A DNA stretch of 64,000 nucleotides, from contig NC_092569.1 of assembly GCF_037975245.1 (NCBI RefSeq), positions 17,525,501 to 17,589,500 on the forward strand. The letters are read 5' to 3'. How positions within the stretch are numbered: the stretch's first letter is position 1; each line of letters opens with the position of its first letter. Below, one piece after another: positions 1 through 64,000 of the stretch. The notes beneath the pieces are model-generated. The model saw only the letters and a list, made by a program, of their open reading frames with translations. It ran no database searches and was not told the DNA's origin. The stretch is from Apostichopus japonicus. Taxonomy: Eukaryota; Echinodermata; Holothuroidea; Aspidochirotida; Stichopodidae. The position numbers and the translations under genes were made by a program.

Positions 1-579
1 TTCTTAATTTGTAGCAAACACACTGGTCCTTATTTAATGAGCCAGATACTTGATATCGCAGTTTTGTATTAAAAGTGTGCTTTTGCTTGGTAAAAATACA
101 AAACGAAGATAACAAACTTCAAAGTACTATGATTTGCCCTTGTTGTTTAATGTTATTGCCCACTGTAGCTGCAGCATCGAAGAATATCGTGCGAATTTGA
201 TAGTCGTAAAATTGCAATTAGTTGCATTATCGCGAAGCCTTCTATCTGTATTAACTAAGTATACATTAATGTTTAATATTTCACATTCAATTAGTTTGCT
301 TTCCCGAACAATATCCGTTGTTTAGGTTGCTTTAAACTGTTTATTGAATACTATAATGTAAGCTAAATATTACTTTATGAAAATGTGTATCCTATTTCTA
401 TAAATCATTGGCACTCATATGAAGAGCAATTTTTATGAATTTTCTTTTATTGAGTTGGTTTCTTGTTTTTTTTTCATTTGTTGTTTTTCTACAAAATGCA
501 TCAAATTTTCTTAACTCACAGACACATTTTTCCAGATTCAGATTATTTTTCTACGCTCAAGATCCGAGCAAACCAAAAA

Positions 580-622
<43 letters not shown>

Positions 623-914
623 AAAGGGGGGGGGCTTCTGTTAGTGTCATATTAAAGCTGCATCTCTAGAGCTCTGTTACAAGTCAAAATCAGTTTAGTT
701 CACGTTTGTAACTCACTAATAAAGGTCAATTTACTGCACACAAAAAAAAAAAAACATTCTAGGAGAAGGATTTGAAATCTTGTTTTGAAAATCTTTTAGA
801 CCAAACTCAAATTCCATGCATTAAACAGAAAAATAATATATTTATGGTGGATTACATCCAGCCAATGTTATCAGATACATCGTTTGATTTTGTAATATAT
901 TCTCTATAATACAG
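1..914 (+). other. 3' part of intron 1 of gene A
   Basis: No coding exon is seen here. The stretch resembles the intron 1 sequences of genes C, D and E: an 'acacactgg' / 'aatgagcc' segment near position 20-45 and an 'atatccgttgttta' segment near 310 recur at about 33.6-33.9 kb (D) and 22.3 kb (C). It also holds an AAAT microsatellite at 576-625 followed by a G run. Exon 1 of gene A should therefore lie upstream, outside the window. Confidence 0.7.
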
Positions 915-966
915 AACTTACAGCAAAATGATGGTTTCTCAAGAAATAAGAGAAGTACTGATTCAG
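915..966 (+). CDS. Gene A exon 2 (pro-segment with furin-type site)
   Basis: Follows the acceptor 'taatacag' and ends at the donor gtaagt. It reads NLQQNDGFSRNKRSTDS in phase 0 and leaves one base for exon 3. RNKR followed by S is an R-x-K-R proprotein convertase motif. Confidence 0.8.
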
Positions 967-3900
967 GTAAGTGGGTGAATTTCTTTTGTTGAATTATTAA
1001 GTTATTACTATATGATTAACACATTCTTGATTCTACTGGAGTAAACGTGGTAAGGAAATTTGCTACGGAGGTGGGAGTGGGTGTAAGTGGGTGTAAGTGG
1101 GTGTAAGTGGGGTGTAAGTGGGGGCAGAGTCAGTACGAGCAGTGAAGCCATAACTCATGTTGTAGAAAAGAAAATAAGTTAACTTTTGTAGGAACCTATA
1201 ATAGGTGATCTTCATTTCTTTCTTTTTTGTATTTAAATAGATGCCTCCTACTTTTTCTATCAACAACCTGACTACCCTCGAGATTGTAAGGAAGTTTTTG
1301 AACGATGTGACGGGGAATCTTCAGACGGGGTCTACCTCATACAACCAGACGGATATCTTGAGCCCTTCCCTGTGTACTGTAACAACACTGTAGACGGTGG
1401 CAACTGGATGGTATGTATGGTTTTGTAAGAAATTCCCAAGATAGTGATATATTCATGCATTTCTATACAAAAAAGAAAACAAAACCGTAAGGGTCAGGTC
1501 ATGGTTGTCAGCGTTTTTGAAATATCTATAAATATCAGATGATGAGAACTATTCAGGTCAACGCATGTTTCATTGCAACAAGTCTTTAAATTATGATGTG
1601 CGTTATTTACTTGCCAGTCGTACTTTTAGAACAAAATAGCTCGTTCAACATTCAAAATAGGTCCGCACGTTGAACTTACGTTCAACTTTGTTTTCTAGAA
1701 CGTGAATCATTTCAAGATATTTTATTATAAGTAATGCTGAAATTATCAGACTTCGAACACTGCTATTACATTATGATGGTATGTATTTCTTCAATAAAAA
1801 ATCAAGTAAATCATTCAAATGTCAAAATCCTGTCATATATTCACATTCCAAAACAAACGTCCAATGCTGTACTTTAATGGATAATATAAAACTAACAGAT
1901 TATATAAGGCTGTTTGTATCGGCTACGTTTACATGTTATACACATTTGTACTATTATAGGTCTTCCAGCGTCGATTGGATGGCAGTGTCGATTTCAACCG
2001 TAACTGGGAGGATTATAAAAACGGTTTTGGCTTTCCACATCGCGAATTTTGGCTGGGTAACGAGAAACTAGCTTACATAACAAACCAGAAGGATTACGAA
2101 ATTCGATTTGACTTTGTTTCAAAAAGCGGTGATCCATATTTCGCTAAGTACAACCTCTTCCGTGTGAGCGATGAAGGAACTTTGTACAGGCTGGTGGATG
2201 TTGGAGACTACGACTCGACAAGTACATTAAGTAAGTATTCTATGTCATTAACACTGTTCTATGCTATGTTGTTTAATATAATATTTACATATAGGTTAGA
2301 TGCATAATCGATGGACGTGTATGGTAAGCCCATAGAGGGCCATGATCCATGAAATCGATATAAATTATCGAACACATTGGCATATGTCAGCTTCTTGCAG
2401 TGTCATTGAACAGCATTCTCTTATGTACGATAAATATCTAAAGATTTCCCAACAAATGACATATTCTCAAACTGATTCACACAGAGATAACAGTAACTAC
2501 TGTAAATCTTTAAACGTGTACCACAGTAAATACTGGATTGTGCTGATAAATCTGATAAGTCGGTAGCATGTGCTATTTGGATTACAGTAAGAACTGAGGA
2601 TATGTGTTATTGCAAGAAATCCAGTGGTTGCCATATGTTAGAATTACACATATCCTTAGTTCTCAATGTAATCCTAATAGCACATGCTACCTATTTATAC
2701 CACGATCCAGTTTTTACTTTGGTGCAAACTTTAAGATTTACATTAGTTACTGTGTTCTCTGTGTGTATCGGGGGGATTCTCGTGCATCATTAGCCAAGTC
2801 AAATTGTAGTATGCTGATTAGAAGAAATCGGTATCTCCCGTTAAATAAACATATATAATATTCTCGTACTCTTATTGTCACATGTCAAAGTATAAACTCG
2901 TGATGAGACAAAACTGTAATATACGAAAAGAAAATCGACATATGTCGACCTAAAATCAAGAACAAATCTCCATTAATCGTGAGTATTGCGTGGTTTACAT
3001 ATGACATAATAGTACTTTAACTCTATTGAAATATTTTGGAATTTTGAACAGTATTAAAAACAATGACATATTGTTTTAGTGTCGGTAGAAAACTTCGTAA
3101 TTTGTTTTATCACAATGTTTTTATCTTTCAGCTGTTTGCAAACGTACGTTGTATATTGTGGGACATGTCAGCTGTACAGTATGCATATAAAACATGTATA
3201 TTTAATAAAGACACATAGGCACATAAACAGGAACATTTAATCATAACAGCATGTTTGAAAGCTAACAAAGACAAACCAAGTTCCCTACGCAAGTTAGACA
3301 CTCACATTTCAGTTCACGAGCCTTTACAAATATAACTTTGACTTTCAAATGACAGATGTTAACTAAAGATATAGTTTGCCTTTAAAAGCTAGTGTTATTC
3401 CCAAAAGATGTAATATGACTAGTTATTTTATATAACGTGAATGAACACCCTCCCAATATTTTTTATTTTTTTGAACAGTAGAAACTGAAATTGTAATTAC
3501 TGAACACCTGCATATTGTGTAAAGTAAGTGCCCTCACCACTCTTGTGTATTCAGGAGTGATACGTTGGAGAGCAAGAAAAACATGGCACTAATGGCACTA
3601 TATAAAGTAAATGATTAATAGAGATTAAACATTACCTATTTTCTTCATAAATGGATTGGACTAAGTTTAAACGAAAGTTTAAGAAATAACCCATTATATT
3701 AGTAGATAGAGATATTACTTGGGTTGATTTTCGTCGAAAACACTTTGTCATTGGTCATTGTTAAAACATGTAATTAAACGTTTGGTTTATTAGCACAAGG
3801 AGCTTCTCAATGACGACTGAATAAAAGGAAGTTACATGAATGTGTACCGTCCTTATTAAATGTATGCACTTTTAGCCTTTATTAACCACATTGAAAGACC

Positions 3901-4541
3901 AAAACTATATTCAAACAAGTTTATTACATTAAACAAAAAGACCCAAGCAAGACACAAATGATAGAAATGTTACAAAAGGAGTGGTAGGTTATTGTAGGCA
4001 TCTAGATATAATCATATGTCTACCTAATTACACAATGGTTAATTCGTGAGATTGTGAAGAGGGGTACAATAAGACAAGGAAGTCCAAATCCTGATCAATT
4101 AAAACCATCAAATTGTTCACAGTTCGGCCGAATATGTAATAAAATATAAAACAAAAACCGTTGTTTCCTATGAAATTATTACGAAATAAAATTTAAAAAA
4201 TTATCCAGTCGTCCGAAATCGGGAGGTTAATATGTTTCTTCTTTATATCTAGTAATATGCTGGTTGAATAATTAATAATCTCTGTTTTCTACATCGTGTC
4301 TTTCATAACAGGTTACAATGCTTTGCCAACCAATAGAGGAATGGCTTTCTCAACAAGAGATCGTGACAATGACCTTTCTTCTACTTATCACTGCGCTAAT
4401 CATCATCGTAACGGTTGGTGGTTCAACGCTTGTTCTTATACTTATCCCAACTACCCATGGAGTACTGGTCCTCATTGGCATAACTTTCCCGGCGGTCATC
4501 ACAACATCCAATATATAGAAATAAAGATACGGCCTTTGTAA
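915..4541 (+). CDS. Gene A: secreted fibrinogen-related (FReD) lectin, 5'-partial
   Basis: Exons are 915-966, 1241-1410, 1960-2230 and 4312-4541; the signal-peptide exon lies before the window. The visible CDS is 723 bp (about 240 aa), with clean gt-ag introns in the same phases as the neighbours. Exon 2 carries a furin-type RNKR site. Exon 3 gives the FReD start (PRDCKEVFERCDGE, VYCNNTVDGG). Exon 4 gives FWLGNEKLAYITNQKDYEIR. Exon 5 gives the calcium motif DRDND and the pocket disulfide region HCANHHRNGWWFNAC. It ends in IKIRPL where most copies have MKIRP. FReDs of this kind (ficolin, tachylectin 5) bind acetylated sugars; sugar binding here is inferred from the family. No disabling change is seen. 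Confidence 0.85.
1241..1410 (+). CDS. Gene A exon 3 (FReD N-terminal part)
   Basis: 170 bp after 'tttaaatag', donor gtatgt. Encodes DASYFFYQQPDYPRDC at the start and CNNTVDGGNWM at the end. It has R in VFERCDGE, where A's relatives mostly have Q. The N-N-T triplet is an N-glycosylation sequon. Confidence 0.88.
1960..2230 (+). CDS. Gene A exon 4 (FReD core)
   Basis: 271 bp after 'ctattatag', donor gtaagt. Begins VFQRRLDGSVDFNRNW where the other genes begin with VIQRR or IIQRR. Contains GFGFPHREFWLGNEKLAY and ends YDSTSTL plus one base of the next codon. Confidence 0.88.
2455..2790. mobile_element. Foldback / MITE-like inverted repeat in gene A intron 4
   Basis: The left arm (about 2455-2606) and right arm (about 2647-2790) are imperfect reverse complements around a loop of about 40 bp. 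The inner 44 bp pair well: 'gtagcatgtgctatt' on the left matches 'aatagcacatgctac' on the right. Matching continues outward through 'gatccag' and 'agatttaca'. This is the structure of a non-autonomous foldback element. I found no clear target-site duplication and no second copy. Confidence 0.65.
4312..4541 (+). CDS. Gene A exon 5 (calcium loop, ligand pocket, C-terminus)
   Basis: Follows 'cataacag'. Encodes GMAFSTRDRDND, then a Cys pair with 12 residues between (HC...WWFNAC), then YPNYPWSTGPHWHNFPGG and IKIRPL-stop (TAA). Confidence 0.88.
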
Positions 4542-4735
4542 TGCAACAATATTCAATACGGTAAAAACTAGAACAAAAGCCAACAATCAGTTTGTACTAA
4601 AATTACGAGATGTCAAAGGTCACGGGCTATTATAGACAGTGAAAACAAGAAATTTCAAGAAACCTTACCTCCATCCTCCAGCTGACAAGACATGTGTAGG
4701 TGGTCTAGACTTTAAGAAAATATTATCTTCAAACA

Positions 4736-4741
4736 AATAAA
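4736..4741 (+). promoter_or_regulatory. Candidate poly(A) signal of gene A
   Basis: AATAAA about 195 bp after the gene A stop. Another AATAAA-bearing A-rich stretch follows near 4815. Confidence 0.4.
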
Positions 4742-5874
4742 TGATTTTCGATTGATATTCTCTTTAATATTTATATTAACTTCAATGACGATATCATGTT
4801 TTCTTTGCAAAAAAAATAAATAAAAAACATGAAATGGAGTGTTTGAAAGTCACCAAGTTTTGTTTCCATGAATGCATTTATAATTTTTCTCTTTGAATTG
4901 TTTGTATTGATGAAGCTTGTTTTAAAATCATTTCACAATAAGGATAATTATAAACCAGATTTAAAAACAAAAGTCAAAATAAAAGCTTTTCAGCTGATGT
5001 TCTTATATCAACATTTAGGTAAAAACCGATGGGTGTAGTTCCTTCGTATCATTACTGAAATGAAATGATTATCATGAAATAACTATTGACGAATAACGTT
5101 TTACAATACTACAATAAAATTGATTCAAGACTAGCATAATGTTTGTAAACTCTCATGATTACCCTACAATGTAATCATTACAATGCGTGGTGGGTGGATG
5201 CGGGGGAGGGGGGAGGTGAGGAGAGGGAGAATTATGTAAACTGGACGTTATAAGCGAGAGGCTATACGGAGAAAATACAGAAGGCATTGCATTGAATTGT
5301 ATTCTTTCTTGAGTTTCTTCTTTGTCCACTTTTGTTAACAGATAATCCTCAATACGTCTGTATAAACTTAAAATAAGTTTCTTTGAGTAAGATCTGTTAA
5401 GGGCAAAATCTTTTTGTTCTAAAGATTACTTTTTGAAGTTTAAAAAAGGATGACTATAGACACGTCAAATGGTAAAAACCATTAGATGCATACCTATAAT
5501 GCCCATGTCGTATTTCTATGCCACTTTTAATTTTGAGAGATATCCTTGTAAACACCTGAACAGAATCAAATAAAGTGGCTGCATTTCTTACCACAAAAAC
5601 ACATTGTTTCGATAGAACAGAAAACATAACAGGAAAATACATCGTATGGCCTCAAATGACATTTTACAACGATTAAATTGCAAAAAGTTCAAGAACAATT
5701 AGGATTGAATGTCCAATGTTATTTGCCGGATTAGTTCATAAGAGCCCTCGTATCTCCATTAAGTTAGATGTTCCGATCAGGTTGTGATCATCGTTACAAA
5801 CATATTCTTGACAAACTGTTTGGAGATGGAAAAAAATTATAACAAAAATATACAGCCCTCTTAATTTGAGCCTA

Positions 5875-6220
5875 CTGACTATAGATTCCATTGTGAAAGT
5901 ACTCACGATTACAAGGTAAAACTTTATTGTTTTATCGGTACGCACATTTGATTACTCGGTACCGCACATTGGATTGATCGGTACGCATATTCGATTGATC
6001 GGTACCGCACATTCGATTGATCGGTAACGCACATTAGATTGATCGGTACGCATATTCGATTGATCAGTACCGCACATTCGATTGATCGGTAACGCACATT
6101 AGATTGATCGGTACGCATATTCGATTGATCAGTACCGCACATTCGATTGATCGGTAACGCACATTCTGACTATAGATTCCATTGAGAAAGTACTGGCGAT
6201 TACATGGTATAGTTTTATTG
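5875..6220. repeat. Minisatellite nested in a direct repeat of about 55 bp
   Basis: A unit of about 21 bp of the form cgcacattcgattgatcggta is repeated about 11 times (5936-6165) with variants (cgcatattcg, acgcacattag). A higher-order period of about 65 bp is visible between 6061 and 6126. The array is flanked by near-identical copies of 'ctgactatagattccattg' and following sequence, at 5875-5930 and 6166-6220. Confidence 0.85.
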
Positions 6221-6485
6221 TAACGTTGGCCCTTTCAATGTTCCTAATACAATCTTTACCCCTTCCCCTTCCCCAGCTTATATGAAAAATAATTGTGTGC
6301 AATAATCTACATGTGACGATATATCTGCCAAATGAGCTGTATTACAAAGCAAGCTTTGATTATCCTATTTATGACTCCCACCTTCTTGCCTCATTCTACA
6401 GGATTGGTTAAATTGAAATACGACTTTTTTATTTTTTATTTAATCGCCTTAGATCTCAAAATTGAGAAGTTGGTTGCATTGTTAA

Positions 6486-6570
6486 AATAATAATAATAAA
6501 CATAACAGTAATAAGTAATATTCATATAGCGCATAATCAGCAAAGCATGCTTAAAGCGCTTTACGAATGT
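6486..6570. repeat. Dispersed repeat with (AAT)n and TATAGCGC ... GCGCTTTAC
   Basis: An AAT-rich run, then 'catatagcgc', a spacer, and 'aaagcgctttacgaa'. The same architecture is found at 18010-18085. From memory this resembles a repeat widespread in marine invertebrate genomes, perhaps the tail of a short interspersed element. The family name is not certain. Confidence 0.5.
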
Positions 6571-9500
6571 AAAACCTAAAAACAAATAGTAACAAAAACC
6601 AAAATATTAAATATATAGAACCAATAAGGCAAAAAAATGTAAAAGTCAATAGCAACAATATAACTTAACAAAGCAACAATATAACGTTACAAACATATCC
6701 TTTAGTAGCAGCCGCGCAGAGGCTATAAGTAAAGTCTTAACATCCCAGCAATATGCGTTCCTTTTTTTGGGGGAGGGGTGCGGAGGAGGAGGGGGATTAG
6801 GTTGTTTGATTTCTTGCAACCTGTAAATCGATATCGATAGTTAAATATGAAAGCAGTCTGAACTATTCCTTGGAAGTATTTTCCGTGATTTGTTTTTTTA
6901 TTTTTTTTTATTTGGTAGTGTTTGGTAACATTCCCATAACAATGATAAAACTGTAACAGTACCTAATGTATGTAACTATATTAGCAACAAGCATGGTTTG
7001 TACCCTAACCATGAAAATTATTCAAAGGAAAGTGAGATTTTTACCTACGTGTGATATGACAACAGCATACGTCGCATTATGAACCATTATAACATTTTAC
7101 GCCCCGATACCTTCCTCTGCATGTTTAAGGTGTGCTCCGTGAAGTTGGTGATCAAACGCATCCCTATACATGACTGCAAATTAAAGATACTTTTTTTACC
7201 AAACTGCCAACGCCAGAAGATCTCTAATTTTATTTTGCACAAATGTTAAACGAATATTCTTATTTTAAATATCCTAATAATAACCTAATCAGAGATTTTC
7301 AGTTTCCCATCCACGTTTGTTTTTACCATAAAGTGTGATGTCTAAATTTTGTTGGTAAATTACTATTATTATATCTACATTAACAAGACTGGATCAGGAA
7401 TATTAGAAAGGTGGAAATGTTAGCCTTAGGCTTGTTCAAACGGATACCCATGTGTGAAAGGATGCTGTGTAGTGGTTCTCCTAAGAAGTAAACACATTTT
7501 AGCCGTCAAATTATGGAATCTGAAACATGTTTAGACTATAAATTAGGTATGAATTATTAAGTCTCAAGTCGCAAAATGGTTTTTATAAAAGTTAACAATT
7601 GGGGAGTGGGTGTTAATCCTCAGCACCCGTTCTGGACTGATGACTTTATAATATGCAAACAATAACATCAAGGTAGCAAGATTGCTAGAACACAAGCTTG
7701 CACAAAAGAAAAGAAAGAATCCTTCATCGATATTAGCAATCCCTGACTGCAGCTAAACAGTGTTATTTGTTATCATAATTAAATAAAACAATATATTCGG
7801 TTGGCTACGTTGCCAAGTTGTTTAAGCTGAAAAAAATTGCACAGCGAACCATCGACTAGGAAACATCAGCAGATTTATATAAACAAACAGAAATGTAACT
7901 ACTTCCTACAAGACCTGATTTGATTCGTGTTGTGTGTAGTAATAGTTTCCTGTTTTGCAGCACCTGACCGATTTACATTCGAATTAAGATAACACTTGAT
8001 CTGAGCATCTGAAAACTCAGTACGTTTGAAACAGTATACATTATAAACTGTAGTGTTTAAGCTGTGGTATCGTATGTACATTCACAATACATGTCAGTGT
8101 TACAAAAGTTATCCCAGTCGTAAAAAAATGATTGAATGCACAGCGAGTGATAAATACAACTATAAAGCATCATACCTTTTTCAATATGTAAATAAGTAAG
8201 TAGTTTCACATAGTGGCACCGCCCCAATTTTTATGGGTGGTGGTGGGGTGAGGGATAAGTTTTTACGTTGAGGTATTCCTTCGATTTTGAGAAATGTTGA
8301 TAAAATAGAGGGTATTCATACGCATACTTACGGCTATTTTTTGCAACGTTTGAAACAATGTTGAAGAGGTTTCGACTGTTTACGTTGTATCGCAAGTCCA
8401 TGCCATATTTAGGTACTGTACAGTGCCACTGTAAATTGTATAATTTCTGCCTGCTTAATGAGGGGTGAGGAGGAGACGTGGAGAATGAGTCGCAGATGGT
8501 TTTTTTATGGGTACTAAAACACTCTGCTTTGCAATAATCAATGTATTTAATTATTATTGTTACAGCATACAGGCCGTTGCGTGGCATGGAATATTATTCA
8601 CTCTAACAACTTAGAAGAGTTTTTGAACGGACCTAAGGAAAATAAAAAAATATATTTAGACAAAATAAATCGTTCTTACTTAAAAAAGTTTGGCGGCTGG
8701 TGCAATAGTAAAATATAATATTCCCTCGGTATCTAAATCAGATAAACAAATGTAATGGTATTATATGTTATTATGTATGGGAGTTATTTACAGAAACAAA
8801 CGTAGACTCTGAACGCTGAACCACTCAGGAGATTGCTCTCTGTGAGACTAATAAATGAAGGAACACCTAACATATGTATGTTGGAAGACATTCGTCAAAC
8901 ATTCATCTCTAGATCATATATCTAAGTGATGATTGGAGCTTACTGTATTAATGATATAGTCTCTAAATGAAGCAATACGTATAACCATATGTAGAGGTAC
9001 GATGAGGGTGAGGGGAGGTGGTTTTGCTCTTCGAGGGTTTCGAAACAAGTTCGTTCAATTCCATGGTTACGTTGCAGTGATGATGCAAAGGAAAACGAAG
9101 TAAGTTTTCACTCACTATATGCCAAAGTTTTTTCTCCTGTGTCGAATAGGGACATTAAGTGTCGCTCCCTGTGCAGGAATAGTGCGACAAGTATACGGCT
9201 GCCTCTTAATTTTCTGAGCAGTTAAGTTTCGACAAGGGGCTTGATGTAATCACTGGCTTTGATTCAGTTGATCACATTGATATTTTGCCATATTAGCTGA
9301 AGATAACAAATTATTTAGGATATATTTCATAGTCTAATGAATATAAATAAAACAGTGTGCAGTAAATATTAATTTGATTAGAGGATTTGCTCATATTTTA
9401 AGGTTATATTTAATAGTCTATCAAGCGTAATAAAGTTATAATAACTCTTCATATATAACCTATATAGCAGGCATACATGAACACCGATGCAATATGTAGT

Positions 9501-9759
9501 GAGTAAAATGATCTAAAATGAATGTTCAATAACATACGAAGAACAGTTCAATTCACTAGAGATGCATATTGCAAAGACGAACTATACAAAATAGTTGGTT
9601 TCATCAGTAAGGTACAATGCGATATATTCTTCTATAATCGAATTACGTAAAACGATTGCTGTTTGAAAGTAATTCTAGCGCATTTTTTCATCGATGTACG
9701 GTCGCCGTTAAATCACATCAATAAAGCAGAAAATGCAATTATGCTTTAACATTATACTG

Positions 9760-9907
9760 TATTGCACATAATGGAATTTAACATCTACGGTTGAAAGGAA
9801 AAGATTGTAATGCTACGTCATTGACAAGACACCTCTGTCGGTTTAGCGTTTGTTTTAATATCACTTCTTCTTTTGCTGTCAACCGAAAAACACCTGTCCA
9901 GGACAAG
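9760..9907 (+). promoter_or_regulatory. Conserved promoter-proximal / 5' UTR block of gene B
   Basis: Shared in order with genes C, D and E: 'atggaatttaac' and 'tctacggttg' (about 9773-9793), then TACGTCATTGACAAGACACC (about 9814-9833), then 'cacttcttctt' just before the start. TACGTCA resembles a CREB/ATF-type site. The transcription start is not known. An upstream ATG at 9791 is in frame with the signal peptide, but the matching frame is closed in gene C. Confidence 0.5.
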
Positions 9908-9979
9908 ATGCATCTTATTCTTTCATTTTGTATTTTCGGGGCCTTTGTCTCAAGTCTCCAAGTGTCAGGAAACACAATG
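9908..9979 (+). CDS. Gene B exon 1 (signal peptide)
   Basis: 24 codons, 'caag' before the ATG, ending ...SGNTM at donor gtaagt in phase 0. A short positive start, a hydrophobic core and small residues near VSSLQ fit a cleavable signal peptide. Confidence 0.85.
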
Positions 9980-10819
9980 GTAAGTCTCTTATCTGTTTGT
10001 AACATAGTAGGCTTCATATAAAAAAGAGACTTTTAATTTTCAATTATATATGTAACTTTATGGTAATTTCTTCAGGATCGGCTAAAAACTGAGTGAATCA
10101 AGTTTAATAAAAAACTGTGCGAATCTCCCTTTATCCTACGCACTTTTCTGTAATTTCGTTTTTCTTTCGGTTTTATTTCCAAACTTGTTTCATTTTCTGT
10201 TAATTGAAAATACAGAAAAATAACAAAACCAAACTAGTTCTTACTACTGAGTGTCAAACAATTAACACTTATTACTCATGGAGGAATATCAATTTAGAAT
10301 GTTGTTTTACTTTTTTGGTGGTATATTCTTGTTAAGGCTAAACAACCTATAAATATGCTCTGCTTTAATCAGTTCAACAAAATCACATCAGGAATGACGA
10401 CAGTAAGAAATATTTTTCCAGGGAAAATAATTATGTATAGAAAACATGAAATTCAACTAATTGAGCAAAACTTGGTTTGCAATTAGAATTAAGAGATTTG
10501 TAACTCTTATAAAAGGCAAACGTTGTAGTAATCACATATATTGATATGCCCTTACAGTTGATGGCAAATATGTTCAGTTGTGATTGTAATAGATTTATGG
10601 CTTGAATAACAATGATCATAAAAAAAATATAAACTATGATTAATAGCATGTTAAATCAGACATCACGTTTAACCGTTTTGTGTGTGAAGAGAAGTGTGTA
10701 TTATTGTACGTATTGTCAAAAGTAAAAATTCTTAATGTAAGTAAGGAGAACATAAACGTTTTTTTTTAAATTAAGACATTACATCTAGACTACTTATTTT
10801 TCAAAATATAATGTTTTCT

Positions 10820-10871
<52 letters not shown>

Positions 10872-13800
10872 TGTTTTCGTCGAAAAATTAGCTGAGACTT
10901 TAACTCTTCTCAGATATCTTTTACGAAACTATTTTGTGGACATTTCAATTTTAGATTATAGTAGACATAGATATTTTTTTTAGTTCTACGTGAACAACTT
11001 AAGAAAAATAAAGATTAAAGGAGAACAAAAGTTATCCTAGTAATTAATAAATTAATTATCGTGTGTAATTGTTGCATATTACAAGCTTTCTAAGAAATGC
11101 AATGCTACTATGGGACCATTAAAATTAAGAACTCAATTAATTAAAATTAATATCATCTTAGAAATAATTCTCTCCATGGTATTATGCAAATTATTACATA
11201 ATGACAGCGTACAATTGAGCGATATATTGTCAATTAATTGTTGGTACCACACTACTTAAGTGTAAAGTAACATTAATAATTAAAAACAACGGGAGAATCT
11301 TAATTCCTTAATTTAAAATAAAAGTGCTTGCCTTATACCAAAAACTATTGAGTGATAGTTCGGGTGTGACACAAAACTTGTTGTCAGGGACTTAACAAAT
11401 ACCAAATATACTTGAGAAAAACGGTGAATTGAATTGTTCTCTTAAGGATTAAAATAAGAATAAAACCCAAGAATCACATTCAAGGTGAGAGTTACAATAC
11501 AGAGGCTACGTTCATGATTGTCAGCAAACCAAATATTTTGAAGTACGTATATTTCCTTAGTCGTCCAACTAAAATCATAATTCCGGTTAAACCATTGTTA
11601 TCGTGGACTCCTATGACGTTGTTGTCAAAGTAGATAATATGTGTTTACAATGCAGCTATACTGAATAAAGCATTTTCTTAGATATAATATAACACACACA
11701 TCATCATATATGTCTAGTTTAATCGTTGACTCTTTGATAAAGTTACATTAGCAACATTAAAAAAAAACTTATGATTTGTACCGATTATAATATGATTCAG
11801 TAAAATTATTGTACTTGTTTTTTTTTTCTCGATGTAGAAATGATAATTAACATTTGCGCGCATTACAACACAAACTAAATATTTTTGTGGCATCAAGGCA
11901 TTAAAGAGACTTCGGCAATGTATTTTCGTCTATTTCTAAGGTGTTGGTTTGTAAGAACTTGTAAAACTTTTTTTTTTCTATTTTTTGGTTAATCCTATAC
12001 AGGTCATACAGTCGAGCTCTTCAGTAATGTAATATTCGATAATGTTACAACGTCAACATAGATATCATAAATAGCGTCATTTTGGTTTTCACTTTTTTTC
12101 ATTTTGCTAGTCATTTTCGATCTTAGCACACTCTCTTTTTTACAAGTTTTCCACAACACAATATCGAATACAATTTTTGGAAATGAGATAAGATTACATC
12201 GCAAGTCAAGATATTATCCTTTCTTTTAAGTTGTTCAACGTTACATTTTAGAGCAGTTAATTTGGTACTTCACGTTCATATTACAATATTTGTTTTCCTT
12301 TATTTTTGTCCTAAACTTTTAAATTGCGATTCATTGTTTGGATTTATATAATTTGTTTTATTTACATGGTATCGCTTTAAAAACAGTAAAATATTGTACT
12401 CTTTTTATAATAACACTTTCCCGACCAATTTCCCATTGTTAATAACTTATATATATTTTTATCGGTATACATTCATGGGAAGGAATAATGCTTTGTAATT
12501 AAGAAAATCATGGTTTTTGAAGTATATAGTTTAGTTTAGTACACCTAATCAAGAACTAAAAAAAAATCCGGATGATATCTGTTCCTGTGTTGCTTTCCTT
12601 TATGGTGCAAAAATATAATGTAAAATGTTATGTAAAATAATTGCACGAAATCTTTTAATCGTAGTGTTTTCCATGATCCATGATGGTTTCTTTATTTTAC
12701 AGGATTTACAGAGAAACAGTGAATTTTCTACGAGGAATAAGCGCAGTTCTGAAACAGGTAAGAGGAAACGTTTAACCAATCATAATTCAAAAGATGTTTA
12801 TGGAAAGATTCCGAACTGGTACGTTTCAGTGGGAAAAGACCATAGAGAATTAATAGATGCTTATATTACAAATCTACTTTAAGTTATAAATATAAACAAA
12901 AACCGTGCAGAGAAGTTCTAGTGAAAAGGGGTCGTGTAACATTCCCTATGACAGATATTAATACTTTATTGTCGCTGTATTCTTCCTCCAGATGCCTCGT
13001 ATTTTTTCTATCAACAACCTGACTACCCTCGAGATTGTAAGGAAGTCTTTGAACAATGTGATGGGGAATCTTCTGACGGTGTCTACCTCATACAACCAGA
13101 CTCATATATGGAACCATTTGCTGTGTATTGTAACAACACTGTAGACGGAGGAGGCTGGCTGGTATTTACTCTTTGATTTACATCTGCTTCTTGATCTATA
13201 TCTAGAAACTAAATCAATATTACTGGCTTAATCGTTGTTCATCGTATTTAGTTATTTAAGTCATGAAACTATTGATATGCTTTAAAATTATTTAAAAGGT
13301 TTGTCTTGATTTCTATCAGATTGCATGTTAACTGTAACTGATTTTTTTCAATTATTCCACAAAGGTTTCGCTTATATTCGAAACTAACAGCCAGATGCAT
13401 AACATCTGATGCCAGATGCGTAACATGCCAGATGCGTAACATGCCAGATGCGTAGCCAGATGCGTAACATGCATAACTTTGATAACATCATTAGTTTGAC
13501 GAACCAAGATGCATTTAAAAGAATAAAACTTTTTTTTATTAAGACTCTTTGTGACAGTAAATGAACTGGCTGTGATCAGTAAGAATTGCTTGTAAGAATT
13601 CACCTAATAAGGTTAGTAAAATAGTATAAGTGTTTTATAATATCATCGTTTTAAAATCAGAATGTCAGTTGTAGGGATGGCAATACTTGAACAGAGAACA
13701 GGCTAAATTTACTTAAAGAATGGCATGACATACTCTAAGGTTACACGTTACAGTCATAACATTATAGACATATACACAAACATAAGAATGTGTGTAATTT

Positions 13801-16242
13801 TGCTAACTGTTAACAGAGAAATTGTTAATTTGAAGCATGAATCTATTATGAAGCACAGCTTTTGTATTCCTGATGTCACGTGCTTGTATCGATATTTAGC
13901 AATAATTGATTGAACTCTTGTCCATAATATTACAGTCACCTTGCCAAACAAGGTAATATTTTAATTCTAATTTAAATTGACCAGGTCATTCAACGACGAA
14001 TGGATTTTTCAGTTGATTTTAATCGAAATTGGAACGATTACAAACACGGTTTTGGGTTCGTTCATCGAGAATTCTGGCTTGGTAACGAAAAACTGGCCTA
14101 TATTACTAATCAAAAGGACTATGAACTACGAATTGACTTCGTTTCCAAGAGCGAAGATCATCCTTACTTTGCAAAGTACAATCTTTTCCGCATCAGTGAT
14201 GAAGGTACCAAATACAAGTTGGTTGGTCTGGGTGAATACGATTCTTCAAGTACAGTAGGTAAGTACCGATACATTTTATCACCATTATGTATTTCTTTAA
14301 GATATTTGAAAAAAATATTGACATAATTTACTTGAAAGCGAAGACATTACTTTGTATGCTTATGATTATTAAAAGGTATAATAATTGAATCACATGAAAT
14401 CACAGGTAAGAAGTCACATATTATCTTAAATCTTCTCAGATAGGTCTAACATATTTTTTTCCTCATAACTATTGATATATTAGATGCAGAGCAAAACAAA
14501 ATAAACTTAAACACTGGTTGTTTAAACTCTGAAAACTTCATAAAATATCCACGTTTTAACATATCTGCGAACCTTGGAGTCGTTCATGTTATGACTGAGA
14601 ATCTCGTTAGGATTGCTAATGATTTTGAAGAAACAATTCTTACGTCATTTTCTACGGCTTTCTCTCACTGGTATTTAGTAATATAAATTGTCATCAGGTT
14701 CCTTACATGTAACAATCCTGTCCGGGAACGTATAGAGGTTAAGCAACGCGTGAGCGTAGATTTATTTTGTTGTTATCACACGCTTTATTTTTAAACTCAT
14801 CTCTGTTTAATTTTAAATATCGATATTAAACTATAAATTGATCAACTTTAAATTTGTTTGTTGTGCTCATGAAAAAAAGGTAGCAATGGAAAAAAGCAAA
14901 ATTGTCAAGTCAAGTTTCTTTGATAACTTTAGCGAATGTTTTATGATTTGACCGTCCGTTGTTATGTGAAATGAAAAACTTGGTATGTAATCAAATATAT
15001 AACGTTTGAGAATTCTGACTTTTGGCACATATCCTGTTCCATGTAATTTAATATTACAATTTTTTTTCATTATTCAATATTTATGTACAGATGTAAAATT
15101 GCACCCCCCCCCCTTTCACACACACACACACACACACAGACAAAGGCAGTGGCAAATATGGTGAAGAACAAGCTCTTCACAAGTAAAGAAATAAGGACAT
15201 GTTTTAATGAAATTACAGAGGTACGGTTTTGATTACGCATGATCATATATTATTTCTCTGTGGGGTTTGAGGAATAACAGTGTGTACTAAATATCAAGCT
15301 TCACTACTCGAATAGCAATAATAGACAATTACCAACTTTAGTAACAGTATTCCGAACTTGATTCCCATCCCTGCCTCACTATTGTAATCTTAATTACGAT
15401 ACTATCATAGCGTGCTCGTCTATCCATGTAGAGGCAATTATATTCATACAAATGCAGAGATCAGTCAGTTATGATGCCATATTGGCTTACAAAAATAAAG
15501 ACATTTGAGAAATATTCGAGATCGAAGTAAAGTAGTACTTGCCAATGAGTGGCTTAACTATACATCATTCAATAATTGCAGTAAATTACATAAAACAAAT
15601 TGTGTTTTGAAAAAAAATTATAAGACCTTACCGAGGACCGTAATATTAGGTAAAATTCATATTACACAGACTACAATATATGATGTTTTCCGTAATTATT
15701 GGACTTTCGTTTTTTTTTTTTTTCACATCGTCACTCGTAAGTCGCAATTATGACACTGACACTTTGGTTCAGTTAGTGAAAATCACTATACAAATGTGTG
15801 CATAGGCATAGTAAAACAACACTGGACTTGACTTTTTGTATCACGACACAAAACCATTGTACTTCCAGTGCTTATTAAATAACCACGTTTGTAGCGCTAC
15901 AGTGTATTAAATACAGTTGATGGCTTAAGCAAAAGTGGTAAATTTTATTTCATCAGTTCATGTTTACCTATATAATGTTTCTTCACCATCACAGGTCATG
16001 ATGCTATGGATCCTCACAGAGGAAAACCATTTTCAACAACTGATCGTGACAACGACGGTTACTCGTCTTATCACTGTGCTGATAATTATCGTGCTGGGTG
16101 GTGGTACTTTGGGAGTAATGTCAACAGTTGGTATTGCTATAACACGAATCCGAACCGTCATGATTATTTTGGTTATTGGTACAACTTCCCAGGCGGTTAT
16201 TATAATATCCAGTACATTGAGATGAAGATCCGTCCTTTGTAG
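9908..16242 (+). CDS. Gene B: secreted fibrinogen-related (FReD) lectin, complete
   Basis: Exons: 9908-9979, 12703-12757, 12992-13161, 13985-14258, 15995-16242; 819 bp, 272 aa. Residues 1-24 form a hydrophobic signal peptide (MHLILSFCIFGAFVSSLQ). Residues 25-42 form a pro-segment with R35-N-K-R38. The FReD runs from about residue 54 to 272. Visible motifs are PRDCKEVFEQC (Cys58, Cys65), VYCNNT, FWLGNEKLAYITNQKDYELR, DRDND (207-211) and WW at 226-227. The pocket Cys pair C218 and C238 has 19 residues between, longer than in A, C, D and E. There is no collagen or coiled-coil region, unlike ficolins. The likely role is a secreted pattern-recognition lectin, inferred from the family. The sequence type matches gene F (DHPYF, YDSSSTVG). 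The start is the ATG opening the conserved signal peptide. Confidence 0.9.
10822..10868. repeat. (TA)n microsatellite in gene B intron 1
   Basis: About 23 uninterrupted TA units. Confidence 0.95.
12703..12757 (+). CDS. Gene B exon 2 (pro-segment with furin-type site)
   Basis: 55 bp after 'attttacag', donor gtaaga. Reads DLQRNSEFSTRNKRSSET, one codon longer than exon 2 of A, C, D and E. RNKR followed by S is the convertase motif. Confidence 0.85.
12992..13161 (+). CDS. Gene B exon 3 (FReD N-terminal part)
   Basis: 170 bp after 'cttcctccag'. Encodes QQPDYPRDCKEVFEQC, PDSYMEPFAVYCNNT and VDGGGWL. The donor is gtattt, shared with gene F; A, C, D and E use gtatg. Confidence 0.88.
13391..13475. 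repeat. Short tandem repeat in gene B intron 3
   Basis: About five imperfect copies of a 14-17 bp unit 'gccagatgcgtaacat'. Confidence 0.8.
13985..14258 (+). CDS. Gene B exon 4 (FReD core)
   Basis: 274 bp after 'ttgaccag', donor gtaagt. VIQRRMDFSVDFNRNWND, GFGFVHREFWLGNEKLAY, then KSEDHPYFAKYNLFRISD. The extra codon in EDHPYF against SGDPYF accounts for the 3-bp length difference from A, C, D and E. Confidence 0.9.
15104..15138. repeat. C run plus (CA)n microsatellite in gene B intron 4
   Basis: Ten C residues, then about ten CA units. Confidence 0.9.
15995..16242 (+). CDS. Gene B exon 5 (calcium loop, ligand pocket, C-terminus)
   Basis: 248 bp after 'catcacag'. HRGKPFSTTDRDNDGYSS, Cys pair HCADNYRAGWWY...WYC with 19 residues between, aromatic-rich tail, ends MKIRPL-stop (TAG). 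Confidence 0.9.
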
Positions 16243-16607
16243 AATAACAGAATGAATGAAAGCAGACTGACATTTTCAATGTCATCATGGAATTAATGTT
16301 GGGATATGTTTAAAATATATTTATTGACAGTGATCTGCAAAAGAAAACTCTCAAAGAAGAAAATGCAGCACAAGCGAATTCTTGCCTCAACAGTTATTAT
16401 GTTCTTTATTTAAATATGTCGACATATCATGAATGCAATGTACCATGTGTGAAGACTATTAAGTTCTACATTTCATGTTCATAAAAACAGTCCATGGTGA
16501 TATTTTGTTGCTTTAAATTGTATCCTCGTATAAGCAAATTAAATTCAACAAAATGTATTTCTATGTGATACACACAAAGACACTTTGTGTTCTAGAAAAT
16601 CCGACTC

Positions 16608-16613
16608 AATAAA
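16608..16613 (+). promoter_or_regulatory. Candidate poly(A) signal of gene B
   Basis: AATAAA inside 'ctcaataaagtg'. The same 12-mer recurs at 16702-16713 (AATAAA at 16705-16710), followed there by GT-rich sequence, so either may be used. Confidence 0.5.
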
Positions 16614-17754
16614 GTGCTTTCTTCTTAAATAAGTTGTTTCAGTATTTCTTTTACAATATATTAAGGCACGCCACTATGTCCACCCCCTACCCACCGGCAC
16701 ACTCAATAAAGTGTGTATCACACCTAATTAAAATAGAAGCTGAAAAAACGTACTACAGGGACTTTTATTCTCTACAAAAAGTTTGTATACACATTGACAA
16801 AAAGGCGTGTATACATGTGAATATCAATTGTGTTTCCAAATAATATTAATACTTGACATCCTATGCTGCAATGAACAATAAAGATTTCCTCCTCTGTTAG
16901 CCAACTGTCTTTTCCTTTTCCCCTGGTGATTGCACGCGAGCTAATATCTGTTACAAGCTGCCAAGAATAATAGTCACAGCCCGGGACGGGTTTTATACAG
17001 TATTATGTGTTGACAATATAATGTCATGAATCGTATCGCTCTTTTCTGAAGATTCAAATATTTTGTAGACAGGAAGGATAGTGTTGGAACAAAAAGTATT
17101 ACAGTTGGTATGGTGAGGTAGGATAGTGGAGCTATAAGTTTATTGAAATCATGAATCTGTTAGAAAGAAGGAACCTGGGGCAATTAAGTATAACTGTACA
17201 ATTTTAAGTCATGTACAAACAGATACAACCAATTTGAGGTTATTAAATGACGTCTTGGTTGATACAAATGCCTGATGGATGGAATTAAATAGCAATGTGA
17301 ACATTTCGATCATCATAATCGTATTGCTCATGGAACTGTGAATGTTTGTGACGTCACAGCTATACTATCGTAATGATAACCACGTTCGAACCGTAGCCCC
17401 ACTAGAATACCATCAAATTGACTATATTTTAAACTGAATTTCAAAACAGTTATTTGCACCTAAATTCATTACATTGGTTAACTTTTTTTGTTGTTGCTTC
17501 TGGTCACTTCTCTAAAATTCAGTTTATATACAGATCAATAATAAACAATATACAAAAACATGAACGGTTCTTACTCGGTCATTTAATATTCAGTGGAATT
17601 TAGTACTAATGCATTTTCTCATTCAGTATACATTATACCACTTTCAGACAATCTGTAATGTCTACGTTTCTCTGACTGTTTGTTTGTCACTGATCATTGC
17701 GCTTCGTATTCATTAGTGAAACAGAGATCCAAGAATGAAAAGACTTTGTTTTGG

Positions 17755-17774
17755 AGGGAGGGGGGGTGGTGGGG
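17755..17774 (+). other. Potential G-quadruplex tract
   Basis: gggagggggggtggtgggg fits four runs of three or more G with loops of 1-4 bases. Structure is inferred from the pattern only. Confidence 0.45.
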
Positions 17775-18009
17775 ACAAATAACATATGTATATTTTGCAT
17801 AGTTGGAAACAAAGGGTATGTGCAACGTAACAACGATTTCCCAAAGACTGCTAACACTGCTTGGAGGTTTCCTCATAGCTCTTAAATCGATACGGTAGAC
17901 CAACAGGTTGATATGATGTCGTTGAGTACTACGTAATTATTCCCCAAAACGGCCGTTTTTGTACCCGCAAGTCATGGAGAATTATTACTACGCAAATATT
18001 TACATATAA

Positions 18010-18085
18010 TAAAATAATAATAAAATAGTACTTATATAGCGCGTTCATCAACAACGCTGCTCGCAGCGCTTTACAGGAATTGAAA
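18010..18085. repeat. Dispersed repeat with (AAT)n and TATAGCGC ... GCGCTTTAC
   Basis: Second copy of the 6486-6570 pattern: AAT-rich run, 'cttatatagcgcg', spacer, 'gcagcgctttacagg'. Confidence 0.5.
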
Positions 18086-19413
18086 CAATTAATACACAGA
18101 AAACATTTAAAATACTGGAAACATTCGAAAGCAAATAGTTCAAAAATATATGAATGATACTTTATATATTGCATTATGCCCGGATACATTCATATCAACT
18201 TCAAAATATGTATACTTTCATCCACATGTTCCTATCAGTTAGGATACAAGGTCCGTGCAAAAATTGATGTGATTCATCACACGAGTTGAAGCTCTTGTAA
18301 GATTAAGATTAGAACAAAAATGGTTGGTATTCTTTTCTATGAAAATGTTGATTTCACCTCCCTTGGTATCCGATTTACACTCCGTCCGTTGTATGGGACA
18401 TTAAATGACGGTTCCGAGAGTAAGAAAGTTGAAGCAATTAAACTCATGTCCTCCAATTTATAATGAGCATTTAAATATCAAAGAGAGATACATGGCTTGA
18501 TATAAGCAACATGTAATTGTTTTTGCCAAGTTGATAAGCAACGCTAGCGTTAAACCGTAACAAAATTATTAAACAGACGAGTTACACGTAAATCACAACA
18601 CGTCATAATACGATATTTGTTGAGTTGCCAAGTGACAATCTTATTCTGCGTAGGCGGAAATTATCAACGATAGTCAAATTGCTGTGTGGCACGTAATTGG
18701 CTACAGTTCAAAATCTTGTTTATGACATGTTGTCCTGTTACACTAACGCAGTAAGTCTGCAACTCGTGTGTATCTACAAGACCACCTAGATATGTCATAG
18801 TCCAAAAATCGAAGAAAATGCAAATAAAATTATTTTTTAAACCGATTCCGTTTTGAAACTTTTTACATTTTTAAATGCGCAATTAAGTTCTACCAAAAAT
18901 GTTCTCGTAACTTCAAACAATCAATATAGCCTGCATGCATGATATCCAATATAATTTGTCCGTGAAATATTACTAATATATTATAAGTATTATTTATTAG
19001 TTGATGTCATATAGACTGACTTCTGCTTGCATGCTTGCTTCAGTCAAAGTCACGTTAATTGATAAAACCCCGAGTTTAAAGAGTAGCTAAGTACAAACTA
19101 ACATTTTTCCGAGTCTTTTGGAACAGTCACGCTCTGTGTAAGAGAGGAATCAAAGTTAAAAAATTTGATGATGAATCCCATGTTTAATACGTATCTTTCT
19201 ACACTATACCATCTTGATCTCATTTCCTTACTTGTAATGTATATGGAGATGATATATTTTACTTCACCCAACATCGGTAATGGAGTAGGTGTGGGGGCGA
19301 CTGTATGAGAGTGAGCAAAAAAAAAAAAAAAAGACCGCAAGTCCCATCAAGTTTAAACTTGGCAGGTGGTGCCTGACGATGTTTTCTCGTGCCTGCGTGA
19401 TTGATTACGTCAT

Positions 19414-19543
19414 AGGTCAAAGGTCACAGGTAAAACGTCAACTAACCTAAAAGTGTTAAAAATTATACCACACGATATGTAGAGAATGATGTGACAAACT
19501 TGATAATAAGTTTTGTAGGTGTAATGATCGGGATCAAAGGTCA
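19414..19543. promoter_or_regulatory. Two DR1-type nuclear receptor half-site pairs
   Basis: AGGTCAAAGGTCA at 19414-19426 is a perfect direct repeat with one-base spacing. GGATCAAAGGTCA at 19531-19543 is one mismatch away. TTACGTCAT lies immediately before the first, at about 19405-19413. They sit about 1 kb upstream of gene C exon 1. A link to gene C is inference; such motifs also occur inside repeats. Confidence 0.3.
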
Positions 19544-20339
19544 ACTGTGGTAGAAAGTCAAATTGGCCTAAATTGCAACTCCATGGATTGTCATCTTGTT
19601 TTATTGTTGGTGGTTGGTGGCTCGTTTTGGTCATGCTGTTTTCAATTATTAAACGAAATGCTTTGAAATATGTTACGTGACCAATGAAAAGTGCAGTTCA
19701 AACAACCGTAAAGATTCCATCCAAGCCTTTCCTATCTTCACGTAACGAAATCGACTGATGTAACTGATATGCTTAACGTTAGCACCTAATTGTTTGCTTG
19801 ATAAACGCATTGCAACCACCGAGACAGCAAATTTTGAGATCTAATTAAGGTACAAATATCCTTCAAGAAGAAATAAGAGAAAATGGACTGTTATATAGGC
19901 TTACATTCGACAGGGCTCCCGAAGATATCAAATAAGTGTAGAGTGAAATTGTTAAATGGATATCGCAAAATGTCAATGAAAACAATGTTTAATATGTCTA
20001 GTTATAAGTAGAATGATCTAAACTGAACACTATAGTCATTAACATTCCAACATATATCATAAATAGTCTGGTTTCATTTTCACCTGAGAGGCATGGTTTT
20101 CGAAGACGAACAACAGCAAAGAGCTTTATTAAATTTCGTAAGGTACAACAAAGAACATTATTCTACATTCGAAAATATGTTTATTGCTATCTGTTAGAAA
20201 TTACTTTGCTCTTCGTTCGAACTTCTAGATTATCACTCTCCTTGCACAGTTATATTACAGATGTTTGAAAACATTTATTATACATTTCATCGGTATACGG
20301 TTGCTCATAAAACAAAGCTAAAGGTAGAAAATAAAATCA

Positions 20340-20485
20340 TGGAATTTCACCTCTACGGTTGAAATAGGAAGACTCGTTTTGCTTACGTCATTCACAAGGT
20401 ACCTCTATCTTTATAACTTTGGTTTTAATGTCACTTCTTCTTGAGCTCTCAGCCTGAAAGCACCAATCCAGGACAACTCGGCAAG
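20340..20485 (+). promoter_or_regulatory. Conserved promoter-proximal / 5' UTR block of gene C
   Basis: Same order as gene B: 'tggaatttcac' and 'tctacggttg', TTACGTCATTCACAAGG at 20383-20399, a TTTATAA at about 20410-20416 that could serve as a TATA element, then 'cacttcttcttgagc'. A TAA at 20426-20428 closes the frame upstream of the signal-peptide ATG, which supports the chosen start in all copies. Confidence 0.5.
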
Positions 20486-20557
20486 ATGAATCTTATTATT
20501 TCATTCGGTATTTTCGGAGCCTTTGTCTCAAGTCTCCAAGTGTCAGGAAACACAGTG
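20486..20557 (+). CDS. Gene C exon 1 (signal peptide)
   Basis: 24 codons, MNLIISFGIFGAF..., ends SGNTV at donor gtaagt. It differs from B, D and E at the start (NLII) and at the last residue (V, not M). Confidence 0.85.
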
Positions 20558-23500
20558 GTAAGTTTCTTACATGTATCTTACATAGCATGCTTCATGTCGT
20601 AAACAAAATTGCAATAATCATTGATATTATATATTATTATAGGTATCATGATCGAACAAAGACCGAGTGAAACCGATATATTTTGTCTCTAGCTTGGTTT
20701 TATTTCCAAAAAAAAAATGTCAGTTTGGCTGGTTGAAGAAATAGATTAACACTTGAACAAATTATTAAAAAATCGATCGGCTGAATCATTATCGATTGGT
20801 AGTTACACTCTTTCAAAGTCTAATTTACCTTCAAAGATGATAGGTTTCTTTAATTTAGGGACTTCTCATTAAGAATGATGGAGGTGAAGATAAAACATGA
20901 AAGACAATTAGTGGAGCGACAACTTGTTTGCATGTTTGGCATTTTTAGCTGAGAGATTTGTAACTCTTGCAGAACCACATAAATAGATCGCTTACAGTTG
21001 GTGAAAGGCTGTTCATTCATGCGTGAAATGAAGTTATAGCTAGATATGATAGAACATCCAGCTATTGCAAACAATCAAATATAAACCAATTTTAACCTCA
21101 TTGAATATTTGGTGATTTAAAACCGTCCATCACGATAAACCCTTTTTCCAAGTTTTTGAAAAGAAATGTGTGTGTTTTTCAATTTCTGTTATTCTACGTA
21201 TTATCAATTATCCATACTAATTTTAAGGACAGAGAAAAACATATGAGAGTGAATAAGAAAGAATCTTGTTCCATTCCAAAATCTATATCTACATTGTAGT
21301 TTTTTACTCACAAGTTATACATACATTATACGTTGTAAAATACGGCATGAAATATAACGATGGCAAATATGATATAACCATTCTGAAATATGTTTATATC
21401 TTAAACATGGATTGCAAGTTGTTGAGGTTTCTTTAATGTACCTTTGTAAATTTTACAACAGTATCATACTACTTGAGTTACTATAACTTAACTAAATAAA
21501 TCAAGTTATATTTGAAGATTAAAACCACAAATTTTGCGACACATTTTCTAGTTAACATATACACACTCACTTTAAGTAATATTGCGACCAAACGCAAGGC
21601 TAATTTAATTATTACTTAACTGTAATACTTACGATGCCCTAACAAGTTTAAATGCAACTAATATAAGCTGTCTGTGTAGCCAGCTATTAATTCTGACATG
21701 GAACTTGATGTTATAACCTTTAGTCAATTTATCGATAAGCATTATTTTGAATCATGATCTTTCACTGGTCATGTATTTCTAACTCTTCATGGACTTACCA
21801 GTGTGTGACAATTCTATCGTAAACACTTTCAATCGTTGCGTTACTGTTTTATGTGACGTGAAATATGTTGTCTAATAAACACAGTTACATCTGATTTAAT
21901 TTCTCTTTTAACATCACTATAAATTTACCAACGTACATGTAAATGTAGTAATAAAAGGTAATTTTTTTTCTTCAAAATTAAACAAACTTTGTGCCACTAA
22001 CTTTAGAAATCACTATTATCTAGTTATTATGAAATGTACGATGGTAACAATTGCCCTATAACTAACACTACTAAGATTTTTATTTTGTGTTATTCTATAA
22101 AAGTTGGTCTTAATTCCCTCCGCTTTATGTGCAAACCATTCAGGATCACTTGTTAGTAGGATTCATTATCGTTGCGTGCTACTTGAGTTTTCTTTTCTTC
22201 CCTAACTTATATTAAACATACTGGACCAAAGTAAGAACTCCGATAACTAGGTCTTGTAGATTTCTATTAAAGTCGTACTTTTGATTTTTTAGAGAAAACA
22301 AATGACTGAATTGAGAAGACCTTATCATTTTGATTTTCCGAAAACTATCCGTTGTTTAGGTTAATCTTCTTTGAATTTGTATCATATTTCAATAATCCGT
22401 TAAGAGAAATAATCCTTGGAACGAATGATGACGTTCACGTATATCCAGCCTTATTCTTTATGAAGTGACAACTGAAGAACTCGTTTAATATAATTCTTTG
22501 TACATTGGAGACCTAATCAATAGTTACGTTGCAAAAAGGCACATAATTTGGAGTTTGGTTTATATTTCAGTTAAATAATGAACACAATGATTTATTTATC
22601 CGTTGAGTTTTATTTCTTTGCTTATTTATTTTCCGTTCTTCTATATGAAAAGTATTATTTTTATCTTTATGAAAGATATAATTGTTACTGACAACTATAT
22701 TTCTTACCAGGTTTTTTTCCTTTAAAACCAAGAACCTTGCAACAAACGTCAAAAAAGCTTAAAGTGAACACTTCTTAGTTTCGTATTAAAGGTGCATCTA
22801 TACTATAGAGCTATGTAACAAGTCAACGTCTGTATGGTTCACCAGTGTAATAGAAGTTTGCGAAACTTTTACGTTAATAAATCTTAGCTTTTATTAATTC
22901 TTTTGAAAGTTGCTGTCGAATGATTTGATTTCCGTTAAACCAGGGGTATCAAACTCATTACTTACTAGTTAATTTCATTAAATTTGGTCCAAAAACAATT
23001 ATGAAGATGTCCTTCGTTATTTCTTCAAATCTTATTTGCTGGTTAAGTTCGATCGGTGTTATCGGAGTCGTCACTTGACTGTCTCATTTATTCTCTACAA
23101 TACAGGACATACAGAGAAATCAAGATTTCTCAAGAAGTAAAAGAAGTACTAATTCAGGTAAGAAGGTATATTTCTTTCTCTGTGTTAATTAAAATTAGCT
23201 ACAAAATAATAAATTGTTGATTCTTGTAGAGAATACGAAAAAAGATTCACCTATGTTTGCATCGGTGGGAGCGGGATGAAGAACGAGTAAGGCAGAGTTA
23301 CCAATGACTTTGCATCCACAGGGTATGAAAACAAGGACTGATGCTGTAGAAGAAAAACCAAATTCAGGAAATAACGACGTTCAATATTTTGTTTTACTTT
23401 CACAGATGCTTCTTACTTTTTCTATCAACAACCTGAATTCCCTCGAGATTGTAAGGAAGTCTTTGAACAATGTGACGGGGAATCTTCAGACGGGGTCTAC

Positions 23501-25558
23501 CTCATACAACCAGACGGATACCTTGAACCATTTTCTGTGTACTGTAACAACACTGTAGATGGTGGCAATTGGATGGTATGGCTAAATATATGTCTTTATA
23601 AGTTTCGCAGTTTTCACAGACGACTCTAAAATTACAAATTAATCAACAAATAAAAATAAATAAATCAAGATTATTCGATAGCAAATTTTCGTTTATTATG
23701 AGTGAATGTTTACACATTATCTTTACTTGCAAAGGAGAACAATGTAGCAGTTACGATAACTATGATTTATAAAGATCGATGTGAACGTACTTTTAGAAAC
23801 ATTAAGAAGTACGCCTGATGCTAGTTTAGTTTAGACAGGATCAGGAGGGACACTTAAGTCCCCATCAATGACCCTATAGAGAGAGAAAATATATTAATAA
23901 TATGCTTAATATTAAAACATGTTCTTGATACATACAGGTTATACAGCGACGAATGGACGGTGGTGTAGAATTCAACCGTGACTGGGAGGATTACAAAAAC
24001 GGTTTTGGCTTTCCACATCGCGATTTTTGGCTGGGTAACGAGAAACTAGCTTACATAACAAACCAGAAGGATTATGAAATAAGATTTGACCTTGTTTCAA
24101 AGAGCGGTGATCCACATTTCGCTAAGTACAACCTTTTCCGTGTGAGCGATGAAGGAACTTTGTACAGGCTGGTGGATGTTGGAAGCTACGACTCGACAAG
24201 TACACTAAGTAAGTATTTTATTTCATAGCACTGATTTATGCTATGTTGTTTAATATAGTATGTTTATTGGCTACATGTGCTACACTGAGCGAAAGACGTG
24301 TATGGTGCGCCTAGAGTGTCGTAACTCCTGAAATTGACATGTAATGTCCTATAAATTGGCATATGTCAGTTTCTCGCAGTAGGTACTACTTATATAAATG
24401 ACACTGTTAACATCAAATATTGTTTAATAACATTACAAGGGAAAATGAAGATTTGACTTGTAATTGGCTGAAATGGACAGCAGTATTTAAATATACAGTT
24501 TTAATATTGGTTCCCTGGCATATCCTTCAATATGTACCTGGCACTGAAAATAAATGTGCAAATTTCCACACACAGAACAGGTGACAGTTTGGTTTGAAGT
24601 GTGACATTTCATTTCACTGCTGCAGTAATTTATTAAACACATAATACAAAACTGGGAAGGTTACGCTGACACGCACGGCATATAAATACAATGAAATATG
24701 ACACCATCGTGCTTCCTTTCTTGGATTATTTTTAGCAAGCAGGAATTGGTTGTGGGGGTATTGCATTTCTTCGATGAATTGTATTAGTAAGAACTGGCAA
24801 TCACTACGTGACAGGTATTTTATTATGTATTCAACTGTATCCATTCAAAACATTTACTGCTCTCAATCTTAATATCATCAAGATTCAGAGCAAACAATGT
24901 TACGCAGAGCACCAATCACCGAACACCGACGTATGAAGTATAAAGTATGATACATTTCAAAATAATCCAATGGATGTTAGAAATATACTTTGCCCTTTGT
25001 TGAGACCTTCTACAGTTTAAGTGAACCTTTAACATTTGTTTTAAGTTTACCCTAACGAAAAGAGTGTCAGTAATTCACAAATACTAGTGCCAGTATACTT
25101 ACCATATTTTTTACCTCTTATCATTTATTAAAGATACATGGTTAAACAAGTTTCCAAGTCGTTAACTGAGACAGCATTTTTAAAGATTTAGTTAAAGAAC
25201 AAGAAGATATAGAACTCTTATTAACACAATTATTGTGATGACCAATGCTCTCAAAACTAGTCATATAGAAAACCCACTTACTGAAAACAAATTGCCTATT
25301 GACGTTCAACATCAAGACTTTTGTGTTTTATCCGCTCTTGATCAAACTTGGATATGACCATTTTAAATTAAAAACAATATTCAGTAAAAATTATCAAAGG
25401 CCTTGTTTAACAATCTGGTGGTACTAAGAAACACTTTCGTGCTTTATTCTGTACCTACATGCAACATACGGTATAATATGAAATTGGAAATGACCCAATT
25501 GCAAACTTAATTATCAGAAATATACATTCTTAAAGTCAACAAAAAGTATCCAGTTCCG

Positions 25559-25606
<48 letters not shown>

Positions 25607-26508
25607 TATATATTATACAACATTATAATAGGATTCATCACTGACATTGTAAATACTGAGTCAAAGATGTATTACTGGAAACAGAAACGTTACGTTACAT
25701 AGAGTACATTGGCTTTCTTCGATATTTTGAAATTTGACAATAATGATCCAAAACTAGCCAGTAGTACCGTTATCATAATTTACAACCAAACTATGTTGGA
25801 CAACTATTGAGGATGTAAGTATTCAACCAAAGTGGGTAAACATTTGCCCCCAAACAAGTAAAATACACACAATAAATACGCATTTATCCAACCAAAAATT
25901 AAGAGTCAACGTTTGCCACAAAACAAATAAAATGAAGTCAATACCAGTGCTACGCAAAATATTTGCCAAACTTTATTACAGTGCAACATACGGTATAATA
26001 TGAAATTGGAAATGACCCAATTGCAAACTTAATTATCAGAAATGTACATTCTTAAAGTCAACAAAACATATCCAGTTCCGATTATATATGGAATACAACA
26101 TTATAATAGTAGAGTATCTCTTCGAGGAATGGCATAGCTTGATAAACTTGAAAATAATGCCATTTCATCGTTTATCTGTTCTCAATATGACAATAAACAA
26201 AATAAAAATATATATTAGCCCTATGTTTTAATATTCAATTGATTCCTTACATGTTAATACAACGTATAATTAATTAACAGTTCTAATCAGTTTCTTTCTT
26301 GTATTTTATTGCAGGTTACGATGCTTTGCCTTACAACAAAGGAATGGCTTTTACAACAAGAGATCGCGACAATGACCTTAATTCTGTCAACTGTGCTAGT
26401 TATTATAATGGTTGGTGGTACAAGACTTGTTCTTATACTTATCCCAATTATCCATGGAGTAGTGGACCATATTGGCATAACTTTCCCGGCGGTAATCATA
26501 ACATCTAA
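20486..26508 (+). CDS. Gene C: fibrinogen-related (FReD) lectin with a premature stop
   Basis: Exons: 20486-20557, 23106-23157, 23406-23575, 23938-24208, 26315-26508; 759 bp, 252 aa. All splice sites and the upstream frame are intact: signal peptide MNLIISFGIFGAFVSSLQ, RSKR convertase site, PRDC...VYCNNT, FWLGNEKLAY, DRDND, NCASYYNGWWYKTC. At 26506-26508 a TAA replaces the CAA (Gln) codon of D, and of the same position in A, B, E and F. The remaining frame to 26541 (TAA) is open and would code QYIEMKIRPVE. The stop removes 11 residues that form the final strand in FReDs, so the product may misfold. It could be a young pseudogene, a null allele, an assembly error or a tolerated truncation. Exon 3 also reads QQPEFPRDC where the others have QQPDYPRDC. 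Confidence 0.8.
23106..23157 (+). CDS. Gene C exon 2 (pro-segment with furin-type site)
   Basis: 52 bp after 'aatacag', donor gtaaga. Reads DIQRNQDFSRSKRSTNS; the convertase site is RSKR, not RNKR. Confidence 0.85.
23406..23575 (+). CDS. Gene C exon 3 (FReD N-terminal part)
   Basis: 170 bp after 'tttcacag', donor gtatgg. QQPEFPRDCKEVFEQC; VYCNNTVDGGNWM. PEPF is replaced here by EPFSVYC. Confidence 0.88.
23938..24208 (+). CDS. Gene C exon 4 (FReD core)
   Basis: 271 bp after 'acatacag', donor gtaagt. VIQRRMDGGVEFNRDWED, GFGFPHRDFWLGNEKLAY, FDLVSKSGDPHFAKYN, DVGSYDSTSTL. The L in FDLV and S in GSYD are private to this copy. Confidence 0.9.
25461..26109 (+). repeat. Direct duplication inside gene C intron 4
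   Basis: A segment starting 'gcaacatacggtataatatg' and ending 'cattataatag' occurs at 25461-25631 and again at 25983-26109. The first copy has a TA expansion (about 25559-25615). Gene D has the same pair at 36863-36989 and 37346-37472. Gene E has a single diverged copy near 48.79 kb. Confidence 0.85.
26315..26508 (+). CDS. Gene C exon 5, truncated by an in-frame TAA
   Basis: Starts after 'tattgcag'. GMAFTTRDRDND, Cys pair with 11 residues between (NCASYYNGWWYKTC), NFPGGNHNI, then TAA. The ancestral stop is at 26539-26541. Confidence 0.85.
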
Positions 26509-26805
26509 TATATAGAGATGAAGATACGTCCAGTTGAATAAAGAAGAAAAGAAAAAAGGTCAACACAACTGTATGAAGATCGACATTACATGGAAGCAAC
26601 TGAAAAGCAATTTACATTGGTGAACATGATTTTACTAAACTGACGTCAAAGCTCATTTTGGAAAATAAACGTGGATGCAAAAGCCTTCATCGATGGTTCT
26701 TAAATTCAGGTCTACTCTCCATAACGAAGTCCAAAAATATGTGTGTTTCATAACAACAATTCTTTTAGTTTGCTTAATTTCTAAACAAAATCATGCTGAT
26801 TATTT

Positions 26806-26820
26806 AATAAAGATAATAAA
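26806..26820 (+). promoter_or_regulatory. Candidate poly(A) signals of gene C
   Basis: Two AATAAA hexamers (26806-26811 and 26815-26820), about 265 bp after the ancestral stop. The D and E copies of this 3' region keep the second one. Confidence 0.5.
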
Positions 26821-27929
26821 CTTGTATCGTAAATTCATAGAAGATATTCTTCTTGTTATGTTTTGAAAGTAGACTACCCTATTAAAAACAAATCATCCCT
26901 TTGTAATTGACATCAGATGATGGCTTTGAGGGAGGGTTATTTTAGGCTTGTACGTTTTCAATGCGATTGAAACTCACCTTGAAGAAAAAGATTTATAACT
27001 AAATGATGAAACCTTGCCGTTCTTGCATCATCAATGGACGCAATAGACGCAAACATCATACTAGCTTTTAATCACAATATATTGATACCTTAACTATCAA
27101 TTAAACTTTTATTCATTCCCACGGTATCGTATAACCACTGATGGAAGGTGGTAGGAGTGGAGTAGCATTGTTTTCTCTTGAGAGTGATTTAATATCCAGC
27201 TCATCCTTACCGCAGGTTTGCGCAACAGCGATTAATTAATCATGTAGTTGGTATTGAGTTGGATTTTAATTTTCTAAGATATTAAGAGTGAACGGAGCGA
27301 CTTCAATAACTATATTACCGCATACGAAGTAAATATCTACCCTTCCCTCACCTATTCTGCATTTCAACTGCTCATATTTGGAAATGATAACCATTGACAG
27401 TAACCTAGTTTATATTTTTATGTTCCAAATCGTTTAATCGTTTGACTGCCTAACAATGTTTCTTCCATTCAAATTTTATGTTGTCAAATTGTAGTTGTTA
27501 ACAAAGTAATTGAAGATTACAACGCACTTTACCTTTGCAATATCGCCCTTTTCGTCCTCGGATAGACCAATGACAAGAGCCCAAATCGACGTCAGTCTGT
27601 TACATCAGGGAGTAGTTATGAACAACTCCCTGGTTACATTGAACCGATACATAAGGCCGATCAGGCAGATAACGATGCATCATTTTAATAGGTGGATACC
27701 CAATTCATTTTCTAGCCTCTGGCTACACTATACAGGATATTGATAACACGCGACACCCTTATTTTACTCCTAGAAAGCCCTCCTTTTATTGCCAAGACTA
27801 ATGACTACAACTTCACAAATATCAATCGATTCATGTCTCTGATAAATCTAAGGTTGGTATTAAAAGGCATAAAAGTAAAAGGACGGTATTTCATATTGTT
27901 GCTTAGATATTAGTAAACAATATTTTAAT

Positions 27930-27995
27930 GTATAAATGGATCTCCATCTCTACTGTTGAAAGGAATGACGACACGTCAGACTTTTGCCAATCTTT
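27930..27995 (+). promoter_or_regulatory. Promoter-like relic without a gene (C-D)
   Basis: 'ctactgttgaaaggaatgac' and flanks (27949 on) resemble the gene F upstream block (54514 on: ctactgtaagttgaaaggaacgac) and more weakly that of gene B. No signal-peptide ATG exon follows at the expected distance. The duplicate is at 39080-39145. Confidence 0.4.
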
Positions 27996-28084
27996 AGATC
28001 TCAACAGGGCTAACAACAAAACTCCCGAAAAGAGGAATCGCTATAGTATAATACAAACTATTTTGTTTACAGTAATGTTTAGTG

Positions 28085-28154
28085 TTCCGTTACGTCTCGA
28101 ATCTCCGAAAGGAATATTTATAGAATACTGGCATACAGCGCGAGGCACACTCAG
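28085..28154. repeat. Dispersed repeat of about 70 bp, copy 1 of 4
   Basis: 'acgtctcgaatctcc' ... 'catacagcgcgaggcacac'. Copies at 30112-30182, 39229-39298 and 41408-41477, same orientation. The within-block pair is diverged; the between-block pairs are near identical. Confidence 0.75.
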
Positions 28155-28935
28155 AAATTAACGGCGGGAGAAAAAAGTAGATTTGCACATGATAACCACG
28201 ATTCATTGTACACTATCAGTACCATTCATATTTCCAAAGTATCCTCTTTAGCATCTTGCCGACTTCGTTATCAGTATCGACAATACCTTCCTTATTCTAT
28301 TAAATTACATTTATCTTCTCACTTGAGATCAGATTCTCATTTGCCTCAATAATATTCGCGTAACATTTCAAATACTCACTAAGAAAACATATTATATACT
28401 GGTACTAGAACAAACGATCTTCGACAGACTTCTGAATTTCAAACCTACCTACGTATGTCTTTTTTCTTAACAGGACACATGCAAGTATTCCTAATTTCAT
28501 AGTAGTAATAATTGTAAGGCAATAATTATTTACAATAAATAAACATGATACATTCTGTCTTTTGCACCATATACTGGCCGTAACTTGTCTCCCGAGAAAA
28601 TACCATGAATTTGTTCCGAGAAGTGATTTACAGTATAGTGCATAGATAAATTTGTTTGATGGGTTTTAGTTGGTAATGTAACCTGATTCTAGCGACCCGT
28701 GCACACTTTCAGCGTAATGGCAATCTCGTTTACAAACTAAATTTTAACATACCGTATCTTCAGGATGACGTAAAAATTTTACATAAAATGTTACATAAAT
28801 ATTTTACATGAATTATACATACGCTAAACATGGTTAACTAGTAGGAAGATAATATGTTAGTTGTTTTCCAGATTCGTGAAGAAATAGAACGTTGAAGTAT
28901 TTAAAGTTTGATTTCTTACTGATGACGTATAGACC

Positions 28936-29350
28936 GAATTCTAAAGTATTGCGATAAACAAATGGACCTGTAAACCACCGTATCGAAGAGTCCACAAAGA
29001 CATTCCCCTACTACTTGTACAATTACCATAAGGATTTCTACAAACAAGGAGTACGGCTGTCGATCAACGTTGAAAGAATTCTAAAGTATTGCGATAAACA
29101 AATGGAACCAGTAAAACCACCGTATCGAAGAGACCACAAAGACATTTTCCTACTACTTGTACAATTACCATAGGGATTTCAACAAGAAAAGGAGTACGGC
29201 TATCGATCAACGTTGAAAGAATTCTAAAGTATTGCGATAAACAAATGGGACCTGTAAACCAGCGTATCAAAGAGACCACAAGGACATTACCCTACTACTT
29301 GTACAATTACCATAAGGATTTCTACAAATAATGAGTACAACGTTGAAAGA
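28936..29350 (+). repeat. Tandem array of about 143 bp, three copies
   Basis: Units start at gaattc-type sites 28936, 29076 and 29219 and the array ends near 29350 (periods 140, 143 and about 131). Shared words include 'attgcgataaacaaatgg', 'ccaccgtatcgaagag' and 'caattaccata'. The matching array at 40057-40630 has four copies. The antisense open frame is not kept across units. Confidence 0.9.
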
Positions 29351-31439
29351 ATTGTCGTGACTTTCAAAAAGCAATGGTCTTCAAATGACGTGAATTTGCT
29401 CCTCCAACTTACAACTAAACCTACAAATATAAACTATACCGATTGACGACTTTGTCGTGACGATGGTCACAGGTGTGAAATCACTGAGTTCGAAAGTCCA
29501 TATTTATGTTAGTGATAAAATACGTCCTTGAACACTAAACAGTTTTAAACTTGACGTAAAATTTAGCCATGTGTGATATCTCCGTCAGTACAGCTTAACA
29601 ACTACATTTGTCCTAAATAAATGCATGATATTTATTCTTGATAAATTAACATTCATATCGCAAATTAATTAACGGTCTAACCGCCATGTTAGTAAACAAA
29701 TAATGGTATCTGTTGGTAAAAAAAAGGTTGATGATGCTATAAAAAGTAGAGGATGAACTTCGGTTCCAGATCTGATATAGTTGGCAAGGAGTCACAAGGA
29801 TGAGGGACGTCCGGTTTGTTGTCATTGAACTATAGGCCATCATCTCGGCTAGTGCTTGTCGTTCACTAAAGTCACTCCGATAAACAATGATCCATCCAGA
29901 ATCGATCTTTATGAACAAAACTAAACAATGTCACGTCACCAAAGATAATGGATAATTCTGCACGCCGAGGATAGAACTAACGAGCAAATGGAGACCAGTT
30001 CCTTGATCCAGCAAGAATCACGATGATTTGCCGCTTTAAACAAAGTAGATTTTAACATCAAACTAAATTTCTGTATTCTGGAAATACCAACTAGGCATCT
30101 CCACCTCAAATATACTGTTTCGTCTCGAATCTCCAAAAGAAGTTTATGTGGAATACGGGGATACAGCGAAAGGCACACACAGACAATAACGGAGTGATAA
30201 TGTATTCATCTAAAAGCCAAAGCCAAGTCCCTCTAACTACAAGACCCTTAACAATAGTATTTTACAGCATTGAATAATTAAATACATTCATTCATTCATA
30301 AGAACAAAAAGTATGAAAGTAACATTGTAAACTCTCAGTTTATGGTCTATCGAAAACCACGCCATCCTTACCAATTTCAGTGACAATTAAAATCATGACG
30401 TTTGCAAAGGTATTTTTACTTTTAAAGATTCGCTACATGTGTTACATTGATCAGGAAACTCCAATACATATGTTATTGCAAGAATTAAGAAAGCTAAAAG
30501 AATATATACCTTCATTTTCACTGCATGGCCTTCAAAAGTATCTTAATCACCTGCATTCTACATTCTACATGTTTTTGTCGTAATTTTCATAAAAAAAACC
30601 ACAAAAGAGTAAACTACTAGTATGTGCATTGCAGGGAAATTTCTACTATTCTTTAACATGAGATTTACACAAAAGACGCAATCATCTTACGATCTTTCAG
30701 CAAAAATGTAGTTAGACTTTCCTTTCCAGCACAATAAATGTGTTCTTCACTCCCATGGTATTACAGGGGAAAGCAGTAGCAAAGGGTGGGGATGTCAATA
30801 GAGTGTTAGGGGTTATGAGGGTGGTGTAATATCCAGTTCATCCTTTCCGCAAGTTGCGAAACTGCGTAGAAATGTATATTTGTAGTTGGCTTGAGTCTTC
30901 GAAATATCCACCACATTAGGAATAAAGAGAACTTCACGCTGGCTATCCATGTTACCATTATAAAGCTTCTCCTTTAATCGTCAAGACTAAAGACTAGAAA
31001 GGATGAAATAATATTTCAGTGCGACCATGCTCTCGAATATACGAGGCATCTTCATAGCGTTATAAAATAAGTATCGACGGAGGAATAGGAAAGTTAAAAT
31101 CATATCTTATTTGTTGTGGGAAACAAATCATTAATAACATGTATTAATTTTTCAAATGAAATGTCACATGAATTTTTTTTTATATATTTTTTTTTATATT
31201 TGACGATTGAACAAGAACCTAGTGAAAGAGGTTAAGGCCTATTCTGTTTTGTAAGGTACAATAAAATGTATGCAATAGATTTTGATATATATTAAACGCT
31301 AATTATTATAAATTTTACTTCGTTAATAAGTTTACCTTTTCTTTCACAATGATATGGTTAACATGTTCTATTTGATGTACGGTTGTTATTGGAACTCATC
31401 TACATAACTAGAACATACAGCTATCATATTAAAAGTATA

Positions 31440-31603
31440 TTGTATTGCACATGATGGAACTTAACCTTTACGGTTGTTAGGGAATGATCATCTATCCCAG
31501 TATGTCATTCACAAGACACCTCTATGGGGGAAAATTTGAGATTGAATATCACTTCTTCTTGAGCTCTCAACCTGAAAACATCAGCCCAGAACAATTCGGC
31601 AAG
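31440..31603 (+). promoter_or_regulatory. Conserved promoter-proximal / 5' UTR block of gene D
   Basis: 'attgcacatgatggaactta', 'tttacggttg', TATGTCATTCACAAGACACC at 31501-31520 (one base off the TACGTCATT of B and C), 'cacttcttcttgagctctca', then 'ggcaag' before the ATG. Confidence 0.5.
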
Positions 31604-31675
31604 ATGCATCTTTTTATTTCATTCTGTATTTTCGGAGCTTTTGTCTCAAGTCTCCAAGTGTCAGGAAACACAATG
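31604..31675 (+). CDS. Gene D exon 1 (signal peptide)
   Basis: 24 codons, ends SGNTM at donor gtaagt, phase 0. Differs from gene E exon 1 by F against V (SFCIF / SVCIF). Confidence 0.87.
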
Positions 31676-34600
31676 GTAAGTTTCTTATCTGGTCATTTCA
31701 TAGAATGCTTCATTTTGTATTGAAACTTTAACTATATTACCAAACATTAAATTGTTGTTGTCATGATGTGATAGAAACTGAGTGATTTAGATTTTTAAGT
31801 TGTATAAATTGCCGTCCGTCCTTAATGTGTTTTTTTTCTGCAATGCATTCGTTTTAATTTTATTTCCAAACTGTTAACATTTTCTGGTAGTTGAGTTAAT
31901 TAACGAACAACTGAACAAACTTAAAGAAAGTTTAACGTTTTGAGAGTCAACTAGTAGAGCGTTACAGTTGATAGTTGATGTTACAGTTCTGCGTGTAATC
32001 GAATTATGGCTCAGATTGAGCATCCGAAAATTACAAACACACATGTTTGGTAGACTTTAAACCAGATTGTGTAATGTAGCGGTTTAAACCGTTCCATCAC
32101 GTTCGTTTTTTCAACAATTCATACCAACCTTAAGACTAGTAGCACAAACTGATCGGAGGGAAAAATTTTGAAGACCAGATCAATTCATGGTTGTTACAAC
32201 ATATACTAATTACTGAAACAGACATAACCGTTCTTGCAAACGTAAAAGCTTTACCTATACAGAAGAACATCGTCGACACTTAATATAGTGATCTTCTAAA
32301 TACATATTAAAATTTATTTATCAGTTTAAAAGAAATATTTCTCTCTTTGAAATATATGTATCGCCTTAATTTAAATTATAAAATAAAATTATTTTACTCG
32401 GTGGCACATATTATTAGTAAAAAATGTATGTATATAATGTCTAATATCTAAAACATTTTCGGCTGTTTCCTTTAAATAGCTTTGTAAATTTCACAACAAT
32501 ATTACAAAACTTCATTCAGTACCTCTGCAAAATAATCAAAATATACTTAATCGTCTCATGTTGCGATGTATTACTTGCAAGGGGATTTTTAAAATATAAT
32601 ATTTTATTCGATGACACATATTATTAGTAAAAAATATATCTATACAATGTCTCATATCTAAAACAATTTTCGAAAAGTAGCAGATACTTCCTCCAAATTA
32701 GCTTTGTAAATTTCACAACAATGTTATGAAACTTTATTCAGTACCTTATCAAAATAATTTAAATTACATTTAAACTTAAACAGATTTGTTTTAATTTATG
32801 TCTCATGTTGCGATGTATTACTTGTAAGAAGAATTTTAAGTAATATTAAAAACACCGGCAAACAATCACGTGGTTGATATAATATTTTCTAAGTAATGAA
32901 AACGTATGATGCGATAGTAACTTTAAATTCAACTAATCGTGGTCGTTTGTGTAAAGTTGACATGGAACTTGATTGTTTCTCTTATATTTTTTAGATTAAA
33001 ATTGCACGTTAACTCTGTCTGTGTGATAACGTTATACCCTTGATATCACCTTTGGTCAGTAGGTATTTCTTCTAAACATTATCTTTCGTTTGTCATGAAC
33101 TCTCTATGACCTTTGCATTGTGTGCCAATACTATCCTCTAAACTTTCAATCTTTAACGATACTATATGAAGCAAAATATGTTGTCTACTAAACAGAATCA
33201 CATCTGATTTAACGTCTCCTTAAAGATTTTAAGAGTAATAAAAATCTCCCAAAATACATCTTATTATATTTTTTTAAATTTATTTTCTTCGAAACATGAC
33301 TCACAACGTGCCAAAAGCTTTACGAATCTTAACTAACTTTAATTCAAAATGAATAATTGATAAGCAATGGTAACAATGTCAATAGTATATATTACCAATA
33401 TTATCAATACTATGAAGAATTACAATTTTTAGTTTGATTATTTCTTTTTGTTCGATATTCCATAAAATTTATTTGAACTTTTTCCGCTTTATGTGCAAAA
33501 TATTAAGGGCAACTGACATTAGGTCCCATAATAGTTGTATGCTACTTAAGTTTTACTCATCCCCCACCCCCAAGCTTAACTTATAGTATAAACACACTGG
33601 ACCTATGTTAATGAGCCGATTACGTGCTATTATAGATTGCTATTACAGTCGTTAATTCGCTTAGTTGTAAGAAGATAAAAAGACTGAACTTTAAAACTTT
33701 AACGTACTTGCCTTTATTGTTTATAATTGTCGTTATCTTCAACTGTAGCTTTAGCTTTGAAGAATAACGTACGAATTTGCTATTTTCTTTAAATGGTATA
33801 AGCTAACTATACATAAAGGTCGAATATTTCCCATACCATTATTTTGCTTTTCTGAAAGATATCCGTTGTTTAGATTAAACTTTACTGAATGTGTATCAGA
33901 TTTCAATAATCTGTTGAAAGAAATAACGTTTGTAAAGATCGCTGACGTTCACATATTTTTAATATTATTCTTTTTGAAGTGACAAGTAAATTTTTGATAT
34001 ACTGAGAAACATAATAATAGGTCATGTTGTAAAAAAAAACAACTTCGAATTTTATTAAGATTCAAGTGAAATAATAATGAGCACGATGCAATTTGTCCCG
34101 TGAAGTTATGTTTCCTCCTTAATTTATGATGGTTCTTCTATAAAAGTTATCATTGTTATTTTTTTTCTCTCACACATTTCGTTCCATATTGTATGAAAGC
34201 CAAGAACTTTGCAACAAAGAACTAAAGAAGCTTAAAAAGGAAGCTTCTCATAGTCTCATATTGAAGCTGCATCTATAGATCTCTGTAACAATTCAAGATA
34301 TATATATATAGTTCACAAATATCGTAGGAGTTTGCGAAGCTGTTGGACACTCAGCCTACATTGGTGCAGCTGCAAAATTTAGTAGAGATCGGTATATATT
34401 TGATTTATCTTGGAGTCAAAATAACCTTGTTTTCATTTAGTACGGCAATACTTGCCTCTTCTCACATGCATATGCGATTTGGTAAAAGTTAATTGTTTAG
34501 TCAAAATATGATATTGAAGTTAAGTATTCCCCTTCCGTGTGCTTATTTGATACCTTCCATTTAACAGACTTTCTGCAATTGATTTTGCCAATTTTAAAGT

Positions 34601-37600
34601 GAAAGTCACATATCTATGTAGGCAATTTTGCTCAATTATTCAAAATTTCATCATTCAATTGGTGAAGTAAAAGTAGAAGGTTTTGATTTTTTTTCGAATG
34701 ATTTGATATTTGTTAAATCAAGCGTATCGAGTTTATTAATTACTCTTAAATTACATTTAATTTGGTACCAAAAAAAGATGATGATGTCCTTGTTTATTAT
34801 TTAAAATCTTAATTGCTTATTACGTTTAAAAGTGTTGTGAGAAAAAAATTGCAATTTTTGATATGATTGTTTGCGACCGGTGTGATTCGCTTGACTGTTT
34901 AACATATTCTCTACAATACAGGACATGGAGAGAAATGAAGGTTTCACAAGGAATAAGAGAAGTACTAATTCAGGTAAGAAGGTGAATTTATTTCACTGTG
35001 TTAATGACCAATTAAATACAAAACTAATGAATTGTTGATTCTACTGGAGTGCATGTAGTAGCCTTGTTTACAACGGTGGTAGTGGTGTGAAAAACGGACA
35101 AGGCAGAGTTACCGGTGAATTTCCGTCAACAGAGCATGAAAACAAGGACTCATGTTGGAGAAGAAAATATGTATATTTTTTTCAGATAGTAACAACTTTG
35201 AACAATTTGTTGTACTTTCACAGATTCTTCTTACTTTTTCTACCAACAACCTGACTACCCTCGAGATTGTAAAGAAGTCTTTGAACAATGTGACGGGGAA
35301 TCTTCAGACGGGGTCTACCTCATACAACCAGATGGATACCTTGAACCATTTCCTGTGTATTGTAACAACACTGTAGATGGTGGCAATTGGATGGTATGAT
35401 TTTAACTCTGTCTACATTAGCTTCCCAGCTTTCACAGACGACTGTAAAATAAAATAAAATGAATTGGTTTATTTCCATTGAATTGACTCGTAAACTTTCG
35501 TTTAGTATGAGTGCATGTTTACAAATGTTCTATACCTGCAAAAAAGAACAACGTAACATGATGCCTATGATTTATGAAGATCGATGTGAACGTACTTTAA
35601 ACATTAAGAAATACTCGTGATGCTTAATATTAAAACATGTTCTTGATACATATACAGGTTATACAGCGACGCATGGACGGTGGTGTAGAATTCAACCGTG
35701 ACTGGGAGGATTATAAAAACGGTTTTGGCTTTCCACATCGCGATTTATGGCTGGGTAACGAGAAACTTGCTTACATTACAAATCAGAAGGACTACGAAAT
35801 AAGATTTGACTTTGTTTCAAAGAGCGGTGATCCACATTTCGCTAAGTACAACCTTTTCCGTGTGAGCGATGAAGGAACTTTGTACAGGCTGGTGGATGTT
35901 GGAGACTACGACTCGACAAGTACACTAAGTAAGTATTTTATTTCATAGCACTGATGTATGCTATGTTGTTTGATAGAGTGTTTATATAGGCTACATGTGC
36001 TACACTGAGCGAGAGACGTTTGTGATGCGCCTAGATTGCCGTAACTCCTGAAATTGACATATAATGCACTATAAATTGGAATTTTCCAGCTTCTCGCAGT
36101 AGGTACTGTTTATAGAAATGACACCGTTCCAAAATATTGTTTTATACACATAAAAAGAAGAAAAAAGCAAATGTGACTTGTACTTGGCTAAAATGGACTG
36201 CAGTATTTAAATATACAGTTTTAATATCGGTTCCCTGGCAAGAGCATCTCCTTTAGTATATCCTTCAATATTTAACTGGCATTGAAAAGATATGTGCAAA
36301 TACCACAAACAGAACAGGTGACATTTCGATGCAGTTTGGTTTGAAGTTTATAATATCTTTAACAACGCAGAGCACCAATCAACTTACACCGACGTAGTAT
36401 AAATTATGATACATTTTAAAATAATCCAATGAAATTATTCTTGTTTGATTTTAAGTTTAAACTAACGAATATAGTGTCAGTAATTCGCAAATACTCTTGT
36501 CTACCAATTTTTAACCTCTTATCATTTATCAAAGATACATGGTTAAACAAGTTACCAAGTCGTTATTTGAGACAGCATTTTTAAAGATTTAGTTAAAGAA
36601 CAAGGAGATATAGAACTCTTATTAGCACAATTATGGTGATGACCAATGCTCTCAAAACTAGTCATAAAGAAAACCTACTAACTGGAAACAAATTGCCTTT
36701 TGACGTTTAACATCAAGACTTCTGTGTTTGTTCCGCTCTTGATCAAACTTGGATATGACCATTTAAAATTAACAACAATATTCAGTTAGAATCATCAAAA
36801 GGCCTTGTTTTACAAATTGGTGGTACTAAGAAACACTTTCGTGCTTTATTCTGTTACTACATGCAGCATACGGTATAATATGAAATTGGAAATGACCCAA
36901 TTGCAAACTTAATTATCAGAAATATACATTCTTAAATTCAACAAAAAATATCCAGTTGCGATTATATATGGTATACAACATTATAATAGGATTAATCACT
37001 GATATTGTAAATACTGAGTCATAGATGTGTTACTGCAAGACACGACCGTTACGTTACATATAGTACATTGGCTTTTTCGGTATTTTGAAATTTGACAATC
37101 ATCGTCCAAAACTAGCCAGTATTACTTATATCGTTACATACAACCACATTATGTTGGAAAAATATTGGGGACGTAAGTATCCAACCAAATTTGGGTAAAC
37201 CTTTGCCCCAAACAAGTAAAATACACACGATAAATACGCATTTATCCAACCAAAAAATTAGAGTAAACGTTTGCCACAAAACAAGTAAAATAAAGTCAAT
37301 AGGTTACCAGTGCTATGCAAAATATTTGCCAAACTTTATTACAGTGCAACATACGGTATAATATGAAATTGGAAAGGACCCAATTGCAAACCTATTTTTC
37401 AGAAATGTACAATCTTAAAGTCAGCAAAACATATCCAGTTCCGATTATATATGGTATACAACATTATAATAGTAGAGTATCTCTTCGAGGAATGGCATTG
37501 CTTGATAAACTTGAAAATAATGCCATTTCACCGTTTATCTGTCCTTAATATGAAAATAAACAATTTAAAATATATATTAGCCCCATGTTTTAATATTCAA

Positions 37601-37903
37601 TTGATTCCTTACATGGTAACACAACGTAAAATTAATTAACAGTTCTAATCAATCTCTTTCTTGTATTTTATTACAGGTTACGATGCTTTGCCTAACAACA
37701 AAGGAATGGCTTTCACAACAAGAGATCGCGACAATGACCTTTATTCTTCCAACTGTGCTAGTAGTTATAACGGTTGGTGGTACAATAATTGTTATTACAA
37801 TTATCCCAATTATCCATGGAGTACTGGTCCATATTGGTATAACTTTCCCGGCGGTAATCATAACATCCAATATATAGAGATGAAGATACGTCCAGTTGAA
37901 TAA
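31604..37903 (+). CDS. Gene D: secreted fibrinogen-related (FReD) lectin, complete
   Basis: Exons: 31604-31675, 34922-34973, 35224-35393, 35658-35928, 37677-37903; 792 bp, 263 aa. Signal peptide MHLFISFCIFGAFVSSLQ; pro-segment 25-41 with R34-N-K-R37; FReD from about residue 53. Motifs: PRDCKEVFEQC, VYCNNTVDGGNWM, GFGFPHRDLWLGNEKLAY, DRDND (205-209), pocket Cys215 and Cys227 (NCASSYNGWWYNNC), ending MKIRPVE. This is the shortest intact pocket loop of the array and is closest to classical FReDs. No lesion is seen. An in-frame upstream ATG (31484) exists, but the equivalent frame is closed in gene C, so the signal-peptide ATG is preferred. Exons 1-4 are near identical to gene E and exon 5 to gene C. 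The function is inferred from the family: a secreted sugar-binding immune lectin. Confidence 0.9.
34922..34973 (+). CDS. Gene D exon 2 (pro-segment with furin-type site)
   Basis: 52 bp after 'caatacag', donor gtaaga. DMERNEGFTRNKRSTNS; identical to gene E exon 2. Confidence 0.87.
35224..35393 (+). CDS. Gene D exon 3 (FReD N-terminal part)
   Basis: 170 bp after 'tttcacag', donor gtatga. Starts DSSYFFYQQPDYPRDC (S where the others have DAS), ends CNNTVDGGNWM. Confidence 0.9.
35658..35928 (+). CDS. Gene D exon 4 (FReD core)
   Basis: 271 bp after 'atatacag', donor gtaagt. VIQRRMDGGVEFNRDWED, HRDLWLGNEKLAY, SGDPHFAKYN, DVGDYDSTSTL. Confidence 0.9.
37677..37903 (+). CDS. Gene D exon 5 (calcium loop, ligand pocket, C-terminus)
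   Basis: 227 bp after 'tattacag'. GMAFTTRDRDND, NCASSYNGWWYNNC, YPNYPWSTGPYWYNFPGG, ends MKIRPVE-stop. It keeps the CAA (Gln) codon that is TAA in gene C. Confidence 0.9.
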
Positions 37904-38178
37904 AGAAAAAAAACAAAAAAGTACAACACAGCTGTATGAAGATCGACATTACATGGAAGCAACTAAAAAACCAGATACATTGGTGAACATGATTTTTACT
38001 AAACTGACGTCAAAGCTCATTTTGGAAAATAAACGTGGATGCAGAAACCTTCATCGATGGTTCTTAATTCAGTTTTACTATCCATAACGACGTCAAAGAA
38101 TATGTGTGTTTTATAACAGCAGTTCGCTTTAGTTTGCTTAATGTCTAAACAGACTCATGCTTATTATTTAATGAAGAT

Positions 38179-38184
38179 AATAAA
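38179..38184 (+). promoter_or_regulatory. Candidate poly(A) signal of gene D
   Basis: AATAAA about 280 bp after the stop, at the position of the second gene C signal. Confidence 0.5.
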
Positions 38185-39079
38185 ATTGTATCATAAATTT
38201 AAAGAACATATTCTTCTTGTTATTAAAACATGTTTTTAAAGTAGACTACTCGCTATTCATTCACATGGTATTGTATAACTGTTGAGGAGGGTGGTAGGGG
38301 TGGGGGTAGCATGATTCCATTTGAGAGTGATTTAATATCCAGCTCATCCTCACCGCAGGTTGCGCAACAGCGATTAATTAATCATGTAGTTGGTATTAAG
38401 TTGAATTTTAACTTTCTAAGATTTTAAGTGTGAACGGAGCGACTTCCATGACTATATTACCACCTACGAAGTAAATCTCTACCCTTCCCTCACTTATTCT
38501 GCATTCCAACTGCTCATATTTGAGAATGACAACTATTAACAGAAACCTTGTTATATTGGTATACTCCGATGGCTTCCTATTTATTCGCTTGACTGCCTAG
38601 CAATGTTTCTTCCATTCATATTTTGTATTGTTAAATTGTAGTTGTTTACAACGTTATTGAATATTACAACGCACCGTACCTTTGCAATGTCGCCCTTCTC
38701 GTCCTCGGATAGACCAATGACAAGACCCCAAATCGAAGTCAGCACGTTACATCAGGGAGTAGTTATGGAACAACTCCCTGGTTACATTGAACCGATACAT
38801 AAGGCCGATTAGGCCGATAACGATGCATTAATTTAATAGGTGGATACCTAATTCATTTTCTAGCCTCTGGCTACACTATACTGCATATTGATAACACGCG
38901 ACACCCTTATTTTACTCCTGTAAAACCCTCCTTTATTGCCAAGACTAATGACTACAACTTCACAAATATCAATCGATTCATGTCTCTGATAAATCTATGG
39001 TTGGTATTAAAGGCATAAAAGTAAAAGGACGGTATTTCGTATTGTTGCTTAGCTATTAGTAAACAATATTTTAATGTAT

Positions 39080-39145
39080 AAATGGATCTCCATCTCTACT
39101 GTTGAAAGAAATGACGACACGTCAGACTTTTGCACATCTTTAGAT
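39080..39145 (+). promoter_or_regulatory. Promoter-like relic without a gene (D-E)
   Basis: Segmental-duplication copy of 27930-27995; 'ctactgttgaaagaaatgac' with 'gacacgtcagac'. No following signal-peptide exon seen. Confidence 0.4.
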
Positions 39146-40056
39146 CTCAACAGGGCTAACAACAAAAATCCCGAAAAGAGGAATCGCTAATATAATGCAA
39201 ACTATTTTGTTTACAGTAATGTTTAGTGTTCCGTTACGTCTCGAATCTCCGAAAGGAATATTTATGGAATACTGGCATACAGCGCGAGGCACACTCAGAA
39301 ATTGCACATGATAACCACGATTCATTGTACACTATCAGTACCATTCATATTTCCAAAGTATCTTCTTTAGCATCTTGCCGACTTCGTAATCAGTATCGAC
39401 AATACCTTCCTTATTCTATTAAATTACATTAATCTTCTCACTTGAGATCAGATTCTCATTTGCCTCAATAATATTTGCGTAGCATTTCAAATACTCACTA
39501 AGAAAACATATTATATACTGGTACTAGAACAAACGATCTTCGACAGACTTCTGAGTTTCAAACCTACCTACGTATGTCTTTTTTCTTAACAGGACACATG
39601 CAAGTATTCCTAATTTCGTAGTAGTAATAATTGTAAGGCAATAATTATTTACAATAAATAAACATGATACATTCTGTCTTTTGCACCTTCTACTGGCCGT
39701 AACTTGTCTCCCGAGAAAATACCATGAACTTGTTCGGATGAAGTGGTTTACAGTATAGCGCATAGATAAATTTGTTTAATGGGTGCTAGTTGGTAATGTA
39801 ACCTGATTCTTGCGACCCGTGCACACTTTCAGCGTAATGGCAATCTCGTGTACAAACTAAATTTTAACATACCGTATCTTCAGGAGGACGTAAAAATTTT
39901 ACATAAAATGTTATATAAACATTTTACATAAATTTTACATATGCTAAACATGGTTAACTAGTAGGAAGATAACATGTTAGTTGACTTTCCAGATTCGTGA
40001 AGAAATAGAACGTTGAAGTATTTAAATTTTGATTTCATACTGATGGCATATAGACC

Positions 40057-40630
40057 GAATTCAAAAGTACTGCGATAAACAAATGGAACCTGTAAACCAC
40101 CGTATCGAAGAGACCACAAAGACATTCCCCTACTACTTGTACAATTACCATAAGGATTTCTACAAACAAGGAGTACGGCTGTCGATCAACGTTGAAAGAA
40201 TTCTAAGTATTGCGATAAACAAATAGAACCTGTAAAACCACCGTATCGAAGAGACCACAAAGACATTCCCCTATTACTTGTACAATTACCATAGGGATTT
40301 CAACAACAAAAAAAGGAGTACGGCTATCAATCAACGTTGAAAGAATTCTAAAGTATTGCGATAAACAAATAGAACCTGTAAAACCACCGTATCGAAGAGA
40401 CCACAAAGACATTCCCCTATTACTTGTACAATTACCATAGGGATTTCAACAACAAAAAAAGGAGTACGGCTATCAATCAACGTTGAAAGAATTCTAAAGT
40501 ATTGCGATAAACAAATGGAACCTGTAAACCACCGTATCGAAGAGACCACAAAGACATTCCCCTACTACTTGCACAATTACCGTAGGGATTTCTACAAACA
40601 AGGAGTACGGCTATCGATCAACGTTGAAAG
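40057..40630 (+). repeat. Tandem array of about 143 bp, four copies
   Basis: Units start at about 40057, 40198, 40343 and 40489, ending near 40630 (periods 141, 145, 146, 141). The two middle units share private changes ('aatagaacctg', 'ttcaacaacaaaaaaagg'), showing that one was recently duplicated from the other. Confidence 0.9.
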
Positions 40631-42732
40631 AATTTTCGTGACCTTCAAAAAGCAATGGTCTTCAAATGACGTGAATTTGCTCCTCCAACTTAGAACTAAA
40701 CCTACAAAGATAAACTATACCTATTGATGACTTTGTCGTGACGATGGTCACAAGTGTGAAACCACTGAGTTCGAAAATCCATATTTATGTTAGTTATAAA
40801 ATACTTCCTTGAACACTACACAGTTCTCAAACTAACATTTTAAACTTGACGTGAAATTTAGCCATGTGTGATATCTCCGTCAGTACAGCTTAACAACGAC
40901 ATTTGTCCTAAATAAATGCATGATATTTATTCTTGATAAATTAACATGCATCTCGCAAATTAATTAGCGGTCCAACCGCCATGTTAGTAAAAAAATATTG
41001 GTATCTGTTGGTAAAAAAAAGGTTGATGATGCTATAAAATGTAGAGGATGAACTTCGGTTCCAGATGTGGTATAGTAGGCAAGGAGTCACAAGGATGAGG
41101 GACGTCCGGATTGTTGTCATTGAACTCTAGGCCATCATCTCGGCTAGTGCTTGTCGTTCACTAAAGTCACTCCGATAAACAATGATCCATGCAGAATCGA
41201 TCTTTATGAACAAAACTGAACAAAGTCACGTCACCAAAGATAATGGATAATTCTGCACGCCGAGGATAGAACTAACGAGCAAATGGAGACCAGTTCCTTG
41301 ATCCAGCAAGAATCACGATGATTTGCCGCCTTAAGCAAAGTAGATTTTAACACCAAACTAAATTTCTGTATTCTGGAAATACCAGCTAGGCATCTCCACC
41401 TCAAATATTCCGTTTCGTCTCGAATCTCCAAAAGAAGTATATGTGGAATACGGGGATACAGTGAAAGGCACACACAGACAATAACGGAGCGATAACGTAT
41501 TCATCTTAAAGCCAAAGCCAAGTCCCTCTAACTTCAAGACCCGTAACATTAGTATTTTACAGCATTGAATAATTAAATACATTCATTCATTCATAAGAAC
41601 AAAAAGTATGAAAGTAACATTGTAAACTCTCAGTTTATGGTCTATCGAAGAACACGTCATCCTTATCAATTTAAGTGACAATTAAAATCATGACGTTTGC
41701 AAAGGTTTTTGTTAAGACTTTTCCTACGGTATTTTTACCTTTAAAGATTCGCTATGTGTTACATGGATCAGGAAACTCCAATACATATGTTATTGCAAGA
41801 ATTAAGAAAGCTAAAAGAATATATACCTTCATTTTTACTGCATGGCCTTCAAAAGTATCTTAATCACCTGCATTCTACAATTTGTTGTCCTAATTTTCAT
41901 AGTAAAGTAAACTACTAGTATGCGCATTGCAGGGAAATTTCTACTATTCTTTAACATGAGATTTACACAAAGGACGCAATCATCTTACGATCTTTCAACA
42001 AAAATGTATTTACACTTTCCTTTCTAGCACAATAAATGTGTTCTTTGCTCCCATGGTATTGCAGGGGAAACAGTAGCAAAGGGTGGGGATGTCAATAGAG
42101 TGTTAGGGGTTATGAGGGTGGTGTAATATCCAGCTCATCCTTTCCGCAAGTTGCGAAACTGCGTAGAAATGTATATTTGTAGGTGGCTTGAGTCTTCGAA
42201 ATATCCACCACATCAGGAATAAAGAGAAGAACTTCACGCTGGCTATCCATGTTACCATTATAAAGCTTCTCCTTTTATCGTCAAGACTAAAGACTAGAAG
42301 GGATGAAATAATATTTCAGTGCGACCATGCTGTCGAATATACGAGGCATCTTCATAGCGTTATAAAATTAGTATCGACGGAGGAATAGGAAAGTTAAAAT
42401 AATATCTTATTTGTTGTGGGAAACAAATTATTAATAACATGTATTAATTTTTCAAATGAAATGTCACATGAAGTTTTTTTTCATATTTGACGATTGAACA
42501 AGAACCTAGTGAAAGAGGTTAAGGCCTATTCTGTTTTGTAAGGTACAATAAAATGTATGCAATAGATTATGATATATATTAAACGCTTATTATTATAAAT
42601 TTCACTTCGTTAATGAGTTTACCTTTTCTTTCACAGTGATATGGTTAAAATGTTCTATTTGATGTACGGTTGTTATTGGAACTCATCTACATAACCAGAA
42701 CATACAGCTATCATATTAAAAGTATATAGTAT

Positions 42733-42896
42733 TGCACATGATGGAACTTAACCTTTACGGTTGTTAGGGAATGATCATCTATCCCAGTATGTCATTCACC
42801 ACCACAAGACACCTCTATGGGGGAAAAATTGAGATTGAATATCACTTCTTCTTGAGCTCTCAACCTGAAAACATCAGCCCAGAACAACTCGGCAAG
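42733..42896 (+). promoter_or_regulatory. Conserved promoter-proximal / 5' UTR block of gene E
   Basis: Same as gene D except for a six-base insertion after the bZIP-like word: TATGTCATTCAC at about 42788, then 'caccacaagacacc'. Confidence 0.5.
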
Positions 42897-42968
42897 ATGC
42901 ATCTTTTTATTTCAGTCTGTATTTTCGGAGCTTTTGTCTCAAGTCTTCAAGTGTCAGGAAACACAATG
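42897..42968 (+). CDS. Gene E exon 1 (signal peptide)
   Basis: 24 codons ending SGNTM at donor gtaagt. Confidence 0.87.
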
Positions 42969-45785
42969 GTAAGTGTCTTATCTGTTCATTTCATAGAATG
43001 CTTCATTTTGTATATTTGAAACTTTAACTATATTACCAAACATTAAATTTTTGTTGTCATGATGTGATAGAAACTGAGTGATTTAGATTTTTAAGTTGGA
43101 TAAATTGCCGTCCGTTCTTAATTTTTTTTTCTACAATGCATTTCTTTTAGGTTTATTTCCAAACTGTTTACATTTTCTGGTAGTTGAGTTAATTAACGAA
43201 CAACTGAACGAACTTAAAGAAAGTTAAACGTTTTTTTTTTACTGTCTGATGAATCTCGATCGATTGATAGTTACAACTCATTGGGGATTAATTTATCTGA
43301 AGACTCAATTTGATATAATTTTCTGGTGGTACATTATCTTTAGAGATGTTACTTTTTAGTTCAGGAAGGTCGCATCATGAACGATGGTGTTAAAGGGATA
43401 AAACCTCAAAGGACCTAAAGTGAACGAAAAACATGAGAGTCAACTAGTAGCGTTACAGTTGATAGTTGATGTTACAGTTCTGTGTGTAATCGAATTATGG
43501 CTCAGATTGAGCATCCGAAAATTACAAACAATCATGTTTGATAGACTTTAAACCAGATTGTGTAATGTAGCGGTTTAAACCGTTCCATCACGTTCGTTTT
43601 TTCAACAATTCATACTAACCTTAAGACTAGTAGCACAAACTGATCGGAGGGAAAAATTTTGAAGACCAGATCAATTCATGGTTGTTACAACACATACTAA
43701 TCACCGAAACAAACATAACCGTTCTTGCAAACGTAAAAGCTTTACCTATACAGAAGAACATCGTCGACACTTAATATAGTGATATTCTCAATACATTTTA
43801 AAATTTATTGATCAGTTTAAAAGAAATACTTCGCTCTTTGAAATATATGTATCGCCTTAATTTAAATTATAAAATAAAATTATTTTACTCGGTGGCACAT
43901 ATTATTAGTAAAAAATGTATGTATATAATGTCTAATATCTAAAACATTTTCGGCTGTTTCCTTTAAATAGCTTTGTAAATTTCACAACAATATTACAAAA
44001 CTTCATTCAGTACCTCTGCAAAATAATCAAAATATACTTAATCGTCTCATGTTGCGCTGTACTACTTGAAAGGGGATTTTTAAAATATAATATTTTACTC
44101 GATGACACATATTATTAGTAAAAAATATATCTATACAATGTCTCATATCTAAAACAATTTTCGAAAAGTAGCAGATACTTCCTCCATATTAGCTTTGTAA
44201 ATTTAACAACAATGTTATGAAACTTTATTCAGTACCTTATCAAAATAATTTAAATTACATTTAAACTTAAACAGATTTGTTTTAATTTATGTCTCATGTT
44301 GCGATGTATTACTTGTAAGAAGAATTTTAAGTAATATTAAAAACACCGGCAAACAATCACGTGGTTGATATAATATTTTCTAAGTTATGAAAACGTATGA
44401 TGCGATAGTAACTTTAAATTCAACTAATCGAGGTCGTTTGTGTAAAGTTGACATGGAACTTGATTGTATCTCTTATATTTTTTAGATTAAAGTTGCACGT
44501 TACTCTGTCTGTATGATAACGTTATATCCTTTGATATTACCTTTGGTCAGTAGGTATTTCTTCTAAACATTATCTCTCGTTTGTCATGAACTCTCGATGA
44601 CCTTTGCATTGTGTGCCAATACTATCCTCTAAACTTTCAATCTTTAACGATACTATATGAAGCAAAATATGTTGTCTACTAAACAGAATTACATCTGATT
44701 TAACGTCTCCTTAAAGATTTCAAGAGTTTTACAAATCTCCCAAAATATATCTTATTATATTTTTTAGATTTATTTTTCTTCGAAACATGACTCACAACGT
44801 GCCAAAAGCTTTACGAATCTTAACTAACTTTAATTCAAAATGAATAATTGATAAGCAATGGTAACAATGTCAATAGTATATATTACCAATATTATCAATA
44901 CTATGAAGAATTACAATTTTTAGTTTTATTATTGTTTCTTTTTGTTCGATATTCCATAAAATTTATTTGAACTTTTTCCGCTTTATGTGCAAAATATTAA
45001 GGGCAACTGACATTAGGTCCCATAATAGTTGTCTGCTACTTAAGTTTTACTCATCCCCCACCCCCAAGCTAAACTTATAGTATTAACACACTGGACCTAT
45101 GTTAATGAGCCGATTACGTGCTATTCTAGATTGCTATTACAGTCGTGATTTCGCTTAGTTGTAAGAAAAATAAAAAAGACTGAACTTTAAAACTTTAACG
45201 TACTTGCCTTTATTGTTTATAATTGTCGTTATCTTCAACTGTAGCTTTAGCTTTGAAGAATAACGTACGAATTTGCTATTTTCTTTAAATGGTATAAGCT
45301 AACTATACATAAAGGTCGAATATTTCCCATACCATTATTTTGCTTTTCTGAAAGATATCCGTTGTTTAGATTAAACTTTATTGAATGTGTATCAGATTTC
45401 AATCATCCGTTGAAAGAAATAACGCTTGTAAAGATCGCTGACGTTCACATATTTTTAATATTATTCTTTCTGAAGTGACAAGTAAATTTTTGTTATACTG
45501 AGAAACATAATAATAGGTGTTGTAAAAAAAAAATTCCAATTTTATGAAGGTTCAAGTGAAATAATAATGAGCACGATGCAATTTGTCCCGTGAAGTTAAG
45601 TTTCTTCCTTAATTTATGATGGTTCTTCTATAAAAGTTATCATTGTTATTTTTATTCTCTCACACATTTTGTTCCATATTGTATGAAAGCCAAGAACTTT
45701 GCAACAAAGAACTAAAGAAGCTTAAAAAGGGAGCTTCACATAGTCTCATATTAAAGCTGCATCTATAGATCTCTGTAACAATTCA

Positions 45786-45846
<61 letters not shown>

Positions 45847-48800
45847 TAGTTCACAAGTATCGTAGGAGTTTGCGAAGCAGTTAGGACACTCAACCTACAT
45901 TGGTGCAGCTGCACAATTGAGTACAGATCAGTATATATTTGAATTATCTTAAGATAATTCAATTAGCCTCATAATAACCTTGATTTAATTTAGTACAGTA
46001 ATACTTGCGTCTTCTCATATGCATATTTAATTTGGTAAAAGTTAACTGTTGGTCAAAGTATGATATTGAAGTAAAGTATTTCCGTTCCGTGTGCTAATTT
46101 GATACCTTCCATTTAACAAACTTTCTGCAATTGATTTTGACAATTTTAAAGTGAAAGGCACATATTTATGTAGGCAATTTTGCTCCATTAATCAAAATTT
46201 CATCATTCAAATGGTGAAGGTAAGAGTCGAAGGTTTTGAATTTTTTTTCGAATGATTTGATATTTGTTAAATCAAGCGTATCGATTTTATTAAATACCCT
46301 TAATTAAATTGAATTTGGTACCAAAAAAGATGATGATGTCCTTGTTTATTATTTAAAATCTTACTTGCTGATTACGTTTAAAAGTGTTGTAAGAAAAAAA
46401 AATGCAATTTTTGATATGATTGTTTGCGACCGGTGTGATTCGCTTGACTGTTTAACATATTCTCTACAATACAGGACATGGAGAGAAATGAAGGTTTCAC
46501 AAGGAATAAGAGAAGTACTAATTCAGGTAAGAAGGTGAATTTATTTCACTGTGTTAATTACAAATTAACTACAAAACTAATAAATTGTTGATTCTACTGG
46601 ATTGCATGTAGTAGCCTTTGTTTGCATCGGTGGTAGTGGGGTGAAAACGGACAAGGCAGAGTTACCGGTGAATTTCCGTCAACAGAGCATGAAAACAAGG
46701 ACTCATGTTGGAGAAGAAAATATGTATACTTTTTTTCAGATAGTAACAACTTTTAACAATTTGTTGTACTTTCACAGATGCTTCTTACTTTTTCTATCAA
46801 CAACCTGACTACCCTCGAGATTGTAAGGAAGTCTTTGAACAATGTGACGGGGAATCTTCAGACGGGGTCTACCTCATACAACCAGACGGATACCTTGAAC
46901 CATTTCCTGTGTACTGTAACAACACTGTAGATGGTGGAAATTGGATGGTATGGTTTTAACTCTGTCTACATTAGCTTCCCAGCTTTCACAGACGACTGTA
47001 AAATAAAATAAAATGAATTAGTTTATTTTCATTGAAGTGACTGGTAAACTTTCGTTTAGTATGAGTGTATGTTTACAACTGTTCTATACCTGCAAAATAG
47101 AACAACGGTACATGATGTCTATGATTTATGAAGATCGATGTGAACGTACTTTAAACATTAAGAAATACTCGTGATGCTTAATATTAAAACATGTTCTTGA
47201 TACATATACAGGTTATACAGCGACGCATGGACGGTGGTGTAGAATTCAACCGTAACTGGGAGGATTATAAAAACGGTTTTGGCTTTCCACATCGCGATTT
47301 ATGGCTGGGTAACGAGAAACTAGCTTACATAACAAACCAGAAGGATTACGAAATAAGATTTGACTTTGTATCAAAGAGCGGTGATCCATATTTCGCAAAG
47401 TACAACCTTTTCCGTGTGAGCGATGAAGGAACATTGTACAGGCTGGTGGATGTTGGAGACTACGACTCGACAAGTACAGTAGGTGAGTCTGCACAAATGT
47501 CAATGGAAATTACACATGTCTGTTTAATACAAAACATATTGTTAAATGAACAGAAAAAAGAGAAAATAGATACGACTTACAATTGGCTAATACGGACTGG
47601 GTCCCCTGGGTCTCCTTCAATACCTGGCATTGTCATTAAATGTGCAAATATCAACACAAAGAACGGGACGGTTAAGTTTGCTTTGGAGATTTCACATTAT
47701 ATTTCATTAATACAGTGATTTACTGACCACATCATACAAAACTGTGAAGGTTAGGATGACATGCACGATTCAAAAATGCAGCAAAATATAACATCATCGT
47801 GCCTTCCTTTGAAGGATTATGACAGGCCGGAAAATGTTTTGGGGGATATCGCATTTCTTTTATGAATTTTATAAGAATGAACCGTCAAACATTAATGACA
47901 GGTATTTGTGTATGTGGTTAACTTTATCCATTCAAAACGTTTACTGCCATCAGTATTACATAATATCAGATTCAGAGCGCACAATACTACACAGAATATG
48001 ATATATTTAGAAATAATCTAATAGCTCTTGGGCATATAAGTTGCACGTGGCTGGGACCTAACTGAATCTTTAACATTTGTTTGCTTGCTTTGTTTTGTTT
48101 GTTTGCTTGTCTCACGTTTCTCGTAATGAATAGAGAATGTCAGTATCACTAGTATTTCTGTCACGACATTTTATTAATTATGTATCATTGCTCGAATGAA
48201 CATGGTTATTCAAGGTTCAAGGTCGTTAACTGTGATAGCATTTCTAAAGATGTGGTTAAAGAACACGGAGACGTATAGTTCTTATAAGTACAATTATTGG
48301 GATGATCATTGTACAATGCTATTAAACTAGTCATAAAAGAGAACTGAAAAAAAAAGTTGCCCTTTGAAATTGACTTTTTGTCTTGATAAAACTTGAATAT
48401 GAACATATTAAATGAAAGAAAAACTTTTTTTTCTCTAAAATTCTTGTTGGAAAATTTGCTGGTACTAAGAGACACTTTGCTGCCGTATTACTGTTACAGA
48501 AGGAGAGGAAAGGTTGCATTTTATAACCTGTTATGGCTTTGCTCGAATTTAATATTGGACAATAACTACCAAACAGTTACACTTGTATTCCTTAGATTAT
48601 TATTTACACTCTAACTATATTGGGAAAAACATTTAATCACACACTGGGTATGTATAAATCCAAACAAAATTGGATGAAACCATTGACCCAAAATAAGTAA
48701 AATGCCAAAAAGTAAGTACACAATATCCAACCAAACATATGTTTAAACGTTTGCCCCAAAACAGTTAAAACGCGGGTAAGATATTTTACAGTGCAACAAC

Positions 48801-49384
48801 GGTATAATATGAAATTTGTATTTTATTCCCAATTTCAAACTTAATTGATCAGATATATACATTGTAAAGGCTAACAAATTATACAGTTCCGATTATTTAT
48901 GGAACACAACGTTCTGCTAGTATTCTAAGTAAAGAGTGCCTTTGCTTAGTAAATGATAACTTGATAAATATGAAAGTAAAGGCATCTTAGCTGTAAATGC
49001 TGTCCTTCACATAAAAATTAACATTTCAAAATATCTTAACATAGGCCTTTGTTATAATCTTTTCTTGGTAGAATGTAAAACAATAGAGAATTGTCGTACC
49101 TGAATAGGTCTAATAATCTTTTCTCTTCTTTGTACTTCATGACAGGTTACGATGCTTTGCCTTACAGCAAAGGAATGGCTTTCACAACAAGAGATCGCGA
49201 CAATGACCTTTATTCTTCCAACTGTGCTACTTATTACAATGGTTGGTGGCACAAAGGCGGTTCAGGTTATTGTGCATACACTTATCCCAATTATCCATGG
49301 AGTACTGGTCCTTATTGGAATAACTTTCCAGGCGGTAATTACAACATCCAATATATAGAGATGAAGATACGTCCAGTTGAATAA
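42897..49384 (+). CDS. Gene E: secreted fibrinogen-related (FReD) lectin, complete
   Basis: Exons: 42897-42968, 46475-46526, 46778-46947, 47212-47482, 49146-49384; 804 bp, 267 aa. Signal peptide MHLFISVCIFGAFVSSLQ; RNKR convertase site at residues 34-37; FReD from about residue 53 with PRDCKEVFEQC, VYCNNT, HRDLWLGNEKLAY, DRDND (205-209). The pocket loop has a four-residue, Gly/Ser-rich gain: C215 to C231 through WWHKGGSGYC. It ends MKIRPVE. Exon 4 ends in STVG with donor gtgagt, as in the B/F type, although the rest of exon 4 is of the C/D type; intron 4 no longer matches gene D. This points to a conversion or crossover edge at the exon 4 / intron 4 border. No lesion seen; secreted lectin role inferred from the family. 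Confidence 0.9.
45939..45962. other. 24-bp perfect palindrome in gene E intron 1
   Basis: ttgaattatctt followed by its reverse complement, centred on CTTAAG. Gene D lacks it at the matching site ('tttgatttatcttggagtc'), so it arose in E, perhaps by a templated repair event. Confidence 0.75.
46475..46526 (+). CDS. Gene E exon 2 (pro-segment with furin-type site)
   Basis: DMERNEGFTRNKRSTNS, the same peptide as gene D; acceptor 'caatacag', donor gtaaga. Confidence 0.87.
46778..46947 (+). CDS. Gene E exon 3 (FReD N-terminal part)
   Basis: 170 bp after 'tttcacag', donor gtatgg. DASYFFYQQPDYPRDC, EPFPVYCNNT, VDGGNWM. Confidence 0.9.
47212..47482 (+). CDS. Gene E exon 4 (FReD core)
   Basis: 271 bp after 'atatacag'. 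VIQRRMDGGVEFNRNWED, SGDPYFAKYN, DVGDYDSTSTVG. The last codons (GTA G) and donor gtgagt differ from the CTA A / gtaagt of A, C (CTA) and D. Confidence 0.9.
49146..49384 (+). CDS. Gene E exon 5 (calcium loop, ligand pocket, C-terminus)
   Basis: 239 bp after 'catgacag'. GMAFTTRDRDND, NCATYYNGWWHKGGSGYC (15 residues between the cysteines), ends MKIRPVE-stop. Confidence 0.9.
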
Positions 49385-49585
49385 ATAGGGGATATGCAAC
49401 TGCTTGAAGACAACATTACATGAAACAACTGAAAAGCAATTTACTGGAAGTTAACTGATGTCAAAATTTATTTAAAAACAAAAGTGGATTCACATACAAA
49501 AACTTCAGCGATGTTTATAAAATTTTGTTCCACCTTCAGTAGCGAATATTTGTGTTTTATATGATACTAATAACTTAACGGAGAT

Positions 49586-49591
49586 AATAAA
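49586..49591 (+). promoter_or_regulatory. Candidate poly(A) signal of gene E
   Basis: AATAAA about 200 bp after the stop, in the 'gagataataaacttgtatcg' context shared with gene C. Confidence 0.5.
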
Positions 49592-50332
49592 CTTGTATCG
49601 TGAATTCCTAGAAGATATGCTTTCTTATTATTAAAACATATTATTTAAAGTACTCAATTAATAACATCCCCATCCTGAATTGTCATTGCAACAAGGTCTC
49701 GGGGGGAAGAGGTTTGAATTGTGTTCATACTTTGTAAGTATTCAACGAGATTGAAACTCACTTTAAAGAAAAAATGTTGAAAAGTTGATCATGGCCCTGA
49801 CCCTTTTTCCACAATCTGTTCTCTTTCATTGCCAAAATTTCTCTATATAGACAGACTTTTAGCAACATGTAATTGTTGCAAAATATTATCTTTGTTTTGA
49901 CTTGAGATTGACTCAAAGGATGCAGTAATCTTCCTTTCCTTTTCATTTATTTATTGTTGTTTGTTCACAACACGGTACAATAAATAAGTCATATAAATGA
50001 GAATAACAGATGTGAAAGGAAGTGATCTAAAAACCCTTGTGGGCTTAGCAAGTAGAAACATCCCTGGAAAAGAAGAAGAAAAAGAAGGGGAAAAGAAAAC
50101 CTCCTAAACGTTCCCCTACCCTACCACAGCACCACCCCCGTCCTACCACGACCCTCAACCTACCAACACTCACGAGAAAAACAACGGTTGCGATCAATAA
50201 AACATTGTAAGGTAAAATTTAACGTACAAATTTCAGGAAACGGTAAGTGAGACTATGCCTGCTACGAGAAGTTGAGCGAAAAGGACTACGTATAGAAAAA
50301 TAGCCTGCAAGGTACAGTAAATATGGATAGAG

Positions 50333-50600
50333 TCATTGGTCATATACAAAAATACGAAATGAATTTGGGGGAAGATTATTCATAGTACGGTTATTATATG
50401 TAAGAATATTGAGGGTAATGAGATCATCAAACTTGATAGACACATTTAATGACGTGGATAAACGACTTGTACTACCGCGAGAGGTGGAAAACGTTATAGG
50501 CCCATGCTTAATTGCTCTTTCCTGAAGAATATACAACTTGTTAAGATTTGTCTTAGAAGCACCAGACGAGACGATGGAGCAATACCGTCGAAAGATAAAG
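50333..50600 (-). mobile_element. Degenerate non-LTR retrotransposon (LINE), reverse-transcriptase C-terminal region
   Basis: Read on the minus strand, about 50600 down to 50333, the frame gives YCSIVSSGASKTNLNKLYIL, then LQERAIKHG, then KFDDLITLNILTY and NNLPPNSFRIFV before a stop. The order YC-IVW-like, TNLNKLY-LQ-RAI, and 'LxxLxILxF...NNLLP-F' is typical of the end of Jockey/CR1/RTE-type LINE reverse transcriptases. The usual W, F and Y residues are lost in places, so it is a dead 5'-truncated fragment. Confidence 0.65.
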
Positions 50601-50744
50601 AAGTTTATCGCTTAAGTAGATAATCCTTAAAACATTCTTTGGAAAGATATGTTTTAATTTAGACAAAATATCAACACCTTTTCGAACCTTTGTTATAGAG
50701 ATATAATAAATATGAGCTTCTAAACGCAAGTTATTGATACTTTA

Positions 50745-51305
50745 CCTTTCATAGAGCGTTATTTACTACCATGGTATTGTATAACTGCTGATAGAATGGG
50801 GAAGGAGTGGCATGGAGGGGGGGGGGGGGGGTTTGCAGCAAGGACTTTCAGTTGAGAGTGATATATTATCTAGCTCATCTGATTAAATGTATCATATAGG
50901 AAATTGTCAATGGACCCCCCCCCTTCCCCACTCAGTCGGCATTTCAATTGATCATCATAAGAATGGTTACCTATAGTCCATCTAAGTATTCTCCGCTGGC
51001 TTCCATTAGGTCCATTGACTGCCTAATATGGTTTCTTCTATATATACATGTTTTGTATCTTAAATTGTAGTTTTTGACAACGCGATTAAATATTACAACA
51101 CACTTTCTCTTTGCAATACCGCCCTCTCCCCTCGGACAGACCAGTGACAAGAGCACAAATCGACGTCAGCCCGTTACATTGAGCCTAAACATCAGGTCGA
51201 TCAGGTCTATACCGATGCATGATTTTATTAGGTGGATACGCAATCGTTTTCTATTCCCTGGCTACACTTCAAGGATCTCGATCACACGTGACACACTCAT
51301 CAGGA
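50745..51305 (+). repeat. Diverged third copy of the post-gene module
   Basis: 'atggtattgtataactgctg', 'cacaaatcgacgtcag' and neighbours match 27.1-27.76 and 38.24-38.89 kb in the same order. This shows that the spacer after gene E shares ancestry with those after C and D. Confidence 0.65.
50817..50831 (+). repeat. G homopolymer run
   Basis: About 15 consecutive G; length prone to sequencing error. Confidence 0.9.
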
Positions 51306-52644
51306 CCTAGGAGTTTATTTTCCAAAAATATACCCGCATTAGAATTGCTCCAGCCCCTATTTAAAAGTGAAATTTGCAACACTTAGACATATAGAGCTAT
51401 ATAAGTTCTCATGGCAAAAAAACAAAAAAAGAAGTTCCTTTTTAAGGAAGTCCATTTCTAGATTTTTCAAAACATTTAGCTGAACCGCAATTTTTTTCTT
51501 CTAATAATTCCTTCCTTTTTTTAAATGCATGTCAAATGCAGTGATGGAATCCAATTAATTGTTTTTCTTGTGCAAACAGATATTTGCAAATAATAGTTAT
51601 TTCGAGATCACTAAAAGAAATTCTTATTTTTTTTGTCCTGCATCCTGCATTGCCCTGCATTTGTCCTATCATGCAGAAATATTTGCACGGAACGTTCTGA
51701 TGATTCCTATATCAACTCGCTGCATATCGCATAACATGGTTCAATACAGAAAAGGATTAAACGCATTGTTTATTAAATAGCTAATTACGTTGCTAACACT
51801 TTCCCAGCCAGTTCGGAAATACCAGCAGCTTATGATTATGTAGCAGGTGTTACGAAGTCCAGATATTATGGATTGGGGAAACGAACACAATAAAGAGAGG
51901 TATGTCTTTAACATGAATCTAATCCGTGTCTATTGGTAAAAAAAACATATAACTTAGCATAAATGCATTACGTACCGGTATACTTATAGTTAGCTTAACG
52001 CGCGAAGGTACCTCGGCTACAGCTGGGCTCTTCGTCGGGGTGTTCACATCCAGGGAAGTCGGTGTTCGGTCAAGTAACAAGGCGAGTGTGTCTGGAAGCT
52101 TTGGGAAGGCGCTTTAAGTAAAAAAAAAGGGCGGAAGAGCACAGGACCATATAAGGTAAATAACAGTTCCAGAAGAAAACACGAACATGGTGGTATCCAA
52201 AGAGAATTAAGACAGACTCACACACAGATTGGTTGGTCTTGTGAAGAAAGGCCGGAACGGAAAGGTGGGTTTTTGTTAGTAATACGCAGACTCCATGGTT
52301 ATTTCGATGTGACGTGACGTACAAGCTGGTACCACTGGGAGAAGAGAGCGAGCCACTCGTTGCAAACTAATTTATATAACAATCTGTAAGGATACTCGAC
52401 CATACCTTGGAACTGCACTGATTGTGCTCTGCGTTTACAAATTTGCGTAATAATACATACCCATTTAAGACGTGCATAACAGCAATTAACGTAAAAACCT
52501 TTAAAGCAACATGCTGTATCATAACACAGGTCAAAGGGTCGACTGTGAATAGTAGCGTCACTCGACACATATGCACACATTTCAGCGTTGTAAATCTAAA
52601 TATCGATCGTTATATGTACTGAAGTATTTCTTATTTTTTTCGCA

Positions 52645-52938
52645 ATGAAGGATGAAATATCCATCGATGATATTAAGCTGTGGCGGGTGAAAGTTTTGAA
52701 GGACTTTCTAAGGGAGCCAAGACCTAAATTATCAGGATGAAAAGAAGAACTTGTCGCACTTGTTTTCGCTACGAAGAGATTGCCTCAGCTTGCCCCAACG
52801 TTGGAAACAACACGTACGCTAAAGCAGCGACATAGTCGCAGAACAAACAGTATACATACTGATGAATATGATCTGCAACTGGTTGTAAAAGCGAAAGTAT
52901 TTGAAGTAAAAAATCGATCCAAATTCGTTGTCTTATGA
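52645..52938 (+). pseudogene. SAP-domain-like gene fragment with an in-frame stop
   Basis: From the ATG at 52645 a 98-codon frame runs to TGA at 52936-52938, broken by TGA at 52738-52740 (codon 32). Before the break it reads IKLWRVKVLKDFLREPRP, then KLSG, and after it KEELVALVFATKRLPQL. 'LKDFL ... KLSG-x-KEELVALV' fits the SAP helix-turn-helix DNA-binding pattern, with the stop falling at the variable residue before the K. From memory, SAP domains of this kind often lead transposon-associated YqaJ-type or SWIM-type proteins in marine invertebrates, so this may be a transposon remnant. A long AAT/AAC repeat begins shortly after. Confidence 0.55.
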
Positions 52939-53002
52939 TCATTAACATACAAGAAAAAAATCTTGAAGAGATAATTTTCTATCGTATCAACATGTTTTTG
53001 TA

Positions 53003-53118
53003 TAACAAGAATAACAATAATAATAACAATAATATCAATAATAAAAATACGAATAATAATAATAATAATAACAATAATAACAAAAATTGCAATAATAACA
53101 ATAATAACAATAATAAGA
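53003..53118. repeat. AAT/AAC trinucleotide microsatellite
   Basis: Interspersed aataacaataat units over about 115 bp. The open frame across it (poly-Asn or, on the other strand, poly-Leu) is a repeat artefact. Confidence 0.9.
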
Positions 53119-54176
53119 AATACATGTTCATTAACAAACCTGTTTTAGTAACTATAATATGACAAGCTACGACGATATTCCCCATGAATAATTCATTGTT
53201 GCTAACTTTCTATATATTCGCGTAGATACTATGCGACAAATTACATACTAAATAATTTTAGCGTTCATACCGCGAACCCAGTACCATTATCACATCCGGA
53301 CGTCTTTATTCCTGATGTCTAACGCAAAATTACATCTTTTCCTATGTAGGGAAGTATTTTTACTTACTTTCTGGACTACCAAAATAAAAATAATGTTTAT
53401 CATCTTAACGATTTTCCCGGAAATTCTCGGCTTCATCTCGGTCGTTATTACTACAGTATGCCCGCAACGACAACAACACAGATTTTATACACAAATGACC
53501 CAAAGCGGAGGTCAAGCACATAGAAAAATTTCGCGCATGCTTAAGTTGCATCTTCGAACAGGCTTATTGGGTACATGGAATACACAGTTGACTTTGGATT
53601 ATGTTTTTGTTTACATTAAAAGGTCATCGGAGATTTGATAACTAGAACCAATATTCTTCATAAAATAGTAACAAAATATATAGTACATTAAGCAAATGAG
53701 CTGGTATAGAATCCAAAATGAATGCAAAGTTTTTAATACATGATTTTCTTTGTTTGGCAAACCGAAGTTAATATCCTTTTGATTATCTCGTTATATTTGA
53801 CCTTCCCTACTTAGGTTTGCACAGATTTGGCAAAAGACATGAGCAAAGTTCTTATTCAGCCTCAGGTTAAATCCATGTACATTTTGCAGCGTGTTGTTCA
53901 TTTAAGAGGGAGATTTTTCATGTGAGTTAAGGTTGATGGGAGGGGAAAGCAGTCACTGAATAAAAAGCTGAGAATATAACACTTTTTGCTTGGCAAGACT
54001 GAACTAGCAGTAGCAAATATGATTATTGCGGTTCATTCTCACGTTCCATTTACCTCCAAATGGTACGTAAACTCAATATGAAGATATGAATAATTCAACG
54101 GACTGAAAGATTCTCATTATTACTTGATGTGAGAATAAGGGTGATCTAGTTAATTTGTTTTGTCATTTTCTCCCAG

Positions 54177-54230
54177 ATGCCTAGGATCTCTTGTACCAAC
54201 AACCTGACTACCCGAGAGGCTGTTATAACA
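54177..54230 (+). pseudogene. Orphan, dead FReD exon 3
   Basis: After an intact-looking acceptor 'tttctcccag' it reads DA-stop-DLLYQQPDYPRGC, clearly homologous to DASYFFYQQPDYPRDC of the other exon 3 copies. A TAG falls at codon 3 and the exon loses similarity after the Cys; 'attgtgacgacag' further on may be a trace of CDGES. No sister exons are seen around it, and gene F's own exon 1 starts about 470 bp downstream, so it is the relic of another array member. Confidence 0.75.
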
Positions 54231-54489
54231 CAATTTTACAATCCGTTCACTACATTGTGACGACAGTACAGTATGTCGACCATACCGATATAATGACATC
54301 AAAATATCAAATAGATACACATTTCATTCCGTAGCAACTGGATTCACTTTGCAATATATTGTGGCACGCGACCTTACTACATTACTACAACTTCACATTA
54401 ATAATCTATTGACCAGAGACAAGAGAGGTAGAATAATGGTATACACGTAATGTTTCTACATTATTAGATGACGATATTTCTAATACGTG

Positions 54490-54647
54490 CATTACAAAAT
54501 GGTTCTTAATCCCTACTGTAAGTTGAAAGGAACGACGACAGGTCATCAATTCTTCTGTCTGTTGATACCAGAAAGGCGGACTGCTTTAGCTTCACTTCAT
54601 TTCCAGCGGTCAAACCGGCAAGAACTAAACGACGACATCTCTGCAAG
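54490..54647 (+). promoter_or_regulatory. Promoter-proximal / 5' UTR region of gene F
   Basis: 'ctactgtaagttgaaaggaa' with 'gacgacaggtcatc' resembles the relics at 27930 and 39080 and, less closely, the gene B block. 'ctgcaag' precedes the ATG, as 'ggcaag' does in C, D and E. Confidence 0.4.
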
Positions 54648-54713
54648 ATGACTTTCTTTATCATATTTTACATTATTGGAACTTTCGTCTCAAGTATCCA
54701 AGCTTCAGAAGCG
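54648..54713 (+). CDS. Gene F exon 1 (signal peptide)
   Basis: 22 codons ending SIQASEA at donor gtaagt, phase 0. It ends in EA like gene G exon 1, whereas B to E end in SGNT plus M or V. Confidence 0.82.
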
Positions 54714-55709
54714 GTAAGTTGGCCATTTTCATTACTATAAAATTCCGTTGATGTAGTTTTGTGCAGAATTAACAAAAGGCGATAACTCTTTTCAAATTAT
54801 ACTCCATTCAATCTCTCCCGAATACCGGTAGTACAAGTTAATTTGCAGTAGTACAAAATGTAAATTTTCAAATAATTTTCTTACAAATTCTTTATTTCCA
54901 ATGTCGCAGTACATAAATTCCCATAATTTTCACTTCCAAGAATAATGATTGTTCTTGCTAACAGTTTATAAATAGGTAATGTGAGTTGTTCGGTAATAGG
55001 TCCAGGATAGTTGAAGTAACTCATTTAAGGAATTCACTGCGTAGAGGGTTAAAATCAAAGTGGGTCGGAGAAGAAAACCTTACTTCAAGTCCTGTACCAT
55101 TTCTGGTTGATTATACCATGCGATTCGATTACATGAAGGCTGCAACCCTATAAACACAAACAAGCTCTAACTTGTACCTTATAAGGTCTCAATTTCAAAC
55201 AATAAGAAACGTTCAATTATAGTAAGTGTGTCCATTTCACGATCTGATGACTATTTAAAATAATAGCAGAAAACCAGAGTAAGTCTACTTGAACTATTTT
55301 TGCATCAGTAAAATTATGTAAAATAAATTTAAAGATAAATTAGAAGAAGAATTTCAATCTGTCACGTTATGTAACGATCTCTAACTTTTAGGTTAAAAAA
55401 TCAAATATTTGCAATGAACATGTTAACCTTAAATAATATCATGCATACTTGCATTTAGGTTGTAAGTAAACCCACTCTCTAACAAACGATTAACAATGAC
55501 AACAAGTTAATGAAAGATAATTGTAAATGATTTTACATGTCAGTGTTCCTTAGTTGCATATAACACAAGTTCATATCGTGTCCATATTGTGTAACTTACT
55601 ATTCGTATAATAAAGGCCAATTTTAAGAGTTCAGAACCCCCCCCCCCCCACAATTTCTTTTAATTCTACCAATATATTGTTTTCTTGTTTGGTGTGGCTT
55701 GTTTCTGAT

Positions 55710-55795
<86 letters not shown>

Positions 55796-58700
55796 TATAT
55801 ATAACCACTAAATAAATATTAAAGGGATATTCCGTCGGCCGACTATGAGCCATATATATGGAGAAGGAAATCGTCTACACTATTTGAAAACCCGATCTCA
55901 ATATTGTATTTCCAGCTCAATGTATCGTTGATTAAAGGGAAGCTATTTTGACGGGCTAAAGCTCGGTTTTCCCCTTGGAGTGGATCGCAGTCGGTAGCCT
56001 GCAATTTTATTAACGACAAATGTTCTTTAATCGCTTAAGGTATTTCCAGGCACCGTCACCCTTTCGAGAAAAATTCAAAGAGTACTTAGCCATTTGTTGA
56101 TCTGCTTATGAAAATAAAACATATTGGTTGGGTGGAAAACTATAAGTCGTCGAAACAAAACCCGTTAACATTCGTTACTCTTTTGCGACTGAATTTAAAA
56201 CAAAATGCATGCATATAATCAACTGCTACGTGATCAATCTATAGTGCAGTTTTCCTCTACTTGTTTTAATTACAGAGAAATGGAGATGTTGATGGATTTT
56301 CTACAAGGAATAGAAGAAATACTGATTCAGGTATAAAGGAATATTTTTTTATCCAAACATGATGATTTGTGTTTAGGACAGATTTCCTGACCGAGGAAAT
56401 TTCATGGGAAAGAAATGCTGTGGAAATGGACAACAATTGTAGCTCATGCTTAGTATTACTTGCCTGTATATAGTTAACATAGACTATAAGGATGAGTTTG
56501 AACAGACATTTCTGTAACAAGATAGTTTGACATTTTTGATCGTATACTTAAAAATGATCATTATTTAGTAACTAAATAGGTCATGAAAAATTAGTATTTG
56601 CAATTGTCATACAGCATAGGTCCCACAGTACGTCTTATGGGGGAATTAAGATGTTCATATTTTATTGTTCAATGCTTCTATTTCTTATTCGCAGATGCGT
56701 CATATTACTTCTATCAGCAACCTGACTACCCGAGAGATTGTAAGGAAGTCTTTGGACAATGTGACGGTGAATCTTCTGACGGGGTCTACCTCATACAACC
56801 AGACTCATATATGGAACCATTTGCTGTGTATTGTAACAACACTGTAGATGGAGGAGGCTGGCTGGTATTTACTTTTTGATTTTCATCTGTTTTCTTGTTT
56901 TATATTTAGAATATAAATCAAGGATGTAGATGGAGGAGGCCGGCTGATCCTTACTTTTTGGTTTTCATCTGTTTTCTTGTTTAATATCTAGAATATAAAT
57001 CAAGATGTAGACCGAGGAGGCTGGCTGGTAACTTAGCTTATGTGTTACATTATGTTTTCTCTTACATTATCAGTAGATTAGATGGATACAAAATACAGCC
57101 ATAGGTATATCTATCCCTTATATTCAGTATAGAAATTGCCTAAGACAGTGAAAATGCTTTATCTTTTACCTTAAGTTTAACAAGAATAGTTTGTTTCTCC
57201 TTTATGTTTGATTAGTAACTCAAGCATAACGACCACTGCACTCAGTCAATTTAACCAGCTTCTTAGATAATTTTAATAAATGTCTACTTTTTTATGTGAA
57301 CTACTTTAATTCATTCAATGCTAACACCTTATAACAACGTTGTTTATAAGCTACTGTATCAATCGATCTCAAATCTTAAACTAATTGTTCAAATCTTGTA
57401 CAAGGTTTGCTTGCATGCAATGTGACTATTACTGATGGATGACAATATTGACAAAAAACACAAATGTGGATATATTCATTAATTATATACAAATAGATGC
57501 TCATGTCGTGTCAAACGCAATTAGGATGGTCTGTTAATCTGTGTACTTGCAATCTTTGTGTAAGTAACGTATATGGCATTTGCTACATTTGATAAATGGT
57601 AATTGAAGCAAAACAAAAATCAAATCAACTGCTCAGAACAAAAGTTACTTTATATTTATTTACTTTATTGATGATCAAAAATCGTTTTCAGCGTTTTAAG
57701 CCTTTATAGCAAAAAAAAAACACTTTAATGGGCTGAGGTATGAGAGCGTTTTCGTCCCTGAAGAATCACCACTTATTGGATCCCTTTTTAGGCAATAACT
57801 TATTTGTTCTTTAAATAACCAAACATTCATCCTTTCGCGGTCAGTTTTGCCCACGCATGAAATACTTCAATTTTTGATAAAATGTGAAACATAACATCTT
57901 TCATACTAAGCATAACTTATATATGAATTATATTTTAAAGATTATTCAACGCCGATTCGATGCAGGAGTTGATTTTAATCGAGATTGGATGGAATACAAA
58001 CAAGGGTTTGGGTTTGTACATCGAGAATTCTGGCTCGGTAACGAAAAACTGGCCTACATTACAAATCAAAAGGACTACGAACTACGAATTGACTTTGTTT
58101 CCAGGAGCGATGATCATCCTTACTTTGCAAAGTACAATCTTTTCCGTGTCAGTGATGAAGGTACCAAATACAAGTTGGTGGGTCTGGGTGAATACGATTC
58201 TTCAAGTACAGTAGGTTCGTATACTTTTGGAAATCTTAGTTGGTTTGCTTGCCACTAGATGAGAAACTTTAACTACGGTATATTTGACTGACTGCAAAGC
58301 ATTTAATCTCTTTTGTGATATTTGCGTTACAGCATTCCTGCGATTCCATCGTCCAATTCAATGGCAGGATTTCTTCACATATAATCAGTTAGATTTCAAT
58401 TGGTTATAAAAAAAATGGCACTGCCTTTTTCAGATCTGTTGCAACCTCATTTTGCGAACAGAAATCACATTTTACAGATGACATATTGCAATGGTTCGGG
58501 AGGACATTTTCTCTAATCTGGCTCCCAATTTGCACATTTTGAGATTCTCAATTTTGTTACTTATAATGCAACATTTCAGCTGTTTGTCTAAAGATACCGT
58601 TGTAATGTCTCTGCCATCCATATATTCTTTCAGAGTTGTCATTTACACTGTTTGACCTATACATGACTCTTAATCATGATTCTTTAAGCTGTTATCGTTG

Positions 58701-58858
58701 TAGATGCTTCTTAACATAATTATGTTGACATGAGTTATGAAGCCGTCATGGCTGCATATGCTTCCGTATAGCAACATTCATGAACTGAAAAATTATCGTA
58801 ATACACCATTCAATTCTCAACATGTTTATTGATGATGTCATCGTGGTATATGCTTCTA

Positions 58859-58932
<74 letters not shown>

Positions 58933-60026
58933 ATCGTAATGAGTTGGAAAATCAAGAACAGTGAAAAAACTTTCAGCCTCCACCGGGATTCGAACCATTA
59001 CAAAGGTGTATTACGATATATATATATATATAGTTAATGAGTTAACTTCATATCAATAACCATAACATAAAGTCTAAATAAGTCAAAGAGTTTTGATTGC
59101 ATCCACAAAACATTCCATATCGACCTTTAAAAAAAAAGACTTAAGTTACATTAAACTGGCAATTAGAGGTACCAGTTATAAAACACTAAACGCTTTGAGG
59201 AAAGCATGAAGCGAAGAACGTTACAGGCATCGGCTTGGTCGCTTCTATCCTAAAAACTACCAGTCCTTCTCAAATTGATTTGACGTATGGAGTTTTGCGT
59301 TGCTCCTTTTCGATAAGTTAATAAACAGGTGAATGTCTATGCTATTGATATACAGAATAATGATACGACTCCCCCCATTCGCACCATTTCATGATAATTC
59401 TTAAAATAATCGATTATATGAGTTCGGAAACTATTTTCAAAGCGGGAACTCGAATTAGTAACTAATTGTTCTAGGCATATACGTAAACAAGATTACATGA
59501 GACAGCCTACTGTTTCATTCGATTAAGGGCACATTGTAACTTATTATAATATCTTCTCCGTTGAACTGTCCATTGGATGTAATGATACATTTTCTTTTTG
59601 CTTTGGAATAAGTTACCATATCACAAAGAATAAAAAACGATAAGAACTTCAACGGTCGCATTAAACTCTAAACTAAGTAAATGTATTACAGACCTTCTAT
59701 CGTGGCATGCTGCTGTTATCAAGCTCAGGTCATTTTAATAACTTTTCGTTATTTTTTCCTTGCTATTGCTAGGTTATGATGCCATGGATGCTCATAGAGG
59801 ACAGCCATTTTCTACGAAAGATCGGGATAACGAAGCCCACTCTTCCTATCACTGTGGCAGGAGTCATGCTAATGGATGGTGGTTCAATGGCAGAAATGTG
59901 AACGGTCGGAACTGTTATCATACAATGCCCAACTACCCTTGGAGTTCTTATGGTCCTTATTATCTCAACTTCCCCGGTGGTAATCATAACATACAGTACA
60001 TAGAGATGAAGATACGTCCACTGTAG
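54648..60026 (+). CDS. Gene F: secreted fibrinogen-related (FReD) lectin, complete
   Basis: Exons: 54648-54713, 56276-56330, 56695-56864, 57941-58214, 59773-60026; 819 bp, 272 aa. Signal peptide MTFFIIFYIIGTFVSSIQ; pro-segment 23-40 with R33-N-R-R36; FReD from about residue 51: PRDCKEVFGQC, VYCNNTVDGGGWL, GFGFVHREFWLGNEKLAY, DHPYFAKYN, GLGEYDSSSTVG. The calcium loop reads DRDNE (205-209), Glu in place of the Asp of all other copies. The pocket Cys pair is C216 to C236, 19 residues between, as in gene B. It ends MKIRPL. The exon 4 donor is gttcgt, weaker than gtaagt, and the exon 3 donor region is triplicated downstream. No frame lesion. Same subtype as gene B; secreted lectin role inferred. 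Confidence 0.88.
55637..55790. repeat. C run, (CA)n and (TA)n microsatellites in gene F intron 1
   Basis: C run 55637-55649, CA units 55710-55731, TA units 55732-55790. Confidence 0.95.
56276..56330 (+). CDS. Gene F exon 2 (pro-segment with furin-type site)
   Basis: 55 bp after 'aattacag', donor gtataa. RNGDVDGFSTRNRRNTDS; RNRR fits R-x-R-R. Confidence 0.8.
56695..56864 (+). CDS. Gene F exon 3 (FReD N-terminal part)
   Basis: 170 bp after 'attcgcag', donor gtattt. DASYYFYQQPDYPRDC, VFGQCDGE, PDSYMEPFAVYCNNT, VDGGGWL. Confidence 0.9.
56844..57035 (+). repeat. Triplicated exon 3 end / intron 3 start of gene F
   Basis: 'gtagatggaggaggctggct' plus about 60 bp of intron recurs at 56926 and 57007 (period 81-82 bp). 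Copy 2 has lost the donor ('ggccggctgatcc'). Copy 3 keeps a GT ('ggctggctggtaac') and could act as a decoy donor. Gene B has only one copy. Confidence 0.88.
57941..58214 (+). CDS. Gene F exon 4 (FReD core)
   Basis: 274 bp after 'attttaaag', donor gttcgt. IIQRRFDAGVDFNRDWME, HREFWLGNEKLAY, RSDDHPYFAKYN, GLGEYDSSSTVG. Confidence 0.88.
58794..59018. mobile_element. SINE-like element bounded by 14-bp inverted repeats
   Basis: tatcgtaatacacc at 58794-58807 is the reverse complement of 59005-59018. Between them lie a (TA)n tract of about 69 bp (58860-58928) and a stretch whose minus strand contains GGTTCGAATCC (58986-58996), a perfect tRNA B-box / T-arm word, in a 'cctccaccgggattcgaacc' context. 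This suggests a tRNA-derived SINE head on the minus strand. No complete tRNA cloverleaf is visible. Confidence 0.55.
59773..60026 (+). CDS. Gene F exon 5 (calcium loop, ligand pocket, C-terminus)
   Basis: 254 bp after 'attgctag'. HRGQPFSTKDRDNEAHSS, HCGRSHANGWWFNGRNVNGR followed by NC, ends MKIRPL-stop (TAG). Confidence 0.9.
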
Positions 60027-60348
60027 GACAAAAAGATCTTGGAACCGTTCACACCGCAAAATCAACTAAATCCACTTACTGTCACATACAAAGCTGGTGA
60101 CGGAACTTTTTCAGACATTTCTCTTGCGATCAAAATCAGAATATGCATGTATATAAAATCTTGACAATTTCTGTTGCAATTTTAAAGCAACGCTGATCCA
60201 CGTTTAGTCAACACTAACCAAGTTGTGATAGTGATGGTATATTTATGATATGCTTACATAACAGGGAATGAAGGACATTACAATCATGAAATGATAAATG
60301 TCTATTGCTACTCCGATTGTAATATTCACGAATCTGGTGAGAAATAAC

Positions 60349-60354
60349 AATAAA
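60349..60354 (+). promoter_or_regulatory. Candidate poly(A) signal of gene F
   Basis: AATAAA about 320 bp after the stop. Confidence 0.45.
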
Positions 60355-61050
60355 GTTGAACTGAACTGAGCTGTAAAATAACCAGCTACTTTAATACGTG
60401 ACTATCAATACATGATTCTTGTTTTGCTTCAATATTAGAAAGGCATGTTTGTTATACTACTTTTATATATTTGGTACTGAAAATGGTCAAGTAACATGGA
60501 CGTTATTGCTGTCCTGGAGTGCAAAATGTTGAGTTAATAACAAGCGTATACATTAAAAGCGTCAGAAAACTTCTATGACTCGTATATTTTAAAGTTTCCA
60601 TAAAAAGTACTACTTTGCAATACAGTTGGATTAAGAAATATCCAATTTGTAATAAATCCAGACCCCATTATAAAGGACGCATCTTCAAGGAATCTAATAT
60701 ATTTTAGCAGATAGCGTTGTCCAAAGATTGTCTCATGAACTTCCTAAATGTACAGCAACATTTTAGGGAGCAGCTTTGACAATTTTCGTATAATATTACA
60801 ATAACAGTTCTTTTACTGCCTTTCCGTTTGAAAATATCCTGACCCATTCCCAAGGCGATATACAGTATGGTTGTACTTCCTCTCCTACCCCTGCTGTCTT
60901 CATTGCCCTCCCACAATATGGGCCACCATCATGTAAAATAAAATATCACATAAGTTAGAAAACAACCACCCCCCCACCCATAAGTTCTGGCTAGGGCTCT
61001 ATGTAGGTCATGGATTGTCAGTTTTGTAATGCATGAAAAGGACTAAATGA

Positions 61051-61200
61051 GAGAAGGTACAGCTGACCGCTGTTGAAAGTGGGAAAGTACCACTGACCGC
61101 TGTTGAAAGTGGGATGGTACAGCTGACCGCTGTTGAAAGTGGAGAGGTACAGCTGACCGCTGTTGAAAGTGGGAAGGTACAGCTGACCGCTGTTGAAAGC
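61051..61200 (+). repeat. 30-bp minisatellite, five exact-length units
   Basis: Unit 'ggtacagctgaccgctgttg' followed by 'aaagtgggaa', five copies of exactly 30 bp with one or two substitutions each. Confidence 0.95.
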
Positions 61201-62258
61201 GGGAACTCGTAGAAATAAAGGAGAGGGATATGAGGTAGTAAGGCTGCAGTGCTGAGTTAAGTTTTTACTTGAATATTAACATAAGTAACGTGGGTCTTGG
61301 GGGGTATTATAGATGAGGGCTCAAGCAGATCAAAGTGAAACGCTTCACTACGTAATGATTATAATTGGAGCTATTTCATTACATCTAATAAGTTATTTTT
61401 AAACTCTGGAAATGGGCGCAAAAACCAAGTCTGTATAGTATATTGGATTATTCTCATTTTTCAGCAATTCGAGTCTTGATGCACATGGTCAAGATTAAAT
61501 TACATGATTTGGTTCCAAGTTGTCTTATCATATTTACGGCCTTTTATTAAAGGTATCTGGCTGCAATAAACTAAATCATATATTTAGCACAATGAAAAAC
61601 GTTGTCATGAAGAAGTTACCTAAGAAGACCAATGACAACAACGCCCATTGTAGATTCCATTACCACAACCATTACATCTTACCTCGGGAAGAAACTTACT
61701 CTTAAATGAGTGTAGTAAACCAAAACAGAATAAATTCCAATTAGTCACAAATATTGCACACGTTATACTACACTGCTCCACCACCCAAACTAACATCATT
61801 TGTTTATTTTTATACTGGTACGTACTACCCTAATGATTCAATCATATTGGCTACTTCTCATTTAAAGTATTTTATGAGGCGAATATACCCTATAGGTACG
61901 ACCGCGCATTAATTCGTGGATAGGAGCATTATTAGTCGATCTCTGGAAAGTCATATTAAGACAGAAATTCTTGCCCTTAATATCCGGATCTAGTTTTACG
62001 AATCTAATGACATGGAACTCATTACATGGGGAAGGTGAGGTAAACTGCATATACTGCTGATTAATTTCCCTCAACACTAGTGACATTGGGGAAGGACTAC
62101 ACCCATTACCAGAGTCCGTCGATTCGAGGCTGGTGGATCTTCGATGCTTCGGTAACAAAGAACCTTTCACAATGTGTTTCCTTTTTATTGTGAGTGGTTT
62201 CTAAGTCAAAAGATTCATTCTTCCATGAGCTATCGTTGTGGAAAGAGCTGAGGTCAAA

Positions 62259-62333
62259 ATGAAGTTGATCGTGCTATTATCTGTAACCGCTGTAGTTTTC
62301 CACGACTTTCAAGCGATAGCAACTGACGAAGCG
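62259..62333 (+). CDS. Gene G exon 1: probable signal-peptide exon of a seventh array member
   Basis: 25 codons: MKLIVLLSVTAVVFHDFQAI, then ATDEA, ending at donor gtaagt in phase 0, the same exon 1 phase as B to F; gene F also ends in EA. It has a hydrophobic core typical of a signal peptide and 'caaaATG' context. No exon 2 is seen in the remaining 1.67 kb, but intron 1 of the others is 1.6-3.5 kb, so the rest probably lies beyond the window. Membership in the FReD family is inferred from position and exon form only. Confidence 0.55.
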
Positions 62334-64000
62334 GTAAGTTCATTTTCCTTAATTTGTAGCTTTTCTGATAATATCAAAGTAATCTCTAGTGTAATTTGAA
62401 AAATTAAAAATACTGCAGCCTTGATATGAATTGCTCGAAATAACTAAACACCTATAAGTGAAATAAATATCTTTCGAAGATAAAGCTAATTCAAACAGCT
62501 GTGTATAAAGTGACGATTACTCTTTGCTTTGTGTTTTAATAATTGTATCATCATGTTCAAATCTTAATTAAGTTAAACATATTTTTACCGCTCAATCAAA
62601 AATGTTATTTGGTTGCAACGTTTTAATCAAATCGAGAAACGTGTGTGCCTCGCAAATCCCATGTAATGCTATATGGCTCCATTTTTTTCATAATAACGTA
62701 TTCCATAGTTCCTGGTATGAGTTTGTAAGGTTTAAGTGACAAGAGTTTTTTCCTATATATAAAGATATATGTACAAACAAATTTCCCTTAAAAATAAAGA
62801 AGTGTGCTGACCGAACTACAAGAAACTGGCAAGTTAAATTTGAACTGTAGCTTAAAGAAGGGGGAAACTGTGTTTCTGCCTTGTTTTCTTGGATTAAATT
62901 GAACATTGTAATATTCATAACATACTTTTTACAAGGTACAAGAATATTGGTCATTTGATTACACAGTTATTTATATTTCGAAATACTTTTATAATTCACG
63001 ACGAGTCATGTTATCTTTAATAGCGTTATAAACCCATTCACACTCTCGATTTATTATAAATGGACATGCAGGAACTGTGGGAACTGCCCGCATTGGTTTG
63101 ACTAAGAAGCATTTTTAGGGTAAAAGTGCATTGCTATATGGTTGTTCTTATATTGATTATTTCTTGCCTTGAGGAGTTTACATTTTCCACAAACCTATCT
63201 TAAATACTACTCTCAATTATTAGTAAATATAGTAAAGATAGTTAATATTCTTTAAGTAATATTTAAGAAAAACAAGGCATCTAAGCTTTTTTGTATTTTA
63301 TGTAGTATTACTAAGCACTCGCAACAACAAACTTGGTTTTCTTCGATATTACATTTCGCTGTTTGAAATGGGCTTGAGCAAGGCACGAGTATTCTACGTT
63401 GTATTGTGAATTTTATTACGTTAACAGCATTGGCTAAAGCTGGTTCCCATTGGTATAGTTTACATCGAACATTTACATGCAATTATTTATTTGATGTTAC
63501 AACCCAAATACAGGAATTGTTTTTCATTTATAACTGACTCTGACATCTTCAAATATAATACATTTCATTTCGCAAAATGTAAACGACAACGTTACATATA
63601 TCTATATAATGGTGTCATCGACGACCTAACATATTTATATTGCATGTTCTTCACACCTTTGAATTTCTAATATGGACTCTTGAAATATCATTGTTTGTAT
63701 ATTAGTTAGCCGCTTACCTACTAAGTATACAGAGCAGTACCGTTTTAATTGAAGCTTATCATGATTTGCAAATAAGAATCTTCAGTACTGTGGATTCTTA
63801 ACTTACTGAGTTACATGAAAATTTTATTGCATCAAATATACGCCACTAATGAATCGAGTGTACCGGGAAAAACGTTCAATATATTTTTATATAATGAAAC
63901 GCGATAATGAAATATGGGATTTTTTTTCTAGCCAAAAAAAAATCATCTTGCAAACTTGTCGGACGTCATGTGGACTTGACTGAGAAACCACTGACAATAT
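62334..64000 (+). other. Probable intron 1 of gene G
   Basis: No RNKR-type exon 2 and no FReD exon found. A pyrimidine-rich acceptor-like site ends at 63931, but the phase-0 reading behind it stops within 16 codons, so it is not called. Confidence 0.4.

Follow-up and report, generated by a model that had tools for sequence, protein, structure and literature searches.

Expanded families of genes with a fibrinogen-related domain (FReD) are often cited as recognition repertoires of invertebrates. Ficolins carry a collagen-like stem, and the snail FREPs of Biomphalaria carry one or more Ig-like domains before the FReD. The diversity of the snail FREPs is partly somatic, according to the accessible text of PMC13428168. 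In the sea cucumber Apostichopus japonicus, the accessible text of PMC5638244 describes 21 tandem FREP genes on Scaffold75, places FREPs mainly on linkage group LG02 and ties the expanded sea-cucumber FREPs to visceral regeneration.

The steps that build FReD families are seldom legible in sequence. Here we describe an A. japonicus locus in which one gene, D, records an exchange inside exon 4, within a two-level repeat, by which a scaffold acquired the ligand-end exon of a different gene. The 64,000-nucleotide stretch that we analysed (the window) makes up the left third of an 18-gene tandem array of fibrinogen-domain genes with predicted secreted products. We consider it about 75% probable that the array grew by nested unequal exchange and that its best working model is a soluble recognition repertoire in which many ligand sites sit on a common scaffold.

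Extent and exon plan of the array

The window holds six FReD copies, all on the plus strand and head to tail, as the sequence-only reading had proposed (at least six genes). In tblastn searches with the exons of gene A, six copies each were recovered of exon 3 (E = 3.6e-36 to 1.8e-31), exon 4 (7e-59 to 2e-44) and exon 5 (7e-50 to 1e-20), which rules out a chance origin. Gene A belongs to the Pfam family Fibrinogen_C (E = 2.7e-54; 184.8 bits against a cutoff of 22; residues 12–221 on profile positions 2–220 of 221); Pfam was run on A, and the other genes are tied to A by tblastn. Genes B to F follow one plan of five exons with intron phases 0, 1, 0, 1 and AG/GT borders throughout. Their exon lengths are 66–72, 52–55, 170, 271–274 and 227–254 bp, and exon 3 is 170 bp in all six window copies, so that the regularity first noted by eye holds. 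The splice junctions are predicted from homology and splice signals. Each gene would encode a small secreted protein, with a signal peptide in exon 1, a spacer in exon 2 and a single FReD over exons 3–5.

Exon 2, a short spacer that contains a putative R-x-[KR]-R cleavage site, was found in 15 of the 18 genes, and in these 15 exons 1 and 2 together encode about 40 residues. A search that demanded this motif recovered exon 2 in none of G, M and Q (0/3), whose gene plan is incomplete there. Gene B is only loosely H-type: its exon 5 has an identity of 0.72–0.76 to H, N and R and 0.70–0.72 to F, L and P, and its introns have 0.39–0.52 identity to either type.

Table 1. Features of the array, numbered from the first nucleotide of the window (negative positions lie to its left).
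Feature	Position	Strand	Details
Gene A exon 1	-1763..-1692		about 1.7 kb left of window; exon and donor located
Gene A	915..4541	+	exons 2–5: 915-966, 1241-1410, 1960-2230, 4312-4541
Gene B	9908..16242	+	9908-9979, 12703-12757, 12992-13161, 13985-14258, 15995-16242
Gene C	20486..26541	+	20486-20557, 23106-23157, 23406-23575, 23938-24208, 26315-26541; TAA near exon 5 end
Block with close counterpart	27724..35934	+	matches 38872-47491 at 7809 of 8131 aligned bases (96.0%)
Minisatellite	28936..29338	+	142-bp unit, about 3 copies; counterpart at 40057-40634
Gene D	31604..37903	+	31604-31675, 34922-34973, 35224-35393, 35658-35928, 37677-37903; hybrid
Best-supported switch point in D	35811..35816	+	inside exon 4; E-like left, C-like right
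Minisatellite	40057..40634	+	146-bp unit, 4 copies
Gene E	42897..49384	+	42897-42968, 46475-46526, 46778-46947, 47212-47482, 49146-49384
Relic of exon 3 start, upstream of F	54177..54230 (about)	+	repeated upstream of L and P
Gene F	54648..60026	+	54648-54713, 56276-56330, 56695-56864, 57941-58214, 59773-60026
Gene G exon 1 (signal peptide)	62259..62333	+	sole G exon inside window

At both edges of the window the array continues. The missing first exon of A lies just to the left, and the tentative gene G proved real: beyond the right edge, at 65.8–68.2 kb, are its exons 3 and 5 and an exon 4 split in two, and its first exon recurs upstream of M and Q. A search of fetched flanking sequence brought the total to 18 genes (A–R), two orphan last exons and three exon-3 relics over about 197 kb, all on one strand. 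The exon-3 relic at 172045 is supported only by a match with an E-value of 0.007. To the right, the last exon is at 195410 and array homology can be followed as far as about 199.2 kb in the 220 kb examined; no further exon 3–5 match was found in the flanks (80 kb left, 24 kb right), and the left 80 kb yielded only exon 1 of A, with no exon 3–5 match at E <0.5.

A genome scan with exon 4 of D scored 150 of 1192 candidates. The first 17 places among these 150 went to the 17 unbroken exon-4 copies in the array (72–100% identity, the next match being 71%), and 143 of the 150 lay on the same contig as the array (C9). As far as tested with Pfam and Rfam, no other genes or mobile elements were found between the units: Pfam, run on 10 of the 50 ORFs with at least 75 aa, gave three weak matches, none past its family cut-off, and Rfam gave no match at gathering scores.

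Nested repeats and the hybrid gene D

The array repeats at two nested scales, with gene units of about 11 kb lying within multigene blocks that recur at about 70 and 47 kb. The aligned sequence amounts to 60.6 kb at offsets of 69.5–71.0 kb (mean identity 89.6%), 44.6 kb at 46.5–49.0 kb (88.5%) and 47.0 kb at 116.0–119.5 kb (91.7%). Some copies are much closer: C and J are 97.2% alike over 6.4 kb, D and E 96% over 8.1 kb, and 67.1–72.5 kb is 97.6% identical to 184.4–189.8 kb, with some 250-bp stretches identical between copies. Such closeness could also arise if the assembly had duplicated a smaller set of genes or kept unpurged haplotypes of it, and the sequence-only reading had named assembly duplicates as a finding that would refute it. 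We regard this origin as extremely improbable, because no block in the repeat lists (pieces of at least 700 and at least 1200 bp) exceeds 97.6% identity, there are numerous indels, and the source assembly was probably built from HiFi reads (mean 14.7 kb). Flanks, microsatellites and minisatellite copy numbers also differ between copies, and D agrees with E on one side but with C on the opposite side.

Tables of identity values, together with a permutation test, were used to judge how the paralogues relate. To the left of the switch point D is E-like at 169 of 182 sites, whereas to the right it is C-like at 402 of 462 sites, and none of 2000 permutations reproduced this change of partner. The change extends from the whole 5' flank to the whole 3' flank, over several kb. 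D is a hybrid gene, formed by exchange inside exon 4. Same-strand tandem copies together with a hybrid gene at a junction are the marks of unequal crossing-over, and the crossing-over proposed from the first inspection is well supported by the partner switch in D and the nested tandem repeat. Repeated unequal exchange between misaligned copies would have enlarged the array at its two scales, and at least one exchange through exon 4 would have given D a 5' half from one paralogue and its ligand-end exon 5 from a second.

Not all of this history is simple. D and E show two tiers of divergence, 88.7% and 96.0%, which conflict with a single exchange. A single tandem duplication for D and E was dropped, as the two parts differ in age. 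The 96.0% block and its counterpart were either duplicated or later homogenised, and the position of this block next to an 88.7% flank suggests later homogenisation. It is thus conceivable, if rather unlikely, that gene conversion rather than crossing-over gave rise to the mosaic, with old copies between which short tracts were later copied. Synonymous sites point the same way, since in all eight pairs between A, C, D or E and B or F the divergence is lower in exon 3 than in exon 4, seven of them with Fisher P <0.05 (A–B, 5.5e-07, to A–F, 0.021; the pairs are not independent). However, A–F is weak, D–F is not significant (P = 0.078), and a lower synonymous rate in exon 3 is an alternative source of this contrast. 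Copy number, head-to-tail order and multigene periodicity require duplication by unequal exchange, and the several-kb reach of the switch in D also tells against short tracts.

C, N and G carry lesions, and C is likely to be truncated or dead because of an in-frame TAA in its exon 5. Two intact orphan copies of exon 5, with acceptor and stop present, sit downstream of H (83145–83378) and N (154537–154770); their pN/pS against the D-type genes is 0.21–0.52, which may reflect constraint that predates their orphaning. As three genes have lesions and exons have been orphaned, the history of the array is one of birth and death. The initial description of an expanding immune lectin cluster stands as to unequal exchange; "expanding" is too simple, and an immune lectin function is plausible.

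The D-type genes share intron 3 (0.75–1.00 identity across all seven), whereas their intron 4 exists in two unrelated forms, one in C, D, I and J and one in E, K and O (identity 0.44–0.45), a pattern that supports the hybrid nature of D. All introns between exons 4 and 5 are in one common phase. Given this phase, the two non-homologous intron-4/exon-5 halves behind a common 5' half and the orphan exons, exon 4 might act as a hinge for swapping ligand-end cassettes, with the orphans as alternative last exons or conversion donors. Such an arrangement, which we think improbable, would pair one scaffold with several ligand sites within the germline, and conceivably through splicing as well.

Predicted ligand site and the variable exon-5 loop

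The conserved C-terminal disulfide cysteine pair is present in all 18 genes, and one cysteine more than in Tachylectin-5A, ficolins and FIBCD1, making five, in the 15 of 15 without a known lesion. Placed on FIBCD1, the calcium site reads DRDND in 15 of 18 genes and DRDNE in F, L and P; D393, D395 and the disulfide cysteines Cys401–Cys414 of FIBCD1 align to the array genes, with Glu at 395 in those three. The FIBCD1 acetyl pocket (Tyr405, His415, Tyr431, Trp443) differs. Gene J keeps Tyr405 and has Ser at 415, while 431 aligns to Trp and 443 to Gly, in an alignment whose gapped part before 431 is uncertain. In none of the 18 genes is position 415 a His, the residue there being Ser, Tyr or Ala; FPGG is kept (443 is Gly), and the segment following Cys414 is shorter than in FIBCD1. 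Since canonical acetyl-pocket residues appear to be missing, the proteins are at most putative lectins. The 10-mer LAYITNQKDY occurs in 15 of the 17 unbroken exon-4 copies and is listed under A. japonicus techylectin-5B in a paper on Holothuria tubulosa coelomic fluid.

Variation is concentrated in one exon-5 loop, which covers most of the FIBCD1 ligand site. Variable columns make up 23/41 of this loop versus 21/186 elsewhere in D-type genes, and 23/43 versus 22/186 in H-type genes (figures that include the outlier B); the F-type excess is weak (4/44 versus 3/186, P = 0.027). Loop dN/dS is 0.48 and 0.57 in D-type and H-type genes, versus 0.09–0.21 elsewhere (pairwise counts, not independent), and is not raised in G-type genes (0.12). 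As loop dN/dS is below 1 where computable, relaxed constraint explains it no less well than diversifying selection does.

This pattern bears on what the proteins do. A role in tissue repair or matrix remodelling, tenascin- or angiopoietin-like, with expansion for visceral regeneration rather than microbe recognition, is possible, though we lean against it. A. japonicus FREPs, including the 21-gene tandem cluster, rise in visceral regeneration (accessible text of PMC5638244), in the PDB gene A matches tenascin-R best (3.1e-41), and the acetyl-pocket residues are not conserved. Diversity focused on the ligand-site loop over conserved exons 3 and 4 is nevertheless more expected of a recognition repertoire, the best PDB matches of F are ficolins, and LPS induces a related FREP of H. 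glaberrima in the intestine, whereas coelomocytes show no such induction (accessible text of PMC2702171). Under the favoured recognition repertoire, the constant exons 3 and 4 and the divergent loop over the known ligand site would belong to proteins released into the body fluid as a recognition set.

Comparison with known systems

The array genes share their domain with Tachylectin-5A, ficolins and FIBCD1. Unlike ficolins they have no collagen stem, exons 1 and 2 of the 15 genes with both located being free of Gly-X-Y repeats. They resemble the snail FREPs in being a secreted multigene family with a C-terminal FReD and an assumed recognition role; however, the residues encoded by exons 1 and 2 in those 15 genes are too few for Ig domains, and the diversity seen here is germline. 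The Sp185/333 (SpTransformer) genes of sea urchins, as far as the accessible descriptions go, are an echinoderm immune-gene array likewise shaped by segmental duplication and repeats, but they belong to an unrelated protein family and have two exons in less than 2 kb.

The Scaffold75 cluster is also one of tandem FReD genes in a sea cucumber, with 21 genes there versus 18 and two orphan exons here. The concentration of FREPs on one linkage group there has its parallel here in the 143 of 150 scored exon-4 matches that share one contig, and the present array may be that cluster. The accessible text of PMC5638244 describes neither an exon plan nor a hybrid gene, and it contains no nested repeat and no analysis of the loop. 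Clusters of this type are known; what is unusual here is how clearly the layered repeats can be read. As a set of closely related domains that differ mainly in one loop, the array is well suited to testing whether FReD expansion diversifies binding.

Extent and exon plan of the array

Using the exons of gene A as tblastn queries, we recovered six copies each of exons 3, 4 and 5 in the window, all on the + strand, as the sequence-only reading had claimed. Its proposal of one exon-phase plan with a 170-bp exon 3 also held: spliced models of A-F share intron phases 0, 1, 0, 1 with AG/GT at all borders, and exon 3 is 170 bp in 6/6 copies. Exon 1 encodes a hydrophobic leader, and exon 2 encodes 17-18 residues carrying RNKR, RSKR or RNRR, which we take to resemble a furin-type site. 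Gene A matched Pfam Fibrinogen_C (2.7e-54). There is a TAA inside exon 5 of gene C. An 82-bp tandem repeat (2.4 copies) crosses the end of gene F exon 3, duplicating the donor region, and could be a source of decoy splice sites. By eye, two stretches in gene A intron 4 seem to be mutual inverted copies, MITE-like in appearance.

The window occupies 17,525,501-17,589,500 of contig NC_092569.1, and we read the flanks for 80 kb leftward and to 220 kb rightward in window coordinates. The left flank held a single array exon, exon 1 of gene A; no exon 3-5 match there was better than E 0.55. The right flank holds the further copies, G to R, including the tentative G, a real gene whose exons continue beyond the window. 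Array homology stops near 199.2 kb (blastn).

Coordinates of array features (window coordinates; negative, left of the window; above 64 kb, right of it)
Feature	Position	Remark
Gene A exon 1	-1763..-1692	
Gene A intron 4 stretches	about 2500-2770	
Gene F tandem repeat	56843-57035	
Gene G	62.3-68.2 kb	
Gene G insert	66738-67120	
Gene H	71.9-78.3 kb	
Gene I	90.4-96.6 kb	
Gene J	101.7-108.6 kb	
Gene K	113.6-119.8 kb	
Gene L	125.0-130.3 kb	
Gene M	132.4-138.3 kb	
Gene N	141.6-148.0 kb	
Gene O	160.3-167.0 kb	
Gene P	172.5-177.7 kb	
Gene Q	180.0-185.5 kb	
Gene R	189.2-195.4 kb	
Exon-3 relics	54188, 124253, 172045	
Orphan exon 5 copies	83145-83378, 154537-154770	both intact, with acceptor and stop

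Across the array, all 18 genes have a 170-bp exon 3 bordered by AG/GT, and the 17 genes with an unbroken exon 4 show a length of 271 or 274 bp for it. Exon 4 of gene G is split by a 367-bp insert whose ends are similar inverted sequences and which is bordered by an 8-bp repeat; a hAT-type element would leave such features, and the insert resembles a non-autonomous hAT. A stop interrupts exon 5 of gene N. Exon 1 with its GTAAGT donor was located in 18/18 genes. Exon 2 was located in 15/18, with R-x-[KR]-R in every one; rule-based searches supplied exon 1 of H, N and R and fixed the borders of their exon 2 exactly. The exon 2 rule required that motif, and tblastn had also matched these sites without it.

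Nested blocks and the gene D hybrid

Sequence comparison sorts the genes into four types: D-type (C, D, E, I, J, K, O, with A nearby), F-type (F, L, P), H-type (H, N, R, with B a loose member) and G-type (G, M, Q). The recurring series is H-type, then an orphan exon 5 (none was seen in the first block), then the D-type genes (3, 3 and 1), an exon-3 relic, F-type and G-type. Matching blastn pieces total 60.6 kb (89.6%) at offsets of 69.5-71.0 kb, 44.6 kb (88.5%) at 46.5-49.0 kb and 47.0 kb (91.7%) at 116.0-119.5 kb, each bin containing some unit-level matches too. The first and third blocks are in places the closest (96.5% over 9.9 kb, 97.6% over 5.4 kb). The 250-bp flanks of the two orphan exon 5 copies have identity 1.00 to two decimals.

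One gene, D, is a hybrid. Measured over 300-bp windows, the identity of D to E is 0.92-0.99 between 27.7 kb and the end of exon 4, falls to 0.44-0.47 early in intron 4 and is 0.67-0.80 afterwards; the identity of D to C is 0.39-0.86 upstream of exon 4 and 0.77-0.97 in exon 4 and beyond. A maximum-chi-square test on the 644 sites grouping D with C or E (124 more group C with E) placed the split within exon 4, between 35811 and 35816: 169/182 sites are E-like before it and 402/462 C-like after it, with 0/2000 permutations as extreme. Intron 3 is common to the seven D-type genes (identity 0.75-1.00), and intron 4 forms two classes, C/D/I/J and E/K/O, 0.44-0.45 identical between them. Within the duplicate, the part 3' of exon 4 in C and D shows 88.7% identity and the block following it 96.0%; therefore at least two events are needed.

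Gene B, with a D-type exon 1 and exons 3-4 closer to F, is an exon-wise mosaic. Synonymous divergence was lower in exon 3 than in exon 4 in 8/8 pairs of A/C/D/E with B/F (P < 0.05 in 7/8; the pairs are not independent), a pattern that a slower exon 3 would also give.

Variation at the predicted ligand site

The exon-5 loop corresponds to FIBCD1 396-438 (gene J exon 5 aligned to PDB 4m7f), with numbering taken from construct 236-461 in PMC3908420 and consistent with residues named in the accessible part of that paper. This stretch contains the calcium carbonyls, the Cys401-Cys414 bridge and pocket residues 405, 415 and 431; Trp443 is just beyond. Among the seven D-type genes, variable columns numbered 4/56 in exon 3, 10/90 in exon 4, 7/40 in exon 5 outside the loop and 23/41 in the loop (Fisher, 3e-9). 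The loop excess recurred in the H-type genes plus B (1.8e-8), in the F-type (0.027) and across the 17 genes with unbroken exon 4 (40/47 versus 85/187 elsewhere, 5.6e-7). In the D-type, dN/dS was 0.14 in exon 3, 0.11 in exon 4, 0.21 in exon 5 outside the loop and 0.48 in the loop, the exon 5 values taking in the two orphan copies; the corresponding H-type values were 0.09, 0.09, 0.16 and 0.57. Pairwise F-type loop differences comprised 8 nonsynonymous and 0 synonymous; the G-type loop value (0.12) was not raised.

The bridge is retained in 18/18 genes and both calcium aspartates in 15/18, but His415 and Trp443 in 0/18. Thus, the predicted ligand site is remodelled, and acetyl-group binding is not to be assumed. 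Exons 3-5 hold five cysteines, an odd number, in 15/15 genes without a known lesion; the ficolins aligned lack the cysteine that array genes have shortly after the first conserved one. Beyond the gene structure, array, hybrid and conservation pattern, which are shown here, the proteins would be secreted, probably cleaved following R-x-[KR]-R and perhaps joined as subunits through a presumably free fifth cysteine, and may serve as soluble recognition proteins.

Published sea cucumber FReDs

In the accessible parts of the sources, PMC13208588 lists LAYITNQKDY from a Holothuria tubulosa coelomic-fluid cell pellet, assigned to A. japonicus techylectin-5B A0A2G8LHI5; its listed peptides being 10-mers, this may be cut from a longer one. 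PMC12119288 reports other FReD proteins from H. tubulosa coelomic fluid. The peptide occurs in 15/17 unbroken exon-4 copies (6/6 in the window) and is absent from M and Q.

Of 1192 candidate matches to gene D exon 4 genome-wide, 150 were scored; the top 17 of these are the array copies, and 143 are on NC_092569.1. A larger dense FReD array lies there on the minus strand at about 16.16-16.85 Mb, with 35 scored matches at 16.16-16.72 Mb (57-64% identity) and three more near 16.84 Mb (70-71%). Other clusters of scored matches on this contig lie near 11, 18, 23, 25-29 and 32 Mb.

In the text available to us, PMC5638244 describes FREPs as the most expanded family, mostly on LG02, with 21 tandem genes in one cluster that is up during visceral regeneration; the available part of PMC13228809 restates the expansion and the cluster. 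Our array may be this cluster, and a role of its proteins in regeneration is a serious rival to soluble recognition. In the accessible literature on the cluster, targeted searches included, we found neither a hybrid at exon 4 nor nested blocks described. Overall the finding holds up well; its mechanism can be read unusually clearly, in a kind of locus that is already known.
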